A stretch of DNA of 64,000 nt from Nonlabens xylanidelens. Its GTDB lineage: Bacteria > Bacteroidota > Bacteroidia > Flavobacteriales > Flavobacteriaceae. Positions 1 through 64,000 of the stretch are shown one piece after another. The notes beneath the pieces are model-generated. The model made no database searches and was not told the DNA's origin. It saw only the letters and a list, made by a program, of their open reading frames with translations. Made by a program: the position numbers and the translations under genes. The stretch lies in the NCBI RefSeq assembly GCF_002934445.1, contig NZ_PTJE01000001.1, positions 992,001-1,056,000 on the forward strand. The letters run 5' to 3'. Position 1 is the first letter of the stretch. The number at the start of each line of letters is the position of its first letter.

Positions 1-1338
1 CCTGAAGAGGTTCCTTATGTGACTATTCAATTGCCAGTGTTTAATGAGGCATATGTAATGGATAGATTGCTAGATAATATAGCGTTAATAGAATACCCTA
101 GAGAAAAATTAGAAATACAGGTGCTAGACGACTCTACAGATGAGACGGTAGAAACTACAGCGGCACATGTAAATAGACTAGCAGCGACAGGTCTAGATAT
201 AGTTCATATTACAAGAACAGATCGCAGCGGATTTAAAGCCGGTGCTTTAAAAGAAGGTCTAGCCATTGCAAAAGGTGATTTAATAGCAATTTTTGATGCA
301 GATTTTTTACCAGATGCAGACTGGCTGTATAAAACGATTCCTTATTTCAAAGATCCAGAAATAGGTGTTGTGCAAACGCGATGGGCACATCTTAATCGTA
401 ATTATTCTATTCTTACTCAAATACAAGCATTTGCACTAGATGCTCACTTTACTCTAGAGCAAGTTGGTCGTAATTCTAAAGGGCATTTCATTAACTTTAA
501 TGGAACTGCTGGTGTATGGCGCAAAGAGACTATTTATGATGCAGGTAACTGGGAAGGTGATACCTTAACTGAAGATCTAGATTTAAGTTATCGAGCCCAA
601 TTAAAAAACTGGAAATTTAAATACTTAGAACATGTAACCACTCCTGCAGAGTTACCTATCGTTATTAGTGCGGCTAGATCGCAACAGTTTAGATGGAATA
701 AAGGTGGAGCAGAGAATTTTAGAAAAATGTTTAAAAGAGTGGTTTCTTCAGAGATGTCTTTTAAATCAAAAATGCATGGCGTACTTCACTTGTTAAATAG
801 TACGATGTTTCTTAATGTACTTATAGTAGGTATTCTTAGTATACCTATGTTATACATAAAGAACGAGTACGGTCATTTACGAGAGTATTTTATAGTCATG
901 AGTTTCTTTGTAATTAGTACGATCATATTTTTTATATGCTATTGGTACATGTATAAGAAGACTTATGGTAGTGGCCTTAAAAACTTCATATCATATATAG
1001 GTATGTTCTTTACTTTCTTTTCTATAGCAATGGGATTTTCTTTTCATAATTCTATAGCAGTATTAGAAGGTCACGCAGGTAAGCGCAGTGAATTTGTTCG
1101 TACTCCTAAGTTTAATCTGAAAGCAATGGGAGGCAACTGGAAATCAAATAAATACTTGCGTAAAAAAATTAGTCCGCATGTTATTATAGAAGGGATTTTG
1201 ATGTTGTATTTTGCATTTGGTATGTACTCTGCGTTTGTAGTGGGGACCGAGCCAGATTTCGGACTGTTTCCTTTTCACTTAATGCTTACTGTTGGTTTTG
1301 GATTTGTATTCTTCCGTAGTTTAACAGATAAACAATAA
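1..1338 (+). CDS. Processive family 2 glycosyltransferase, 5' end cut by window
   Basis: A membrane glycosyltransferase of the cellulose-synthase-like GT2 type. The reading frame is open to base 1 and reads PEEVPYVTIQLPVFNE, a typical family opening, so the GTG at 19 is not the real start and the true N-terminus lies left of the window. Visible catalytic motifs in order are VLDDSTD, FDADFLPDAD, TEDLDLSYR and QQFRW, the D,D,D,QxxRW set of processive GT2 enzymes. The C-terminal third has several hydrophobic membrane segments, from about residue 255 onwards counting from the GTG. The stop overlaps the next start by one base (TAATG), so the two genes are co-transcribed. Sugar donor and product cannot be read from the sequence; a surface polysaccharide or glycolipid is likely. 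Confidence 0.9.
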   Translation, partial: PEEVPYVTIQLPVFNEAYVMDRLLDNIALIEYPREKLEIQVLDDSTDETVETTAAHVNRLAATGLDIVHITRTDRSGFKAGALKEGLAIAKGDLIAIFDADFLPDADWLYKTIPYFKDPEIGVVQTRWAHLNRNYSILTQIQAFALDAHFTLEQVGRNSKGHFINFNGTAGVWRKETIYDAGNWEGDTLTEDLDLSYRAQLKNWKFKYLEHVTTPAELPIVISAARSQQFRWNKGGAENFRKMFKRVVSSEMSFKSKMHGVLHLLNSTMFLNVLIVGILSIPMLYIKNEYGHLREYFIVMSFFVISTIIFFICYWYMYKKTYGSGLKNFISYIGMFFTFFSIAMGFSFHNSIAVLEGHAGKRSEFVRTPKFNLKAMGGNWKSNKYLRKKISPHVIIEGILMLYFAFGMYSAFVVGTEPDFGLFPFHLMLTVGFGFVFFRSLTDKQ

Positions 1339-2753
1339 TGGAACGCCGGTTAAGTAATGCTTTAGGTATTTTAACCATTATTAGTGCTGTACTTTATGGA
1401 TTGTTCTTTTCTATAGAGCGCAAGGAGTTTTCTAGTTTACTTATTATTTATGTATTGCTTTTTACGCTATTTGGAACGTTAACTTATGTTCTAGATAAAG
1501 CGACTAAAAGCAATCTTAAACTCTTACCTGACTTTATTGGAAAACGTTTTTACGGAATGCCATTACTAGGTGGAGTGTTTTTAATCGGACTGTTGTTAAG
1601 GTTTTTATTAATTGATAATACGCCACATCTTTCTCAAGATTTTTTCAGATTCATATGGGATGGACATCAATTAATTAATGGTTTTAATCCTTATTTATAC
1701 TTACCAGATGATGTTATAGCTTCTGGTGCAACCCATATTCCTAATGCTTCTTTTTTACATGCTTCTATGGGAGAACTCTCTAGTGGTTTGTATACAAATT
1801 ATCCACCTTTAAATCAGTTATTCTTTGCTGCAGCGGCATGGTTGGGTGGCGATAGTATCTTATCCAGTATCATATGGATGCGTGTATTCTTAATTCTCGC
1901 AGATGTAGGTATATTTATTTATGGTATAAAACTTTTACGTTTACTGGGTAAGTCAGAGTGGCTTATCACCTTGTATTATCTCAATCCTTTTACGATTATA
2001 GAACTTACCGGTAATTTGCATTGGGAAGGTATGATGGCGTTTTTTCTACTCGCTGCGATTTATCATTTGTTGAAATCTCAAAAAGTACAAAGCGTGCTTT
2101 TCATGGGGTCTGGAATTCTTTTAAAGTTGCTGCCAGTTATGGTACTACCATTACTTTTAAGAAGATTAAAGTTTAAAAAAGCAGTTGTTTATTACTTATT
2201 GGTTTTAGTTGTGGTAGTAGCAGGATTTAGTCTTTTTGTGTCCCAACAATTATTAGATAACTACGCTGCTTCAGTGGGGTTGTGGTTCGGTAAATTTGAA
2301 TTCAATGGTAGTATTTATTACCTAGTAAGGTATGTTGGGTTTAAGATTACAGGTTACAATATTATAGAGACAGCAGGTAAAATCTTACCATTGTTTACCT
2401 TTTTCATTATTGTTCTTATTAGTTTTATTCGTAAAAATGAAATTCCAGAAATACTTATTTCTAGTATCATGTTTTCCTTTTTTACTTATTTAATGTTTTC
2501 AACTACCGTACATCCATGGTATTTAACCATACCGCTGCTGTTCTCTATCTTTACAAAGTATCGTTTTATGCTGGTATGGAGTTGTACTATATTTCTAAGT
2601 TATTATGCTTATTCAAATACAGACTTTGTAGAAAGTAGCTTGCTACTCACTATAGAGTACGTTTTAGTCTTAATTATGTTTATTTTTGATTTGTACAACA
2701 ATAGGGTTTCTCTCAACAACACACGACCTATTGATGTGCCACAAAACCTTTAA
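1338..2753 (+). CDS. Polytopic GT-C type glycosyltransferase (DUF2029/mannosyltransferase-like)
   Basis: An integral membrane protein of 471 residues with about a dozen hydrophobic segments and little soluble sequence. The stretch HLSQDFFRFIWDG near residue 96, with acidic residues after an early membrane segment, resembles the first loop of polyprenyl-phosphate-sugar dependent GT-C enzymes (GT87/mannosyltransferase group). Its start overlaps the stop of the upstream GT2 gene by one base. The pair suggests a nucleotide-sugar enzyme and a lipid-sugar enzyme working on one glycan. The exact family is my inference from hydropathy and this motif; the acceptor is unknown. Confidence 0.7.
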   Translation: MERRLSNALGILTIISAVLYGLFFSIERKEFSSLLIIYVLLFTLFGTLTYVLDKATKSNLKLLPDFIGKRFYGMPLLGGVFLIGLLLRFLLIDNTPHLSQDFFRFIWDGHQLINGFNPYLYLPDDVIASGATHIPNASFLHASMGELSSGLYTNYPPLNQLFFAAAAWLGGDSILSSIIWMRVFLILADVGIFIYGIKLLRLLGKSEWLITLYYLNPFTIIELTGNLHWEGMMAFFLLAAIYHLLKSQKVQSVLFMGSGILLKLLPVMVLPLLLRRLKFKKAVVYYLLVLVVVVAGFSLFVSQQLLDNYAASVGLWFGKFEFNGSIYYLVRYVGFKITGYNIIETAGKILPLFTFFIIVLISFIRKNEIPEILISSIMFSFFTYLMFSTTVHPWYLTIPLLFSIFTKYRFMLVWSCTIFLSYYAYSNTDFVESSLLLTIEYVLVLIMFIFDLYNNRVSLNNTRPIDVPQNL

Positions 2754-2755
2754 CC

Positions 2756-3412
2756 ATGAAACCAATCATTATATTTTTATTGCTCTGTATATTAGGGTTC
2801 ATTTCTTATGATTTCTATAAAGACTGGAACAGATTTCACGCACCTGAATATCATTATCAAACAGACGCTACTATAGATAATGACTACCATGATCCTGCAG
2901 TAGTAATGGATTATCACGCAGCAATTCAAGATCTCAACTCTTTTATTAAGCTACAATGGACAGCAAATGATATAGATGTAAGATTACCAGAAGATGACGA
3001 TTTAGAAACAACACTCGCTGTAGAAAAGTATGCTGAAAAATTAGCACGTGTTACTTATCTAGAACAAAAACTAGCGCAATCTGCAAGTTATAAATCTAAT
3101 GGATGGAACAATCAACAGATTATCGATTTTGAAAATAATCACAGTAGTCCAGAAGAAATCAAAACTATAGGACAAAAGAACTTAATGAAGAAACTCTATA
3201 ATAATCATTGGGAAAATAGTCAACGTATAGGAGCAAAAAACGTGTTGATTTTTGAGATACAAAAAAAACTCATAGCACAAGGTTATGATATGTCTCTAGA
3301 TGGTGTTTTTGCAAAAGCTACTATGGAAGCTCTGGCCAATTTTGAATCAAAAAACAATCTTTTCCCAGATGGGAAAATAGATGTGCTAACTTTTGAGGCT
3401 TTATTAAAATAG
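2756..3412 (+). CDS. Membrane-anchored protein with C-terminal peptidoglycan-binding domain
   Basis: A 218-residue protein with one N-terminal hydrophobic segment (residues 3-18), then a charged region, and a C-terminal module from about 160 to 218. The end reads as a PG_binding_1 type three-helix domain (IQKKLIAQGYDMSLDGVFA, then ATMEALANFESKNNL and LTFEALL). It starts 2 bases after the upstream glycosyltransferase stop, so it is probably the last gene of that operon. A role holding or sensing cell wall while a glycan is made is inference. No catalytic domain is visible. Confidence 0.75.
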   Translation: MKPIIIFLLLCILGFISYDFYKDWNRFHAPEYHYQTDATIDNDYHDPAVVMDYHAAIQDLNSFIKLQWTANDIDVRLPEDDDLETTLAVEKYAEKLARVTYLEQKLAQSASYKSNGWNNQQIIDFENNHSSPEEIKTIGQKNLMKKLYNNHWENSQRIGAKNVLIFEIQKKLIAQGYDMSLDGVFAKATMEALANFESKNNLFPDGKIDVLTFEALLK

Positions 3413-3440
3413 GTTATTAAAACTTTGTATATCAGTTATT

Positions 3441-3454
3441 TGACATGATTGTCA
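3441..3454. promoter_or_regulatory. Inverted repeat TGACA-TGAT-TGTCA, candidate operator
   Basis: A perfect 5-base inverted repeat lies upstream of the XRE regulator gene and of its candidate promoter. Its position suits an autoregulatory site, but the arms are short and no second copy supports it. Confidence 0.3.
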
Positions 3455-3485
3455 TAAGAGTGACGTAAACAAGTCAAGGATCTAA

Positions 3486-3518
3486 TTTGTTCTTTAAATG
3501 ACTTCATTCTTAGATTTG
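3486..3518 (+). promoter_or_regulatory. Bacteroidetes-type promoter for the XRE regulator
   Basis: TTTG (3486-3489), 21 bases, then TAGATTTG (3511-3518) matches the TTTG / TAnnTTTG pattern of Bacteroidetes sigma-A promoters. The start codon follows 18 bases downstream, giving a short leader. Confidence 0.5.
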
Positions 3519-3536
3519 TTTCACTAATTTTAAATT

Positions 3537-4112
3537 ATGAAAATGATGAGCCCAATAGGTACTAAAATCAAAGAAATACGTCTCAAAAAGGGTATGTCTC
3601 AAGAGGAGCTTGCGACAGAATCTCAAGTCAGTTTACGAACCATTCAACGTATCGAGAACAATGAAAATGAACCTCGAGGTAAAACCATGCAGCTCATTTG
3701 TGAAACGCTAGCAATTAATATTGAAGAGTTATTAGATTACGGAAAATATGAAGACCGACAATTTTTAATGTTCTTTCATTTGTCTGTTATCGCTGGTATT
3801 TTTATACCTATTGGGAATATCATTTTGCCCTTAATTCTATGGCTGACTAAAAAAGATAAAGTCCAAGGACTTCAAAAAGTAGGAGCAAGATTATTGAATT
3901 TTCAAATTGTTTTTCAAGCCTTCGGATTTGTATTTTTTATGTCAGCAGTAATATTAAAAATTCTTCATAAAGAAGTGTTTTTAATTTCAAATGGTTTAGA
4001 GATTGTATTGGCTTTGGGTGTTTTAAACGGCATAGCGGCAATCATTTTTGCAATGCTTAATCATAGAGGCAAACAAATCACCTATCCCAGTATTATACCT
4101 ATGATTAAATAA
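3537..4112 (+). CDS. XRE-family regulator with C-terminal membrane domain
   Basis: Residues 6-65 form a clear helix-turn-helix of the XRE/Cro type (IKEIRLKKGMSQEELATES, SLRTIQRIENNENEP). From about 80 to 185 there are three to four hydrophobic segments resembling a DUF4870-like membrane domain. The protein would therefore be a DNA-binding regulator tethered to the inner membrane. It stands alone, preceded by its own promoter-like sequence and an inverted repeat, and convergent with the next gene across a shared terminator. The signal it senses is unknown. Confidence 0.8.
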   Translation: MKMMSPIGTKIKEIRLKKGMSQEELATESQVSLRTIQRIENNENEPRGKTMQLICETLAINIEELLDYGKYEDRQFLMFFHLSVIAGIFIPIGNIILPLILWLTKKDKVQGLQKVGARLLNFQIVFQAFGFVFFMSAVILKILHKEVFLISNGLEIVLALGVLNGIAAIIFAMLNHRGKQITYPSIIPMIK

Positions 4113-4115
4113 AAA

Positions 4116-4149
4116 AAAGGGTTTCTTGTACTTTTATAAGAAACCCTTT
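4116..4149. terminator. Bidirectional hairpin terminator
   Basis: A 12-base-pair stem (AAAGGGTTTCTT pairing with AAGAAACCCTTT) with a 10-base loop sits between two convergent genes. On the minus strand it is followed by an eight-base T run, so it chiefly ends the GNAT/hydrolase transcript. On the plus strand it can also end the XRE gene. Confidence 0.85.
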
Positions 4150-4170
4150 CAACTAATATTTTGCAATAAT

Positions 4171-5706
4171 TTACTTCTTACTCACCTCATACAAATCAGT
4201 CCTGCGGTCTTTTAAATTCTTCACAGCGCCATAATTGTGTAGTTCTTTTAATAAATCTAGATCTACATCTGCCACAAGAATCATTTCTGTGTTTGCTGTG
4301 GCCTCTGCCTTTACTCCATTTGATGGGAACGCAAAATCACAAGGAGTGAATACAGCACTTTGTGCATAAGAAATATCCATATTTTCTACCGCAGGTAAAT
4401 TACCTACGCTACCAGCGATAGCTACATAACATTCGTTTTCTACCGCTCTAGCTTGAGAGCAAAGGCGTACACGAGCATAAGCATTTTGTGTATCGGTCAA
4501 GAATGGTACAAAAAGAATTTGCATCCCTTCTTGTGCCATAATACGACTCAATTCTGGGAATTCACTGTCATAGCAAATCAAGATTCCTATTTTACCACAA
4601 TCGGTGTCAAAAGTCTGGATCTTACTTCCACCTTGTAATCCCCATACTTTTTGCTCGTCTGGAGTAACGTGTATTTTTTCATAACGTTCTATCGTACCAT
4701 CTCGACGGCACAAATTCCCTACATTATACAATTGTCCATCAATGATTTCAGGCATAGAACCTGTAATAATGTTGATGTTATACTTAATGGATAATTCAGA
4801 AAACTTGTTTCTTATCATCTCGGTATATTTTGCTAGTTCTCTAATAGAATCACTAACACTCAACTTATTGTAAGCAGCCATAAGTGGCGCATTAAAATAT
4901 TCAGGGAATAAAGCAAAATCAGACCTATAAGCTGCAACAGCATCTACAAAGTATTCTACTTGTTGCATCAACTCATTAAAACCTGAGTAAGGACGCATTT
5001 GCCACTGGATTAATCCTAACCGCACCGTGCTTTTTAATGCTGTGGTTTCTGTAACTGGTTTTGTATAGTAAATATTATCCCATTCTAGTAATACGGCAAA
5101 CTCCATAGAGGCTTTATCGCCATCCAGATAGTTTTTAAGAACACGAGAAACATGGAAGTCATTGGAAAGCTGAAAGTTCAACACAGAGTCTGTAATCTCT
5201 TTATTGCGCACTTTTTCGATGTATTCCTTAGGTGTCATTTCACTCGCGTGATTATGATAGTTAGGAATACGACCACCGAAGGCTATACCTCTTAAATTCA
5301 AATTCTCACACAGCTCTTTGCGGTAATCATATAAACGACGACCTAATCGCATACCACGATATTGTGGTTTTATAAAAACTTCTATTCCATAAAGAACATC
5401 ACCATCATCATCGTGCGTGGTGAACTTGTAATTTCCTGTCACTTGCTCATAAGTGTACTGACCACTAAAATCGTCATACTTTACAACTATAGAAAGCGCA
5501 CAGGCTACGATCTCTTCATTCACTTTGAGAACAACTTGACCTTCTGGGAATTTATCTATAAGCGTTTTGATCTGTTCTTCTCGCCAGTAAGAATCTGGTA
5601 GATTGCTATAAGAATCTATCATTGCATGTTTCAACTCTTCATAATCTTTAAGCTGTAAAAACTCCAGATTTAAGTTGTCTATCTTACTCATATTTATATC
5701 ACTCAT
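4171..5706 (-). CDS. GNAT acetyltransferase fused to carbon-nitrogen hydrolase
   Basis: A 511-residue two-domain protein. Residues 10-210 are a GNAT N-acetyltransferase fold, with the acetyl-CoA loop near QYRGMRLGRRLYDYRKEL. Residues 228-505 are a nitrilase-superfamily amidohydrolase with the triad Glu269 (FPEYFNAP), Lys344 (EKIHVTP) and Cys378 (LICYDSEFPE). The fusion is a known bacterial architecture of uncertain substrate; it probably acts on a small amide or acylated amine. The first ATG is used here, and an in-frame ATG five codons later is also possible. A strong terminator follows. The polyamine genes lie just upstream on the same strand, which makes an acylated amine substrate attractive but unproven. 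Confidence 0.9.
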   Translation of the reverse strand: MSDINMSKIDNLNLEFLQLKDYEELKHAMIDSYSNLPDSYWREEQIKTLIDKFPEGQVVLKVNEEIVACALSIVVKYDDFSGQYTYEQVTGNYKFTTHDDDGDVLYGIEVFIKPQYRGMRLGRRLYDYRKELCENLNLRGIAFGGRIPNYHNHASEMTPKEYIEKVRNKEITDSVLNFQLSNDFHVSRVLKNYLDGDKASMEFAVLLEWDNIYYTKPVTETTALKSTVRLGLIQWQMRPYSGFNELMQQVEYFVDAVAAYRSDFALFPEYFNAPLMAAYNKLSVSDSIRELAKYTEMIRNKFSELSIKYNINIITGSMPEIIDGQLYNVGNLCRRDGTIERYEKIHVTPDEQKVWGLQGGSKIQTFDTDCGKIGILICYDSEFPELSRIMAQEGMQILFVPFLTDTQNAYARVRLCSQARAVENECYVAIAGSVGNLPAVENMDISYAQSAVFTPCDFAFPSNGVKAEATANTEMILVADVDLDLLKELHNYGAVKNLKDRRTDLYEVSKK

Positions 5707-5780
5707 AGTGTGTTACTTGTATTTAAATGTAATTGTAAGTCATTAATATTTCACAATTGAAACGTTAATATTTATAGCAT

Positions 5781-5824
5781 AAAAAACCTGTAAACCGCTA
5801 TGTGTTGAGCAACTTACAGGTTTT
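5781..5824 (-). terminator. Terminator after the polyamine operon
   Basis: An 11-base-pair stem (AAAACCTGTAA pairing with TTACAGGTTTT) with a 20-base loop. Read on the minus strand it ends in a T run. It lies downstream of the deoxyhypusine synthase-like gene, with a palindromic repeat in between. Confidence 0.7.
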
Positions 5825-5832
5825 GATTTTTG

Positions 5833-5854
5833 TTCCGCTTTCGCGAAAGCGGAA
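5833..5854. repeat. Palindromic repeat, core GCTTTCGCGAAAGC (copy 1, intergenic)
   Basis: A perfect 22-base palindrome: the 14-base core extended by TTCC on the left and GGAA on the right. It lies 8 bases beyond the stop of the deoxyhypusine synthase-like gene. It is one of 15 copies of the core in the window. Confidence 0.9.
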
Positions 5855-5862
5855 TTAAAAAT

Positions 5863-6831
5863 TTACATCTCTAATAAATAAGCAAAAATGAGTGGCGCCA
5901 CGATAGTCGCATCACTTTCTACTATAAACTTAGGTGTGTCTTGATCTAGTTTTCCCCAAGTGATTTTTTCATTAGGTACGGCTCCAGAATAACTTCCATA
6001 ACTAGTCGTAGAGTCAGATATCTGACAGAAATAACTCCAGAATGGCGTGTCGGTACGTTCCATATCTTGATACAACATAGGCACTACACAAATAGGGAAA
6101 TCTCCTGCGATTCCACCACCTATCTGGAAGAAACCGATTCCTTTTTGTGAATTATCAGTATACCAGTCTGCAAGGAAAGTCATGTACTCGATACCACTTT
6201 TTACAGTGCTGGCTTTTAACTCACCTTTTAATACATAACTGGCAAAAATATTACCCATCGTACTGTCTTCCCAGCCTGGAACGACGATTGGAAGATTGGC
6301 TTTGGCAGCGGCATACATCCATGAATTCTCAATAGGAATCTCATAATACTGTTCTAGGACACCACTTAAAAGTAGTTTGTACATATATTCATGAGGGAAA
6401 TAACGCTCGCCTTTTGCCTCTGCATCTTTCCATATCTCAAAGATGTGTTCTTGAAGTCTTCTAAAAGCCTCTTCTTCTGGAATACAAGTATCTGTAACAC
6501 GATTTAATCCTTTTTCTAATAAATCCCATTCATCTTGCGGTGTTAAATCGCGATAATTAGGGACTCTTTTATAATGGCTGTGCGCCACTAGATTCATCAA
6601 ATCTTCTTCTAGGTTTGCACCGGTACAAGAAATGATGTGTACTTTATCCTGACGTATCATCTCGCCAAATATCTTACCAATCTCTGCAGTACTCATTGCT
6701 CCAGCAAGTGAGACCAGCATTTTAGAACCTTGATTTAATTGCGTTTCATAACCTTTGGCTGCATCTACTAGCGCAGCACTATTAAAATGTAAAAAATAGT
6801 TTTCTATAAAATCTGTAATAGGCTTACTCAT
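5863..6831 (-). CDS. Deoxyhypusine synthase-like protein
   Basis: A 322-residue member of the deoxyhypusine synthase family, NAD-dependent enzymes that transfer the aminobutyl group of spermidine. The family's catalytic lysine is present as Lys294 in ITWGKLDQD. The glycine-rich IGGGIAGDFPI and the SDSTTSYGSYSGA segments also match. Bacteria lack eIF5A, the eukaryotic substrate, so such homologues are thought to make polyamines (for example homospermidine) or modify something unknown. It is the last gene of a minus-strand cluster with arginine decarboxylase and agmatinase, which supports polyamine metabolism. It starts 17 bases after the MarC stop. Confidence 0.85.
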   Translation of the reverse strand: MSKPITDFIENYFLHFNSAALVDAAKGYETQLNQGSKMLVSLAGAMSTAEIGKIFGEMIRQDKVHIISCTGANLEEDLMNLVAHSHYKRVPNYRDLTPQDEWDLLEKGLNRVTDTCIPEEEAFRRLQEHIFEIWKDAEAKGERYFPHEYMYKLLLSGVLEQYYEIPIENSWMYAAAKANLPIVVPGWEDSTMGNIFASYVLKGELKASTVKSGIEYMTFLADWYTDNSQKGIGFFQIGGGIAGDFPICVVPMLYQDMERTDTPFWSYFCQISDSTTSYGSYSGAVPNEKITWGKLDQDTPKFIVESDATIVAPLIFAYLLEM

Positions 6832-6848
6832 TGTCTTTTATTTAATAA

Positions 6849-7460
6849 TTAAACTAAATTGTAATAGTCACTTATACCGGTTAAGATGCTTTGTACAGCA
6901 TATGACGCTAGTATAAGTCCCATAACTTTACTTATTACTGTGATACCATAACTACCTATGCGATCTTGTATTTTATTTGCGGCTAGTAATATTAACGCGG
7001 TTAATATGATGACTACAAAGACCAAAGCGGTAGTAATGAGTTGATGTTGTATCGTGTACAAATGATTATCAGTCATAAGTACAACAGCCATTATCGCACC
7101 TGGTGATGCAATAGATGGGATGGCAACGGGAAAAATGGTAACGTGTTTATAGTCTGTGATTTCATTTTTCTCACTTTCTGGTTTTCCATCACCGAAAACC
7201 ATGGTCAGTGCAAAAAGAAAAAGAATAACCCCACCAGAAATTTGAAAAGCATCTAATGATACTTCCATTCCTTCTAGAATGAGCTGTCCTATAACTATAA
7301 AGAATAACAAAATCAAGAATGCAATAGCACTAGCCCTTATGGCAATTTTCTTTTTATGAGTATTGTCAAATTCTTTAGTCGCCTCTAGATATACAGGAAC
7401 GGTGCCTATAGGGTCTATGACGGCTATTAAGAAAAAGATGGTAGTGATTATTTGCAACAT
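6849..7460 (-). CDS. MarC family (UPF0056) inner-membrane protein
   Basis: A 203-residue protein with six hydrophobic segments, and the MarC signatures AVIDPIGTVPVYLEAT at the N-terminus and PVAIPSIASPGAIMAVV in the middle. The family's function is not settled; despite the name it is not clearly linked to multidrug resistance. The gene starts 4 bases after the agmatinase stop and precedes the deoxyhypusine synthase-like gene. It therefore sits inside the polyamine operon, and a transport or membrane role in polyamine handling is a reasonable inference. Confidence 0.88.
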   Translation of the reverse strand: MLQIITTIFFLIAVIDPIGTVPVYLEATKEFDNTHKKKIAIRASAIAFLILLFFIVIGQLILEGMEVSLDAFQISGGVILFLFALTMVFGDGKPESEKNEITDYKHVTIFPVAIPSIASPGAIMAVVLMTDNHLYTIQHQLITTALVFVVIILTALILLAANKIQDRIGSYGITVISKVMGLILASYAVQSILTGISDYYNLV

Positions 7461-7464
7461 AAAT

Positions 7465-8400
7465 TTAGTTTTCTAGGTTTTTCATTTTTTTTAATCCTGC
7501 TTTTGCAAAATCATTTGTTGTTGTATAGCCATTTTCTCCTTCTAGAGCGATGTCTTTAAACTTATAGCTCAACATTTTGTAATACAGTTTTGCTGCAAGA
7601 AAATCAGACGACTTCTCTGATGGGTTAGGGCATAACTCTACGATGTCAAATCCTACTACGTTTTTTTCTTCAAAAACAGTTTTCAAAAACTCTAGTGTTT
7701 CATACCAATACATTCCACCAGGCTCTGGTGTTCCAGTAGATGGACATATAGATGGGTCAAATGCGTCTAGATCAATAGTTATAAATACATTTTCTGTAAG
7801 AGCCTCTACCGCTTTTTCTTGCCAGTAGTCATCTTGGACCATTTCATGAGCATAGAATGTTTTTTCATCATCATTAACACCTAGCTCTATGCTGTCCATG
7901 GAGCGTATACCCACTTGCACTAGGTTTGCTTTTTGGCTAGCCTCGTATACAGCACAAGCATGATTACAAGAACTTCCATCGTATTCTTTTCTTAGATCTG
8001 CATGGGCATCTAGCTGCAGTACACTTAGGTTTTCATACATTTCATTAAAGGCACGTATGCTACCTATAGAAATAGAGTGTTCTCCACCAAAAAGGGTCAC
8101 AAACTTATTTTTCTTGATATACTTTTTAGTAGTTGCGTGAACGGCATCTACCATTGCTTCTGGCGAGCTGTTTTCTGTAACAGCATCTGCTAGAAAGACT
8201 CCATGATGATACACTTCTGTATCCGTTTCAATATCGTATAATTCCATATTTGCACTGGCGTCTAGAAAAGCTTCTGGACCTTTATCCGCTCCTTTTTGCC
8301 ATGTGCTAGTACCATCATAAGGAACTGGAATTAAAACAATAGATGCATTATCTAGTCCAGCATGTTCATCTGGAATTCCTGCATAGTTTAAATTATTCAT
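7465..8400 (-). CDS. speB: Agmatinase (ureohydrolase)
   Basis: A 311-residue ureohydrolase predicted to cleave agmatine to putrescine and urea in the cytoplasm. Manganese-binding motifs are all visible: GGEHSIS, LDAHADLR and IDLDAFDPS, followed by the family's TPEPGG. It lies downstream of the arginine decarboxylase, which would supply agmatine, and is nearly contiguous with marC. Ureohydrolases also include arginase and guanidinobutyrase, but the decarboxylase neighbour makes agmatine the best substrate. Confidence 0.92.
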   Translation of the reverse strand: MNNLNYAGIPDEHAGLDNASIVLIPVPYDGTSTWQKGADKGPEAFLDASANMELYDIETDTEVYHHGVFLADAVTENSSPEAMVDAVHATTKKYIKKNKFVTLFGGEHSISIGSIRAFNEMYENLSVLQLDAHADLRKEYDGSSCNHACAVYEASQKANLVQVGIRSMDSIELGVNDDEKTFYAHEMVQDDYWQEKAVEALTENVFITIDLDAFDPSICPSTGTPEPGGMYWYETLEFLKTVFEEKNVVGFDIVELCPNPSEKSSDFLAAKLYYKMLSYKFKDIALEGENGYTTTNDFAKAGLKKMKNLEN

Positions 8401-8491
8401 GTTATAAGCTTAAAAAAAATTGGTTTTAAAATTCAATGTTTGCGTACAGCTGTATTCTGTTATAATAAAGCTTTTTTAATAAACTCAGTTA

Positions 8492-9880
8492 TTAATATCC
8501 CAAAATATCCAGCATGTGTTCGCTGGTTTGTTGTTCTTTAAAAACGCTAGTTTTAATAGCGCCATTTTCATCACGATCGATTAAAATATGTTTAGGAGCA
8601 GGTATTAAGCAGTGTTGTATGCCGCCATAGCCACCTATGCTTTCTTGATAAGCACCGGTATTAAAGAAACCTATGTAAAGAGGTTTATCTTTATGATATT
8701 TAGGTAAATAGATGGCGTTTATATTTTGCTCACTATTATAATAATCATCACTATCACAGGTAAGCCCTCCTAAAAGTACACGTTCATATTCTTCTTTCCA
8801 TCTATTGAGAGACAGCATAATAAAGCGCTTATTGATAGCCCACGAGTCAGGTAAAGTGGTGATAAAAGAACTGTTGATCATGTTCCATTTCTCACGATCG
8901 TTTTGTTGTTTTTGATACAGTACTTTATAAATAGCTCCACCGCTTTCTCCTACGGTAAAAGAACCGAATTCTGTAAAAATGTGAGGTACGTCTACTTTTG
9001 CTTCATCACAAACTTGTTTAATTTGAGAAACGATCTCGTCGATCATGTATTCATAATCAAAATCAAAAACTAAAGAGTTCTTGATAGGAAAACCACCACC
9101 TATATTTAAACTGTCCAGAGTTGGGCATATTTTCTTGAGACTTATATAGACCTTAAGACATTTATGCAACTCATTCCAGTAATAGGCATTATCACGTATT
9201 CCAGTGTTTATAAAAAAGTGCAGCATCTTAAGATCTACTTGATCATTAGTAGCTATTTGAGTCTTATAAAAATTTAGAATATTCTTATATCCTATACCTA
9301 GTCTACTGGTATAGAATTCAAATTTAGGTTCTTCTTCACTCGCGATACGTATGCCAGCATTAAACCTCTTTGAGGTAGCATCAGTAAGAAGTGTTAACTC
9401 TTCATAGTTATCTATGATAGGAACACAGTTCTGACCAGAATTTATTAATGCGGCAATGTTTTCTATGTATTGCTCTCGCTTAAAACCGTTGCAAATAACA
9501 AAAGTGTCATTCTTAATTTTACCTTCAGCTTTTAGCTTGTTGACTATATTAATGTCAAAGGCACTCGAGGTCTCGATGTGTATGTCGTTGCTTAACGCTT
9601 CGTCCAGTACATGTTTAAAATGCGAGCTTTTTGTACAATAACAGTAGTGGTATTTTGCTTTGTAGTCCGCTTTCGCGAAAGCGGAATCAAACCAACCCTT
9701 TGCACGGTTGATATTATCAGATATCTTAGGTAGATATGTGAATTTTAACGGCGCACCATATTGCTCTACTAGAGCCATTAGATCAATGCCGTGAAACTGA
9801 AGTTGGTCATCTTTCAGTTCAAACTCTTCCGTTGGGAAATAGTAAGTCTGGTTGATGAGGTCAATGTATTTTGTGTTCAA
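8492..9880 (-). CDS. speA: Arginine decarboxylase, fold III PLP enzyme
   Basis: A 462-residue PLP-dependent decarboxylase of the alanine racemase fold. The probable PLP lysine is Lys84 in YCYCTKSSHF, and the C-terminal active-site motif GGLTCDSDDYY carries the conserved Cys-Asp. It is shorter than E. coli SpeA (about 650 residues), as is common in flavobacterial versions. Placement directly upstream of agmatinase argues for arginine as substrate and putrescine as pathway product; ornithine or a carboxy-polyamine is a less likely alternative. A copy of the palindromic repeat lies in frame and encodes AFAKA at residues 67-71. Confidence 0.85.
   Translation of the reverse strand: MNTKYIDLINQTYYFPTEEFELKDDQLQFHGIDLMALVEQYGAPLKFTYLPKISDNINRAKGWFDSAFAKADYKAKYHYCYCTKSSHFKHVLDEALSNDIHIETSSAFDINIVNKLKAEGKIKNDTFVICNGFKREQYIENIAALINSGQNCVPIIDNYEELTLLTDATSKRFNAGIRIASEEEPKFEFYTSRLGIGYKNILNFYKTQIATNDQVDLKMLHFFINTGIRDNAYYWNELHKCLKVYISLKKICPTLDSLNIGGGFPIKNSLVFDFDYEYMIDEIVSQIKQVCDEAKVDVPHIFTEFGSFTVGESGGAIYKVLYQKQQNDREKWNMINSSFITTLPDSWAINKRFIMLSLNRWKEEYERVLLGGLTCDSDDYYNSEQNINAIYLPKYHKDKPLYIGFFNTGAYQESIGGYGGIQHCLIPAPKHILIDRDENGAIKTSVFKEQQTSEHMLDILGY
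9666..9685. repeat. Palindromic repeat (copy 2, in arginine decarboxylase)
   Basis: A perfect 20-base palindrome, the core plus TCC and GGA arms. It is read in frame as S-AFAKA-D. Confidence 0.9.
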
Positions 9881-9979
9881 TGTCGTTAACAGATAAATTA
9901 AAAAATAACCCCTTAAAAGCTAGAGCTTAAAAGGGATCAAATGTAAATTAGTAAAAGTTAACGGTGTGTTAAATAATCA

Positions 9980-10963
9980 TTAGATCATCTTCAAATTGAT
10001 CACTTCTTGATCTTTAAGTTTACGGTAATGACCTCGCGGTAAATCCTTCTTAGTAAGCCCACCTAAAACAACGCGATCGAGAACTTTAACTTCATAACCT
10101 ACCGCTTCAAATACACGTTGTACGATGTTGTCTTTACCACTGTGTATTTCTATTCCTATCTCGTTATTTTTACCGTTTTCTACGTAGTTGATTTCTTTAA
10201 TTTCTATCGGTTCACGATCGATAAGAATACCGTTACGTAATTGCATTAAGTCTTCATGCTTAAAACTGCGGTCTAGGGCAACTTGATAAATTTTACGTAG
10301 TTTTTGTTTAGGATTGTTCAGTTTGTTTGCTAACTCAAGATCGTTAGTAAATAACATAATACCTAAAGATGCTCTACCTAGTCTACCTACAAAGTGAAGA
10401 CTGTTAGGACTCGCACTCTCCATAAGGTCTAGAACGGTTCTACTAGAGCGTTCTCCTTTACGAGGTGAATTAAATCCTTTAGGTTTATTAAGAATAAAGT
10501 ATTCCTTTTTAGATGGTTGTATAGGTCTATCATCAAAACGTACCTCATCACCAGGCATTACCTGATAACCCATTTCTACTACAGGTTTACCGTTTACACT
10601 TACACTACCAGCTTTTATATAAATATCTGCATCACGACGGCTGCAAAGGCCAGAATTTGCGATGTACTTATTAAGTCTTGTACCAGCTTTGTCTGTCTTT
10701 CTTTTAGTAAAGCTCTCTGCTTTTTTGCGATCTATGTATTCTTTTTTAGTAACAGGTTTTCCAGAACGAGATGTTCCTACTACCTGATTTTTACCACCGC
10801 GAGTAGTAGGACGGTCGTTAGATCCTTTACCGCGAGAGGAAGATTTTCCTTTATCGCTATATGGTCTGTCATTACGTCTATCATTACCTTTTGAAGCACC
10901 AGCGCTTTTGCCATCACGGCGACCGCTACCTTTACTTTTTGATCCTTCGTTACCTCTACTCAT
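9980..10963 (-). CDS. RsuA/RluB-type pseudouridine synthase homologue, catalytic Asp replaced
   Basis: A 327-residue member of the RsuA/RluB family. Residues 1-90 are a Lys/Arg/Gly/Ser-rich disordered tail, followed by an S4 RNA-binding domain (LNKYIANSGLCSRRDADIYI) and the synthase domain. The family's catalytic motif GRLDxxT here reads VGRLGRASLG, so the essential Asp is Gly196 (codon GGT at 10376-10378). The later basic motif is also weakened (SGKDNIVQRVFE where an R-rich GxNRxVRRxFE is usual). The protein may be a non-catalytic RNA binder, or the base may be an error. The ATG at 10963 is chosen because the TTG at 10984 lies within the promoter's -7 element. Confidence 0.85.
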   Translation of the reverse strand: MSRGNEGSKSKGSGRRDGKSAGASKGNDRRNDRPYSDKGKSSSRGKGSNDRPTTRGGKNQVVGTSRSGKPVTKKEYIDRKKAESFTKRKTDKAGTRLNKYIANSGLCSRRDADIYIKAGSVSVNGKPVVEMGYQVMPGDEVRFDDRPIQPSKKEYFILNKPKGFNSPRKGERSSRTVLDLMESASPNSLHFVGRLGRASLGIMLFTNDLELANKLNNPKQKLRKIYQVALDRSFKHEDLMQLRNGILIDREPIEIKEINYVENGKNNEIGIEIHSGKDNIVQRVFEAVGYEVKVLDRVVLGGLTKKDLPRGHYRKLKDQEVINLKMI

Positions 10964-10981
10964 CGTATTAAAAATTTTTTG

Positions 10982-10989
10982 CAAAGATA
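10982..10989 (-). promoter_or_regulatory. Promoter -7 element TATCTTTG
   Basis: On the minus strand TATCTTTG matches the Bacteroidetes TAnnTTTG element, with a TTG 21 bases upstream. It lies 18 bases before the ATG at 10963, which fixes that start over the earlier TTG. Confidence 0.55.
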
Positions 10990-11197
10990 GACTTTTAGTT
11001 ATTTGAATATCAACATGAAATTCAAATTATAATAGACTATTTCTTACGTCTTTAAATGGCCATATTTAACGTATATAAAAACATGAAAATCAATCGTTTT
11101 TAACACGTGATTCTCATGCGATTTAACGAGCATATGAATAGGTAATGAATGTGGTAAAAACCTATTCTTCTTTTGTATAATAGTAAAGATTTGGAAT

Positions 11198-12451
11198 CTA
11201 CATTCCAGTTCTTATAGCCTCTACAGGATCTAGTCTCGAAGCAATGAATGCAGGAATTATTCCGGCAACAAGCCCTATTATCATACTAATGCTAGTTCCC
11301 CATAATATATTGTAGGCAGAAAGTACAAAGGTAAAATCATCTGCCATGGAATTTGCTAGTAGCGTACCCAGCCAGACAAACAATAGCCCAAATAGTCCGC
11401 CAAAAAGTGCTAGGATAATAGATTCAAATAAGAATTGAGAAAGGATAAAACGTCTTTTGGCACCCAGTGATTTTTGAATACCTATCAAATTCGTACGTTC
11501 TTTAACACTTACAAACATGATGTTTGCAATGCCAAAACCACCTACTAGTACTGAAAACCCTGCGATTATACCACCGACAAACTTTAACGTACCGGTTATA
11601 GTGTCTATTAAATCTGCAAAGCCTTTTAAAGGGTTGATAAAGAAATTAGTAATTTCATCTGGTTTTAAACCTCTGTAAGAACGTAGTTGCTGTTCAAAGG
11701 TTGCGATAAATTCATCTTGGTCGACTCCTTTTTTAGGTTTTAAAATAAGAGCAGCAGTTCTGTTTTTATTATTGTCACCATAAATTTTACGTACAAAATT
11801 AACCGGTACAAAAGCACTACCATCTTTAGAAGGTCCCATAATTCCCTGACCTTCTTTTTCTAATACACCTATTATTGTAAATTTATTTCCATATAACCTA
11901 ACACGTTTACCGATAGGGTCGCTATCACCGAATAGGCTAGAGGCGACCTCACTGCCTATTACAGCCACAGGACTACCACTATTTGATTCGGCTCCATTAA
12001 AGAAACGCCCTTCCTTTAATTTAAGGTTTTCTATGTCATAAAAAGACTCCGTACCTGGAGTGATGTTTACACCGGTAGCAGTTTTGTCTTCATATTTAAT
12101 GTTTTCTGGAGAGGCAAAAACCGTGTAAGTAATCGCGTCTATGTCATCCATACTACGTTGTAGCATCTGGTACTCATCATAAGACACATTAGGAAATTTT
12201 TCATATTCATAACGCTCCAGTTCTGTAGGGCCGAAGGATCTATTTAAAACATAAATAGTAGAAATATCAAGGGAACTTAGGCCGTCAGTGATTTCATTTT
12301 CTAGAGAATCTATAGCTGCGAGAACACCTATGATAGAAAATATCCCTATAGTCACACCTAGAAGCGAGAGAAAAGTACGCAGCAAATTGGTGCGCAATGC
12401 ATTCATGGCAAAAAAGAAACTTTCTTTTAAAACTCTTAGATAAATGAGCAT
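11198..12451 (-). CDS. MacB/FtsX-type ABC transporter permease
   Basis: A 417-residue permease with one N-terminal membrane helix (about 15-41), a large periplasmic MacB_PCD-like domain (about 45-265), and three C-terminal helices around 285-310, 335-360 and 375-400. The C-terminal FtsX domain includes VKERTNLIGIQKSLGAKRR. Such permeases export lipoproteins, peptides or macrolides together with an ATPase and often a membrane-fusion protein. No ATPase gene is adjacent, so the partner is encoded elsewhere. The gene stands alone between the pseudouridine synthase homologue and the divergent mevalonate genes. Confidence 0.88.
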   Translation of the reverse strand: MLIYLRVLKESFFFAMNALRTNLLRTFLSLLGVTIGIFSIIGVLAAIDSLENEITDGLSSLDISTIYVLNRSFGPTELERYEYEKFPNVSYDEYQMLQRSMDDIDAITYTVFASPENIKYEDKTATGVNITPGTESFYDIENLKLKEGRFFNGAESNSGSPVAVIGSEVASSLFGDSDPIGKRVRLYGNKFTIIGVLEKEGQGIMGPSKDGSAFVPVNFVRKIYGDNNKNRTAALILKPKKGVDQDEFIATFEQQLRSYRGLKPDEITNFFINPLKGFADLIDTITGTLKFVGGIIAGFSVLVGGFGIANIMFVSVKERTNLIGIQKSLGAKRRFILSQFLFESIILALFGGLFGLLFVWLGTLLANSMADDFTFVLSAYNILWGTSISMIIGLVAGIIPAFIASRLDPVEAIRTGM

Positions 12452-12539
12452 GGATTGACTTTAAATTTTAAGCTGGTTAAAAATACGCTTTCTCATTGGA
12501 CAAAAAAGAACCTAATTTGTTACAAAATTGTTGGAATAA

Positions 12540-12561
12540 TTCCGCTTTCGCGAAAGCGGAA
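12540..12561. repeat. Palindromic repeat (copy 3, intergenic upstream of mvaD)
   Basis: A perfect 22-base palindrome in the gap between the divergent permease and mvaD genes, ending 32 bases before the mvaD promoter element. Confidence 0.9.
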
Positions 12562-12593
12562 CCACAAATAACTTCTAAACGCACTAGGTAACT

Positions 12594-12601
12594 TATCTTT
12601 G
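12594..12601 (+). promoter_or_regulatory. Promoter -7 element TATCTTTG for mvaD
   Basis: TATCTTTG matches TAnnTTTG. It overlaps the first in-frame TTG (12599), so translation must begin further downstream. No clear -33 TTTG is seen. Confidence 0.5.
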
Positions 12602-12622
12602 CATCTTAAATACTATCGACAA

Positions 12623-13678
12623 TTGGAAGAGAATTTTAAACTTACAGATCAAGTAGAATTAAAGGAGTCGCTTACTACAAAATGGCAAGCACCTTCTAAT
12701 ATTGCACTAGTTAAATACTGGGGAAAACATGGTGTACAACTACCGGCAAACCCTTCTATAAGTTTTACTCTCGATGCATGTCGCACCATTACTAGTGTTA
12801 AAGCTAGTAAGGGAACACACGGTTTTAGTATAAGTTATGATGGTGTAGAAAAGCCAGAGTTTGCTCCTAAAATCAAGGCGTACTTTGAACGTATTTCTAG
12901 CTATTGTCCATGGATTACTAGTTATCATTTTGAGATAGACACACATAATACATTCCCGCACAGTTCTGGGATAGCGAGTAGTGCGAGTAGTATGGCCGCG
13001 TTGAGTGCTTGTGTAATGGATTTTGAAAGTGAGCTTACTGGTACATCTTTAGATTATCATAAAATGTCTTTTTTATCACGTCTAGGTTCTGGTAGTGCCT
13101 GTCGCAGCCTGAAAGGAGCTGCTGTTTTATGGGGTGAGCATGTGGATACTGATGGTAGTTCTAATCTTTATGGAATTGATAAGAGTGACTTATTACATCC
13201 TGTTTTTCAAGATTTTCAGGACACTATATTGTTAGTAGACAAAGGTGAGAAGGTGGTAAGTTCTACAGTAGGTCATGATTTGATGAATGATCATGCTTAT
13301 GCTAGTGCAAGATTTGAGCAAGCACAAAGTAATTTAACGATATTAAAAAAGGCGTTAAAAGATGGCGATCTAGATACTTTTATTAAAATAACAGAAAGTG
13401 AAGCGCTTACTTTACATGCGATGATGATGACTTCTCATCCTTATTTTATACTCATGAAACCTAATACGTTGTCGATTATCGAAGAGATTTGGGCTTTTAG
13501 AAAAGAGACGCAAATACCAGTGTGTTTTACTCTAGATGCAGGCGCAAACGTACATATGTTATATCCTAGCGAGCATAAAACTGCTGTCGATGGGTTGATT
13601 AACAACAAATTGACTAAATATTGCCAAAACTCTCATTATATTTGTGATCAGATAGGCACAGGAGCAAAAAAGTGCTAA
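12623..13678 (+). CDS. mvaD: Diphosphomevalonate decarboxylase
   Basis: A GHMP-superfamily enzyme converting mevalonate 5-diphosphate to isopentenyl diphosphate with ATP. Motifs seen are APSNIALVKYWGKHG near the N-terminus, the phosphate-binding HSSGIASSASSMAAL, GSGSACRS, and the catalytic-Asp region TLDAGANVHMLY. The frame is open from 12599, but that TTG is part of the promoter. The TTG at 12623 leaves about 20 residues before the conserved WQAPSNIA block, as usual for the family, giving about 351 residues. A mevalonate kinase follows after 9 bases, so the two form an isoprenoid operon. Confidence 0.9.
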   Translation: MEENFKLTDQVELKESLTTKWQAPSNIALVKYWGKHGVQLPANPSISFTLDACRTITSVKASKGTHGFSISYDGVEKPEFAPKIKAYFERISSYCPWITSYHFEIDTHNTFPHSSGIASSASSMAALSACVMDFESELTGTSLDYHKMSFLSRLGSGSACRSLKGAAVLWGEHVDTDGSSNLYGIDKSDLLHPVFQDFQDTILLVDKGEKVVSSTVGHDLMNDHAYASARFEQAQSNLTILKKALKDGDLDTFIKITESEALTLHAMMMTSHPYFILMKPNTLSIIEEIWAFRKETQIPVCFTLDAGANVHMLYPSEHKTAVDGLINNKLTKYCQNSHYICDQIGTGAKKC

Positions 13679-13687
13679 CTTAGTCAT

Positions 13688-14626
13688 ATGAAAGGACCTT
13701 TATTTTATTCTAAGATTTTACTCTTTGGAGAATACGGCATTATTAAAGACTCAAAAGGTCTCTCGATTCCTTATAACTTTTATAAGGGAGCGTTAAAAAT
13801 AAGTGACGCATTAACCGATACGGCTGCCCAATCTAATAAGAATCTAGAACGTCTAGCGACACATATTGAATCGCTTCAAGAAACTGATCAAAGCTTTCCT
13901 AAGTTTGATATCGCTAGTTTTATGAATGATGTGAATGCAGGAATGTACTTTGATTCTAGCATACCACAAGGGTATGGAGTAGGAAGTAGTGGTGCGCTAG
14001 TAGCTGCTGTTTATGATAAGTATGCTATAGATAAGATTACAGTTTTAGAAAACCTGACTAGAGAGAAGTTATTGACTTTAAAAGGCGTTTTCGGTCAGAT
14101 AGAAAGTTTCTTTCATGGAAAGAGTTCTGGACTAGATCCATTAAATTCTTATTTAAGTTTACCTATTCTTATCAATTCTAAAGAAGATATAGAACCAGCT
14201 GGGATACCATCGCAACTTGCGACAGGTAAAGGTGCTGTTTTTCTTTTAGATTCTGGAATAGTAGGTGAGACGGCGCCTATGGTTAACATCTTTATGGAGA
14301 ATATGAAACAAGAAGGTTTCCGTTCTATGTTAAAAGATAAGTTTGTTAAATACACAGATATGTGTGTTGAAGATTTCTTAAGTGGTGATGTAAAAGGGCT
14401 TTTTGGGAATGTAAAAAAACTATCTCACGTAGTATTAGATAATTTTAAACCTATGATTCCTGCACAATTTCATGACTTATGGAAACAAGGTCTGGATACT
14501 GGTGATTATTACTTGAAACTTTGCGGTTCTGGTGGTGGAGGCTACATCTTAGGATTTACAGAAGACTTAGAAAAAGCAGAAAAAACACTTGAAGATTATA
14601 AATTAGAAGTTGTTTATTCTTTTTAA
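13688..14626 (+). CDS. mvk: Mevalonate kinase (GHMP kinase)
   Basis: A 312-residue GHMP kinase predicted to phosphorylate mevalonate. It has the N-terminal KILLFGEYGII, the glycine/serine-rich ATP loop PQGYGVGSSGALVAA, GKSSGLDPLNSY containing the likely catalytic Asp, and the C-terminal LCGSGGGGYILGF. It is 9 bases downstream of mvaD on the same strand and ends before a strong terminator. Phosphomevalonate kinase could be an alternative substrate assignment, but the flavobacterial gene at this position next to mvaD is usually called mevalonate kinase. Confidence 0.88.
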   Translation: MKGPLFYSKILLFGEYGIIKDSKGLSIPYNFYKGALKISDALTDTAAQSNKNLERLATHIESLQETDQSFPKFDIASFMNDVNAGMYFDSSIPQGYGVGSSGALVAAVYDKYAIDKITVLENLTREKLLTLKGVFGQIESFFHGKSSGLDPLNSYLSLPILINSKEDIEPAGIPSQLATGKGAVFLLDSGIVGETAPMVNIFMENMKQEGFRSMLKDKFVKYTDMCVEDFLSGDVKGLFGNVKKLSHVVLDNFKPMIPAQFHDLWKQGLDTGDYYLKLCGSGGGGYILGFTEDLEKAEKTLEDYKLEVVYSF

Positions 14627-14644
14627 GAAATAACGATATATAAA

Positions 14645-14676
14645 AAAACGCTCAACTGAAAAGTTGAGCGTTTTTT
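14645..14676. terminator. Bidirectional terminator after mevalonate kinase
   Basis: ACGCTCAACT pairs with AGTTGAGCGT around a GAAA loop, with A and T runs on the two sides. It separates convergent genes. Confidence 0.88.
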
Positions 14677-14702
14677 GTTTAAAAGCATTTTAAGGTTTTA
14701 CA

Positions 14703-15113
14703 TTAAATCTCTTCTCTCCATGCAAATCCATAAGGGCCATCTTTAGAAACCGCTTTAGAATATGGTTTTAAGTGTTCAAAATCAATTTTTAAGAAAGGAA
14801 CACTTTTAACTTCTACAACTATCTCCACCATATTTATAGATATACTAATATCAGTAGGTGATAGATTTTCTTGAATAGCGACTGTAGATGCGTACTCTTC
14901 CATTAAAGGTGGTTGAGAGCCTTTTTCTATGTAGGTCTTTACATCTTCATTACTTTGAACAGTAAGGCCGCGAGAGCATATAAAACCGTCACAGAGAATT
15001 TGATATTCTTCGTTTACATTTTCAAAAACGTAGGCCCATAAACTATGCTCATCTCCTTCTACGACAACATTAAAATCTCCAAAGGAGTCTGATATATAAA
15101 TTTCTTCATTCAT
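14703..15113 (-). CDS. Small acidic protein of unknown function, possible immunity protein
   Basis: A 136-residue acidic soluble protein without signal peptide or membrane segment. I do not recognise its family. It ends in a Gly-Phe-Ala-Trp segment (PYGFAWREE). ATG at 15113 is preferred to a TTG nine bases earlier. It lies 15 bases downstream of the HExxH protein gene on the same strand, the usual order for a toxin followed by its immunity protein. The immunity role is inference from size, acidity and position only. Confidence 0.6.
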   Translation of the reverse strand: MNEEIYISDSFGDFNVVVEGDEHSLWAYVFENVNEEYQILCDGFICSRGLTVQSNEDVKTYIEKGSQPPLMEEYASTVAIQENLSPTDISISINMVEIVVEVKSVPFLKIDFEHLKPYSKAVSKDGPYGFAWREEI

Positions 15114-15128
15114 AAATAACAACGGTTT

Positions 15129-15779
15129 TTAAACAATGACATCACCATCTGGAATGGCAGGTTCTAGTGTTATAGGACTTATTGTAGGATAGTAATTGCG
15201 TTTATAATGCGTGCGCTCATCATCTCCTATTTTTCTAATTGCCTGATTACCTAAATTTGTAGTAACCAGTACTTCTTCATCATTAGGGAAGTGAGGAAAT
15301 TTAGTCTTCCATAAAGGATATTTCTTATTCTTTCTAGCCCGGTATGCCTCATATTCAAATTGCTCGTGGTAAGCATGTATAAACTCATGTGCTAGAATAG
15401 AGGCAGCTGTATTGCGACCTACATTAGATTTATGCCACGATTTTCTAAGATCTTTACGGAACATGGATCCCATCTCATCATAAAAAGTAATGATGTCTCG
15501 AGTACCTTCATATTGGTTTATAGTTCCATCTCTTATTATTAGATTTTTACCATGACTAGAAATGAATTCTTCTAGTATATCTACCACACGACCATCAGGA
15601 AATTCTAATATTAGAGCCTCTTTTTCATAAATAAAATCTAGAGTTCTAAATGTATTGTGTACAAATAGATTTGCCTCTGGATTAATGTAACGGTCTGGAT
15701 TATAGTGATAGGGCTCAAACTGCCACTTACCAGCATTATTCCAAAGTATTTTTATGTTGCTTTCTAGCATGATATTCAT
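15129..15779 (-). CDS. Orphan HExxH metallopeptidase-like protein (M91/NleD-like?)
   Basis: A 216-residue protein without a signal peptide. Residues 131-135 within ILAHEFIHAYHEQF form a zincin HExxH motif, and the extra His-Ala-Tyr-His pattern resembles the M91 (NleD) effector and Rhs C-terminal toxin group. Upstream is a beta-rich region with many Asn, Asp and Tyr residues (PYHYNPDRYINP) reminiscent of a toxin-tip boundary. No delivery domain is attached, so it may be a detached toxin tip, an effector or a domesticated peptidase. Small unknown genes flank it on both sides. The family assignment is tentative, but the motif itself is clear. Confidence 0.65.
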   Translation of the reverse strand: MNIMLESNIKILWNNAGKWQFEPYHYNPDRYINPEANLFVHNTFRTLDFIYEKEALILEFPDGRVVDILEEFISSHGKNLIIRDGTINQYEGTRDIITFYDEMGSMFRKDLRKSWHKSNVGRNTAASILAHEFIHAYHEQFEYEAYRARKNKKYPLWKTKFPHFPNDEEVLVTTNLGNQAIRKIGDDERTHYKRNYYPTISPITLEPAIPDGDVIV

Positions 15780-15820
15780 AAGGTGGTGGTTTAATTGAAT
15801 TTTATTGTTTTAAAATAGAC

Positions 15821-16234
15821 TTAGCTCCAACTCATATCAATTTCTATTTTGTTATTCTTAATCTTGACTTTTCCTCCAATCGATTTTTTTTCACCTGGGT
15901 AAATTTCGTAAATCTTAATATCTCCTTGGTTTTTAGGAATATTATCTCTCAAACGTTTGCTATTTTGAATCCATTTTTCAATTTCTAACGGATTATCAAT
16001 TTCAAAACCTATTATAAACTGTCTGGTAAAGATGCTTCCGTGCTTTTCTATTTCTAAATTCTTAGTTCCTTTGGGTAATTTATCTAAACCGCCCCAATCT
16101 AAAGTAAGCTGAATAACTTCGTCTTTTTCCCAAGGTAGAACAGTAGTTTCAGATATATAAATGTAAGCAGCTAACAAAGTAAAACAAGTGAAACCTATTA
16201 TTGCTATCCATTTTACAATTTTGAAGAATTTCAT
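15821..16234 (-). CDS. Small membrane-anchored protein of unknown function
   Basis: A 137-residue protein with a single N-terminal hydrophobic helix (about 7-27) and a small basic/acidic periplasmic domain. The rest is beta-rich and ends WS. I do not recognise it. It is the first gene of the three-gene accessory pocket, 41 bases upstream of the HExxH gene on the same strand. Upstream of it lies a hairpin-rich non-coding stretch. Confidence 0.6.
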   Translation of the reverse strand: MKFFKIVKWIAIIGFTCFTLLAAYIYISETTVLPWEKDEVIQLTLDWGGLDKLPKGTKNLEIEKHGSIFTRQFIIGFEIDNPLEIEKWIQNSKRLRDNIPKNQGDIKIYEIYPGEKKSIGGKVKIKNNKIEIDMSWS

Positions 16235-16315
16235 GTTGTATTATTTATTTAAAGAGTAATAAATTCTACTTCTTTGAAGATGAATTTTATTCTTATGATT
16301 GTTTATTTCTATAAA

Positions 16316-16390
16316 CGGAATGAATTCCGTCGCTAGGAATTCATTTTGTCGCCTCGCGGCGTTCTTTTTATTTAGCGGAATAAATTCCGC
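16316..16390. repeat. Cluster of four short inverted repeats (REP-like)
   Basis: Between two minus-strand genes four hairpins follow each other: CGGAAT-GA-ATTCCG (16316-16329), overlapping TGAATTCC-N7-GGAATTCA (16321-16343); CGCC-TCGC-GGCG (16350-16361); and GCGGAAT-AA-ATTCCGC (16375-16390). The density of GGAATTC/GCGGAA arms is unlike neighbouring gaps. It resembles a REP-type or miniature mobile element, but no transposase is nearby. Confidence 0.6.
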
Positions 16391-16430
16391 TTTTTCTATT
16401 GCGGTATTTTATTAGAATTTCTAATTTTCC

Positions 16431-16472
16431 TAACTCCTAACTCCTAACTCCTAACTCCTAACTCCTAACTCC
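16431..16472. repeat. Tandem heptamer repeat, six copies of TAACTCC
   Basis: Six exact head-to-tail copies of TAACTCC. On the minus strand the first unit encountered supplies the stop codon of the M48 peptidase gene, so copy-number changes would alter only the trailer. The length is suited to slipped-strand variation. Confidence 0.95.
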
Positions 16473-17235
16473 TCTTATAATATTCAATAGCCTCTTTAAT
16501 GCGCTCGATTCTGTTTTCAGGATCAGGATGTGTGCTTTGAAATTCAGGTGTGCGATTAGGACCGCCAGCAGCTTTAAGAATTTCCATAACGCCTATCATT
16601 TCATAAGGATCAAAACCTGCGTCTAGCATCATTTGTACTCCTAATTGATCGCTCTGCAACTCGTCATCACGACCATATTTCATAGTAATCATTTGTGCTA
16701 TAGCTTCTGCCGCCTGGCCACCGCCTTCAGTTCCTACACTTACACCTGTAATCACACCTTGAGCTAGGCCTTGCTGGCTCATTCTAGCGGCGCTGTGTTT
16801 TGCAACTACATGACCTATCTCATGTCCCAACACTCCAGCAAGTTGGTCTACGTTTTCTAGCTGACTATAAAGCGCATAGGTGATAAAACACTGGCCACCA
16901 GGTAAAGCAAATGCGTTAATCGTACGCTCGTCTGCCAGTAGGTGAAATTCATATCGATAATCGGTGCTTTTTCCTATACTACTCTGTACTAGTTTTTGCC
17001 CTACAGCATCTACTATATTTTGATATTCTTGATTTTGATAAAGACCGCCGTGTTGTTGTATCATGCTAGGTGCCGCTTGCAGTCCCAAAGCAATTTCTTC
17101 ATTTACGGTAAGATCTATGTATTGTTTTTCTCCGGTATGTTCATTAGTCTCTGCGCTGCCGCAATATTTTATAACGGCAAATGCCACTATCGCAAGCCCT
17201 ATAAAAAGTCTGATTTTTCCTCCTCCGCGTTTCAT
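16465..17235 (-). CDS. M48 family metallopeptidase (Ste24/BepA-like)
   Basis: A 256-residue zinc peptidase with an N-terminal hydrophobic segment (about 8-24) that ends in KYCGSAE, so it may be a lipoprotein or a membrane anchor. The zinc motif HEIGHVVAKH is clear, and the third ligand is probably the Glu in DDELQSDQLG. Family members degrade misfolded outer-membrane and periplasmic proteins. The stop codon lies in a tandem heptamer repeat. It heads away from the VanY-like gene, 34 bases downstream of it on the same strand. Confidence 0.88.
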   Translation of the reverse strand: MKRGGGKIRLFIGLAIVAFAVIKYCGSAETNEHTGEKQYIDLTVNEEIALGLQAAPSMIQQHGGLYQNQEYQNIVDAVGQKLVQSSIGKSTDYRYEFHLLADERTINAFALPGGQCFITYALYSQLENVDQLAGVLGHEIGHVVAKHSAARMSQQGLAQGVITGVSVGTEGGGQAAEAIAQMITMKYGRDDELQSDQLGVQMMLDAGFDPYEMIGVMEILKAAGGPNRTPEFQSTHPDPENRIERIKEAIEYYKRS

Positions 17236-17269
17236 TATGGTTGATTTAATAGCTACTAATTTACTTAAA

Positions 17270-17959
17270 TCAGTCTTTTAATTTAGGGTTTACACCTTTA
17301 ATGTGTTCTTCTAGATAACGATTAATGCGTTCTTCACTTATCTTATCCATTCCCATGATGTTCTCTGATCTTAAAAAAGAGACTAAATCTATGGTAGTTA
17401 GATAGTCGTTGTATCGCTTTCGCGAAAGCGGAACATAACTATAATGCCACGGCTCATATTTAAAACCTGTGCGGTTATCATTCATCGTGTAAACCAGTTC
17501 AAAGTCATACTCTGAGCTGTGTTTTTCCATCCAGTCTTTAAGTTTGCAAAAAGGACCGGTTCCATGAAATTTAGACGGTACTAAAACACTACCACTATAT
17601 GTTGCGTTAGCGTCTATTAGGTCCATGTCGGTACCCCAGTGATGTCTAGAGGTGCCTGGAACAGTACTGTATTCTACGATTTTGTCAAAAATAGCGTCTG
17701 GTTCCATACCTTGTGCTGCATACTTTTTATACTTGCGATTCCAGATTTGTGTCTGTCTCGTAAAACTTCTATAACCAGAAACAACAGTGAGGTTAATGCC
17801 ATCTTTTGCAGCAGCTGCTTTCATGAGATTAAAAGCTGCTAAGGTTTCTTTTTCAAGAAGGTTTTTAGGATTAGGAGACTGGCCGGTTAATTTTTTTTGG
17901 TCTATTTGAGAAGTAGTTGCGGTTGCTAACAATAAGATGCAACATAATAGTCGTATCAT
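17270..17959 (-). CDS. D-alanyl-D-alanine carboxypeptidase, VanY/M15 family
   Basis: A 229-residue secreted protein with a signal peptide (residues 1-17, ending ATATTSQ). The zinc-binding His/Asp of SRHHWGTDMD and the ExxH of YEPWHYSYV are the LAS/M15 signature, with VVSGYRSFTRQ upstream. It is predicted to trim peptidoglycan peptide ends in the periplasm. The start overlaps the stop of the upstream GNAT gene by 4 bases, showing co-transcription. A palindromic repeat lies in frame and encodes LSRKR. Confidence 0.9.
   Translation of the reverse strand: MIRLLCCILLLATATTSQIDQKKLTGQSPNPKNLLEKETLAAFNLMKAAAAKDGINLTVVSGYRSFTRQTQIWNRKYKKYAAQGMEPDAIFDKIVEYSTVPGTSRHHWGTDMDLIDANATYSGSVLVPSKFHGTGPFCKLKDWMEKHSSEYDFELVYTMNDNRTGFKYEPWHYSYVPLSRKRYNDYLTTIDLVSFLRSENIMGMDKISEERINRYLEEHIKGVNPKLKD
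17415..17430. repeat. Palindromic repeat (copy 4, in VanY-like gene)
   Basis: A perfect 16-base palindrome containing the core, with one extra GGAA half-arm on the right. It is read as LSRKR. Confidence 0.9.
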
Positions 17960-18411
17960 AATTTTTTTATCATTTTATAATGCTCTCCTACACCAGGAAT
18001 GTCAAATATTTCACTGACTATTTGATAATTCATCTTTTCATAAAAAGCCGTTGCGTTTACTCTAGCGTTAAACCATAAAACTTCTATGTGGCGTTCTTTA
18101 AGGATTTGCTCTGCATGTTTTAATATTTTCTTACCTATCCCTTTTCCTTGTGCGACTTCTAGAACTGCCATACCTCTTAATTGATAGCAATGGTGTAACT
18201 TGATATCTTTTATATCTTCTAGATGTACATCCTTATTCATGAGGAAGGTGGCTACGCCTATAATCTTATCTTTTTCAAAAGCACCTAGATGAAAAGTAGT
18301 GCCTAGATCGTCACCAGAAAAGTGACAGTCTTCTATGGGTCTTCCTTTTCTAAGTACAGGCTGTCTGACAGGAAAGGTTTCTCTTGCAGTAACTGGTAAT
18401 ATTTCTATCAT
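17956..18411 (-). CDS. GNAT family N-acetyltransferase
   Basis: A 151-residue single-domain acetyltransferase. The acetyl-CoA-binding segment LRGMAVLEVAQGKGIGKKIL and the late FYEKMNYQ element are typical. The substrate is unknown. It overlaps the VanY-like gene by 4 bases, and the next GNAT upstream ends 6 bases before its start. It belongs to a run of three GNAT genes on the minus strand. Confidence 0.88.
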   Translation of the reverse strand: MIEILPVTARETFPVRQPVLRKGRPIEDCHFSGDDLGTTFHLGAFEKDKIIGVATFLMNKDVHLEDIKDIKLHHCYQLRGMAVLEVAQGKGIGKKILKHAEQILKERHIEVLWFNARVNATAFYEKMNYQIVSEIFDIPGVGEHYKMIKKL

Positions 18412-18417
18412 TTGTAA

Positions 18418-18960
18418 TTACTTGAAAGTTTTAAAATAATTGCTAGCAGTAATTTTGTAAAATCTAGCAGGTTCTCTATCGTCCCAAAGAAATCGATGAT
18501 TGAGCTGCATTCCTAATTTTTGAGCTACTATTTGTGAGCCATAATTTAATTCATGCACGTGAGCAACGAGATATTCTATTTTATGATCTTGAAAAGCATG
18601 CCTTAATACTTCTAGACCGGACTCTGTAGCATAGCCTTTTCCCCAATATTTTTTCATAAATCGGTAGCCTATGTCTACATATCCTTCTTTTTCATTTTTC
18701 TTTAATCCAGACCAACCTAAAAATGCATTATCTTCTTTTCTTATAACTGCCATTCTACCCATTTTAAATAAAGCAAATTGCCCCTGCGGATTTGATACAT
18801 AGTCCATGGCAAATTTTTTTGCAGCTTCTATATCTTCAAAGGCAAAATCACCTGTGTAACGCATCACTTCTTCATCACTGTTAAGTTCATAAAGAAATGT
18901 TGCGTCTTCCTTTTTAAAAGGACGTAGGTATAATCGTTCTGTTTCTAGTTTTAGAATCAT
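18418..18960 (-). CDS. RimJ/RimL-like GNAT acetyltransferase
   Basis: A 180-residue protein beginning LETERLYLRPFKKEDA, the hallmark N-terminus of the RimJ/RimL (Acetyltransf_3) subgroup. It carries the acetyl-CoA motif RFMKKYWGKGYATESGLEVL. These enzymes acetylate protein N-termini or small amines; no substrate is predicted here. It overlaps the small GNAT upstream by 4 bases. Confidence 0.9.
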   Translation of the reverse strand: MILKLETERLYLRPFKKEDATFLYELNSDEEVMRYTGDFAFEDIEAAKKFAMDYVSNPQGQFALFKMGRMAVIRKEDNAFLGWSGLKKNEKEGYVDIGYRFMKKYWGKGYATESGLEVLRHAFQDHKIEYLVAHVHELNYGSQIVAQKLGMQLNHRFLWDDREPARFYKITASNYFKTFK

Positions 18961-19238
18961 ATTCTTACATCGCTCCAGCTCTCATTCTGGTCAAATAGAA
19001 CTTCAGCAAACGGACATAATGGATTTATTTTGCGCCCTTTTTCTTTGGCAAATTCATAACTCTCTGTGATTAATTTTGTGCCTAGTCCATTGCCTTCATG
19101 CGCAGACTCTACTTCGGTATGGTCTATGGTCATTACATTATCTTGTAGAGAATAGGTTAATTCTCCTATAGTTTTGTCGTCTTCTTTTAGATAAAAAATG
19201 CCTCTTGAATCGTTTTCGTTATGTTGTATTGTTGTCAT
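18957..19238 (-). CDS. Small GNAT-like protein, YjdJ/NATD1 type
   Basis: A 93-residue protein matching the minimal GNAT family (YjdJ, NATD1). It has a short beta sheet, the HEGNGLGTKLITESYEFA acetyl-CoA loop, and a Cys-Pro-Phe segment (NPLCPFAEVLF) where the family has a conserved Cys. Function is unknown. It is the first of the three co-transcribed GNATs and follows pepE by 24 bases. Confidence 0.85.
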   Translation of the reverse strand: MTTIQHNENDSRGIFYLKEDDKTIGELTYSLQDNVMTIDHTEVESAHEGNGLGTKLITESYEFAKEKGRKINPLCPFAEVLFDQNESWSDVRI

Positions 19239-19262
19239 TATTATTTTAAATATAAAATTTAA

Positions 19263-19979
19263 TCAATTTGAAAGTTGGGCAAAATCATAACCACTGTTTA
19301 CTTCTATAGCCTCATTGTCTTTAGTAAATACTCTTGCGGTGTGTGGACCACATAACAACTCTTCTTTATCAGTTACTCTTATATAACTGCCTTCTCTTAG
19401 TCCTACAACTGGTAGATTATTGTAAAAATGAAACTCCTTGATACGTTCTTCTCTAGTTTCTCCCATGTGTGTAGAGTCTGTGTCAGGATCTAGATAATGT
19501 GCGTTAATATTATAACCTATGGCACCTGTTGTTTTAAAACTGGCTGGCATCACTATAGGCATGTCGTTAGTGTTTCTCATATTTAAACCACAAATATTAC
19601 TGCCAGCACTTGTACCTATGTAAAATGTGCCTGCATAAATTTGCTTGCGTAATGTTTCCATAAGATGAAGGTCGTGCAGTGCTTTTACTAACACAAATGT
19701 ATTACCACCGCCGGTAAAAATAGCTTGTGCATTTTTAATAGCATCCTGTGTGTTTTCATATTCATGAATACCTTTTACAGTAACACCGGTGTCTTTAAAA
19801 GCTTCTCTTACTTTGTCTGTATACGAGTCGTGAGAAATACCGCCTGGTCTGGCATATGGTATAAAAAGAAGGTTTTTTATATCGTTTATTTTGAAGGCTT
19901 TGAGTATATCTGGTAGTAAATAAGCAAGATAACTACTACCGTGTATGGTAGATGTGCTTGCGATAATCATGTTTCTCAT
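19263..19979 (-). CDS. pepE: Peptidase E (Asp-specific dipeptidase)
   Basis: A 238-residue S51-family serine peptidase that hydrolyses dipeptides with N-terminal aspartate. The nucleophile is Ser124 in IGTSAGSN, and FTGGGNTF, NAHYLDPD and EGSYIR are family features. It is cytoplasmic, with no signal peptide. It is the first gene of a minus-strand run (pepE, three GNATs, VanY, M48). A start at the internal Met4 is possible. Confidence 0.9.
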   Translation of the reverse strand: MRNMIIASTSTIHGSSYLAYLLPDILKAFKINDIKNLLFIPYARPGGISHDSYTDKVREAFKDTGVTVKGIHEYENTQDAIKNAQAIFTGGGNTFVLVKALHDLHLMETLRKQIYAGTFYIGTSAGSNICGLNMRNTNDMPIVMPASFKTTGAIGYNINAHYLDPDTDSTHMGETREERIKEFHFYNNLPVVGLREGSYIRVTDKEELLCGPHTARVFTKDNEAIEVNSGYDFAQLSN

Positions 19980-20097
19980 AGATTGCGTTTGCTAGGTTAA
20001 ACATCGTTAAACTCTAGCAATGATAGGGTTAATTGTACGTTCTTTGTTAGTATTAATCTTTTTTGACATTATTTTAAGTCAATAATAAACCTACCAG

Positions 20098-20976
20098 ATG
20101 AAAAATATATTACTTCTTCTAATTCTTGCGTGTGGTGTTGCTACCGCCCAAAAAGAACGTGTACAGATACAAGGTGTTATTAATAGCGTTACTAATGAAC
20201 CACTGGAAGGTGTAGCTGTTTTTAATCAGGTATCGCTCGAGGGGACCATAAGTAACAAAGAAGGTGGTTTTTTCTTACATGCTAGAAAAGGAGATAAAAT
20301 ATCTTTTAAAGCAGTACAGTTTGAGTCTTTTTCTTTGATCATTACTGCAAAGGTTATGGAGAATAAAAAAGTAACCATTTCATTAAATGAAGGTGTAAAC
20401 CAGCTAGATGAGGTAGTGTTAGACGATGGTTTAATGAGAATAGATGTAAAAAGAACTCCTTATGTAGATCCTAAAATAAATGAAGTAAGTGATTATAATC
20501 AAAAGACTAGAGCAGTAGATCGTATAGAAAATACTTTTTCTGACCGAATTAAGCAACCAGAAGAATACGCTATACGCAACGAAGCTTTTAAACAAAGTCA
20601 ACCACGATTTAATATGATAAATATAATAGGAGGACTGGCATCCATGGCTATCTTAGGTACTCTAGATGGACTTAATTTAAACACAGGTTCTGCACCAGAG
20701 AAAACGGAAAAGGAATTTGATGTTTACGTCTTGAAAAATAAATACAGCACAGAGTATCTGTTGAATTATCTAGAAATCCCACAAAAAGATTTGTACGAAT
20801 TTATGCACTTTGCAAAGGATAAAGGTCTTAATGAGTCTATGTTTGAGCCAGAAAGAGAATTAGATCTATTACAATTCCTTTCAAATCAAGTAACTTTGTT
20901 TAAAGAAAAGAAAAATTACCCTGAAAAAAAAGAAGGATTCTCACCTTCTGTAAAAGAAAAAAGCAATGAAAAATAA
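20098..20976 (+). CDS. Secreted CarboxypepD_reg-like protein
   Basis: A 292-residue envelope protein with a signal peptide (1-17, ending ATAQ). Residues 20-105 form a carboxypeptidase-regulatory-like beta-sandwich (IQGVINSVTNEPLEGVAVFN, then GTISNKEGGFFL), a domain usual in Bacteroidota outer-membrane proteins. The C-terminal half is charged and not recognised. An inverted repeat TTGAC-N10-GTCAA lies upstream (20063-20082). Its end overlaps the next start by 11 bases. Confidence 0.82.
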   Translation: MKNILLLLILACGVATAQKERVQIQGVINSVTNEPLEGVAVFNQVSLEGTISNKEGGFFLHARKGDKISFKAVQFESFSLIITAKVMENKKVTISLNEGVNQLDEVVLDDGLMRIDVKRTPYVDPKINEVSDYNQKTRAVDRIENTFSDRIKQPEEYAIRNEAFKQSQPRFNMINIIGGLASMAILGTLDGLNLNTGSAPEKTEKEFDVYVLKNKYSTEYLLNYLEIPQKDLYEFMHFAKDKGLNESMFEPERELDLLQFLSNQVTLFKEKKNYPEKKEGFSPSVKEKSNEK

Positions 20977-21517
20977 TCTATTAAGAAATGCCTTTTATGG
21001 TATCGCAGCTCTATTTTTAATAACCACTACTTCTTGTGATAGTGATGACGACCTGCCTACCGGACCATCAATTACCGTTAACACATTTTGTTACGGACTA
21101 GACTCTTTAAATTCAACTGATGTTTTTGATGCATTTAATCGTGAGGTTCTTGAGACCACCACGGCAGGTGTTTTTAACACAAGAACCTTTATCGTTGATG
21201 ATAATATTACTGTAGATAATGGACAGCTAGACGGCACAGGTTTTCTTATTACTCTAGATTTATACGGTAATAGAGAACAAGAGTTTCAGTCAGGAACTTA
21301 TGCAATAGGTGATACAGAAGAGGTGGCAGATGCTGTAATTACTTATTTTACAGATTATGATGCATCTATGAGAACAAATGTAGGTGTAGAGCTAGTTTCT
21401 GGTTTTGTAGGTGTTTCACCTTTCCGTACAGGTTATGCGCTAGAGATAGATGGTATAGATGCAAATGGAGATCGTTTTCATGGTATTTATCTAGGTGAAG
21501 TAACGCCACTTAATTAA
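20966..21517 (+). CDS. Putative lipoprotein of unknown function
   Basis: A 183-residue protein with a lipoprotein signal, the lipidated residue being Cys24 (LITTTSCDSDDD). The mature part is acidic and beta-rich, with no domain that I recognise. Its start overlaps the CarboxypepD_reg-like gene by 11 bases, so the two are translated together and may function together at the outer membrane. Confidence 0.75.
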   Translation: MKNNLLRNAFYGIAALFLITTTSCDSDDDLPTGPSITVNTFCYGLDSLNSTDVFDAFNREVLETTTAGVFNTRTFIVDDNITVDNGQLDGTGFLITLDLYGNREQEFQSGTYAIGDTEEVADAVITYFTDYDASMRTNVGVELVSGFVGVSPFRTGYALEIDGIDANGDRFHGIYLGEVTPLN

Positions 21518-21593
21518 ACATTTGAAGTAATCCCCAGAACATTTGATTGTGGCATGAATCTAGTTAGATTTCTATCGCAATAAAAAATAGCGC

Positions 21594-22163
21594 ATGAAAA
21601 ATTTCAAAATTGTATTGTTATTATCAGTATTGAGTTTAAGTCTTTCTTCTTTCTCATTAGATAGTACAAGTGAAAAAGAAGTAGAGATATCTCGCTTTCG
21701 CGAAAGCGAGAACAACAACGATCTACACAAATACTATATTTCAGTGTCCAATGTAACTTATAGCGAGAGCGCAAAAAGTCTACAAATGATTACTAGATTT
21801 TTTATAGATGATTTAGAAGATGTGTTGAATTCAAGAATAGAAACACCGGTAGTACTGGGTGACGATGCTACTATACAAGATTTATATCCATTAATTAAAA
21901 GTTATCTAGATAAAAAGCTAGAGGTTAAAATCAACGATCAAGTTTCAAAAATTAACTTTTTAGGAGCCGAGTATGAAGGAGATCAAATAGCGCTTTACAT
22001 AGAAATACCTACTTTAAAAGAGCCTAAAGAGGTATCTATGAAGTTTAATGCCTTTCTAGAATTGTTTGAAGAACAGAAGAATCTGGTTCATTTAAAAATC
22101 AATGGAGAACGTCGCACGCTTTTAATGGATAAAAATAAGGGTACTGATACTGTGAAGTTTTAG
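21594..22163 (+). CDS. Secreted DUF6702-like protein
   Basis: A 189-residue protein with a signal peptide (1-22). After a short linker comes HKYYISVSNVTYSESAKSLQ, the start of a small beta-sandwich common in flavobacterial genomes beside M1 peptidases. The linker contains an in-frame palindromic repeat read as RFRES. The gene lies 62 bases upstream of the M1 peptidase, consistent with functional linkage. No enzymatic motif is seen. Confidence 0.75.
   Translation: MKNFKIVLLLSVLSLSLSSFSLDSTSEKEVEISRFRESENNNDLHKYYISVSNVTYSESAKSLQMITRFFIDDLEDVLNSRIETPVVLGDDATIQDLYPLIKSYLDKKLEVKINDQVSKINFLGAEYEGDQIALYIEIPTLKEPKEVSMKFNAFLELFEEQKNLVHLKINGERRTLLMDKNKGTDTVKF
21691..21710. repeat. Palindromic repeat (copy 5, in DUF6702-like gene)
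   Basis: A 20-base palindrome with CTC/GAG arms flanking the core in place of TCC/GGA. It is read as RFRES just after the signal peptide. Confidence 0.9.
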
Positions 22164-22225
22164 TTAAATCCTTTTTAAATTATTCTTAATTGTTAATTTA
22201 GCAAACCTTAATTTAAATCAAACAC

Positions 22226-24523
22226 ATGAAAGCTATTAAACTATTGTTTATCAGCATGATGCTTGTTTCTTATGGTTCTTTTGCACAAGAGAAAGAAGCA
22301 AAAGAAGAGCCTAAGGCTGAAGAACATGCTAACATCAACAAATTCCGACAGTTGTATCAGGAATTTTCAACCCCTAATCAATACCGTAGTGCAAGTGGTG
22401 CTCCAGGACCACAGTATTATCAGCAACGTGCTGACTACGAGATGGATATAAGATTAGATGACGAGAATCACCATATTTATGGTTATGAAACGATCACGTA
22501 TACTAACAATTCTCCAGATGTGTTGGATTATTTATGGGTACAGTTAGATCAAAACATGCGTGCAAAAGATTCTAAAACTCCTCTAATAGAAGGTGGTGGT
22601 GTACAACCGTTCATGCAACCTAGTGGATTTGCAGGTGAGTATCTTTCTGAGCCATTTGATGGTGGATTCAATATTTTAAAGGTTCTTGATAAAAGCGGTA
22701 ACCCATTAAAGTATATGATCAACAACACTATGATGCGTGTTGAATTACCATCAAAATTAAAAACTGGTAAAGAGTTTGAATTTGATATAGAATGGGATTA
22801 TAATATTAATAATCACGTAGAAGGTCGTGGCCGTAGTGGTTATGAGCAATTTCCTGACGGACATAGAGCTTATGTAATTGCTCAGTTCTATCCAAGAATG
22901 GCAGTTTATAATGACGTAGAAGGATGGCAAAACAGCCAGTTCTATGGTCGTGATGAGTTTGCATTACCTTTCGGTACTTTTGAAGTAAACATTACAGTAC
23001 CTGCTGACCACTGGCTAGACGGAACTGGTAAATTAACTAACCGTAAAGATGTTTATTCTAAAACTGAACTTGCACGTTATGAACAAGCACAAAAATCTTT
23101 TGAAAACCCAGTAGTTATTAGAACGCAACAAGAAGCTGAAAAGCTTGCTATGATGCCAGGTTCTAAATCTACTAAGACATGGAAACTTAAAGCAGATTAT
23201 GTTCGTGATTTCGGATGGACTTCTTCTCGTCGTTATGTAGCAGATGCTATGGCAGTAAAAGTAGGAGGAAAGGATATCATGGCTGTTTCTATCTACCCAC
23301 CAGAAGGTAATCCTTTATGGGAACAATGGTCTACTAAGGCTGTTGCACAGACTTTAAAGTCTTATTCTAGAATGACTTTTGACTACCCTTACCACAAAGC
23401 AATCTCTGTACATGCAAAGAATCAAGGTATGGAATACCCAATGATCTGTTGGAATTATGGACGTCCTGATGCAGATGGTAACTATTCTGACCGTGTAAAA
23501 TTCGGTATGATATCAGTAATTATTCATGAAGTAGGTCACAACTATTTCCCTATGATCGTAAACTCTGATGAGCGTCAGTGGACATGGATGGACGAAGGTT
23601 TAAACACTTTTGTACAGTACGTTGCAGAGCAGGACATGGGAGAGAATTACCCAGCTTCTATAGAAGGATTAGACGCTTATCCATCTAGACGTGGACCAGC
23701 AGCAAAAATTGTTCCTTACATGGCTGGTGATCAACGATACATTGCTCCTATTATGAGTAAAGGTTTAAATACATACCAGTTCGGTTCTAACGCATATGGT
23801 AAGCCAGGTACTGCACTTAATATTTTGAGAGAAACAGTAATGGGACGTGAGTTGTTTGATTATTCTTTCCGTACGTATTCTCAAAGATGGATGTTTAAGC
23901 ACCCAACGCCAGAAGATTTCTTCCGTACTATGGAAGATGCAAGTGCAATGGATCTAGACTGGTTCTGGAGAGGATGGTTCTACACAACTCAATTTAACGA
24001 TATGGGTATTGAATCTGTAGATAAGTATTATGTTTCTAGTGAGAAAAACCAAGCTATGAAAGATTTACAGAAGCAAAGGAACATTGATGATAGCAGAATT
24101 CCACAAATGGTTTACATGGTAAAAGAAGGTAGTGAAGATTATAATGAATCTCTTAAAGGTCAAGAGCCTTCTGAGGTAGTAGGTGAATTAAAATCTTACT
24201 TAATGGATAACTTTACAGCTAGTGAAAGAGCAGCTATGAAATCTCCTAAGTTTTTCTATGAAATTAAAGTAGTAAAGCCAGGTGGTCTAGTAATGCCTAT
24301 CATTATTGAGTATACCTATGCAGACGGTACTTCTGAAACAGTAACGCACCCAGCAGAAATCTGGAGACTTAATGATAAAGAAGTAGGTTTAAGTAAAGCT
24401 AGTACTAAGGAAATCGTTAAAATAGTAATAGATCCTAAACTAGAAACTGCAGATGTTGATACATCTAACAATACATGGCCAGCTGCTGCTGAAGTAAGCA
24501 AGTTTGACCAAATGAAGAAATAA
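22226..24523 (+). CDS. M1 family metallopeptidase
   Basis: A 765-residue secreted gluzincin with a signal peptide (1-20, ending GSFAQ). The zinc site is His434-Glu435-x2-His438 (HEVGHNYF) and Glu457 (MDEGL), the HExxH-x18-E arrangement of M1 aminopeptidases. An N-terminal beta-saddle domain (about 70-290) precedes the catalytic core, and the tail beyond 640 is a beta domain. It is predicted to digest peptides in the periplasm or at the cell surface. It is followed by a strong terminator. Confidence 0.92.
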   Translation: MKAIKLLFISMMLVSYGSFAQEKEAKEEPKAEEHANINKFRQLYQEFSTPNQYRSASGAPGPQYYQQRADYEMDIRLDDENHHIYGYETITYTNNSPDVLDYLWVQLDQNMRAKDSKTPLIEGGGVQPFMQPSGFAGEYLSEPFDGGFNILKVLDKSGNPLKYMINNTMMRVELPSKLKTGKEFEFDIEWDYNINNHVEGRGRSGYEQFPDGHRAYVIAQFYPRMAVYNDVEGWQNSQFYGRDEFALPFGTFEVNITVPADHWLDGTGKLTNRKDVYSKTELARYEQAQKSFENPVVIRTQQEAEKLAMMPGSKSTKTWKLKADYVRDFGWTSSRRYVADAMAVKVGGKDIMAVSIYPPEGNPLWEQWSTKAVAQTLKSYSRMTFDYPYHKAISVHAKNQGMEYPMICWNYGRPDADGNYSDRVKFGMISVIIHEVGHNYFPMIVNSDERQWTWMDEGLNTFVQYVAEQDMGENYPASIEGLDAYPSRRGPAAKIVPYMAGDQRYIAPIMSKGLNTYQFGSNAYGKPGTALNILRETVMGRELFDYSFRTYSQRWMFKHPTPEDFFRTMEDASAMDLDWFWRGWFYTTQFNDMGIESVDKYYVSSEKNQAMKDLQKQRNIDDSRIPQMVYMVKEGSEDYNESLKGQEPSEVVGELKSYLMDNFTASERAAMKSPKFFYEIKVVKPGGLVMPIIIEYTYADGTSETVTHPAEIWRLNDKEVGLSKASTKEIVKIVIDPKLETADVDTSNNTWPAAAEVSKFDQMKK

Positions 24524-24551
24524 GAATTTCTTCTTATAATAACTTTAAAAA

Positions 24552-24579
24552 CCAGATTCACAATGAATCTGGTTTTTTT
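24552..24579 (+). terminator. Terminator after M1 peptidase
   Basis: CCAGATTCA pairs with TGAATCTGG around a 3-base loop, followed by seven Ts. Confidence 0.92.
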
Positions 24580-24606
24580 GTGTTTAATAACAAATATCTT
24601 TACGGT

Positions 24607-25425
24607 ATGAAATTATTCCAGCTAGTAACTATTTGTGCTTTATTAATTATTTCTTGTGATGATCCATCACTAGACCAGCAAGGTGATGTGGATGAAATAG
24701 TAGATCCTATTGCAAACCTTATGGAATTAAGTTCTATACAAATAGCACAAGGGACATTTAATAATGTGACAGATAACATAGACATCGTTTATAATAACGA
24801 TGCATTGATTAGTCAAATATTGTTTACCGGTACCACAAATATTACTTATAATATCGAGTATACTTCTAATAATAGATTAGAGACTATTACTAAAGTAGAT
24901 GCAACTACCTTAATTTATAACTTCACTTATGATGAAGATTTTGTTTTTATAAACTTTACAGATTCTAATGGAGATGATGTAGAGATGCAGTTATTTACCG
25001 ATACCCAAAACAGAATTAATAGGGTTCTCACCACGGTTACAGACGTTTCTGGTATTTCTACTCAAACAGAAGATTTAAGGTACTCTTATAATGCAAATTT
25101 TAATGTAGATCGTATTAATAGTCTTGCTGCTAATGGCTTTACTGTAGATGCGTATAGTGAGCTTACATACGAGTTTAGTAACAACCCTTTTAGAGACATG
25201 AATGATGTCTTAAGGTTACTTATTTTTCCAGATTTTGTACCCTACACTAGATATGTGCCTATTACTAGAGAAAATTTTATCGCAGCATCCAGTGGTTTTA
25301 CTTTAGAAAACTCTTTCTCTTTTATTTATACGTTGCGTGAAGATCAGTTTCCTAGCTCTCGAGAAGTTGTAAAAACAGAATCAGGAGTAAGTACAACAAC
25401 ATTTGAGATATTTAATTATCTATAA
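24607..25425 (+). CDS. Putative lipoprotein of unknown function
   Basis: A 272-residue lipoprotein with a short signal and a lipobox at ALLIISCDDPS. The mature domain has many Tyr/Asn/Thr-rich strands (ITYNIEYTSNNRLETIT, LIYNFTYDEDFVFINF) resembling the repetitive beta strands of DUF4595-like surface lipoproteins. The frame is open from a GTG at 24580, but that lies within the terminator tail, and the ATG at 24607 gives a proper lipoprotein signal. It stands alone. Function is unknown. Confidence 0.8.
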   Translation: MKLFQLVTICALLIISCDDPSLDQQGDVDEIVDPIANLMELSSIQIAQGTFNNVTDNIDIVYNNDALISQILFTGTTNITYNIEYTSNNRLETITKVDATTLIYNFTYDEDFVFINFTDSNGDDVEMQLFTDTQNRINRVLTTVTDVSGISTQTEDLRYSYNANFNVDRINSLAANGFTVDAYSELTYEFSNNPFRDMNDVLRLLIFPDFVPYTRYVPITRENFIAASSGFTLENSFSFIYTLREDQFPSSREVVKTESGVSTTTFEIFNYL

Positions 25426-25455
25426 TTCTTAACGTAATTCAAAATAGTCCTATCG

Positions 25456-25463
25456 TATATTTG
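25456..25463 (+). promoter_or_regulatory. Promoter -7 element TATATTTG for tatA
   Basis: It matches TAnnTTTG and ends only 4 bases before the first ATG of tatA. Transcription would therefore start at or just after that ATG, implying a leaderless message or use of the third codon (ATG at 25474). Confidence 0.5.
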
Positions 25464-25467
25464 CACT

Positions 25468-25743
25468 ATGAAAATGATTCCACTATTTATCAGTACACCA
25501 GAGCTTATGATCGTAGGCCTAGTAGTGATATTGGTTTTCGGTTCTGATAAGTTGCCAGAAATTGCTCGCGGCTTAGGTAAGGCTATGAAGACGGTACGCA
25601 ACGCTACTGACGACATTAAAAATGAAATTACAAAAAGTGCAGACGAGCACGGTTTTACTAAAGACGTAAAAGAGATCACTAAACAGATCGAGCAAGTAAA
25701 AGATCAAATAGAAGACTCTGGATCTATTAAACGCAAGTTCTAG
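25468..25743 (+). CDS. tatA: Twin-arginine translocase subunit TatA/B
   Basis: A 91-residue protein with one N-terminal membrane helix (about 11-24), the hinge Phe-Gly (VFGSDKLPEIARGLGKAMK), an amphipathic helix and a charged tail: the classic TatA layout. It forms the pore for folded proteins with TatC, which is not in this window. The next gene begins immediately after its stop. ATG at 25474 is an alternative start because the promoter lies so close. Confidence 0.92.
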   Translation: MKMIPLFISTPELMIVGLVVILVFGSDKLPEIARGLGKAMKTVRNATDDIKNEITKSADEHGFTKDVKEITKQIEQVKDQIEDSGSIKRKF

Positions 25744-26316
25744 ATGTGGGAATCTATTGTAGAGGTAGATCAGGACATTTTTAGATGGATCAATGGACTT
25801 GCTATAGGTAAATTTAAAAGCTTTTGGTTATTTGTTACTCACATAGAAAACTGGTTTTTACTCTACATTTTCTTCTTTTTTTTACTTTATAAAAGTTTTA
25901 AAAAACCTGTCAGTTTTATTGCCATGACAGCTGTTCCACTAGTAGTTTTTATAACTTTAAGCCTGACTAATCTTGTTAAGAATGGAGTAGAACGATTACG
26001 TCCTAATAATGAGCCTGTACTTATGGACAGTATACAGATATTATTAAAACCAGGTAACTTTAGTTTCTGGTCTGGTCATAGTGCCGTAAGTTTTGCGGTA
26101 ACCACGTTTGTTGTCCTAGCATTGCGATCAAAAGGAATGAGTAAATGGATTTTCCTATTTTACATCTGGCCCACAACCTTTGCGCTTTCTAGAATCTTTG
26201 TAGGTGTTCATTATCCGGCAGATATTACCGTAGGAATGCTAGTCGGTATATTGCTAGGCTGGTTGTGTTCTCTTATCTTTTTTAAGATAGCTAGTAGATT
26301 ACAATACGCGACTTAA
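25744..26316 (+). CDS. PAP2 superfamily membrane phosphatase
   Basis: A 190-residue membrane protein with about five helices and the three phosphatase motifs: KNGVERLRP, FWSGHSAVSF (the usual Pro before SGH is Trp) and SRIFVGVHYPADI. Likely substrates are undecaprenyl pyrophosphate or lipid A phosphates. It begins directly after tatA and its 3' end overlaps the convergent O-methyltransferase by 18 bases. Confidence 0.9.
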   Translation: MWESIVEVDQDIFRWINGLAIGKFKSFWLFVTHIENWFLLYIFFFFLLYKSFKKPVSFIAMTAVPLVVFITLSLTNLVKNGVERLRPNNEPVLMDSIQILLKPGNFSFWSGHSAVSFAVTTFVVLALRSKGMSKWIFLFYIWPTTFALSRIFVGVHYPADITVGMLVGILLGWLCSLIFFKIASRLQYAT

Positions 26317-26952
26317 AGTAAGACCGTCTCTAACCGATAGAAGCACAGTTTGTAGTCTTGGGTCTTCCTTTAGCAACTTGTTATATTCTAATAGTACAGG
26401 GGTAGATTTGTCCTTGCTATTTACATTTTCTACGACTTTCCCGTGCCATAAAACATTGTCCGATATGATTAAGGTTCCTGAATGTACCTTTTCCATAATC
26501 TGGTGAAAGTAATTTACATAATTAGGTTTATCTGCATCGATGAAAATTAAATCAAAAGTCCCTTCTAGTTGCGGTATTATTTCTATTGCATCGCCTATTT
26601 TTTGATTTATGTTTATGTTGTTGGTTCCGCTTTCGCGAAAGCGTGCAAAGTATCCAGCAGCAAGTTCTTCTAGTTCTTCATTAATATCTATAGTGATAAG
26701 CTCGCTATTATTAGGCATACCCTCGGCAATGCAAAGTGCAGAGTAACCGGTAAAAGTGCCTATCTCAAGAACACGTTGAGGTGTTTTTAAATGAGAAATC
26801 ATACTTAGAACGCGGCCTTGATAGGGTCCAGAAAGCATGATCGGTTGCAATACTTTTTGATAGGTTTCTCTAGCAAGATCTTGTAGAATTTGTGGCTCGT
26901 CTTCAGAGTGTGCGACGATGTAGTTATCTAGATCTTTGGGTAAGAAAAACAT
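26299..26952 (-). CDS. Class I SAM-dependent O-methyltransferase
   Basis: A 217-residue methyltransferase of the catechol/caffeoyl-CoA O-methyltransferase group. It has the SAM motif VLEIGTFTGYSALCIA, the acidic TIDINEE, and FIDADKPNYVNYF with metal-binding Asp residues. The acceptor is unknown. It overlaps the PAP2 gene tail to tail. A palindromic repeat lies in frame and encodes RFRES between two conserved blocks. Confidence 0.9.
   Translation of the reverse strand: MFFLPKDLDNYIVAHSEDEPQILQDLARETYQKVLQPIMLSGPYQGRVLSMISHLKTPQRVLEIGTFTGYSALCIAEGMPNNSELITIDINEELEELAAGYFARFRESGTNNININQKIGDAIEIIPQLEGTFDLIFIDADKPNYVNYFHQIMEKVHSGTLIISDNVLWHGKVVENVNSKDKSTPVLLEYNKLLKEDPRLQTVLLSVRDGLTLSRVL
26628..26643. 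repeat. Palindromic repeat (copy 6, in O-methyltransferase)
   Basis: A perfect 16-base palindrome containing the core, with an additional TTC left arm. It is read as RFRES on the coding (minus) strand. Confidence 0.9.
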
Positions 26953-27003
26953 GGGTATAATTTAGAAATGTAAAATTACGAACTAAGAATGTAATGATTA
27001 AGC

Positions 27004-27831
27004 CTATTTTGATATTTGAATATGGATATGATCATCATGTCTTACGGCATGGCAGCCGTGGTATCTTATGATGCGTTTCATGTATGGCTTAATTTGATCT
27101 AGTTCTAGTCTAGGTATTAAGTGTGGTTCTATAAAAATCTTTTCTGGTGGTAACATGTTCATCAGGTCTATAATCATGTATTTTGTTAAACCTCCATCTA
27201 TTTCTAGATCTTCATCTGTATTATAACCTAAATACTTAGCATAATCATACTGCCAGTAGCCAGCGTCTTTGCATTTTTGTGCTTGTGTAACTGTCTTATT
27301 TAAAGGTTCGGTAAAAACTCCGTAACCGAGTAGTGAAGGGTTAGATGCTGTAGATTCACCTTTACTAGTTTGATAGGCAAATGCGATGTCTATTTTACGG
27401 CCGTCATTATGACTTAAATGTGGTAATAATGGAAAACCATCTATAAAAGGGAAACCAGCATCTAAATAAATCATTTTTTGCCCAGATATACCTAAATAAT
27501 AACTCTCAGAATGAAATTCCATAAAAGAGTACAAGTCGTTGTGCACATAATTGCGACACAATAAGACATAGCCTAAGTTATGAGGTGCAATATGATCGTT
27601 AAATACTGGTAGTGCTCTTCTGTTATTAAGTGGTGCTAGAATAGGTACTATGAAAAACACGCATAACAAATAGATTACCGAGAAACTAAGTAGTCGTTTT
27701 CTCTTATTCCAATGTGATTTTCTGTATTTAAAGTATCCGAAAACTACTATCCAAATCATACCACCTACTTGGGTAACCAATGTAAGAGCGATAACAATAC
27801 ATAGGTGTAATAGGATTTTTAAGTATTTCAA
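27004..27831 (-). CDS. Membrane-anchored LAS-type metallopeptidase, MepA-like (candidate)
   Basis: A 275-residue protein with two N-terminal membrane helices (about 5-32 and 48-70) and a periplasmic domain. Two motifs match the LAS zinc peptidases: His141-x6-Asp148 (LSHNDGRKIDIAF) and His268-x-His270 in RHDDHIHIQI. The last closely resembles the penicillin-insensitive murein endopeptidase MepA (M74). It would cut peptidoglycan crosslinks close to the membrane. It lies 20 bases downstream of rodA on the same strand, at the end of the rod-complex operon, which supports a role in wall elongation. It is normally annotated as hypothetical, and the assignment is mine. Confidence 0.65.
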   Translation of the reverse strand: MKYLKILLHLCIVIALTLVTQVGGMIWIVVFGYFKYRKSHWNKRKRLLSFSVIYLLCVFFIVPILAPLNNRRALPVFNDHIAPHNLGYVLLCRNYVHNDLYSFMEFHSESYYLGISGQKMIYLDAGFPFIDGFPLLPHLSHNDGRKIDIAFAYQTSKGESTASNPSLLGYGVFTEPLNKTVTQAQKCKDAGYWQYDYAKYLGYNTDEDLEIDGGLTKYMIIDLMNMLPPEKIFIEPHLIPRLELDQIKPYMKRIIRYHGCHAVRHDDHIHIQISK

Positions 27832-27851
27832 AAGATAGTTTTTGTGTTAAG

Positions 27852-29129
27852 TTAATGATCATAGCTCATTCTATGGGCATCTAATTTTATAAAGATAAAT
27901 AATAAAATAGTGAAGCCCATGAGCCCACTACCACCATAACTCATAAATGGTAATGGAATCCCTACGGTAGGTAGTAAACCTATTACCATACCTACGTTAA
28001 CAAAAAAGTGAAGGAAAAATATTCCTGCTACTCCATAACCATAAATACGTGCAAACTGGTTGCGCTGACGCTCTGCCATGATAATTATGCGATAGATTAA
28101 GAACATAAATAATAAAATGGTGATCGATGTACCTAATAATCCAGAAACCTCTCCTATAGCGCTAAAAACGAAATCTGTGTGTTGTTCTGGTACATAGCCA
28201 CCTCTAGTTTGTGTGGCTTCTTCTAGTGGTTTTCCTGCCCAGCCGCCATTTCCTATTGCAATCATGCTCTGATTAATGTTATATCCTATACCAGCATCAT
28301 CTTGTACTCTACCCAATACGATATCAATTCGGTTTCTGTGTCTGTCTTCTAGTATGTTGTTAAAAATGTAACTGGTTGATAGGGTGTAAGCAATGCATAT
28401 GAATGTAGCAATTACATAGAGATATATTCTTGGTTTAGGAAGACGTTTGTTGTGTTTCCGCTTTCGCGAAAGCAAATATATAATTGCTACTACCACTACT
28501 ATTATTAAAATGATCCACCATATATTGATCACTAATGCTGCTAAGAATAAAGCTAAAGCGATAATTCCTAAACTAAGATACCATAAGGACAAACCTTCAC
28601 GATGCAATGCAAAGAAAAAGGCAGTGTAGATTAATGCACTACCAGGGTCTGGTTGCGGCACAATGAGTAGGGCAGGAAGTGCTATAATACCTGCGACTAT
28701 CATAAAATCCCTAACATTTTTTAGAGAAACGTTGAGCTGACTCAGAAATTTTGCAACGGCTAGTGCGGTTGCAAACTTTGCAAACTCACTAGGCTGAAAG
28801 GTGAATGAACCTATAGGATACCAAGAGACGGCACCATTTACTTCTTTACCGAAAATATACAAACCAGCTAGAGATAGCATGGAAACTACATAGATAAGTC
28901 CTGCAAATTGCTCGTAGAACTTAACTTCTATGGCTAGAATAATGATGATTAGTAAGGCGCAAACCCCTATAAATAAAAATTGTTTTCCATACACTTGATT
29001 AATGTCGGTAATCGAGGTGTATTCTAATACTGGAGCAGCACTGTAGATGCTAAAAAGTCCTATAAAAACTAATGCAGTATATATTAATATGGCTGCTATG
29101 TCATATTTGGGTCTATCACCTATCCCCAT
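27852..29129 (-). CDS. rodA: Rod-shape SEDS glycosyltransferase RodA
   Basis: A 425-residue polytopic SEDS protein that polymerises lipid II strands for elongation together with PBP2. Family signatures include VPQPDPGSALIY, GGWAGKPLEEATQTRGGYVPEQHTDF (the long periplasmic loop) and VGIPLPFMSYGGSGL. The middle insert around residues 200-235 is longer and basic, and contains an in-frame palindromic repeat (LSRKR). It starts 1 base after the PBP2 stop. Confidence 0.95.
   Translation of the reverse strand: MGIGDRPKYDIAAILIYTALVFIGLFSIYSAAPVLEYTSITDINQVYGKQFLFIGVCALLIIIILAIEVKFYEQFAGLIYVVSMLSLAGLYIFGKEVNGAVSWYPIGSFTFQPSEFAKFATALAVAKFLSQLNVSLKNVRDFMIVAGIIALPALLIVPQPDPGSALIYTAFFFALHREGLSLWYLSLGIIALALFLAALVINIWWIILIIVVVVAIIYLLSRKRKHNKRLPKPRIYLYVIATFICIAYTLSTSYIFNNILEDRHRNRIDIVLGRVQDDAGIGYNINQSMIAIGNGGWAGKPLEEATQTRGGYVPEQHTDFVFSAIGEVSGLLGTSITILLFMFLIYRIIIMAERQRNQFARIYGYGVAGIFFLHFFVNVGMVIGLLPTVGIPLPFMSYGGSGLMGFTILLFIFIKLDAHRMSYDH
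28460..28473. repeat. Palindromic repeat (copy 7, in rodA)
   Basis: The 14-base core with a left TTCC half-arm only. It is read as LSRKR in a basic cytoplasmic-type loop. Confidence 0.88.
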
Positions 29130-29130
29130 C

Positions 29131-31077
29131 TTATTTTAATATTTTAAGATTAAGACTGTCTACTAGTTGGTGTAGTTTTCTTTCTTTCTCATCGGTAATA
29201 AGGCCTTGATCTACTGCTACATTGATGTTATAAGGTTCTTTCCCTAGTTTTTTTGCATATTCATATTCTAGACTATGTGACATAAGATAGTCTTCTAGGT
29301 CTGTTCTGGTGATTTCTCCTTTTATGTGTTTTTCAATGAGAAGACTAGCTATTTTTGCAGCATATCTAGAACCCCAATATCCATTTTCTATAAAAACCGC
29401 GATGGCAATTTTAGGATCGTCTTTAGGAGCAAATGCGATAAAAACAGAATGGTCAGTTTGCTGTTTACGAACTCCGTTTACTTTAGCAAAATTTTCTACT
29501 GTACCAGTTTTACCACAAATCTCTATTTCTGGTATTTTCACATATTTTGCTGTTCCAGAATTATACACCTCATTCATTCCTTCTATTACAGGTTCAAAAT
29601 GTTTTGCATCTATGGTGGTGAAGTTTTTTGTAGTGTATTTAGGATTATCTATGGGTTCACCATTCATTTTTTTAATGATGTGTGGAGTGTAGAAGTATCC
29701 TCTATTTGCTATAGCTGCTGTCATGTTTGCTAGTTGTATAGGTGTTACAGCAACTTCACCTTGACCTATAGCATTTGAAATTGTGGTAGGAGCATACCAC
29801 TTGTATTTATATCTAGATGTGTAATATTCTCCATCAGGAATTCTACCTGGTTGGCCTACTGGTAAGTCATAGCCTAGGTAATTACCTAGTCCAAAGCTGG
29901 TCACATGATCATGCCAAGTATCCATACCTTGAGAAGAGGTTTCTCCTTTTTCAATAATTCTTCTGTACACTTGAGCAAAGTAAGCGTTACAACTTTCGGC
30001 TATACCTTTACTCATCGCTAATGGACTAGCATGAGAATGACATGCCATTTTTTTTCTACCTCCATAGTCATAACCATGATTGCATCTAAAACGTTCTTGT
30101 GGTGTTGTGACTCCTTCTTGTAAGCCTATTAAAGCATTGATGACTTTAAAAGGAGATCCTGGAGCGTACTGGCCTTGTAATACTCGATTAACATCTGGTA
30201 ATCTAACGGTGTCCCGTAGTATAGCGTTGATGTTTTTAGAACGGTCACGACCCATGAGTAAGCTTGGATCGTAATTAGGTGCTGTGATTAAGGATAATAT
30301 TTCACCTGTTTTAGGTTCTATAGCGACTATACCACCGCGCTTGTTAATCATTAATTTTTCAGCGTATTCTTGGAGTTCTTTATCTAGTGTAACCGTAAGG
30401 TCAGTTCCAGCAATAGGAGCAAGATCGCTAGATCCATTTTTATAAGATTCTATGGCCCTACCGTAATGATCTCTAGTGTATTTTTTATATCCTTTTTCAC
30501 CTCTTAACTCTTTTTCATACTGGAGTTCTATGCCACTTTTTCCGGCAAGATCTCCTTGAACATAGTAGTCATCTTCATTAATTTTACCTTGATTCACTTC
30601 TCTAATATAGCCCAAAACACTTGCGCTATGATCTACTTGATACTTGCGTAAAGAGCGTCTTTGAATATAAAAACCAGGAAATTTTCTAAGTTGTTCCTGT
30701 AAGGGTGCGTATTCTTCTTGAGTAAGTTGAGGTATTATAACGCTCGCTTGCTTTGTAGACCAGATTCTAGCCGTTTTTAATTTTTTTTCTAATCGAGACT
30801 CATCCATTTTAAGTAAACCAGCTAGTTTATTTAAATCAAAATCTCCAGTTTCTTTGGGAATAACCATTACATCATAAGCTACCTGATTTGCGACCATTAG
30901 TTCTCCATTGCGATCATATATAAAACCACGTTCAGGATAATCATAAACCGTTTTTACAGAGTTGTTTTCTGCTTCTAGCTTTAACTCTTCAGATATCACG
31001 ACTTGTAAATAAATCATTCTACCTATAAAGGTCAGTCCGACTAGGGTGACAATAGAAAAAAGCAGTAACTTTTTCAT
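29131..31077 (-). CDS. mrdA: Penicillin-binding protein 2 (transpeptidase)
   Basis: A 648-residue class B PBP with one N-terminal helix, a dimerisation domain, and a transpeptidase domain. Active-site motifs are Ser308 in GSPFK, the SxN motif ESCNAYF, and KTGT in CGKTGTVENF. It crosslinks new wall during elongation as RodA's partner. Its start overlaps the mreD stop by 4 bases and its stop is next to rodA, so the five rod genes form one operon. Confidence 0.95.
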   Translation of the reverse strand: MKKLLLFSIVTLVGLTFIGRMIYLQVVISEELKLEAENNSVKTVYDYPERGFIYDRNGELMVANQVAYDVMVIPKETGDFDLNKLAGLLKMDESRLEKKLKTARIWSTKQASVIIPQLTQEEYAPLQEQLRKFPGFYIQRRSLRKYQVDHSASVLGYIREVNQGKINEDDYYVQGDLAGKSGIELQYEKELRGEKGYKKYTRDHYGRAIESYKNGSSDLAPIAGTDLTVTLDKELQEYAEKLMINKRGGIVAIEPKTGEILSLITAPNYDPSLLMGRDRSKNINAILRDTVRLPDVNRVLQGQYAPGSPFKVINALIGLQEGVTTPQERFRCNHGYDYGGRKKMACHSHASPLAMSKGIAESCNAYFAQVYRRIIEKGETSSQGMDTWHDHVTSFGLGNYLGYDLPVGQPGRIPDGEYYTSRYKYKWYAPTTISNAIGQGEVAVTPIQLANMTAAIANRGYFYTPHIIKKMNGEPIDNPKYTTKNFTTIDAKHFEPVIEGMNEVYNSGTAKYVKIPEIEICGKTGTVENFAKVNGVRKQQTDHSVFIAFAPKDDPKIAIAVFIENGYWGSRYAAKIASLLIEKHIKGEITRTDLEDYLMSHSLEYEYAKKLGKEPYNINVAVDQGLITDEKERKLHQLVDSLNLKILK

Positions 31078-31583
31078 GATTTGACTTTAGGTTTGAAAAT
31101 TATTAAAAACAGACTTGCTATAAGTATGGTAGCAATACCCACGCTCAACGTGAGCTTCAATGTGTAGAGTATTTGAGAAGTGTTAAAAATTACTAGACTA
31201 AAGAAAATTAAGTGATGTGTGATAACCGATAGTACTGATAATAGTAATAATCTGTCTATAGGGGTTCTTATTATTTTAAGATTTTTCATTAAATAACTTT
31301 CTCCATAAACTAGCTTTAAAAACACAGGTCTAACAAAGGCTAGAGTTAAACAAGCCGCAGCATGTGCGCCTCCTGTATTTTGAAAAGTGTCTAGAAGGAT
31401 TCCTAGCGCAAACGCTATGAACATAAAAGACCATCTATTGTTATCTACAGGGTATAGAATGATGAACAATATATAAACCATAGGGTTGATATAGCCCAAA
31501 AAATTAATTTGATCCAATAGAAATATTTGCAGAATAAGTAATCCTACAAATCGAAGCACGTTATTTAAAAGAGTACTATTCAT
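31074..31583 (-). CDS. mreD: Rod shape-determining protein MreD
   Basis: A 169-residue inner-membrane protein with five to six helices and no soluble domain, as expected for MreD. It is identified from its hydropathy and its place between mreC (8-base overlap) and PBP2 (4-base overlap). It is weakly conserved in sequence; GILLDTFQNTGGAHAAA is the usual better conserved stretch. Confidence 0.9.
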   Translation of the reverse strand: MNSTLLNNVLRFVGLLILQIFLLDQINFLGYINPMVYILFIILYPVDNNRWSFMFIAFALGILLDTFQNTGGAHAAACLTLAFVRPVFLKLVYGESYLMKNLKIIRTPIDRLLLLSVLSVITHHLIFFSLVIFNTSQILYTLKLTLSVGIATILIASLFLIIFKPKVKS

Positions 31584-32403
31584 TAGTGCCTAGTGTATCT
31601 ATTACCTGTAAAGCTGCTTTGTCTCTATTCTTGATAACATTGACATAATCTAGATTAGTCATATCATTGAATAGCTCTACATTTATTTTATACCTAGAGC
31701 CATTTTCAGTTAACTCTGCATCTTTTATAACACCTATTAAAATATCAGGTGGAAAGGTGGTGGATTGTTTTCCTGTAATTATAGTGTCTCCTTTATTTAC
31801 TTTGGCAAGTCTTGGAACGTCTTCTAAGCTCATCGTATAAGGATTATTACCATCCCATTTTAAGGAGCCTATAGTTGCGGTTCCTTTAATCTGTGCGTTT
31901 AAGGAAATTTGTGAATTCAAAATAGAAATTACTCTAGAAAATTGATCACTACTGCGATCTACTACGCCCACAATACCTGTAGGGCATATAACACCCATGT
32001 CAGATTCAATACCTTGATCACTTCCTATATCTATGGTAATAAAATTATCAGATTTATAAAAATCATTTTTCATTACTCGTGCAGGAAATACTTTATAAGG
32101 AATATTATCTGTAAATAAAAAGGTAGATTCTTCACCTAATAGGGTGTCGCTTATCTCTAACAGTTTCATTCTCAACATAGCATTCTCAGTGCTCAGTTTT
32201 TTATTTTGATCATCTAAATCAAAATAGTCATAAATACCAGTTTTTGTACTTAAAACATTACCTGTTAAGTATCCTGTAGAGTGAATTGCTGTATTGCGAT
32301 GGTAATCATGACTCTGTATAGTGAAACTGAGTGCGATAACCATTAAAAATAGATACAACAACAAGTTTCTGTACTTGATCAGAAAATTGATAATTTGTTG
32401 CAT
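31576..32403 (-). CDS. mreC: Rod shape-determining protein MreC
   Basis: A 275-residue protein with one N-terminal helix (about 12-27), a coiled-coil segment around 60-85 (KLSTENAMLRMKLLEISDTL) and a beta-rich C-terminal domain containing VGVVDRSSDQFSRVI. It lies periplasmically and links MreB to PBP2. It is 31 bases downstream of mreB and overlaps mreD by 8 bases. Confidence 0.93.
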   Translation of the reverse strand: MQQIINFLIKYRNLLLYLFLMVIALSFTIQSHDYHRNTAIHSTGYLTGNVLSTKTGIYDYFDLDDQNKKLSTENAMLRMKLLEISDTLLGEESTFLFTDNIPYKVFPARVMKNDFYKSDNFITIDIGSDQGIESDMGVICPTGIVGVVDRSSDQFSRVISILNSQISLNAQIKGTATIGSLKWDGNNPYTMSLEDVPRLAKVNKGDTIITGKQSTTFPPDILIGVIKDAELTENGSRYKINVELFNDMTNLDYVNVIKNRDKAALQVIDTLGTNE

Positions 32404-32434
32404 GCGATTACTTCAATATATTAAGAATAAGGTT

Positions 32435-33469
32435 TTAGTACTTATTTGCTAGTACACTTTTGTATTTGTCTAGATTCTTAAGAGTAAGACCAGTACCACG
32501 TACTACGGCTCTTAAAGGATCTTCGGCAATGTAAACAGGTAGGTCCGTTTTTTGTGATAAACGTTTGTCCAGACCACGTAACATAGAGCCACCACCAGCT
32601 AGGTAGATACCGGTGTTGTAAATATCTGCTGCAAGTTCTGGAGGAGTTTGTGATAGTGTTTCCATAACCGCATCTTCCACGCGTAAAATAGATTTATCTA
32701 GCGCTTTAGCTATTTCTCTATATCCTATTTTTACTTCTTTAGGTTTACCAGTTAAAAGGTCACGTCCTTGAACGCTCATTTCTTCTGGCGGTACCTCAAG
32801 ATCTTCAGTAGCGGCACCTATTTGTATCTTAATTTTTTCTGCTGTGCGTTCCCCTACATAAAGGTTATGTTGAGTACGCATGTAGTAAACGATGTCGTTA
32901 GTAAAAACGTCACCTGCAATTTTCACCGATTTATCACATACAATACCTCCTAGAGCAATAACCGCGATTTCAGTAGTACCACCACCTATATCTACGATCA
33001 TGTTTCCTTTAGGTTGCATGATATCTACACCTATACCTATGGCAGCTGCCATAGGCTCGTGTATTAAGTAAACTTCTTTACCATTAACTCTTTCTGCACT
33101 GTCTTTTACAGCTCTCATCTCCACCTCTGTAATACCAGAAGGGATACAAATAACCATACGTAAAGAAGGGGCAAACCACTTCTTTTTCAATGCAGGGATC
33201 TCTTTTATAAACATAGAGATCATTTTTTCACTCGCATCAAAATCTGCAATTACACCGTCTTTAAGAGGTCTAATTGTTTTAATGTTTTCATGAGTTTTCC
33301 CTTGCATCATAGCAGCTTCTTTACCTACGGCAATAATTTTACCTGTGGTTCTGTCTCTTGCTACTATAGATGGACTGTCTACAACTACTTTACCGTTGTG
33401 AACAATAAGTGTATTTGCCGTACCTAAGTCGATGGCAATATCCTCTGTAAGAAAATCAAAAAATCCCAT
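32435..33469 (-). CDS. mreB: Actin-like rod shape protein MreB
   Basis: A 344-residue bacterial actin. It has the phosphate-1 motif DLGTANTLI, the phosphate-2 motif IVDIGGGTTEIAVI, HEPMAAAIG and the adenosine motif LAGGGSMLRGLDKRL. It organises elongation under the membrane. It heads the mreBCD-mrdA-rodA operon, and a promoter-like TAGCTTTG sits in the 54-base gap after purH. Confidence 0.97.
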   Translation of the reverse strand: MGFFDFLTEDIAIDLGTANTLIVHNGKVVVDSPSIVARDRTTGKIIAVGKEAAMMQGKTHENIKTIRPLKDGVIADFDASEKMISMFIKEIPALKKKWFAPSLRMVICIPSGITEVEMRAVKDSAERVNGKEVYLIHEPMAAAIGIGVDIMQPKGNMIVDIGGGTTEIAVIALGGIVCDKSVKIAGDVFTNDIVYYMRTQHNLYVGERTAEKIKIQIGAATEDLEVPPEEMSVQGRDLLTGKPKEVKIGYREIAKALDKSILRVEDAVMETLSQTPPELAADIYNTGIYLAGGGSMLRGLDKRLSQKTDLPVYIAEDPLRAVVRGTGLTLKNLDKYKSVLANKY

Positions 33470-33507
33470 AAATGATGAGTGGAAAAACGTTAATAATTAG
33501 GGCTTTG

Positions 33508-33515
33508 CAAAGCTA
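33508..33515 (-). promoter_or_regulatory. Promoter -7 element TAGCTTTG for mreB
   Basis: It matches TAnnTTTG on the minus strand, 38 bases before the mreB ATG. A second match, TAGATTTG (33519-33526), overlaps the purH stop. mreB may thus have its own promoter as well as read-through from purH. Confidence 0.4.
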
Positions 33516-33523
33516 CTACAAAT

Positions 33524-35071
33524 CTAGTGTTTAAAATGCCTCGTCCCAGTGAAAACCATCGCAATGTTATTTTTATTGCAATAATCTATAGAAAGTTGGT
33601 CTTTTATTGATCCGCCTGGTTGTATCACTGCGTTAATCCCTGCATTATCAGCTATTTCTACACAGTCTGGGAATGGAAAAAACGCATCACTAGCCATAAC
33701 AGAACCTTCTAGGTCAAATTTAAAAGACTGTGCTTTATGGATAGCCTGGTTTAATGCATCTACTCGTGATGTTTGTCCTGTACCACTTGCACACAGTTGT
33801 TTGTTCTTTGCAAGTACGATAGTGTTAGACTTAGTATGTTTACATAATTTAGAGGCAAATAGTAAATCCTCTATTTGAGCATCGGTAGGAGCAAGAGTAG
33901 TTGCTGTCTTTAAATCTTCTTTTTGATCTGTTTTAAGATTAGGATCTTGTACCAGGTAACCGTTTAATGAAGCGCGTACTTCAAGTTTGTTGGTATCTCG
34001 CTTTCGCGAAAGCGCACCATCAACAAGCTCTAACATGATTCTATTTTTCTTCCCTTTTAAAATTTCTAGTGCATCGCTAGCAAATGATGGAGCAATAACA
34101 ACTTCACAGAATAATTTGTGAATTTCTGTAGCCGTTGCAGCATCAATCTCAACATTAGAAATTAAAACACCACCGAATGCCGATACAGGATCTCCAGCAA
34201 GTGCATCTACATATGCCTCAAGTACTGTCTCACGTTGTGCGACACCACAAGCATTGTTATGTTTAAATACACCAAATGTAGGTGCGTCATTCTCAAACTC
34301 ACTAATTAAATTTACAGCAGCGTCTACATCTAGTAAGTTGTTGTAAGAAAGTGCTTTACCGTGATGTTTAATAAACATCTCGTCAAAGTTCCCATAGAAC
34401 CATCCACGCTGGTGTGGGTTTTCGCCATAACGCAATGGCATAACGTGTTGCTCACTTAATTTTAATGCTTTTTCAGGTGAGTCACCAGAAAAGTAATTGT
34501 AGATCGCACTGTCGTAGTGAGATGAAACGTTAAAACAACTTGTTGCAAATTCTTTACGTTGTTCGATGTCAGTAACACCATTTCCTGCTTCTAGAACTTC
34601 TAGTAGTTTTGAATAATCATCTACAGTACCTACACAAAGAGTGTCTTTAAAGTTCTTTGCACCAGCACGTATTAAAGAAATACCACCTATGTCTATTTTT
34701 TCAATAATATCTTGTTGTGCTGCACCGCTTGCTACGGTTTTTTCAAATGGATATAAATCTACGATTACGATATCGATTTGCGGTATTTCAAATTCTGCTA
34801 ACTGAGCAACATCACCATCATGATCACGTCTGTTAAGAATACCTCCGAAAACTTTAGGGTGTAATGTCTTTACACGACCACCTAATATAGAAGGGTAAGA
34901 AGTTACATCCTCTACTGGGACTACCTCTATACCGAGATCTTTAATAAATTTTTCAGTTCCTCCAGTAGAATAAATGGTGATGCCTAAGTCGTTCATTTTT
35001 TTAACGATAGGTCCTAAGCCGTCTTTATTAAATACAGAAATAAGGGCGCTTTTTGCAGTGATTTGACTCAT
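33524..35071 (-). CDS. purH: Bifunctional AICAR transformylase / IMP cyclohydrolase
   Basis: A 515-residue enzyme for the last two steps of IMP synthesis. Residues 1-145 are the MGS-like cyclohydrolase domain (ALISVFNKDGL, STGGTEKFIKDLG, GGRVKTLHPKVFGGIL). The remainder is AICARFT with FKHNNACGVA containing the catalytic Lys-His, and QPGGSIKDQ near the end. A palindromic repeat encodes LSRKR in a variable loop. The next gene upstream is divergent, across 283 bases. Confidence 0.96.
   Translation of the reverse strand: MSQITAKSALISVFNKDGLGPIVKKMNDLGITIYSTGGTEKFIKDLGIEVVPVEDVTSYPSILGGRVKTLHPKVFGGILNRRDHDGDVAQLAEFEIPQIDIVIVDLYPFEKTVASGAAQQDIIEKIDIGGISLIRAGAKNFKDTLCVGTVDDYSKLLEVLEAGNGVTDIEQRKEFATSCFNVSSHYDSAIYNYFSGDSPEKALKLSEQHVMPLRYGENPHQRGWFYGNFDEMFIKHHGKALSYNNLLDVDAAVNLISEFENDAPTFGVFKHNNACGVAQRETVLEAYVDALAGDPVSAFGGVLISNVEIDAATATEIHKLFCEVVIAPSFASDALEILKGKKNRIMLELVDGALSRKRDTNKLEVRASLNGYLVQDPNLKTDQKEDLKTATTLAPTDAQIEDLLFASKLCKHTKSNTIVLAKNKQLCASGTGQTSRVDALNQAIHKAQSFKFDLEGSVMASDAFFPFPDCVEIADNAGINAVIQPGGSIKDQLSIDYCNKNNIAMVFTGTRHFKH
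33999..34014. repeat. Palindromic repeat (copy 8, in purH)
   Basis: A perfect 16-base palindrome containing the core, read as LSRKR on the coding strand. Confidence 0.9.
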
Positions 35072-35097
35072 GTTGTGTGGTTATTTGTGGGAAAATG

Positions 35098-35105
35098 CAA
35101 AAGTA
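35098..35105 (-). promoter_or_regulatory. Promoter -7 element TACTTTTG for purH
   Basis: On the minus strand TACTTTTG matches TAnnTTTG, 26 bases before the purH ATG. No -33 TTTG is obvious. The rest of the purH-subtilase gap is AT-rich, with no other feature that I can support. Confidence 0.4.
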
Positions 35106-35354
35106 ATTCTTTAGAATGTTTTATGTATTTAAAGAGCGTGTTAATTGAAGTGTTTTTAAACTTTTTATAGATTTTTCCTAGATATTTAAATGTTAGTTTA
35201 AAACTTTGTAAGTGACTGCACGTGTGTATTACGATGTTTTAACGAATTTTTCTGTGTATTTCATTTAAATAGTTTAAATGTCACAGAATAAAAATCTCTT
35301 TATCACAGAAATAGAGATAATGTTTCCATATTTTAGCAACCTATATCCGAAATT

Positions 35355-38306
35355 ATGAAAAAAATTAACTTGCTTTTAGCTTCATCTCTATTGGTCTCAT
35401 CTTTGTGTTTCTCACAAACTAAGGAAGAAAAAGCTGAAATTATCAAAAACAACAATCAGGAAAGCCTTTATAGGTTGATAAATGAATTAGATCAAAAAAA
35501 CACTATTGGTCTAGAAAAAGCTTTAGAATATTCAAAGGCTAATAATGTACCTATGATTATTGAAAACCCAAAAGATGGATCTTTTCAACAATTAATGAGA
35601 ATCGCTGAAGATGGCTCTCCGGTTTATTATACTATTCATAACGTAGATGCTGCAAATAGCTCTAGAGCTAATAGATTACACAATGGTGGGTCACTAGGTC
35701 TAAATGTAGAAGGTCAAAATATGACTGCTTACGTTTGGGATGGTGGTGCTGTGTTGACTACTCATAATGAGTTTAATAATTCGTCAGTAGGACGCGCTCA
35801 GGTAGGAGATAATGTGCTAGTAGGTAATGGGAATAGTTTTCATGCCACACATGTTTCTGGTACTATAGTAGCATCAGGAGTTAATCCAGCTGCAAAAGGT
35901 ATGGCACCTCAAGCAAATGTTATTACTAACGATTGGAGTAATGATTTTACAGAAATGGCGATTGCTGCCTCAAATGGAGCCCTATTAAGTAACCACTCTT
36001 ACGGAGTTAATGCAGGTTCTATTGGAGATGATTTGTTCGGGAAGTATATTACTGATTCTAGAGATGTAGATCAAATAGCATTTGATGCACCTTATTATTT
36101 ACCTGTTTTCTCTGCAGGAAACGATGGAGGTGATAGTACTTCAAATGGAATTCCAATAGAAGGGAATGTGAATTTAGATAAACTTTCGTTTAACTCAGTA
36201 GCAAAAAATGTAATGGTTGTTGCAAACGCTCAAGATGCTGTAATTAATACAGATGGTTCATTAAATTCTGTTTTTATTAATGCTAGTAGTAGTCAGGGTC
36301 CAACAGATGACTTGAGGGTTAAGCCAGATATTACAGGTAATGGTACTCAATTACTTTCTACTTTTGACACATCAATTAGTGCTTACAATTCTATTTCTGG
36401 TACTTCAATGTCTGCACCAAATGTAACAGGGTCCATGCTTTTGTTACAGCAACATTATAAAAATCTTAATGGAAAGTTTATGAGAGCTGCTACGTTGAAA
36501 GGCATTACTCTTCATACTGCAGATGATATAGGTATCGCTGGTCCTGACCCAATAACGGGATGGGGAATGATGAATACTATGGAAGCTGCCAATGTGATTA
36601 GTGGAGATAAATTGAGATCAAATATCATAGAAGAGGAATTACAAGATGGAGATACATTTACTTTTGTTATAAAATCTGATGATATTTCAAAATTAATGGC
36701 TTCTATTTCTTGGACTGATGTTGCTGGAAATGTTAATCAAGGAGGTGCAAACGATGCAACACCAGCATTAATAAATGATTTAGATATTAGAATTTCTCAA
36801 AGTGGTACCGTTTTCGAACCATGGAAATTAATAGGGGCTAGCTCTAATTCAACCGGTGATAACGTTGTAGATAATGTTGAAAGAGTTGAAGTTCCTAACG
36901 CTACAGGTGAGTATACAATAACAGTTACTCATAAAGGTTCCTTAGTAGGCGGAAGCCAAAAATTTAGTCTCGTAGTTACAGGCTTAAATAATATATATGC
37001 TTTAAGTTCTGTTAGTCCCAGTATTGAAGTTTGTAATGATCAAATAACTAGCTTTCCAATTGAGTTTTTAGCTGACCAAAGTTTTAATGAAACAGCAACT
37101 CTTAGCCTTGTAAACCTTCCTTCAGGTGTAACTGCTAGTTTTAGTAATTCTAGTTTTACAAATAATGCAAGTTTATCTCTAAACTTAAGTAATTTAGGAG
37201 CTGCTCCTGTTGGAACTTATGATCTAACGGTTAACGCTGTGACTCCGACTAGAACAAGAAGTATAGATTTAACGTTAAGGATAATGAGCGATACTTTTAG
37301 TCCTGTAAACCTAGTTTTTCCAGCTGATCAGGCTACTACTATCGATACATCAGCAATTTTAGATTGGGATGATGAGCCTAACGCACAACAATATCAAATT
37401 CAAATAGCTGTAAACCCTGCATTTGGTAGACCTGTTTTAGATGTGTTAGTAGATCAATCCTCCTTAAGAATTGACCCTTCTTTATTATTTCCTTCTTTAA
37501 CTTATTATTGGAGAGTAATGCCTATTAATGATTGCGGGCAAGGAACTTTTGTTACCAGATCATTTACCACATTTGATTGTGAAGACATAACGGCATCAGT
37601 GCCTACTCCTATAAGTATACCTGATGATAACGCCACAGGAATTACGAGCGTTTTGAGCATTAATAGAGTAAACAATGTTAACATAGGTAAGATTTCTGTA
37701 TTTGTAAGAAGTACACATGAGTATTCTGGTGATCTACTTATAACATTGACATCTCCTGCAGGTACTACAGTATTGTTAGCTTTTCCTTCTGGATGTGATT
37801 TAGAAGATTTGTTAGTAACCTTTGACGATAATGGAGGTCCGTTTACTTGTGATGTTGCTACAGGTTTATCTGGTTATACAGGGGTTATTCAACCAGTAGG
37901 TAATTTGTCAGACTTTAATGGTGAAACTATTAATGGAGATTGGACTCTTAGTGTAGCAGATCGTGGACCTGCAGATTTAGGTACTTTGAATGCATGGAGC
38001 ATCACTTTTTGTGAAGAGCCACAAACTCTAAGTAACGAGTCTATTGAAGAACTTGATTTTGCTGTATATCCTAATCCATCTAATGGTGTATTTACTGTAA
38101 GTACTGCAAATGCAACTAATAGTGGTGACGCTGTAATAACTATTTCTGACCTTAATGGTAGAAGAGTCTTTACTAGAGATGTTAAGAATTTAAGTGGTAA
38201 TTTAGATGAAACGATAGATGTTCAGAATCTTACTAACGGTTTATACTTATTACAAGTACAACAAGGTGCTTCTTCAACTGTAGAAAAGATCATTATCAAT
38301 AAATAA
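35355..38306 (+). CDS. Subtilisin-like serine peptidase secreted by the type IX system
   Basis: A 983-residue S8 protease with a signal peptide (1-20). The catalytic triad is Asp129 (VWDGGAV), His163 (FHATHVSGT) and Ser351 (SGTSMSAPN). After it come beta-sandwich regions (about 550-740), a proprotein-convertase P-domain bounded by cysteines at about 742 and 886, and a C-terminal sorting domain from about 902 (FAVYPNPSNGVFTVS to LQVQQ). The last marks export and anchoring by the type IX system whose sortase PorU is in this window. The role is probably nutritional digestion of protein. It stands alone, with a terminator after it. Confidence 0.93.
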   Translation: MKKINLLLASSLLVSSLCFSQTKEEKAEIIKNNNQESLYRLINELDQKNTIGLEKALEYSKANNVPMIIENPKDGSFQQLMRIAEDGSPVYYTIHNVDAANSSRANRLHNGGSLGLNVEGQNMTAYVWDGGAVLTTHNEFNNSSVGRAQVGDNVLVGNGNSFHATHVSGTIVASGVNPAAKGMAPQANVITNDWSNDFTEMAIAASNGALLSNHSYGVNAGSIGDDLFGKYITDSRDVDQIAFDAPYYLPVFSAGNDGGDSTSNGIPIEGNVNLDKLSFNSVAKNVMVVANAQDAVINTDGSLNSVFINASSSQGPTDDLRVKPDITGNGTQLLSTFDTSISAYNSISGTSMSAPNVTGSMLLLQQHYKNLNGKFMRAATLKGITLHTADDIGIAGPDPITGWGMMNTMEAANVISGDKLRSNIIEEELQDGDTFTFVIKSDDISKLMASISWTDVAGNVNQGGANDATPALINDLDIRISQSGTVFEPWKLIGASSNSTGDNVVDNVERVEVPNATGEYTITVTHKGSLVGGSQKFSLVVTGLNNIYALSSVSPSIEVCNDQITSFPIEFLADQSFNETATLSLVNLPSGVTASFSNSSFTNNASLSLNLSNLGAAPVGTYDLTVNAVTPTRTRSIDLTLRIMSDTFSPVNLVFPADQATTIDTSAILDWDDEPNAQQYQIQIAVNPAFGRPVLDVLVDQSSLRIDPSLLFPSLTYYWRVMPINDCGQGTFVTRSFTTFDCEDITASVPTPISIPDDNATGITSVLSINRVNNVNIGKISVFVRSTHEYSGDLLITLTSPAGTTVLLAFPSGCDLEDLLVTFDDNGGPFTCDVATGLSGYTGVIQPVGNLSDFNGETINGDWTLSVADRGPADLGTLNAWSITFCEEPQTLSNESIEELDFAVYPNPSNGVFTVSTANATNSGDAVITISDLNGRRVFTRDVKNLSGNLDETIDVQNLTNGLYLLQVQQGASSTVEKIIINK

Positions 38307-38328
38307 TAATCTGAGATAATCTTAAATA

Positions 38329-38363
38329 AAAAATGCGATCCTGAAAAGGATCGCATTTTTTTT
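38329..38363. terminator. Bidirectional terminator between subtilase and mpl
   Basis: TGCGATCC pairs with GGATCGCA around TGAAAA, extended by A-T pairs, with eight Ts after it on the plus strand and an A run before it. Confidence 0.92.
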
Positions 38364-38388
38364 GTTTTTTACTTTTAAAGAAAGAACC

Positions 38389-39741
38389 TTAAACTAAATC
38401 AGCTAGTTCTTTAAAATCTAGTCCACCATAATTACCACTACTCATTAATAGCAATGCGCTATGGTCTAGGTTCTGTTTAAACAGCCATTCTTTGAATGCT
38501 GCAGAATCTGTCATGACTATCAAGTCATCACGATCAAAAGCCTCTAAGATTTGCTCTTTGGATACAGGAGCAAGTTTTTTAATCTCTACCGCATGCGGAC
38601 TATAAAACACCACAGCTACATCTGCTGGGTTGAGTGCATTTTTATATTGAACTAAAAATTCTGGATCAAGGCTAGAATATGTGTGCAACTCTAGACAGGC
38701 TATGGTTTTACGTTCTTTATATTGTGTAGCAACTGCTGCTGTAGTAGCGGCTACCTTACTAGGTGAATGCGCAAAATCCTTATAAATAACAGCCGTTTTA
38801 CTCTCTGCTACTTTTTCTAATCGTTTTGACGCACCTTTAAAAGTCGCAATCGCTTCATAGAAATCATCTTCATCTATTCCCATGTGCTGGCATATCCATT
38901 TTGCGCCGGCTAGATTGCTCAAGTTATGTTCTCCAAAGATTTCTATAGGCATGTCACCTTCTGGAGTGTCTAAATAGGTGGTGCCATCGATTATTTGATG
39001 CTGGGGTACTGTATAAGAATGTTTTCTAGTAGGCTTTGTAGCTGCCTCTGCAATATCCTTAACAGCTGTGTCCTCTTCATTATAAACTAGAATACTACCA
39101 TTTTTCATTAGTTCTACAAACTGCTCAAACTGACTGAGGTAATTTTCCCATGTAGGAAATACATTTATATGATCCCAAGCTATTCCAGATATCAAGGCGA
39201 TATTAGGTTGGTATAAATGGAATTTAGGACGTCTATCTATAGGGCTAGAAAGATATTCATCACCTTCTAAGACCATAAATTCATTCTCGTCTGTTAGATG
39301 TACCATGGTTTCAAATCCTTCTAGTTGCGCACCTACCATATAATCGACTTCTTTTTCATGATAATGCATCACGTGCAATATCATAGAAGTAATGGTGGTT
39401 TTACCATGAGAACCGCCTATAACCACACGAGTTTTGTTTTTAGATTGCTCATACAAATACTCTGGGTAGGAATAGATTTTTATTCCCAGTTCTTGAGCTT
39501 TTAATAACTCAGGATTATCTTCTTTGGCATGCATACCTAAAATAACTGCATCTAAATCTGTAGTTATCTTTTCTGGAAACCAGCCGAATTCTTCTGGAAG
39601 TAGATGGTGTTTTTCTAATCTGGACTTACTAGGTTCAAAAATAGTGTCGTCGCTTCCTGTTACATGGTCGCCTTTATGATGTAGAGCTAGAGCTAGATTG
39701 TGCATGGCACTGCCGCCTATCGCGATAAAATGTACGCGCAT
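38389..39741 (-). CDS. mpl: UDP-MurNAc:murein tripeptide ligase Mpl
   Basis: A 450-residue Mur-ligase family enzyme that joins recycled murein tripeptide to UDP-MurNAc. The N-terminus HFIAIGGSAMHNLALALHHK matches Mpl more than MurC. The ATP loop GGSHGKTTIT is near residue 108, and the middle domain has EGDEYLSS and HINVF. It is cytoplasmic, and it fits the wall-recycling and wall-building theme of the window. The TPR gene lies 45 bases upstream on the same strand. Confidence 0.92.
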   Translation of the reverse strand: MRVHFIAIGGSAMHNLALALHHKGDHVTGSDDTIFEPSKSRLEKHHLLPEEFGWFPEKITTDLDAVILGMHAKEDNPELLKAQELGIKIYSYPEYLYEQSKNKTRVVIGGSHGKTTITSMILHVMHYHEKEVDYMVGAQLEGFETMVHLTDENEFMVLEGDEYLSSPIDRRPKFHLYQPNIALISGIAWDHINVFPTWENYLSQFEQFVELMKNGSILVYNEEDTAVKDIAEAATKPTRKHSYTVPQHQIIDGTTYLDTPEGDMPIEIFGEHNLSNLAGAKWICQHMGIDEDDFYEAIATFKGASKRLEKVAESKTAVIYKDFAHSPSKVAATTAAVATQYKERKTIACLELHTYSSLDPEFLVQYKNALNPADVAVVFYSPHAVEIKKLAPVSKEQILEAFDRDDLIVMTDSAAFKEWLFKQNLDHSALLLMSSGNYGGLDFKELADLV

Positions 39742-39786
39742 AATTTATGTATTTGGTAAGTTTATAAAGCTAGTAAAATATATGAC

Positions 39787-40542
39787 TTAGTCATTCATTT
39801 CTATCTTAGATTCTAAAGAAAGTATATCTGCTTTAAGTTGTGTGTCTATATGTTTAAGAGATGCTTTTTTCAGTGTCTCTAGTGCTTTTTTATCGTCGTT
39901 TAATTTATGTTGATAAATAGATGCTAGTTTGCGATAGGTGAGTAAAGAACCGCCAGTGTCTACTGCTTTTTGATAAGATACGACAGCATCATCATACTCT
40001 TCTTCATATTCATCTATATAACCATGTGCTAGATGTCCATCTACTGGCGATATTTTAATCAATTGGTCTGCATAGGATCTGCTTTTACTTATAGATCCAC
40101 CCACTATTCCAGGCAACTCACAGTACAGTTGAGATAAGGCATGCCTAGATTCTATATGTTTAGGGTCTAATTCTGCAGCTTTTTTTAAATGTTTTTTAAT
40201 GTCGTCTAGCATTCCTAGAGCTTTTAATTTTGAAGAGCTCTTGGCATATAAACCCATTGCACCGCCATATTTAAAGTTATATCGGGCGCTTTTTGAATTG
40301 CTGTCTATTAACTTTTTATAATATCCCATAGCTTTTTCAAAATTATTTTGATGGCTAGCAATATCACCTAATCGTTCTATGACGTCTAGGTCAGAATGGT
40401 CTTGTTCATATAATTTGGTAAATGCAATTTGTGCTTTGTCAAATTTCTCAGCTTTGAATAATTGTTCCGCTTTCGCGAAAGCGGACTGACCATAAGCAAC
40501 TGTGCTCATTAAAAAGAGTAGGGCAATAAATGTCTTCTTCAT
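39787..40542 (-). CDS. Secreted TPR-repeat protein
   Basis: A 251-residue protein with a signal peptide (1-18, ending AYGQ). Several tetratricopeptide-like helical repeats follow (QLFKAEKFDKAQIAFTKLYE, NNFEKAMGYYKKLID, DDAVVSYQKAVDTGGS), and the gene probably encodes a periplasmic scaffold. A palindromic repeat is read as AFAKA immediately after the cleavage site, forming the start of the first repeat. It is divergent from the macroglobulin gene and upstream of mpl. Confidence 0.85.
   Translation of the reverse strand: MKKTFIALLFLMSTVAYGQSAFAKAEQLFKAEKFDKAQIAFTKLYEQDHSDLDVIERLGDIASHQNNFEKAMGYYKKLIDSNSKSARYNFKYGGAMGLYAKSSSKLKALGMLDDIKKHLKKAAELDPKHIESRHALSQLYCELPGIVGGSISKSRSYADQLIKISPVDGHLAHGYIDEYEEEYDDAVVSYQKAVDTGGSLLTYRKLASIYQHKLNDDKKALETLKKASLKHIDTQLKADILSLESKIEMND
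40465..40484. repeat. Palindromic repeat (copy 9, in TPR gene)
   Basis: A perfect 20-base palindrome. It is read as S-AFAKA right after the signal peptide. Confidence 0.92.
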
Positions 40543-40661
40543 TTGGTAAAAATATCAAAAAGTAAACCAAAAGCCGTTTCCCTCAATGAAAAGATACTTT
40601 TACTCAATCTTAGTTTCTATTATTTGAATATCCACGTACCTTTAGGTCAAAATCTAAGCCC

Positions 40662-43600
40662 ATGAGACATTTTTTAATCTTTATACTGTTAGTTTTAGGA
40701 AGCAACTTTCAGTCATATGCACAAGACTATTACACTGCAAAGTGGGAAAATGTCGAGAAACTAGAGGTGGAGAATAGGGTAGAAGATGCTAGAAAGATAG
40801 TGCGCGACATCTATAAACACGCACAACGTAAAAAGGATGATGACCAGTTAGTAAAAACATTTCTCTTCAGAGCAAAATTTAATTTAATCAAAGAAGAGAA
40901 AGGGCAACAACTAGTTTTAGCAGAGTTATCTGGGCTTATAGATCGAGCAAAATTCCCTAAAAAAAATGTGTATCACACCATTTATGCAAAGCTTTTAAAT
41001 GATTATGTGAGTCAGAATCGCTGGAAGTTACAGCGCCGCACTGCTGGCGCAACGGTAGATGAAAATGATTTTGAAACTTGGGATATTAAAAAATTCTATG
41101 ATGTGATTTCTACACATCATAAACTAGCTTTAAAGGATAAAGAAGCATTAGGTAAACTACCTGTTTCAGAATTTGCCGCTGTATTAAATGCACGTCCATT
41201 AGGTAGAGAATTGCGACCTACTTTATTAGATCTACTAGCTAGAGAGGCACTTGATTTTTATAAAACAGGTTATTACGGAATCACTAGACCTAAAGAAACT
41301 TATGTCATCACAGATAAAAATGCTTTTCGCTCTACAGATGTTTTAAGAGAAATAAAAAGACCCAAAGGAGATACTGTTTTTTCTAAATACGATGTGTTAC
41401 AGCTTTATGCAACGCTAGAAACCTTGCATAAGAATAAAAATGACCACGGTGCTTGTGTGACTATTTTATTAGAACGACTGGACTATGAAAAAAGCTTTTT
41501 AAACGCCAATAGGGAATTACCAGTATACAAATCTATTCATGAACAGTTATTAGCGACCTATAAAGGTAAAGCGGTAAGTACAATAGTTATGTATAACCTG
41601 GCTCAATATCATTATGAGCAGAGTAATTATAAAGATAAAAGTACTCGCCAGGCAGATCGTGATCTAGCAATTGCGATTTCAAAAAAGGCAATCGAGCAGT
41701 TTCCAGATTCTTATGGAGCTATTAAATGTAGTTCGCTACTTTCTAGTATTTACGCACCTAGTTTAAGAATACAGCATCAGGATCAGGTAATGCCTAATGA
41801 ATTGCATCGTGGCGTGATTCAATATAAAAATGTAAATGAGGCGTCCATCCATTACATTAAAGTGGCGCATGATTTTTTAAGCTTAAAAGGTAATAGAGAT
41901 TCATTGTATCGCGTCACTTTAAAAACAGCGCAAAAAGAAAATCGTGTGGCTCTTTCTAAAACCATAAAGTTAGAGTCTGCGCAGGATACTTATGATCATA
42001 GTTATCAATATAATGTAGATGGGTTAGATGCTGCCACCTATCTAGTAGTGATAGAAACTAAAAGTGATAACAGTCAGGATATTGCAGCTAGTTTAATGAC
42101 CGTTTCTCAAATGTCTATTTTAAATAAACGTGTAGGAAACACCATTGCTGTCCAGGTGCTAGATAAAAAAACAGGAAAACCTCTTAAGAATGTAAAGCTA
42201 GAGCTATCTCAGCTCAATTCTAATTACACAACCACTGCTATTACAGATAGAGATGGAAAAGCTGTTTTAGAAAACTCTAACGGTAAAAATAGTAGGTATA
42301 CGTTAAAAGCTGTTCTTGGAGACGATATTGTTGTGAATCAGGTGTATTTTTATTACAATAGATATTACACAAAAAGTGATAAAAAAGAAGAGGTAGAAGA
42401 AGAGAGCGAAGTAACTGTAAAATCGTATACCTATCTAGATCGTGCCATTTATAGACCAGGACAGACGGTTTATTATAAAAGTATATTGGTAGCAAATGAT
42501 GGGAAAACTTCTTTTGTAGTTCCTAATGAAGAATTTTTTCTGACCGTATATGATGCAAATGACGAAGAAATCCAAGAGATAACAGCAACTACTAATGAAT
42601 ATGGTAGTTTTCATGGTGAGTTCACACTGCCCAAAGAAACCTTAACCGGTCAGTTTTATATAGAAATAGATAGCGACGAGGATTCTGATTTTTGGGATAA
42701 TGTTTATGATTTTAATGACGACTATGATAATGAGACTAAATTTCAAGTAGAAGAATATAAAAGACCTCGTTTTAAAGTAGATTTTAAAAAGGTAAAAGAA
42801 TCTTATGCTATGAATGACTCTGTTGTGGTTACCGCTTTCGCGAAAGCGTTACTAGGATCCAACATTACAGATGCCAACGTACATTATAAAGTAACAAGAT
42901 CTGCTAGATTGCCATGGTGGAGATATTCTGGATATCATTCTGGTGATCAAGTAATCGTTGATAGTGATGATCTAGAAACAGATGAAGAATTTGTAACTAA
43001 TAATAAAGGAGAGTATGCCATAAAATTTAAAGCCATTGCAGACTCTACACTAGTAGCAAAAGATCTCCACCCTATTTACACCTATAGAATAGATGCTGAG
43101 GTGGTAGACATTAATGGCGAGACTAGAACGGCTAGCACTAGTGTGCGCGTCGGTAAACAAAGTATAGAGGTATCTCTTTTAAATGCTACTACCTTATCTA
43201 CAGATGATAACCAGGTTAAAGTAGCCGTTAAAAACTTAAATGGAGAACTGGTAGAAGCGCAGGTAGAATTACAGATAAGACAACTTAAAACACCAGATCA
43301 TGTCATTATACCATCTGGATTACCTGCTGCAGAATTCTATCAAAGCGATGACAAAACCTATAGAGATAAATTCCCTTATGCAGAATTGCGTGAGAGTGAA
43401 AAACCTGCAGATTATAAAACGGCGCCCATTATTTTTAAGAAGCGCATGACAATAGATTCATTAACTACAGTAGAATTACCTATTACAAAAAACTGGGATA
43501 ATGGCAACTATGTAGTTTATGTTAAAGCTGTGGAAACAGGAAAAAGTAAAAGTCTAGATAACGAGGTAGATTATGTAGAAGAAATTAATAAAGTAGAGGT

Positions 43601-46600
43601 TTGGGCAAATAAACAACTGCCTGTAAATCCAGAGATCATATCACACGACCTGCAGATAAAGGATAATGTAGCGACCGTAAACTACTTTACCTCTATGGAT
43701 GGAGTTTACATGAATCTTATAACTTATGACTTTAAAGGACTTAAAAAGGACGAAGTAATATTTTTACCCAAAGGAAAAACAACTAAAAAATACAAGCTTA
43801 AAAATGCAGATAAGAACCTACTTAAATTTAGGTATTCTGTGCAAAAAGAAAATAAGTACACAAGTAATAATTTTATGGCGCAAGGCAGCCAGAAAGCAGC
43901 AACTGTTTTTAATATAGAGACCAATACCTTTAGAAATAAACTCTATCCAGGCATGGAAGAAGAGTGGTCGTTTACCATAAAAGATCAAAAGGGTAATGGT
44001 ATGAATGGCGAGGTGCTGGCCAGTATGTATGATAAAAGTCTAGATGAATTTACAGTAAAGAACTGGGATGGGTTTAGTTTTAACACTTATGAGAGTGGTT
44101 ATGAGCCTAGCTTTTATAGTCAGGTTAATTACTTAAATACAAGCAGTACTAGATTGTACCTTCCATATAGACAGGTGCAAATGCCGCAACTGGATTTTGA
44201 CCAATTCAAATATTTTGGATTATCCTTTACAGGAAATATAAATCAATACAATAATTACAAAGCTAGAATAGAAGTTAAGTATGAGAAAGTAAAACCTATT
44301 GCTGGTTATATCACTGGTCGCGTTACAGATACAGATGGAGGTTTGTTGGGAGCTGTAGTTTCTGTTAAAGGTAGTGCGGAGAATGCTACAACTGATTTTG
44401 ATGGGTTATATACAATTAAAGCATCTCCAGAGGATACTTTAGTTTTTACCTATTCCGGTTATGATACAGTAGAAATTTTAGTAGGTAATCAAAATGTGAT
44501 AAGTCCATTAATGGATGCTAGTCTGGATACGGTGGTGGTAACAGCTTATAGAACTACTACAAAATCAATGTCTAGCGTTTCTTCTATCATTATAACATCT
44601 GAGTCTGCAGATGGAATTAATGATTTTAACACCTATCGAGGTGATACTTATCAAAGGGTTATTGGACCAGATGGTAAAATCTCAATTGTTACGGCAAACG
44701 GTATTGCATATGATACTCTTAGTAATGGCAAAGTAATACAAAGACTAGAAGGCCAGGTAGCAGGTTTAACGGTGCAAACAGCTACTGGCCAGCCAGGAGC
44801 AAATGCACTTATTCAATTGAGAGGAATTAGTTCCATTAATGGAAATACAGAGCCTTTAATAATAGTAGATGGTGTGCCGGTGGATGAAGATTTCTTTAAA
44901 AGTCTAGACGTTTCTCAAATTAAAGAAACAGCCATTTTAAAAGGAGATAACGCAACAGCTATTTATGGCAGTCGTGGAGCAAATGGTGTTATTATTATCT
45001 CGACCAAAGCTGGTGTGAGTGCAAACGATCTAGTACTTCAAGAAATGTCGTTGAATAATGTACAGATAAGAAAGGATTTAAAAGAAACCGCTTTTTTCTT
45101 ACCAGAATTAAAAACAGATAAAAAAGGTAATCTTAAATTTTCATTCACTTCTCCAGAGATGTTAACCCAATGGAAATTAAGACTCTTTGCGCATAATAAA
45201 AAAGCAGAAACCGCTTATCTAGAAAAACTGGTCGTGACTCAAAAAGAGCTGAGTCTTATACCTAACGCTCCGCGATTCTTAAGAGAAACAGATACCATTA
45301 GATTCTCAACTAAGATTGCCAATTTAAGTGACGCAAAAATGGAAGGAATCGCGACCTTAAAATTATTTAATGCGCTGACCATGCAACCTATAGATCAAGA
45401 GTTGAAAAACACAAATGCATTGCAAAATTTCAGTGCAGAAAAGGGTGGTAACGCATCGGTTAACTGGACTTTTGTTATTCCAGTAGGTACACAAGCGGTT
45501 ACCTATCGTGTCATTGCAAAGTCAGATAAATTCTCTGATGGAGAAGAAAATACCCTGCCAGTACTTACTAATAGAATGCTGGTTACCGAGTCTAGATCGC
45601 TTTGGGTACGTGCTGGACAGACAGAAGAAGTGGTAATGGATAAATTAGAAAATAATACTTCCACAACACTAGAAAACCATCAAATGACATTTGAATACAC
45701 CTCTAATCCTAGCTGGTATGCGATAAAATCACTGCCGTATTTAATGGAATATGAGCATGAATGTGCAGAGCAAACATTCTCTAGATATTATGCAAACGCG
45801 ATGGCAGCACATATTTTAAACAGCAGTCCTAAGGTAAAAGAGGTTTTTGATAGTTGGGCTGCAAACGGTTCTAGTAAAAGTAAGTTAGAACAAAATGAAG
45901 AGTTGAAATCTGTGATTCTTGCTCATACTCCATGGTTGCGAGACGCACAAAGTGAAGAGCAAAAACAACAGCGTCTTGCGGTGCTCTTTGACCTAGATAA
46001 AACAGCTCGTGAGAAAAAGAAAACTCTGGCAAAACTAGAAGAGAAACAAGGTGATTCAGGTGGTTTTCCATGGTTCAGCGGTGGGAATACTAATGAGTAT
46101 ATCACTAGACATATCGCTGCAGGAATAGGTCATTTGAATAAATTAGGTGTTAATGATGCAGATAGACCACAAACAGACCGCATGTATAAAAATGCCATCG
46201 CAGCAACAGATCGTGCATGGGTGCAACGATTCAATGACTATCTTAAGTATAGTAAGAATTTAAAGAAATATAACTTCGGTAGTAGTTACTGGCATTATCA
46301 ATATGCACGTAGTTTTGAGCCGTCGGTTCTCGATAAAAAGATGAATAAGGTATTAGAAGATGGTAAGAAGTTAGCTTTCGCGAAAGCGGAAAAAGAATTT
46401 GCCTCTCAACCTTTATACACGCAATTATTAATGGCAATCACCTTGCATAGAAATGGAGAAAAGAAAGTGGCTGGGAAAATTTTAGAAGGTTTAAGACAAA
46501 CGGCGGTAGTCAACAAGGAAAACGGTATGTACTGGAAAGAAAATACCAACTCCTGGTACTGGTACAGCAGCGATATAGAAACACAAGCACTAGCGATCGA

Positions 46601-47408
46601 GGCATTTTCTGAGATCGAACAAGACAAAAAAACAGTAGAAGAATTGCAAGTATGGTTATTGAAAAAGAAAAGAACCACACAATGGAAATCCACAAAAGCC
46701 ACTGCCGATGCTACCTATGCGCTGCTGCTACAAAATGGTAAATGGACAGATGTTGAGGTGAATAATAAAATCACTTGGGCAGGAAAACCACTACCAGAAG
46801 ATAAGTTGAGTAAAACAAATGTAGAAGCTGGAACAGGTTATTTTAAAATCTCGTTGAATAAGGAAGAGATCACAAATAAACACGCTACAGTAGAGGTGAA
46901 GAATAAAGGAGAAGTCACTGGTTATGGTGGTTTATACTGGCAGTATTTTGAAGATCTTGATAAAATCACAACAGATGATCAAGGAGCGTTATCAATAAAA
47001 AAGAGATTGTACAAAAAGGTGAGTAATAATTCTGGAGAAGAACTTAAAGAAATCACTTCTCAAGACGCGCTAGAAATAGGTGATTTAATAACGGTGCGAT
47101 TAGAGATCAAGTCTGCAAATGATATGGATTTTATACATTTAAAAGATATGCGTGCCAGTGGTTTTGAACCTGTAGATGTTATTTCAAAATATAAATGGCA
47201 AGATGGATTGGGTTATTATCAAAGTACAAAAGATGTTGCGACTCACTTTTTCTTTGATCATTTGAAAAAAGGAACTTATGTTTTTGAGTATGAAGTGCGA
47301 GCAAATAACGCAGGTAATTTTTCTAATGGTATAACCACTATAGAAAATATGTATGCGCCAGAATTCTCAGCGCATAGTGCTGGAGAGCGAGTATTTATAA
47401 AAGAATAA
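40662..47408 (+). CDS. Alpha-2-macroglobulin family protein with inserted SusC-type plug domain
   Basis: A 2248-residue exported protein with a signal peptide (1-20, ending SYAQ). Order seen: an N-terminal helical region, an MG1/MG2 region with IYRPGQTVYY near 596, further MG-type beta domains, a CarboxypepD_reg-like domain (about 1213-1300), a GldJ-like segment (1325-1361), a TonB-receptor plug (about 1363-1450, with LIIVDGVPVDE and IYGSRGANGVIIIST), then the A2M domain and a thioester domain with Cys1701-Ala-Glu-Gln1704. The plug sits where a bait region would lie. Bacterial macroglobulins trap proteases in the periplasm. Two palindromic repeats lie in frame (AFAKA). No PBP1C gene is adjacent. 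Confidence 0.9.
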   Translation: MRHFLIFILLVLGSNFQSYAQDYYTAKWENVEKLEVENRVEDARKIVRDIYKHAQRKKDDDQLVKTFLFRAKFNLIKEEKGQQLVLAELSGLIDRAKFPKKNVYHTIYAKLLNDYVSQNRWKLQRRTAGATVDENDFETWDIKKFYDVISTHHKLALKDKEALGKLPVSEFAAVLNARPLGRELRPTLLDLLAREALDFYKTGYYGITRPKETYVITDKNAFRSTDVLREIKRPKGDTVFSKYDVLQLYATLETLHKNKNDHGACVTILLERLDYEKSFLNANRELPVYKSIHEQLLATYKGKAVSTIVMYNLAQYHYEQSNYKDKSTRQADRDLAIAISKKAIEQFPDSYGAIKCSSLLSSIYAPSLRIQHQDQVMPNELHRGVIQYKNVNEASIHYIKVAHDFLSLKGNRDSLYRVTLKTAQKENRVALSKTIKLESAQDTYDHSYQYNVDGLDAATYLVVIETKSDNSQDIAASLMTVSQMSILNKRVGNTIAVQVLDKKTGKPLKNVKLELSQLNSNYTTTAITDRDGKAVLENSNGKNSRYTLKAVLGDDIVVNQVYFYYNRYYTKSDKKEEVEEESEVTVKSYTYLDRAIYRPGQTVYYKSILVANDGKTSFVVPNEEFFLTVYDANDEEIQEITATTNEYGSFHGEFTLPKETLTGQFYIEIDSDEDSDFWDNVYDFNDDYDNETKFQVEEYKRPRFKVDFKKVKESYAMNDSVVVTAFAKALLGSNITDANVHYKVTRSARLPWWRYSGYHSGDQVIVDSDDLETDEEFVTNNKGEYAIKFKAIADSTLVAKDLHPIYTYRIDAEVVDINGETRTASTSVRVGKQSIEVSLLNATTLSTDDNQVKVAVKNLNGELVEAQVELQIRQLKTPDHVIIPSGLPAAEFYQSDDKTYRDKFPYAELRESEKPADYKTAPIIFKKRMTIDSLTTVELPITKNWDNGNYVVYVKAVETGKSKSLDNEVDYVEEINKVEVWANKQLPVNPEIISHDLQIKDNVATVNYFTSMDGVYMNLITYDFKGLKKDEVIFLPKGKTTKKYKLKNADKNLLKFRYSVQKENKYTSNNFMAQGSQKAATVFNIETNTFRNKLYPGMEEEWSFTIKDQKGNGMNGEVLASMYDKSLDEFTVKNWDGFSFNTYESGYEPSFYSQVNYLNTSSTRLYLPYRQVQMPQLDFDQFKYFGLSFTGNINQYNNYKARIEVKYEKVKPIAGYITGRVTDTDGGLLGAVVSVKGSAENATTDFDGLYTIKASPEDTLVFTYSGYDTVEILVGNQNVISPLMDASLDTVVVTAYRTTTKSMSSVSSIIITSESADGINDFNTYRGDTYQRVIGPDGKISIVTANGIAYDTLSNGKVIQRLEGQVAGLTVQTATGQPGANALIQLRGISSINGNTEPLIIVDGVPVDEDFFKSLDVSQIKETAILKGDNATAIYGSRGANGVIIISTKAGVSANDLVLQEMSLNNVQIRKDLKETAFFLPELKTDKKGNLKFSFTSPEMLTQWKLRLFAHNKKAETAYLEKLVVTQKELSLIPNAPRFLRETDTIRFSTKIANLSDAKMEGIATLKLFNALTMQPIDQELKNTNALQNFSAEKGGNASVNWTFVIPVGTQAVTYRVIAKSDKFSDGEENTLPVLTNRMLVTESRSLWVRAGQTEEVVMDKLENNTSTTLENHQMTFEYTSNPSWYAIKSLPYLMEYEHECAEQTFSRYYANAMAAHILNSSPKVKEVFDSWAANGSSKSKLEQNEELKSVILAHTPWLRDAQSEEQKQQRLAVLFDLDKTAREKKKTLAKLEEKQGDSGGFPWFSGGNTNEYITRHIAAGIGHLNKLGVNDADRPQTDRMYKNAIAATDRAWVQRFNDYLKYSKNLKKYNFGSSYWHYQYARSFEPSVLDKKMNKVLEDGKKLAFAKAEKEFASQPLYTQLLMAITLHRNGEKKVAGKILEGLRQTAVVNKENGMYWKENTNSWYWYSSDIETQALAIEAFSEIEQDKKTVEELQVWLLKKKRTTQWKSTKATADATYALLLQNGKWTDVEVNNKITWAGKPLPEDKLSKTNVEAGTGYFKISLNKEEITNKHATVEVKNKGEVTGYGGLYWQYFEDLDKITTDDQGALSIKKRLYKKVSNNSGEELKEITSQDALEIGDLITVRLEIKSANDMDFIHLKDMRASGFEPVDVISKYKWQDGLGYYQSTKDVATHFFFDHLKKGTYVFEYEVRANNAGNFSNGITTIENMYAPEFSAHSAGERVFIKE
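42833..42848. repeat. Palindromic repeat (copy 10, in macroglobulin gene)
   Basis: A perfect 16-base palindrome containing the core, read as AFAKA in an MG-type domain. Confidence 0.9.
44634..44744 (+). other. Coding segment matching part of GldJ (residues 1325-1361)
   Basis: The encoded segment shares with GldJ residues 385-422 the pattern YRGxxYxR, then IGxDGxIxIV, and YDTLSNGKVI, with about 25 of 37 aligned residues identical by eye and a single one-residue gap. It lies between the CarboxypepD_reg-like domain and the plug. Confidence 0.85.
46374..46387. repeat. Palindromic repeat (copy 11, in macroglobulin gene)
   Basis: The 14-base core with a right GGA half-arm, read as AFAKA in the thioester-domain helices. 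Confidence 0.88.
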
Positions 47409-47430
47409 TTTGTTTAAACCCTATAATTTA

Positions 47431-47463
47431 AAGGTGCAGCAATATGTCTGCACCTTTTTTATT
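47431..47463 (+). terminator. Terminator after the macroglobulin gene
   Basis: AAAGGTGCAG pairs with CTGCACCTTT around an 8-base loop, followed by a T run. Confidence 0.9.
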
Positions 47464-47553
47464 GTTGATATATTAGAATGTAATTTATGATAGGATTGTA
47501 TAACGATTCCTTAAAACTTTAAGTATGTAAGATCGATGTGTTAAATTAGCTAC

Positions 47554-48498
47554 GTGAATAAGGAGCAGACATATCAATTAAATGCTGATAAGAGTTTTAG
47601 AACACTTATAGTTAAGGCTTTGAGTCTGTTTTCTAGTGTGCGACTTTATAATGTGACTATAGTGGCTATTGCACAATTGCTGGCTGCTATTTTTATTATT
47701 GCACCTAATCTGACTGTAAAATCCATTTTGTCAGATTATAAGTTATGGTTTATTGTACTAGCCAGTAGTGCTGCTATCGCAGGTGGTTATATTATCAACA
47801 ATTTTTATGACCGCGAGAAAGACTTAATTAATAGACCTCAAAAAACCTTGTTAGAAAACCAAATAAGCAGGTCTACTTTATGGTCGGTTTACTTTACGGT
47901 AAATGGTATTGCCTTTATTCTAGGTTGCATCGTTTCATGGCGTGCAGGTTTATTTTTTGCGTTGTACATTTTTGCAATGTGGTTGTATTCTCATAAACTT
48001 AAACGTGTTCTCTTTTTAGGTAATTTAATGGCAGCATTGCTTGCTGTGACTCCTTTTTTTGTATTATTTATGTATTACAAGAACTTTTATCCAGTGATAT
48101 TAGTACATGGTGGTTTTCTCTTTCTTATTATTGGTATGCGAGAATTAATTAAAGATTTAGAAAATTTAAGAGGAGATCTTGCTCAAAACTATAGAACGAT
48201 ACCAGTTGTTCTAGGTGAAAAAATGAGTAAGAAGTTTTATACATTACTTACATTTCTTACTATCGTACCTATCACCATATTAGTAGCTTATTATGAAATA
48301 GGTTACATGGAATATTATTTTACCTTGATAGTAGGAGCCTTATTGGTATGTTTACCATTGATATGGTCTTCTAGACGTAAAAGAGAATACTTGTTGATTC
48401 ATTTTATTCTCAAAATTATAATTGGTGCTGGAGTATTCTCGATATTATTGATCGATTTACCGGCAATTTTACAACGATTACAAACCATTTTTACCTAA
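47554..48498 (+). CDS. UbiA family prenyltransferase (GGGP/chlorophyll-synthase-like)
   Basis: A 314-residue membrane enzyme with eight to nine helices. The two Asp-rich motifs are NNFYDREKDLINRP and KDLENLRGDLAQNYRT, which bind prenyl diphosphate through magnesium. Flavobacterial members are often named geranylgeranylglycerol-phosphate geranylgeranyltransferase, but the acceptor is not shown by sequence. The start is a GTG. The stop overlaps the nitrilase start by one base, so the two are co-translated. Use of an isoprenoid fits the nearby GHMP kinase and the mevalonate genes. Confidence 0.85.
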   Translation: MNKEQTYQLNADKSFRTLIVKALSLFSSVRLYNVTIVAIAQLLAAIFIIAPNLTVKSILSDYKLWFIVLASSAAIAGGYIINNFYDREKDLINRPQKTLLENQISRSTLWSVYFTVNGIAFILGCIVSWRAGLFFALYIFAMWLYSHKLKRVLFLGNLMAALLAVTPFFVLFMYYKNFYPVILVHGGFLFLIIGMRELIKDLENLRGDLAQNYRTIPVVLGEKMSKKFYTLLTFLTIVPITILVAYYEIGYMEYYFTLIVGALLVCLPLIWSSRRKREYLLIHFILKIIIGAGVFSILLIDLPAILQRLQTIFT

Positions 48499-49451
48499 TG
48501 AAAAATTCAAAAATAAAAGTAGCCCTTGCTCAAATATCACCAGTGTGGTTGGATAAAAAAGCGACATTAGAAAAGATTATGTCTACGCTGCAAGAAGCGG
48601 TTAATGAAAAGGCAGAACTGGTTGTTTTTGGAGAAGGTTTATTGCCTGGTTATCCATTTTGGCTTGCTCTTATGGATGGCGCTGCGTGGAATAAGGATGC
48701 AGTAAAAGAGTTGCATAGACATTACGCTCTCAATGCAGTTAGTATAGAAAATGGAGATTTAGATGATATTTGCGCTTTCGCGAAAGCGGAACACATATCC
48801 ATCTATATAGGTATAATAGAACGACCAGAAGATCGAGGTGGGCATAGTCTGTATGCGAGCATGGTTTACATAGATCAAAATGGAATTATTCAAAGTGTAC
48901 ATAGAAAATTACAACCTACCTATGATGAGAGATTAACCTGGTCTCCAGGAGATGGAAATGGCCTGGTAACGCATAAATTAAAGGACTTTACAGTTAGTGG
49001 TTTAAACTGTTGGGAGAACTGGATGCCGTTGCCACGTGCTGCGATGTATGCACAAGGAACAAATTTACATGTAGCTTGCTGGCCAGGAAGCGATCATAAT
49101 ACAAAAGATATTACTAGATTTATCGCTCGAGAGGGACGTTGTTATGTTTTATCAGTTTCTAGTATGATGTTTAAGGAAGATTTTCCTGAAGGAACACCAC
49201 ACTTAGAAGAGTTACTTAATAATGCACCTGCTGTACTGGCTAATGGTGGTAGCGCTATTGCTGGACCGGATGGAGAGTGGATTATAGAACCGCAAATAGG
49301 TAAAGAAGAAATTATCTATGCGACGTTAGATTATAACAGAGTGCTAGAAGAGCGTCAAAATTTTGATGCCGTAGGACATTATTCTCGTCCAGATGTAACC
49401 CAGCTACATGTGAATAGAGAACGACAAAGTACAGTAAAGTTTACTAATTAA
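48498..49451 (+). CDS. Nitrilase (carbon-nitrogen hydrolase)
   Basis: A 317-residue nitrilase-superfamily enzyme with the triad Glu46 (VFGEGLLPGYPFW), Lys137 (VHRKLQPTYDE) and Cys171 (GLNCWENWMPLPR). The CWEN(W/Y)MPL motif and the LPGYPFW stretch are those of true nitrilases, which convert nitriles to acids and ammonia; the physiological substrate is unknown. It is translationally coupled to the UbiA gene and lies 21 bases before the GYDIA kinase. An in-frame palindromic repeat reads AFAKA. Confidence 0.9.
   Translation: MKNSKIKVALAQISPVWLDKKATLEKIMSTLQEAVNEKAELVVFGEGLLPGYPFWLALMDGAAWNKDAVKELHRHYALNAVSIENGDLDDICAFAKAEHISIYIGIIERPEDRGGHSLYASMVYIDQNGIIQSVHRKLQPTYDERLTWSPGDGNGLVTHKLKDFTVSGLNCWENWMPLPRAAMYAQGTNLHVACWPGSDHNTKDITRFIAREGRCYVLSVSSMMFKEDFPEGTPHLEELLNNAPAVLANGGSAIAGPDGEWIIEPQIGKEEIIYATLDYNRVLEERQNFDAVGHYSRPDVTQLHVNRERQSTVKFTN
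48773..48788. repeat. Palindromic repeat (copy 12, in nitrilase)
   Basis: A perfect 16-base palindrome with a right GGAA half-arm, read as AFAKA. Confidence 0.9.
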
Positions 49452-49472
49452 TAAGGATTTAAATAAAGTAAT

Positions 49473-50390
49473 TTGAAAGTTAAAAAGCAATTTAAAGCTC
49501 ATGGTAAGTTTTTAATCACTGGAGAGTATGCTGTTTTAGATAACGTTCCTGCACTGGCTATTCCTTTAAAACTGAACCAATATCTAGAGATTACTTATCG
49601 CGATGATCAAGAAATTACGTGGAGCAGTTATAATAATGATGGAGAGCTGTGGTTTCATGTAAAGACTAATGTAAATGATCTTTATTCTGACTGTGTCAAT
49701 TGTGATAATCCTATCACTTTTAAATTAAGTGAGATTTTAAATACGGCCTTGCATCTTACTTCAAATAACTCTTTGAGAGGTTTTGATGTGGTAATGAAAT
49801 TAGATTTTGACAGAGAGTCGGGCATGGGAACCAGTTCTACCTTAATATGTCTCATATCTCAATGGTTGGGCTGTGACCCTTATCAATTGCAGTTTAAGTG
49901 TTTTGGCGGCAGCGGTTATGATATTGCCTGTGCACAAGCAAATAGTGCTGTCGTATATAATTATAATGATGGAGAACCTATTGCTCAAGAAGTGGACTTT
50001 ACTCCTTCCATAAAGAATCAAATATTCTTTGTTTACCTCAATCGCAAACAAAACAGTCGCGATTCTATCGCACAGTTTAATGTAGACTTACTTACCGAAG
50101 ATCTTAGACTTGAATTATCAAATATGCCAGAGTTGTTTTTAGAGGCTTCTAACGACATTTCTAAATTTAATAGAGCAATGACTAGGCATGAAGAAATTAT
50201 AGCGAGCCTGATAGGTATGAGGCCTGTTAAAGAGCAATTGTTTTCAGATTTTAATGGCGCTATTAAATCATTAGGCGGTTGGGGTGGTGACTTTATCATG
50301 GCAACAGGTGATGCTGCAGCGCGTCAGTATTTTATAAATAAAGGATATGCTACGATTCATGAATGGGATGATGTGGTACTAAATTCCTAG
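49473..50390 (+). CDS. GYDIA-type GHMP kinase
   Basis: A 305-residue small-molecule kinase of the GHMP superfamily. It has FKAHGKFLITGEYAVLDNVP at the N-terminus, the ATP loop SGMGTSSTLICL, and the FGGSGYDIACAQ segment that gives the GYDIA family its name. The start is a TTG, as no ATG precedes the conserved N-terminus. Members are found only in Bacteroidota and no substrate is established. Given mvaD and mevalonate kinase at 12.6-14.6 kb, the missing phosphomevalonate kinase step is an attractive candidate. It is the last clear member of the UbiA-nitrilase operon. Confidence 0.88.
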   Translation: MKVKKQFKAHGKFLITGEYAVLDNVPALAIPLKLNQYLEITYRDDQEITWSSYNNDGELWFHVKTNVNDLYSDCVNCDNPITFKLSEILNTALHLTSNNSLRGFDVVMKLDFDRESGMGTSSTLICLISQWLGCDPYQLQFKCFGGSGYDIACAQANSAVVYNYNDGEPIAQEVDFTPSIKNQIFFVYLNRKQNSRDSIAQFNVDLLTEDLRLELSNMPELFLEASNDISKFNRAMTRHEEIIASLIGMRPVKEQLFSDFNGAIKSLGGWGGDFIMATGDAAARQYFINKGYATIHEWDDVVLNS

Positions 50391-50427
50391 ATTTTTCGTT
50401 TCTTGGTTGTCTTAAAAACTACAGCCT

Positions 50428-51429
50428 ATGAAACTATTAATTCTCTTTACGTTACTAGCAGCGCAATTGTGTGTTGCCCAAGTTCATTTTAAAATCGTTA
50501 ATTCTGAAACCAAGGAAGCACTAGTAAATATACCGGTGCGATTTGGTGAGAAAAATGGCATGTATTCAAATGCACAAGGAGAAGTAACTATTCCTGATGG
50601 ATTTGAAGTGCAACAAATAACAATAGCTGCATTAGGGTATAAACCTTATACGGCTGAGGTTGCTATCATTCAAAATACTACTGTTTCTTTAAAACCACTA
50701 ACTTATCATTTACCAGAGGTAGTGTTAAGAGGTGAGCCTAAAAAGGTGAAAACCTTTAAACAAAAAGCGATAAGAAGTAATAGTGTATTTGATAGTCACT
50801 GGCAATATCATGGCGTGGAGTATGGTGTTTTTATACCTAATAATCATGATAATGCAGATATGCAGCTATTGGAGCTAACTATTCCTTTTATTTCTAAACG
50901 ACGAGATTGGAAAAAAGAAAATGAAGATTATAAAAAAGATTCTACTAATGTGAGAGTAAGAACACTTAAAAACGATTTTCAATACCTATACCGTATTAGT
51001 TTTTATCACATGAATCAGGATTCTACTTTTAGTAGGTTATCTATACCACCCAAGGAGTTAATCGTTTCAGATGAAAATCGCAAACTTAAAATGGATCTAG
51101 AAAAAGACCAAGTATGGGCAGATCATTCTGGTTTATTAATAGGATTGCACAATTTAGGTCCTTGTGATGATAAAGGAATTTTACTATCTATTCCCAGATT
51201 TGGTAAAGAGCGAATAGGTCCTAATGGAAAGATGTATAAGCCAATTAACAATCGTGAGAATGTACCGCATATAGGTGTTACAACTAAAAGAAAAGGAGAT
51301 TTAGTAGATTATATAAACTGGCATTTTAAAGAAAATAGTAAATGGGAACCGATGAGGTTTTTAGGTGGTACGCCAGAAAAAACCAGACGTTTAAGCTTAG
51401 GTTACAAGTTAAAAGTAATTACGTATTAA
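50428..51429 (+). CDS. Secreted CarboxypepD_reg-like protein
   Basis: A 333-residue protein with a signal peptide (1-17, ending CVAQ). Residues 18-95 form a CarboxypepD_reg-like beta domain (VHFKIVNSETKEALVNIPVRF, ITIAALGYKPYTAE). The remainder (about 105-333) resembles DUF-type extensions seen in flavobacterial surface proteins, with alternating charged strands. It is 37 bases after the GYDIA kinase. A function in surface assembly is only guessed. Confidence 0.8.
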   Translation: MKLLILFTLLAAQLCVAQVHFKIVNSETKEALVNIPVRFGEKNGMYSNAQGEVTIPDGFEVQQITIAALGYKPYTAEVAIIQNTTVSLKPLTYHLPEVVLRGEPKKVKTFKQKAIRSNSVFDSHWQYHGVEYGVFIPNNHDNADMQLLELTIPFISKRRDWKKENEDYKKDSTNVRVRTLKNDFQYLYRISFYHMNQDSTFSRLSIPPKELIVSDENRKLKMDLEKDQVWADHSGLLIGLHNLGPCDDKGILLSIPRFGKERIGPNGKMYKPINNRENVPHIGVTTKRKGDLVDYINWHFKENSKWEPMRFLGGTPEKTRRLSLGYKLKVITY

Positions 51430-51434
51430 AAACA

Positions 51435-51462
51435 AAAACGCCGCTCTTAAGAGTGGCGTTTT
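51435..51462. terminator. Bidirectional terminator
   Basis: A long near-perfect stem (ACGCCGCTCTT pairing with AAGAGTGGCGT, one G-T pair) flanked by A and T runs, between convergent genes. Confidence 0.88.
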
Positions 51463-51485
51463 AAATAGTATATAAAATCTAATTC

Positions 51486-53597
51486 TTAGTAGAATACAGA
51501 TCTGTTATCTTCTATTTCTACTGATTTCTTTAAAGCTTCAACTAACTTAGAAGTAGATTGATTTGCAGCCTGTGTTGCAAGCGTATTTGCGTTTGCAGAG
51601 TAGTTCTGTAAATCTGGAGCAGTTTCTATAGATGTAAGTTTGATTACAAAGACACCGTTTTCTCCAGCAATAGGCTTAGACGTTGCTCCTTGTGCAAGAC
51701 CAAAAGCTGTCCCTACCACTAGAGGCTCTTCACCTACACCTGTAATAGTTGGGTTTTTACGGTTAACAGCACCTGCTATTTTAGAAGTTTGACCTTGGTT
51801 TTTTGCAATCTCAGCTACATCAGTTGCTTTGATTTTATCCATGATCATTTTTGCTTTCTTCTCTTTTCTTAAGATAGGAGAAACTTTTGCACTAGCTTCT
51901 TCACTAGACATGTTTCCTGCTTCACTCATTTTGTTAAGTTTTACAACTACATAACCTTGAGAAGTTTCAAAACGCTCTATGTCGCCTACAGAACGATCTT
52001 CATTAAACGCCCATTTTACAATACTTCTATTTTGACCTACCACTGGCAGTGTCTCATCTAGAGGTTTAAGATTTTTAACTGGTGTAGTAGTAACTGCATT
52101 TTCTTTGGCAAGAGCAGTAAAGTCACCGCTTTTTGCAGACTTCTGGAATTTTACAGTTTTAGTAAATAATTCTTTTCCAGTTTGCTTAGATGCAAGAACT
52201 TTTTTTGCAACTGTAGCTATTTTAACGGCTGGCTTAGGAGCAGCAACATCATCTATTCTAATAATGTGGTAACCGAAAGAAGACTCTGCAATACCTACAG
52301 TACCATTTTCGTTCTCATATAAGAATTTAGTAAATCCTGGAGCAAAGTTTCTTGCGTTACCAGAGTATACTACCCATCCTATATCTTGTCCGTTTGCTAC
52401 CTCTTTGTTTTCTTTAAAGTATTCAAATTTAGAATCAAATCTAGTTTTGCTTTGACCTATTAAATTAAAGATACTATCTGCAGTTGCTTTAGCCTCTTCT
52501 TTAGTTTGAGTAATGTTAGCAGCAGCTCTTTGTGCACCAGCATATGCTATTAAAATGTGTCTGTTTTGTACACTATCGTTAATAGTTTTCTTATCCTCAA
52601 CTAGAGATAATTTTAAATATTCTCCGTCTTCATAAGGACCATAAGTTTTACCTTCTTCAACACCTGCAATTGCTTTAGCATTAGCAGACAGGTTAGAAGT
52701 CATTACATAACGGTCGTTATATGGTAGTTCACTATTTTGAGATACAAATGCTTCAAGGTCTGTTGCATCTGTAAAAGCAGGTACCGTATAGTCTTCTTTA
52801 GTACTCAAGTTACGTAACGTTTGTGTAGTTAGCAATTTGTTTAAGTCTGCTTTAAGTGCATCTCTGTCTGATTGAGAAGCTTTATCTTCAAAAAGAACAA
52901 ATTCTATATCGCGTTGTGCGTCTACTTTAAATTGTTCTTTGTGTTTACTTACGTAAGAATCGATTTCAGATTTAGAAACGTCTACCGCACTGTCAGATAT
53001 AGTTGAGTAAGGGATGTTTACAAAACTAAAAGAACGGTTATCGTTCTCCATTCTGTATTCCATCTCACCATCTACATTTGTAGCAATAAGACCAGACTTT
53101 AAAAGGTTAAAGAATAATTCTTGTTTTGCACCAGTTGCAGTACCGGCTACATAATCATTCCATGCTGCAGGATTAGTAGTTTTGATACCGTCTACAAAAG
53201 TTTTGAATTCTGCTTCAGAAAAACTACCATCTTCATTAAGAAATTGTGGGTTTGATCTATAAGCATCCTTTACTTGGTCAGCAACTTTCTTATCTGTTAC
53301 TCTTATTCCAGTTGCTTTGATTTGTTGATCTAGAATTGCATTTCTTACTTCTGCATCCCATACAGAATTTACAGCCTGTACTTGAGAGAAGTTTGCACCT
53401 CTATTTTGAGAAGCATTTTCTACTTTTCTCGCAAAACTCTCACGGTTAATTTCTGTATCTCCTACATAACCTATCGCATCAGCTTGTTTTTGTCCATTTG
53501 ATGTAAGAACACCTTGAATAATAAATGCAAATAAAGCCAGTGCAATTACTAAAATCAGAATAACTCCTTGATTTCTAATTTTACCTAATATCGCCAT
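51486..53597 (-). CDS. PpiD/SurA-like peptidylprolyl isomerase
   Basis: A 703-residue periplasmic chaperone with a single N-terminal membrane helix (about 12-31), a SurA_N-like helical region (about 35-190), and a parvulin-type rotamase domain near 345-450 (NRHILIAYAG, FGYHIIRIDD). A second region with a similar fold may follow at 480-690. It helps outer-membrane proteins fold. It is the last gene of the minus-strand envelope block and follows a gap of 206 bases containing a palindromic repeat. Confidence 0.92.
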   Translation of the reverse strand: MAILGKIRNQGVILILVIALALFAFIIQGVLTSNGQKQADAIGYVGDTEINRESFARKVENASQNRGANFSQVQAVNSVWDAEVRNAILDQQIKATGIRVTDKKVADQVKDAYRSNPQFLNEDGSFSEAEFKTFVDGIKTTNPAAWNDYVAGTATGAKQELFFNLLKSGLIATNVDGEMEYRMENDNRSFSFVNIPYSTISDSAVDVSKSEIDSYVSKHKEQFKVDAQRDIEFVLFEDKASQSDRDALKADLNKLLTTQTLRNLSTKEDYTVPAFTDATDLEAFVSQNSELPYNDRYVMTSNLSANAKAIAGVEEGKTYGPYEDGEYLKLSLVEDKKTINDSVQNRHILIAYAGAQRAAANITQTKEEAKATADSIFNLIGQSKTRFDSKFEYFKENKEVANGQDIGWVVYSGNARNFAPGFTKFLYENENGTVGIAESSFGYHIIRIDDVAAPKPAVKIATVAKKVLASKQTGKELFTKTVKFQKSAKSGDFTALAKENAVTTTPVKNLKPLDETLPVVGQNRSIVKWAFNEDRSVGDIERFETSQGYVVVKLNKMSEAGNMSSEEASAKVSPILRKEKKAKMIMDKIKATDVAEIAKNQGQTSKIAGAVNRKNPTITGVGEEPLVVGTAFGLAQGATSKPIAGENGVFVIKLTSIETAPDLQNYSANANTLATQAANQSTSKLVEALKKSVEIEDNRSVFY

Positions 53598-53721
53598 TGT
53601 TGTTAGTTTATTTTTTGATAGGGGCGAAAATAGTGTTTTCCGCCTAATAATTAAAGTATCATGTTGTTTTAAAAAGAGCTTTTTATCTATAAATTAGAAT
53701 AGAGTAGAAGTAATGGTTTGG

Positions 53722-53745
53722 ATTCCGCTTTCGCGAAAGCGGAAT
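53722..53745. repeat. Palindromic repeat (copy 13, intergenic, longest)
   Basis: A perfect 24-base palindrome, the longest in the window (core plus ATTCC and GGAAT arms). It lies between the CBS/CorC gene and the PPIase gene. Confidence 0.92.
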
Positions 53746-53803
53746 TATTTTCCATCCCATTATCTTAGTTCTAATAAAATGGTGATAAATAAAGGTGGTG
53801 CGA

Positions 53804-55075
53804 TTATTCTTTTTCTCCTAAGGTAAGAAGTACGAGGTCTATTTTATTGTCAGATTTTTCTAAGATCTCATAAGTATTCCCATTGATAATTACGATGTCA
53901 CCTTCTTCTGGAATTCCGGCAGTTTCATTAACGATAAGTCCACCTAAGGTTTCGTATTGATCACTCTCAGGCAAGTCTAGTTTGTAGTTTTCATTAATTT
54001 GATCTACCTCTAGACGGGCGCTTAGCTTGTACTCGGTATCGCTTATTTGTGAGTCTATCAACTGGTCAGAATCGTGCTCGTCTTCTATCTCTCCAAATAA
54101 CTCTTCGATTATATCCTCTACAGTTATTAGGCCGCTCGTCCCTCCATATTCATCGAGTACGATAGCGATGCTTTTATGGCGTTTTATGAGTAGATTTAAA
54201 ACATCTTTGGCAAGCATAGTTTCTGGTACATTTACAACTTTGCGTTTAACGTCCTTTATGCTTTCTGGCGATTTAAAAAGGTCAAAACTATGTACATAAC
54301 CAGTAATGTCGTCTATGGTGTCCTCGTGTATTAATATTTTAGATAAACCAGATGCTACAAACTTCTTGTTCAAATCTTTAATATCAGTCTCTTGATGTAG
54401 GGCTACAATTTCTGTTCTAGGTACCATTACTTCTCTAGCCTTAAGACCACCAAAGTCTAAAGCGTTTTGAAATATTTGTATCTCTGTATCTATATCTTCT
54501 TGCACCTGGACGCTCTCCATTTGCTCTGTGATGTAATTACCTAATTCTAATTTTGAGAAAGTAAGTTGCAATGCGTCACCATCTGATTTAAAAAATGCTT
54601 TGAGAATAAAGTCAGATATTAAGATGCAAAACCATGAAACAGGCCAGAATAAAAGATAAAAAATATAAGCTGGTATGGCAAAAAACTTGAGTAACTCGTT
54701 AGAGTATATTTGAAAGAATACTTTAGGTAGAAACTCTGCAGTAAGAAGGATAATAAGTGTAGTGAGTACGGTCTGGGTAAGAAGGTTGTTGAGCGTGCTC
54801 GCATATTGTGGATATGCATTTACTAGAATATCACTCATTAAAGTCTCCATGGCAAAGCCGTAAATAACCAGCGAGATGCTATTACCTATAAGCATGGTGA
54901 TAATGAACTTAGATGGTTGTACGGTAAGGTTACGTAATACGCGACCTATGAAATCGTTTTGACGTTTTTCTAGTTCTATGTGTATCTTGTTAGAAGATAC
55001 ATAGGCAATTTCCATTCCTGAGAAAAAAGCACTCAGCAATAGCATTAATACGATAATAAGTATCTGTACGAGCAT
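53804..55075 (-). CDS. CNNM/CorC-type membrane protein with CBS domains
   Basis: A 423-residue protein with an N-terminal DUF21/CNNM membrane domain (four helices over about 1-160), two CBS domains (about 200-320, [18 protein letters not shown] and [18 protein letters not shown]) and a C-terminal CorC_HlyC domain. Members act in metal ion (Mg/Co) handling or in gliding (GldE); this one is not specifically identified. Its start overlaps the small membrane-protein gene by one base. Confidence 0.92.
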
Positions 55076-55269
55076 TATTGTTTATTACGTTCTTCAAATC
55101 TACGACGAAAACGTCGTTGAAAGAAGTACTTAAATAATGCAGCTGCTCCCATGGCAATTAATATAAGGCCGAGAGTTAAAGTGTTACCTAATTCAAATAT
55201 TCCTAAAACAATAAATAGTAAGGCAAAAATTAGATAAACGTATTCTAGGTATTGGTATAGTTTACTCAT
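55075..55269 (-). CDS. Small two-helix membrane protein
   Basis: A 64-residue protein with two hydrophobic helices (about 10-28 and 30-48) and a highly basic tail (RRFRRRFEERNK). It is unrecognised, but retained because both ends overlap its neighbours (8 bases with lptC, 1 base with the CNNM gene) in the usual translational-coupling manner. It probably is a small inner-membrane accessory. Confidence 0.75.
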   Translation of the reverse strand: MSKLYQYLEYVYLIFALLFIVLGIFELGNTLTLGLILIAMGAAALFKYFFQRRFRRRFEERNKQ

Positions 55270-55855
55270 TATTATTTTGTGTTACAAAGTTGTCGACTGG
55301 GTCGCGTGTAAAATGCTTTTTCAAATCCTCTCTAGCGTCTAAGATTGCTCCTGTTATTTTTCCTACGCTCTCTTTATTTTGTCCATCAACAATAAGTGTC
55401 TCTGATGGTTCATTGGTAAAAATCCACTTTGCGGTTTGATCCCAATATAATTGATCTCCTGTAAAAGTAGTACCGTCAGAGGTAATTATATGAACGTCAC
55501 CTTTAAGGTCAACTAGTTTTGTGTCATCATACATGATGCCGCTATTTGCGGTAATTACGGTTACTTCAGTTTTGTCATTGCTGTAATCGTAAACTTCTAC
55601 CTTGATCCCTTCTGGAAATTCTGTGTAAGGAAAGTCATCATTTGAAAAATCTAACATTTTTTTTCCTTTTACGGTAAGTTTTAATTTGCCGCTGTCGGTA
55701 TGTTTTAACAACATTTCTTCTATCTCACCCATAGGTTCGTTAGAAGCGATTTCCATTTTCTGGATTTCTTTGAGGTTATCATCACATGACGCAAAAAAAC
55801 AGATCACGGCTATTGCCGTGATCGTGATTTTTAATATGTGAATGTAAGATCTCAT
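55262..55855 (-). CDS. lptC: LPS export protein LptC
   Basis: A 197-residue lipoprotein-type protein (lipobox CFFASCDDN near residue 23) with an LptC/OstA beta domain: FPEGIKVEVYDYSNDKTEVTV, MYDDTKLVDLKGDVHII and GDQLYWDQTAKWIFT. It forms part of the periplasmic bridge that carries LPS to the outer membrane. The ATG at 55855 overlaps the stop of the TPR gene by one base (TAATG), and is preferred to an upstream start 30 bases earlier inside that gene. Confidence 0.9.
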   Translation of the reverse strand: MRSYIHILKITITAIAVICFFASCDDNLKEIQKMEIASNEPMGEIEEMLLKHTDSGKLKLTVKGKKMLDFSNDDFPYTEFPEGIKVEVYDYSNDKTEVTVITANSGIMYDDTKLVDLKGDVHIITSDGTTFTGDQLYWDQTAKWIFTNEPSETLIVDGQNKESVGKITGAILDAREDLKKHFTRDPVDNFVTQNNNE

Positions 55856-57213
55856 TATGGGATTCTTACAGATTCTCCTATCCAACAGTTAAAAGTGATT
55901 GTGTCACCAGAATTGTATGCACTGTTTGCAAATATATCAGCTTTACTCGGTGCAGCACCATTATAACTAGCTACATACTTAGCAGCAGTTCTCTTTAATG
56001 ATGGGTCTACTCTTCCTGCTTTACTTGCATATCTAGCAGCAACCCAGTAAATAGCTCTTTTTTCTAGAGGGTTTGCTCCACAGCTACTTGTGCTGTTTGC
56101 AACCATGTCTGCTATTTTTAAATAAGGCTGTCCAAAAGAAGGTCTTAATTCTGTAGCGTCTAGATATGCTCTTCTTGCACTACCGAATTGTCCTTTTGAT
56201 TTATATAAGTTACCTTTTTTGTAAAAGATGTATGCTTTAGTATCGTTATCGATTCCTAATTCAATAGCTTGATCCCAGTACTTGAATTTCTCGTCAGTAC
56301 TTGTAGCGATGTTACCTAGACCGTAAGCAGTTTTTGCACTAGGGTTAATAGCGTGTAATGCTTTTACAGATTTAATGTATAGTGGGTCATCAGTACAGTC
56401 TTTTTTCTGTAATCTAACTAGTACGTTGCTTAACCATTCTTTACTTGTTTTGTTAGCTTCAAACTCAGCATCGTACAATGGGATTAATTTATCACAGTCT
56501 GCAAGTTCACCTAACGTACCGTTTACACTACGCATTACGATACCATAATTTTTAAGGTTCTTTTCTTGATAACCTATTTGCTTTTCTTCTTTATCAGTAA
56601 GAGCAGTAGTCTCTTGCTTTGATAAAAGATCAGATACTACTTTAGATCTCTCATCTTGTAAGGATTCAATATTACTAGTTAACTCATCGTAGATTTTAAA
56701 AAGCTCTTGAAGACTTAATTTATTTGCTTTAAACTGCTTTTCAGCTAGGCTAAAGTAAGTCATCATACCGTTAGGGTCTGTAAAGTTTTCTCTGTCTGAG
56801 TTAAATAAATTGTTAAGCATGTTGAACTGCTCTTCTGTAGTACCTACTTTGTACTTCTGCATAGTTCTAGCTATTTCAATTTTCTTTCTAGTTACATCTA
56901 CTTTGTCAGCATACTTAGTAACTTGAGTGTTTAACATGTCTAATAGACCGTCAACGTTTTCTTTTTGCTCACCTTCTTTTTTCTTAAGACGGTATTCAAA
57001 GATTTGCTCACCATATTGGTAAATCGCAAGACTTGCATCTGGACATTTTTCTACTAAAGGTCCTAATTGTTTATAAGCCTCACTATAGTTTTTTGATTTT
57101 GCGTTTTCAGCAAATATGCTCAACATTACGTTACAGTCGTCTGGTGCTTGCGCTTTCGCGAAAGCGAAACTGAAAACAGTTAATGCTATTAATAAGTTAT
57201 TTCTAAGTATCAT
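55855..57213 (-). CDS. Secreted TPR-like protein conserved in Flavobacteriia
   Basis: A 452-residue periplasmic protein with a signal peptide (1-21). Helical repeats run through the chain (SLAEKQFKANKLSLQELFKI, AYIFYKKGNLYKSKGQFGSA, ARRAYLDATELRPSFGQPY). The C-terminal end ITFNCWIGESVRIP is distinctive. A palindromic repeat encodes AFAKA at the end of the signal peptide. It lies between the beta-barrel and lptC genes, suggesting an outer-membrane assembly role. Confidence 0.85.
   Translation of the reverse strand: MILRNNLLIALTVFSFAFAKAQAPDDCNVMLSIFAENAKSKNYSEAYKQLGPLVEKCPDASLAIYQYGEQIFEYRLKKKEGEQKENVDGLLDMLNTQVTKYADKVDVTRKKIEIARTMQKYKVGTTEEQFNMLNNLFNSDRENFTDPNGMMTYFSLAEKQFKANKLSLQELFKIYDELTSNIESLQDERSKVVSDLLSKQETTALTDKEEKQIGYQEKNLKNYGIVMRSVNGTLGELADCDKLIPLYDAEFEANKTSKEWLSNVLVRLQKKDCTDDPLYIKSVKALHAINPSAKTAYGLGNIATSTDEKFKYWDQAIELGIDNDTKAYIFYKKGNLYKSKGQFGSARRAYLDATELRPSFGQPYLKIADMVANSTSSCGANPLEKRAIYWVAARYASKAGRVDPSLKRTAAKYVASYNGAAPSKADIFANSAYNSGDTITFNCWIGESVRIP
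57151..57166. repeat. Palindromic repeat (copy 14, in TPR-like gene)
   Basis: A perfect 16-base palindrome containing the core, read as AFAKA where the signal peptide h-region meets the cleavage site (SFAFAKAQAP). Confidence 0.9.
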
Positions 57214-57233
57214 AATAATGGTTTGTGTTATTC

Positions 57234-58499
57234 TTAGTTATATTTTCTTTTGATGAACCAAACATCGTTGAGTGAAAGCCCTACAGAAAGGTTAAAAAAC
57301 GTTTCTTTAATAAGTCCAGCATTTTCGGTTCCTCTTTGACCGATTTCAAATCCTATGTTAGCGTTTGAGAAACCGTTTCTACGTCCGATTGGTAAACCTA
57401 AACCAAAAGATATGCCAAACTCGTTAATCTCTTCTGTATCTATTCCGTTTCCACTAACTGAAAGGCCTAGTTCTTCATAGCGTATTCCACCTCGATATAC
57501 TACGCGATCCCAGTAACTGGTGATACTGTTGTAGTTAGGGATGTAAAATCCTCCTGCTCTAAAAGAGTCAGCGTCTGTAAATGTAGTTCCTGCAGGAGCA
57601 AATGTTCTAGATGTTAAAGCGCTGCTGCCTTTTGTAGAGTACTCTGCACCGATATTCCATTTACGTGGTTGACCTATGGTAGCTCCTAATGTGAACTCTG
57701 ATGGTAATTTTAAATCCTGTTCGTCAAATTCGGCATCACGTACATTTACTGTGCTCTCAATTAAATCGGTAGAAAGAATGAATGCAGATAAGTTGCGTTC
57801 ATTTTTTGCATTTAATTTACTTTCTGGACTGTAAACTGCACTTGCTTGTATTTCTAATTTATCAGTTATCATTTTCTGATAGTGTAAACCAAAGTTGTAT
57901 GATGCACCACTAAAATCAGTTTCATTAGTTTCATTAGTTCCTAATTGAACCGTGCTAGTTGCTATACTTGAGGAGTTAGTTTCTTCACCAAAGTTGTATC
58001 TAAACTCGGCGCCTATACTTAATGAAGGGGTTAATTTATAACCTGCTCCTAAATAAGCGCGGTTAATACTTCCTTCTCCTGTGTAGTTAGCATATAAAGT
58101 TTCTGTAACGCTACCTATTTCATATCCTACCGAGTTAAATGGAACTAATCCAAAACCGAAGGCTGCTTTACTTCCAACAGGTATACCGATACTTACATAT
58201 TCTATAGAAGTCGCGTCATAAGAGTCGCTTTCTGTCTCTGTAGATGCAGATGTTTTTGAGTGCAAAGCACCTAGTGAATAGGTGGTTACTCTAAGGTTTG
58301 CATAGGCGGCAGGGTTTCTTAAGTTTATGTGGATACTATCTACATAAGTGGACATGCTTCCCATGCTACGGTTTTCAATGGTACCTTTAAAGGTTTGCTG
58401 TCCCAGTCCAAAGAATGAATAAGGTGATGAAGTACGCGATTGTGCAAAGCTATTCATGCTAAATAAAATCACTACCGCGATTAAAAAACTTCTGATCAT
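57234..58499 (-). CDS. Outer-membrane beta-barrel protein (OmpP1/FadL-like)
   Basis: A 421-residue protein with a signal peptide (1-19, ending SFAQ) and many amphipathic beta strands ending in aromatic residues. SSPYSFFGLGQQTF near the N-terminus and the Gly-rich FGFGLVPFNSVGYEIGSV suggest a FadL/OmpP1-type barrel. It overlaps coaX by 4 bases and is followed by the TPR-like gene after 20 bases. The ligand is unknown. Confidence 0.88.
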   Translation of the reverse strand: MIRSFLIAVVILFSMNSFAQSRTSSPYSFFGLGQQTFKGTIENRSMGSMSTYVDSIHINLRNPAAYANLRVTTYSLGALHSKTSASTETESDSYDATSIEYVSIGIPVGSKAAFGFGLVPFNSVGYEIGSVTETLYANYTGEGSINRAYLGAGYKLTPSLSIGAEFRYNFGEETNSSSIATSTVQLGTNETNETDFSGASYNFGLHYQKMITDKLEIQASAVYSPESKLNAKNERNLSAFILSTDLIESTVNVRDAEFDEQDLKLPSEFTLGATIGQPRKWNIGAEYSTKGSSALTSRTFAPAGTTFTDADSFRAGGFYIPNYNSITSYWDRVVYRGGIRYEELGLSVSGNGIDTEEINEFGISFGLGLPIGRRNGFSNANIGFEIGQRGTENAGLIKETFFNLSVGLSLNDVWFIKRKYN

Positions 58500-59230
58500 A
58501 GGTTTTTATTAAATAAATATAAATAATGGATGCCATGTAGCATCAAAAAAGGCGTGGCAAAGAAACGGTTTTTTAGTTGTTTTATCAATAGTTCACTATC
58601 TCCACCGGTTATAAATACTTCTAAATTTTTATTAGACTTTTTGTATTGCTTGATAACTCCTTTGATTTCTTGGCTAAGACCGTTAACAACCCCACTGTGA
58701 ATCGAGGTTTGCGTGGTGTTTCCTATTATGTCTGTTACATGTTCTGAATGTAATAACGGTAGGTTTGCCGTAAAATTATGAAGGGATTCATAACGTAATC
58801 GTAAACCTGGTGATATAGCGCCTCCGAAATAATTTTCTTTTTCATCTACATAGTCATAAGTCACGCAGGTACCAGCGTCTATCACTAGTAGGGCGTTATT
58901 TTTAGATGCTGTAGATAGTGCTCCAGCGACCAAGGCAATACGGTCGTTACCCAGTGTTAAGCTTTGATAATGATTGTTAAAGGGTAGTTTAATGCTGTTA
59001 TTAACCTCAAATACTGTTTTAAATGTTGTTCTTAAAAGCTCCATTAATTCCTCTGGAAAAGAACCTACGTTGCAAATAGCTGCTTCTTCTATGGCTGGAT
59101 ATTGCTTAATTGTTTTTTGTATAAGCGATTCGAAACTTTTATTATCGGTACGTAAAACTTTGTAAATATTCCCCTGATCCATAACAGCCATTTTAATGGA
59201 TGTGTTACCTATATCTATTACTAAAATCAT
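58496..59230 (-). CDS. coaX: Type III pantothenate kinase
   Basis: A 244-residue CoaX enzyme for the first step of coenzyme A synthesis. It carries LVIDIGNTSIKMAVMD, AICNVGSFP, LVIDAGTCVTYDYVD and the characteristic FGGAISPGLRLRYESLH. It is cytoplasmic. It heads the minus-strand envelope block and lies downstream of the tRNA-Phe terminator, so it has its own promoter; a TATTTTAG element (59266-59273) is a weak candidate. Confidence 0.94.
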   Translation of the reverse strand: MILVIDIGNTSIKMAVMDQGNIYKVLRTDNKSFESLIQKTIKQYPAIEEAAICNVGSFPEELMELLRTTFKTVFEVNNSIKLPFNNHYQSLTLGNDRIALVAGALSTASKNNALLVIDAGTCVTYDYVDEKENYFGGAISPGLRLRYESLHNFTANLPLLHSEHVTDIIGNTTQTSIHSGVVNGLSQEIKGVIKQYKKSNKNLEVFITGGDSELLIKQLKNRFFATPFLMLHGIHYLYLFNKNL

Positions 59231-59274
59231 AATGTGATATTTTTTTTGGGGTGAATGGTGTTGCTCTAAAATAA

Positions 59275-59302
59275 AAAAGCCCGATCATGAGATCGGGCTT
59301 TT
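59275..59302 (-). terminator. Terminator after tRNA-Phe
   Basis: AAAAGCCCGATC pairs with GATCGGGCTTTT around ATGA. Read on the minus strand, it ends in TTTTTTATTTT just beyond the tRNA 3' end. Confidence 0.92.
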
Positions 59303-59305
59303 AAG

Positions 59306-59378
59306 TGGTACCTCCAGGAATCGAACCAGGGACACAAGGATTTTCAGTCCTTTGCTCTACCAACTGAGCTAAGGTACC
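59306..59378 (-). tRNA. tRNA-Phe (anticodon GAA)
   Basis: A 73-base cloverleaf on the minus strand. The acceptor stem is GGTACCT with AGGTACC and discriminator A, with no CCA encoded. The D arm is AGCTCAGTTGGTAGAGC, the anticodon stem-loop AAGGA-CTGAAAA-TCCTT with anticodon GAA, and the T loop GGTTCGATTCC. It is transcribed alone between murF and coaX, with its own promoter and terminator. Confidence 0.97.
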
Positions 59379-59396
59379 ATTGCTCGTAAGCGGTTG

Positions 59397-59404
59397 CAAA
59401 CTTA
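59397..59404 (-). promoter_or_regulatory. Promoter -7 element TAAGTTTG for tRNA-Phe
   Basis: On the minus strand TAAGTTTG matches TAnnTTTG, 18 bases upstream of the tRNA 5' end. No clear TTTG is seen at -33, and the T-rich tract upstream may serve instead. Confidence 0.45.
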
Positions 59405-59455
59405 CATCTTTTTTTACTTGAAAAAAGTTTTTTTCAGGTTTTTTTCAAATTATTT

Positions 59456-60721
59456 TTAATTTTTAAGTGTTTTGCTTTCTAGTATTTTTTCTAAACTCAT
59501 TCCTCTAGAACCTTTTATTAATATAACTTGTTCTGTGTCAGTGTTTAAGTCTGTTTTTTCTAGAAAATTAGTAAGGTCTTCAAATTGTATGGCTGATTTG
59601 ACTTCTGATTTGAAAAAGTTTTCCCCTATTAGATAAACGTCATTTATTTTTAGTTTCTGCGTAAGAGATGCAATGTTTTGATGTTCTTCTGCGGCATATG
59701 CGCCTAACTCGAACATGTCGCCTAAAATGGCTATTTTATTAGTGTAGTTTTGGGAGGCTAAATTTTCTAATGCAACCTTCATGCTACTTGGGTTTGCATT
59801 ATAGGCGTCTAATATGATTTTAGTTTTATTCTTTATGATGATTTGAGATCTGTTGTTTTTGGGAGCGTAGTTTTCTATGCCTGAAACAATCTGTTCTGTT
59901 TGCATTTCCATTAGTTTCCCTACTGTGTAAGCAAACAGCGCGTTGTGATAATTGTACACACCTGTTAATTGTGTTTTGATTAAATTACCTTCTGCGATAA
60001 ATTGTATATAAGGAGTGTTTGAATGAATGCTGGTGTTCGATGGAGTGAAAAATTGATTCATTCCTACGGTTCTAACTATCTGTTCAGGATCCCATTTGCT
60101 TACAATAACTTTTCCGTTGGTTTCTTTCAGGTAGTTATATAGTTCGCTTTTACTATTTTTTACACCTTCTATACTACCAAACCCTTCTAGATGGGCTTTT
60201 CCATAATTTGTTATAAGTCCTATATTAGGTTGAGCTATATCGCATAATGCAGCGATTTCTTTTGGGTGATTTGCGCCCAATTCTACTATTCCTATTTGTA
60301 GACTAGAGTCAAAGGAGAGGAGTGTTAGTGGAACGCCAATGTGATTGTTTAAGTTTCCTTTAGTTCCTTTTACTTTGAATTGATTTGCCAATACTGATAG
60401 TATAAGTTCCTTAGTGGTGGTTTTGCCGTTGCTTCCGGTGAGAGCAATAATGGGAATGTTAAGTTGGTTTCTATGAAAGGTGGCCAGTTCCTGTAGTGTT
60501 GTAAGGGTGTTTTTCACAACGGTTACTTTGGGGTTTGTCGACCATTTAGTGTCGCTGCTTATTGCATGAATGGCGCCATTGTTTAACGCTTGTTCTATAT
60601 ATTGATTGCCATCAAAATTATCTCCTGTAAGAGCAAAGAATAATTGATCTTTTTCTATGCTACGAGTGTCTGTATTCACTCCGTTGGATTTTAAGAAGAT
60701 TTGATGAAGTTGTTCTAACAT
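59456..60721 (-). CDS. murF: UDP-MurNAc-tripeptide D-Ala-D-Ala ligase MurF
   Basis: A 421-residue Mur ligase that adds D-Ala-D-Ala to complete the wall precursor. The N-terminal domain has GVNTDTRSIEKDQLFFALTG; the ATP loop is ALTGSNGKTTTKELI near residue 108; ELGANHPKEIA and LDAYNANPSSM, specific for MurF, follow. It lies 75 bases downstream of gldJ on the same strand, but a terminator is between them. The tRNA-Phe gene lies next, also on the minus strand. Confidence 0.95.
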   Translation of the reverse strand: MLEQLHQIFLKSNGVNTDTRSIEKDQLFFALTGDNFDGNQYIEQALNNGAIHAISSDTKWSTNPKVTVVKNTLTTLQELATFHRNQLNIPIIALTGSNGKTTTKELILSVLANQFKVKGTKGNLNNHIGVPLTLLSFDSSLQIGIVELGANHPKEIAALCDIAQPNIGLITNYGKAHLEGFGSIEGVKNSKSELYNYLKETNGKVIVSKWDPEQIVRTVGMNQFFTPSNTSIHSNTPYIQFIAEGNLIKTQLTGVYNYHNALFAYTVGKLMEMQTEQIVSGIENYAPKNNRSQIIIKNKTKIILDAYNANPSSMKVALENLASQNYTNKIAILGDMFELGAYAAEEHQNIASLTQKLKINDVYLIGENFFKSEVKSAIQFEDLTNFLEKTDLNTDTEQVILIKGSRGMSLEKILESKTLKN

Positions 60722-60742
60722 TTAGTTTCAATTTAGGGTATT

Positions 60743-60768
60743 AAAAAAGCCCTTAAAAATAAGGGCTT
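60743..60768 (-). terminator. Terminator after gldJ
   Basis: AAGCCCTTA pairs with TAAGGGCTT around AAAA. On the minus strand it is followed by six Ts, ending the gldJ message before murF. Confidence 0.88.
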
Positions 60769-60796
60769 CTTTGTAAATATGAAAGGTCTCGATTTA

Positions 60797-62488
60797 TTAG
60801 TTACGAGGTCTTTTAGTTTTCTTTGCTTTAGAACCTACTCTAGACATTGCACAACGGAAACCTAAGTCATCTTTAGCCATATCTTGTGGGTATGATCTTC
60901 TAGCCGCTGGATCTAACCAGTATGCTCTATCTCTCCATGATCCACCTTTAATAACTCTTACTTCGTTATTGATTAGTGAAGTTCTGTTAGCATCCTTGTC
61001 GTATTGACGATCTAGGTTACCTAACGAATCTGCAGTTACACTGTGATTAGGAGAATTGTACATTCTGTTATTTTCATCATCAAGACGATCTTTTTTATCA
61101 AAGTATTTAGTTGATTGAGCATCACCATCACGGAAGTCACGGTTATCACTTCTATCAAAGTTAGTTCTTAGATAAGTCTCATTATCATCTATAGCTTCTT
61201 GTTGGATTTCACCTGGCAATGCACGAGCTATAACTTTACCATTACTAAGTGTGTCATAAGGAATAGAGTCTGCGCTTACAATTGCAATCATTCCATCTGC
61301 ACCTATTTTGTTTCTTGTGTAAACGTTACCACGGTAATAGTTAAAGTCGTTAAACTCGTCATCTACCATAGGACGATAAACATCAGCAACCCATTCAGAA
61401 ACATTACCTGCCATTTCATAAACACCAAAATCGTTAGGCTCATAAAACTTAACAGGAGCTGTGATATCTGCACCATCATCACTCCATCCAGCTATACCAC
61501 CGTAATCACCATCACCTTGCTTAAAGTTAGCCATGTGGTCACCACGAGTTTTGCGTTTTCCGCTTCTAGTGTATTGTCCATCCCAAGGGTATTTCTTTCT
61601 ACCACGGTATGCGTTATACTCACGTACACTTCCTAAACCTAGAGCAGCATATTCCCACTCAGCTTCAGTAGGTAGTCTATAACCTGGTAAAATAACACCA
61701 TCTTTTCTTGTCACATATAAGCCACTTGCTTCACCAGTACCATCACCTTGTTTAGCTGCTTTTGCTGTTTTTTGCTTTTCTAATTGTTCAGATCTTTTTC
61801 CACCTTTTGTCTTTTCTTCGTCACCACCATAAGTTAGAGTCGGAGCGTTCAAATAAGTTTCAGTACTAAATGTTGCACCAGCCTCTTGATTTGCTAGAGC
61901 GTCTTTAGACGTATAGCCTTGCTCATTAAGAATTAATTCGTTTACACGATCAGTTCTCCAGTTAGCATATTCTACAGACTGTATCCATGTTACACCTACT
62001 ACAGGGTAGTTTTGGTAAGCTGGGTGACGTAAGTAGTTTTTAGTCATTTCTTCATTATAACCTAAGCGATTTCTCCATACTAATGTATCAGGAACTGCGC
62101 CGTTATAAATGTTACGGTATTCTTCATCTTCTGGTGGGAAGACAGCTTTGATGTATTCTAACATCTCAAGGTACATACCATTAGTAACTTCAGTTTCATC
62201 AATGTAAAAAGATTGAACATGCTGTTGATTAGGAGTGTTGTTCCAATCATGCATAGGGTCATCTTTAACACGACCCATCGTGAATGTTCCACCTTCTACA
62301 AAGACAAGACCAGGTCCTGTATCTTGTTCTTTATATTTTGTGTTAAGTTCAAATCCGTTTTTACCGGTGACGTCCCAACCGGTTCCACGAGATGTGGATG
62401 TGTAGTCGTTTCCACCACCACCACAACTCACTATCGCCATTCCGGCGAAGAGAGTAAAGACTGCTTTTACTGCAAAGTACTTCTTCAT
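60797..62488 (-). CDS. gldJ: Gliding motility lipoprotein GldJ
   Basis: A 563-residue lipoprotein (lipobox AIVSCGGGG, Cys22) with a formylglycine-generating-enzyme (SUMF1) type fold: FVEGGTFTMGR, YIDETEVTNGMYLEML, GYRLPTEAEWEYAA, YEMAGNVSEWVADVYRP, and the terminal KGGSWRDRAYWLDP and LGFRCAMS. GldJ stabilises the gliding/type IX secretion machine with GldK at the outer membrane. Residues 385-422 form an insert after the AGNVSEW motif that recurs in the macroglobulin. It is divergent from porU across 196 bases. Confidence 0.95.
   Translation of the reverse strand: MKKYFAVKAVFTLFAGMAIVSCGGGGNDYTSTSRGTGWDVTGKNGFELNTKYKEQDTGPGLVFVEGGTFTMGRVKDDPMHDWNNTPNQQHVQSFYIDETEVTNGMYLEMLEYIKAVFPPEDEEYRNIYNGAVPDTLVWRNRLGYNEEMTKNYLRHPAYQNYPVVGVTWIQSVEYANWRTDRVNELILNEQGYTSKDALANQEAGATFSTETYLNAPTLTYGGDEEKTKGGKRSEQLEKQKTAKAAKQGDGTGEASGLYVTRKDGVILPGYRLPTEAEWEYAALGLGSVREYNAYRGRKKYPWDGQYTRSGKRKTRGDHMANFKQGDGDYGGIAGWSDDGADITAPVKFYEPNDFGVYEMAGNVSEWVADVYRPMVDDEFNDFNYYRGNVYTRNKIGADGMIAIVSADSIPYDTLSNGKVIARALPGEIQQEAIDDNETYLRTNFDRSDNRDFRDGDAQSTKYFDKKDRLDDENNRMYNSPNHSVTADSLGNLDRQYDKDANRTSLINNEVRVIKGGSWRDRAYWLDPAARRSYPQDMAKDDLGFRCAMSRVGSKAKKTKRPRN
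61223..61336 (-). other. Coding segment shared with the macroglobulin (GldJ residues 385-422)
   Basis: It encodes YRGNVYTR, then IGADGMIAIV, and YDTLSNGKVIAR. The same order with about 25 of 37 identities occurs in the macroglobulin at residues 1325-1361. It is an insertion in the SUMF1-like fold. Confidence 0.85.
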
Positions 62489-62540
62489 TTTAAGAATTTG
62501 TTTTGAAAAATGAGTCGCAATATAATTATTTCAATCTAAT

Positions 62541-62599
62541 ACGAAAGCATTAATTCGTATAATTCGCGTTACATTTGTCGTTCAAGCATATTAAACGAC
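62541..62599. promoter_or_regulatory. Inverted repeats in the gldJ-porU divergent region
   Basis: ACGAA-N8-TTCGT (62541-62558) and GTCGTT-N11-AACGAC (62577-62599) lie in the 196-base region between the two gene starts. The plus-strand TACATTTG (62570-62577) between them matches a -7 promoter element for porU, 107 bases before its ATG. They may bind a regulator of both genes. Confidence 0.35.
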
Positions 62600-62684
62600 G
62601 ACGAATTGCGATTATTATGCGTTATCTTAAAATTTTGTGAATATTTTTAAATACTAATTCATATTAACAGCCGTTAGTGTATCG

Positions 62685-64000
62685 ATGAAGCATTTTTTCT
62701 ACTTAATAATTTTACTTCTTAATGCTAGCGCGCTTGCTCAAAGTGGTCGAGAGGTAATTGATTGGAAGGATTTGGAATCCTTTGATATCGGTGATCAGCA
62801 AATTAAAGTTCCGTATTTTAGAGAAAACCATAGTTTTGATGGACGAGATTTATTTTGGATTAAAAGTTTTCAAATAAATCAAAAAGTTGATGAATTCTCT
62901 GTTGAAATAACAAATTTGAAGACAGAGACGATAAGAGTAACAGATCTTGGACAGTTAAATCCATCACAAATTTCTAATGGGTTTCAATATTCTTTAAGAA
63001 ATGCGCTTTCGCGAAAGCGTAACTATGCTCAATTAAAAATAACACCAATTTTTAAGGATGGAAATCAGTATAAGAAGGTAGTTTCTTTTAACTACAGCTA
63101 TTCTTATGCGCCGGCGCAATTTCAGGTTAAAAACGCAAGCTTTAGTAATTCTATTTTAGCATCTGGAAATTGGTACAGATTTAAGGTAGAGAGAACTGGT
63201 GTAAATAGAATAAGCAGGTCTTTCTTATCTAATTTAGGTATAGATGTTAATTCTATCGACCCTGCTAGAATTAAGGTTTATGGTCAGGGAGGTACATCGT
63301 TGCCTTTAGTTAATAGTGATGATCAATTATTTGATGCTCCTGAGGTTGCTATTACCGTTACAGGTGGTGAAGATGGTAGGTTTGATAATGGAGATGAGAT
63401 CTTGTTTTACGGAATTGCTACAAATACAGATTACGTTAGTGAAAACGATAGTTTTATTAATCCTTATACAGATGAGTCTTTTTATTATCTAACGGTAGAT
63501 GGGGCTATTGGTAAGCGTATTTTACCATTTGTGCAACCCAGTGCTGTACCGGCTATTACTTATGATTATTATTATGCTAGGCAACACCATGAGGTGGATC
63601 TTGTAAATATAGCCTCTATAGGTCGTGTATGGTATGGTGAGCGTTTTGATTTTGAACCAGACCAAGTTTTTGAATTTGAGTTTGAAAATGTACGAAGTAC
63701 TTTACCTGCCGTAGTGAGAATAGCCACTGGAGCAGTGTCAGATAATGACACAAGTATGAGCTTTAGTTTAAATGATGTAGTTCTTGGTACTTCTTCGTTA
63801 AGTGGTGTGGCAGGGCAAAACATACGCGCTGCGGCTAGGGCAACTCTACTAGTGTCTAATGCTAGTATTAGTTCTGATATGGTTTCTGTTAATGTGTCTT
63901 ATGATAATTCTGGAAACCCTGGAGCGTCTGGTTATTTGGACTATATAAGTTTAGAGATACCTCAGAGTTTAACCGGTAAAAACGAACAATTTAGATTTGA
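62685..64000 (+). CDS. porU: Type IX secretion sortase PorU, 3' end cut by window
   Basis: The frame opens with ATG at 62685 and a signal peptide (MKHFFYLIILLLNASALAQ), then runs 438 codons to the window edge without a stop. The sequence matches the N-terminal part of PorU, the gingipain-like (C25) peptidase that removes type IX sorting domains at the surface: ASGNWYRFKVERTGVNRIS, IDPARIKVYGQGG, GRFDNGDEILFYG and SFYYLTVD. The C25 catalytic Cys/His lie beyond the window. The divergent gldJ neighbour is the usual flavobacterial order. A palindromic repeat reads LSRKR near residue 110. Confidence 0.9.
   Translation, partial: MKHFFYLIILLLNASALAQSGREVIDWKDLESFDIGDQQIKVPYFRENHSFDGRDLFWIKSFQINQKVDEFSVEITNLKTETIRVTDLGQLNPSQISNGFQYSLRNALSRKRNYAQLKITPIFKDGNQYKKVVSFNYSYSYAPAQFQVKNASFSNSILASGNWYRFKVERTGVNRISRSFLSNLGIDVNSIDPARIKVYGQGGTSLPLVNSDDQLFDAPEVAITVTGGEDGRFDNGDEILFYGIATNTDYVSENDSFINPYTDESFYYLTVDGAIGKRILPFVQPSAVPAITYDYYYARQHHEVDLVNIASIGRVWYGERFDFEPDQVFEFEFENVRSTLPAVVRIATGAVSDNDTSMSFSLNDVVLGTSSLSGVAGQNIRAAARATLLVSNASISSDMVSVNVSYDNSGNPGASGYLDYISLEIPQSLTGKNEQFRF
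63004..63019. repeat. Palindromic repeat (copy 15, in porU)
   Basis: A perfect 16-base palindrome containing the core, read as LSRKR. Confidence 0.9.

Follow-up and report, generated by a model that had tools for sequence, protein, structure and literature searches.

The organiser sites matS, parS and those of Noc and SlmA are present in tens of copies or fewer and are regional. Known Chi sites consist of 5-8 nt that are read on one strand, and REPs are intergenic and mobile. DNA carrying the uptake signals USS (Pasteurellaceae) or DUS (Neisseriaceae) enters through type IV pili, and in the prophages of Haemophilus and Neisseria such signals are sparse. According to PMC1852404, close inverted pairs of USS/DUS are terminators and in excess between convergent genes, and the cyanobacterial HIP1 (GCGATCGC) is described in PMC4390886 as an 8-mer linked to methylases of its inner sequence.

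The palindrome GCTTTCGCGAAAGC of Nonlabens xylanidelens (Flavobacteriaceae) resembles the sites of the parS/ParB, Noc, SlmA and MatP-matS systems in being short and, putatively, recognised in double-stranded form by a dimer, but those sites are few and regional while the Nonlabens palindrome is found in hundreds of copies over the whole chromosome. With USS and DUS it shares a dispersed, short and exact motif, an intergenic excess and AT-rich flanking tracts; however, USS and DUS are non-palindromic and their close inverted pairs are in excess between convergent genes, whereas the Nonlabens motif is palindromic, lacks such an excess and is not tracked by a type IV pilus ATPase. Chi is similar in density and chromosome-wide distribution but is directional and shorter than this 14-bp palindrome, the half-sites of which are not enriched. 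HIP1 is likewise present as many exact palindromes per genome, lineage-specific and of unsettled function, but it is an 8-mer, whereas the Nonlabens unit consists of 14 bp with flanks of ~19 bp, is evenly spaced and has 6- and 8-base cores that are not notably enriched. REP/BIME palindromes also reach several hundred copies per genome; they differ from the Nonlabens copies, many of which are non-intergenic and most of which are retained in place. We know of no described bacterial system with an evenly spaced chromosome mark of the kind proposed below.

Occurrence of the palindrome

The 64-kb stretch of DNA analysed (the window) contains 15 exact copies of the 14-bp palindrome (Table 1), all of which had been reported in the initial annotation. 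The starts given there agree within 1 base with those of the longer palindromes, while the starts of the 14-mers themselves are those of Table 1. No one-mismatch copy was found within the window and 100 dinucleotide shuffles of it gave zero matches. Measured from arm to arm the palindrome is 14 to 24 bp long among the window copies; the three intergenic copies, proposed to be the longest, do reach 22, 22 and 24 bp, but the coding copy at 21694 is also 22 bp.

Table 1. Copies of GCTTTCGCGAAAGC in the window, their surroundings and their presence in aligned genomes.
Copy	Position	Location	Read as	Palindrome (bp)	Presence
1	5837..5850	intergenic		22	kept in G010 and G308
2	9669..9682	PLP-dependent decarboxylase gene, 8492-9880(-)	AFAKA	20	6/7 aligned genomes incl. 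own
3	12544..12557	intergenic, divergent genes either side		22	kept in G010, absent in G308
4	17416..17429	VanY-type carboxypeptidase gene, 17270-17959(-)	LSRK		3/3 incl. own
5	21694..21707	DUF6702 gene, 21594-22163(+)	RFRES	22	2/3 incl. own
6	26629..26642	O-methyltransferase gene, 26299-26952(-)	RFRES		4/10 incl. own
7	28460..28473	rodA/ftsW-family gene, 27852-29129(-)	LSRK		20/24 aligned: Nonlabens 20/21, others 0/3
8	34000..34013	purH, 33524-35071(-)	LSRK		Nonlabens 20/21, others 0/4
9	40469..40482	TPR-protein gene, 39787-40542(-), near N-terminus	AFAKA	20	5/7 incl. own
10	42834..42847	ORF 40662-47408(+)	AFAKA		4/6 incl. own
11	46374..46387	ORF 40662-47408(+)	AFAKA		4/4 where stretch aligns, incl. 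own
12	48774..48787	carbon-nitrogen hydrolase gene, 48498-49451(+)	AFAKA		10/10 incl. own
13	53727..53740	intergenic		24	kept in G010, G242 and G308
14	57152..57165	ORF 55855-57213(-), near N-terminus; no Pfam match	AFAKA		3/5 incl. own
15	63005..63018	open frame 62658-63998(+), reaching the window's end; no Pfam match	LSRK		4/4 incl. own

When the genome of Nonlabens xylanidelens was searched, 664 exact copies were counted (~1 per 5 kb), increasing to 738 with up to one and 766 with up to two mismatches, while the reversed control gave 0, 0 and 11 matches, respectively. The excess is accordingly present genome-wide and the claim of enrichment holds outside the window. There is strong support for a functional signal that spans the genome; of the analogies listed at first without a preference (HIP1, uptake signals and the site of an organising or methylating protein), a binding site has the best support, while methylation at TCGCGA is disfavoured. 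No paper on the palindrome was found in the open-licence literature of PubMed Central, where the matching papers contain only the 10-mer, and the passages available from a motif discovery study (PMC5217627) do not mention flavobacteria.

Structure of the site

Outside the 14-mer its half-sites and inner core are near background. The half-site GCTTTCG occurs 64 times vs 83 expected, GCTTTC is at or below expectation, TTCGCGAA is found 21 times (20 expected) and TCGCGA 215 times (171 expected), the latter a slight excess in which near-copies are counted. The 10-base core (17 vs 2.3 expected) and the 12-base core (13 vs 0.1) do show a surplus, made up of copies with an altered outer base; among the 39 one-mismatch copies, 13 differ at the outer base of the half-site, 13 at the fifth base and 9 at the sixth. 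The 14-mer acts as a single unit and its flanks are constrained. In Nonlabens and in G206, one of two genomes of other genera with high counts, the 5' flanks are T-rich and C-poor to about -19 on each strand, with T to the left and A to the right of the core, which widens the unit to ~52 bp; in the second of these genomes, G190, the flanks show a far weaker signal. No covariation of symmetric flank positions was detected for positions 3-20 (z 0.17 and -0.23), and the independent variation of the two halves points to a two-fold site on double-stranded DNA and not to a hairpin.

Judged from these counts a methylase or restriction site appears disfavoured, since a methylase would be expected to read all short cores, yet TCGCGA and TTCGCGAA sit near expectation outside the 14-mer; nor is the short core avoided or strongly enriched, as considered for a restriction-modification site.

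Spacing, genomic placement and conservation

Over 400 kb of the N. xylanidelens genome the copies are spaced 1.3-10.4 kb apart with a CV of 0.45, compared to 0.98 for random placement; gaps shorter than 1 kb are absent where 17 were expected, and the largest gap is 10.4 kb vs an expected 22.8 kb. In a second species 40 pieces taken across the chromosome held 200 copies, with a variance/mean of 0.70 and a CV of 0.47 vs 0.91; for G190 the regularity as a whole did not reach significance (CV 0.76, p 0.08). No region-bound clustering or exclusion was seen among the 40 pieces of the second species, which held 1-10 copies each, the trend between ori and ter being judged by eye.

Intergenic DNA contains 132 of 303 copies vs 12% of the bases, the other 171 being non-intergenic. 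Among the different types of intergenic region the copies are distributed as the bases are (0.60/0.24/0.16 vs 0.59/0.24/0.17), with no excess between convergent genes, and gene orientation is irrelevant to the placement of the motif. A hairpin or Rho-independent terminator was rejected on the missing flank covariation, the missing excess between convergent genes and the T-left/A-right flanks, which are opposite to those of a terminator. A transcription-factor site was rejected as well, the intergenic copies tracking base share and the flank halves not covarying.

Within Nonlabens the motif is retained in place in 79 of 94 comparisons, while control 14-mers are retained in 2,162 of 58,873 (4%), both counts pooling related species. 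In each of G206 and G190 two window sites align and none is kept (0/2 and 0/2). The motif forces rare codons into genes, for example TCG (3.7% of Ser codons) and CGA (8.5% of Arg codons), and the coding copies occur in all three frames.

Phages and plasmids

Tailed phages with an integrase, or with a Mu-type transposase together with a repressor, carry the motif, and among these viral records, picked because the motif was present, the 40 comparisons of greatest divergence (58-64% identity) show the copies kept in 35 cases. Zero copies were counted in two related phages of Nonlabens that have no annotated integrase and represent a single lineage. Searching plasmid and phage collections with the consensus returned 1 and 2 records, respectively, that look like chance matches, a search that is weak because 16 matching bases on their own are barely enough to pass the E-value cut-off.

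Possible function

The best reading, to which we give nearly even weight, is that the copies mark the whole chromosome for architecture or maintenance and are recognised by a putative dimeric protein, the mechanism being suggested by the anatomy of the site. The palindrome would form the centre of a two-fold symmetric unit of ~52 bp in double-stranded DNA, bound by a dedicated and probably dimeric DNA-binding protein which would mark the whole chromosome every few kilobases, and the marks may serve chromosome organisation or upkeep. One site would cover the surrounding few kilobases, so that a second site nearby adds nothing while a long gap is costly. The length scale, with a site within a few kilobases and none within ~1 kb in the N. 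xylanidelens genome, is a measurable constraint on such a reader. Few examples of selection on a DNA word across a whole bacterial chromosome are as clean as this motif, it being exact, evenly placed, retained where other 14-mers are not and setting rare codons in host proteins. Once found, the reader would reveal either a new mode of chromosome organisation or maintenance or a signal for uptake or repair that is new.

The last of these possibilities includes a DNA uptake signal, which we consider unlikely, whereby competent cells would favour motif-containing DNA and the copies would be created and kept through biased uptake with recombination, spaced so that most fragments hold one. The even spacing, the intergenic excess and the restriction to certain lineages fit with uptake, as do the AT-rich flanks of Nonlabens and G206 (weak in G190), of a type quoted for Haemophilus USS in PMC1852404, and PMC7965970 describes the flavobacterium Riemerella columbina as transforming preferentially with its own DNA. 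However, PF00437 (pilus/secretion ATPase) scored above the cut-off in only 3 of the 13 Nonlabens genomes tested (of 23) and in neither G190 nor G206 (0/2); uptake via type IV pili is not supported, although other uptake routes are possible. Retention in place in temperate phages would not be favoured by passive drive, and none of the uptake signals familiar to us is an exact palindrome.

Less probable again is a two-sided Chi-like site, at which an end-resecting helicase-nuclease would be switched in either direction because the site is a palindrome. The density of near 1 per 5 kb and the chromosome-wide evenness would agree with this, and so would the sequence on the 5' side of the core, which on each strand is rich in T/G and poor in C, RecA loading well on such a strand. 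Against it, 14 bp and symmetric flanks matter and the half-site GCTTTCG is below its expected number, and neither an exclusion below ~1 kb nor retention at the level seen within Nonlabens is known to us for Chi.

A HIP1-like process, in which methylation and biased mismatch repair would yield the copies with a reader protein not needed, is in our view very improbable. The palindrome is highly iterated, as HIP1 is in cyanobacteria (PMC4390886), but inner cores of 6 and 8 bases, counted outside the 14-mer, do not depart notably from expectation, the constrained unit is 52 bp and the spacing is even, with exclusion.

Spread by insertion as a mobile or REP-type repeat is hardly credible and largely refuted: the purH copy does lie in a 6-aa insertion common to the genus, which the 11 other family genomes examined do not have, and the rodA copy adjoins a stretch absent from the 3 non-genus rows of the alignment, but most motif-free alleles, as read from the alignments, align without a motif-sized gap, so that most copies arose by substitution, and the copies are found in coding sequence in three frames and are kept in place.

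Distribution among genomes

All 23 Nonlabens genomes examined contain GCTTTCGCGAAAGC. In a 299-genome sample of the family at least one copy was found in 61 genomes, and outside Nonlabens high counts are seen in only two, G190 and G206, the copies in low-count genomes that are described below being read as mobile DNA derived from carrier hosts. A tree of PurH places the two genera to which G190 and G206 belong apart from Nonlabens, with G144 next to G190; this tree covers a single gene and its deep nodes are weak (0.46-0.69). For the variant GCTTTNNNNAAAGC, with the same arms, high counts are confined to Nonlabens, G190 and G206, the next count being 61 (299 genomes), and the same holds for CTTTNNNGAAA, also with the same arms, except that it is raised in G073 and G202 (235 genomes). 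The core TTTCGCGAAA was counted 700 times in the N. xylanidelens genome and 29 times in the next among 395 genomes of the phylum, a sample to which G190 and G206 do not belong.

Extending the reading of an organising mark to these lineages, we give somewhat less than even weight to the view that an evenly spaced organising or upkeep mark arises when the gene of its putative dimeric reader passes between genera and several hundred sites then evolve. Movement of the gene is suggested because the same exact 14-mer is shared by three lineages that one gene tree places apart. After arrival of the reader the host would evolve exact sites, several hundred in all and one every few kilobases, its protein sequences being rewritten where sites require it, and temperate phages would take up the mark too, an adoption for which the identity of the reader would account. 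The three carrier lineages provide a direct comparative route to the reader gene.

In several of the low-count genomes the copies are located in putative metal-efflux genes, as judged by eye, with a spacing common to different genera, and many copies in low-count genomes have C-poor flanks.

Occurrence and composition of the motif

The initial annotation had reported 15 exact copies of the 14-bp palindrome in the window, which was confirmed, with no one-mismatch copies there and no matches in 100 dinucleotide shuffles. The excess proved to extend beyond the window, since the 3.28 Mb assembly of N. xylanidelens (21 contigs) contains the exact 14-mer 664 times; the count rises to 738 when one mismatch is allowed and to 766 with two, versus 0, 0 and 11 for the reversed pattern. 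All 23 Nonlabens genomes examined carry the motif, with 421–930 copies each when one mismatch is tolerated, the two lowest counts coming from genomes only 77–78% complete. When searching a sample of 299 genomes of the family, at least one copy was found in 61 and high counts in five: N. xylanidelens, two other Nonlabens, G010 (578) and G242 (609), and two members of other genera, G190 (408) and G206 (857); the next counts were 19, 17 and 16. Among 395 genomes of the phylum, a sample without G190 and G206, the 10-base core was high only in N. xylanidelens (700, next 29). A mild rise of TTTCGCGAAA was seen in G042 (27 versus 7 for the control; six copies of the 14-mer), and CTTTNNNGAAA, possibly another repeated word, lies ~1.7- and 2-fold above its reversed control in G073 and G202, all three being genomes outside Nonlabens.

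In 1.80 Mb of Nonlabens sequence 419 exact copies were found together with 39 carrying one mismatch and 19 carrying two. Outside exact copies the half-sites GCTTTC (509 observed, 539 expected) and GCTTTCG (64 and 83), the 8-base inner core TTCGCGAA (21 and 20) and TCGCGA, in slight excess (215 and 171), indicate that neither half-site nor inner core is strongly favoured alone, while TTTCGCGAAA (17 and 2.3) and the 12-base core CTTTCGCGAAAG (13 and 0.1) stem from copies with an altered outer base. Information in the flanks extends to about -19 in N. xylanidelens, where C, against a background of 0.18, falls to 0.01–0.09 at each position of -4 to -19 except -14 (0.15), and T is frequent at -3, -4, -7, -10 and -12 to -14. 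The same pattern is given by intergenic copies alone in Nonlabens (n = 63) and G206 (n = 26), apart from a change in the base preferred at -2; in G190 (42 copies, 46% GC) the signal is much weaker. A hairpin was rejected, as pairing between symmetric flank positions does not exceed what their composition would give (z 0.17 and -0.23). In our reading the site is a pair of half-sites for a protein dimer, or reflects a symmetric requirement of DNA shape, and would occupy ~52 bp in total.

Position, retention and spacing

Twelve of the window copies lie in reading frames, the last of which runs past the window end, and three are intergenic. Using genes called by a crude ORF rule, 132 of 303 copies were intergenic versus 12% of bases, a 3.6-fold excess, and the split of 123 intergenic copies over same-direction, divergent and convergent gaps matches the base shares. 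Roles in transcription are disfavoured by the motif's indifference to gene orientation. Within genes it reads AFAKA, RFRES or LSRK, using codons rare in the window, e.g. TCG (3.7% of Ser) and CGA (8.5% of Arg).

When aligning the window with 20 of the 22 other Nonlabens genomes (nucleotide identity 69–76% for 19 and 89% for one), we found 79 of the 94 copies that aligned to be intact versus 2,162 of 58,873 control 14-mers drawn from those alignments, a contrast that is still large although the species share history and the comparisons are not independent trials. Beyond the genus, no window copy that aligned was retained in G206 (0/2), G190 (0/2), or two further genomes, G076 (0/2) and G036 (0/1). 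Our reading is that copies would be gained and lost mostly by substitution; a mobile repeat is hardly credible. The purH copy lies inside a six-residue insertion in PurH of the genus, and none of the 11 other family genomes examined has these residues. In a gene beside the mre cluster, from its place putatively mreC, the copies of G190, G206 and eight Nonlabens fall at almost the same position but in differing frames, and one further site is common to G190 and G206, in frame.

Positions of individual features
Feature	Genome	Position
purH copy of the motif	N. xylanidelens	34000-34013 (window)
PF00437 entry	G000	G000:C8:126205-127296
PF00437 entry	G299	
PF00437 entry	G318	

In 400 kb of the N. 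xylanidelens genome the 87 gaps between copies range from 1,268 to 10,417 bp with a CV of 0.45 versus 0.98 in 5,000 random placements; none is below 1 kb (17 at random) and four exceed 8 kb (14.7 at random), three of these containing a one-mismatch copy. In G304, a second species, sampled as 40 pieces of 20 kb across a 2.9-Mb chromosome (two oddly low in GC, with masked bases probable), 200 copies were found at 1–10 per piece (variance/mean 0.70), the gap CV being 0.47 versus 0.91 at random and gaps below 1 kb 8 of 160 (5% versus 26%; smallest 270 bp). Judged by eye, no origin-terminus trend was seen in these pieces, and the uniformity of copies along the chromosome counts against a region-specific organiser. 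Gaps below 1 kb are scarce also in G190 (0/33 versus 5.2) and G206 (1/43 versus 8.5), where regularity is weaker (CV 0.76, p 0.08 and CV 0.73, p 0.02). Because short and long gaps are both depleted, each site would serve a few kilobases, a second site nearby being redundant.

Carriage by phages and by other genera

The 16-mer matched 41 IMG/VR stretches from 30 records. Copies were counted in 23 of these, all selected for containing the motif, giving, with one mismatch allowed, 84 copies in ~487 kb of 22 AT-rich records and one in 111 kb of a GC-rich record. The records encode portal, capsid, terminase and tape measure proteins, and at least two groups of these phages look temperate, because tyrosine integrase, a Mu-type transposase with its partner and repressors are also present. 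Where related viral stretches share less than 93% identity, the motif was retained in 51 of 60 cases versus 7.1% of control 14-mers, and in the most diverged pairs (58–64%) in 35 of 40 versus 0–2%, the pairs being a few sites counted repeatedly. The Persicivirga (Nonlabens) phages P12024S and P12024L (35.7 kb each), closely related and counted as one case, contain no copies even at two mismatches, and an integrase is not among their annotated genes. The pattern is that of a mark carried by DNA resident in the chromosome.

A FastTree phylogeny built on 87 sequences of PurH does not unite Nonlabens, G190 and G206, and G190 is sister to G144 (support 0.94), a family genome with nine copies, the deep nodes being weakly supported (0.46–0.69). 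The presence of one identical 14-mer in separate lineages would point to a putative reader that can be transferred, or to many losses. In genera without the system, small numbers of exact copies cluster in genes resembling metal efflux genes by eye (L011, L019, L020, L021, L025 and L033, of G101, G078, G215, G087, G012 and G111); two lie 933 bp apart in four genera and many have C-poor flanks. These are probably mobile islands out of carrier hosts.

Possible function and related repeats

Gap depletion, indifference to orientation, uniformity, and temperate-phage carriage with conservation lead us to favour, tentatively, an architectural or maintenance site read by a putative dimeric protein; the phage findings suggest a benefit to resident DNA and not passive spread. 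A DNA uptake signal is an unlikely second: the competent flavobacterium Riemerella columbina prefers its own DNA (PMC7965970), but PF00437 above cut-off is absent from ten of the 13 Nonlabens tested (23 genomes in the genus sample) and from G190 and G206. This pilus/secretion ATPase family was found above cut-off in the other three. A two-sided Chi-like site appears more doubtful still, and the product of HIP-type methylation quite improbable.

The nearest known kinds are HIP1 (PMC4390886) and uptake sequences (PMC1852404). As one tested feature of each fails, we place the motif in neither and file it under the broad kind 'highly iterated genomic word'. Searches of the open-licence PubMed Central literature found no publication on this palindrome.

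A second, non-palindromic repeated word, CTTTACGGAA, was seen in L188 and L189 (genomes G722, G723 and G726). Counts of CTTTACGGAAA were 368 for an uncultured Mesonia, 334 for Haloflavibacter putidus and 74 for Mesonia algae, whereas Mesonia mobilis and another Mesonia had a single copy each. Across 400 kb of Haloflavibacter sequence the 10-mer of this word was counted 88 times versus a mean of 4.4 for one-base variants, and it is not evenly spaced (CV 1.37). The arrangement CTTT...GAA is common to this word and the Nonlabens motif.
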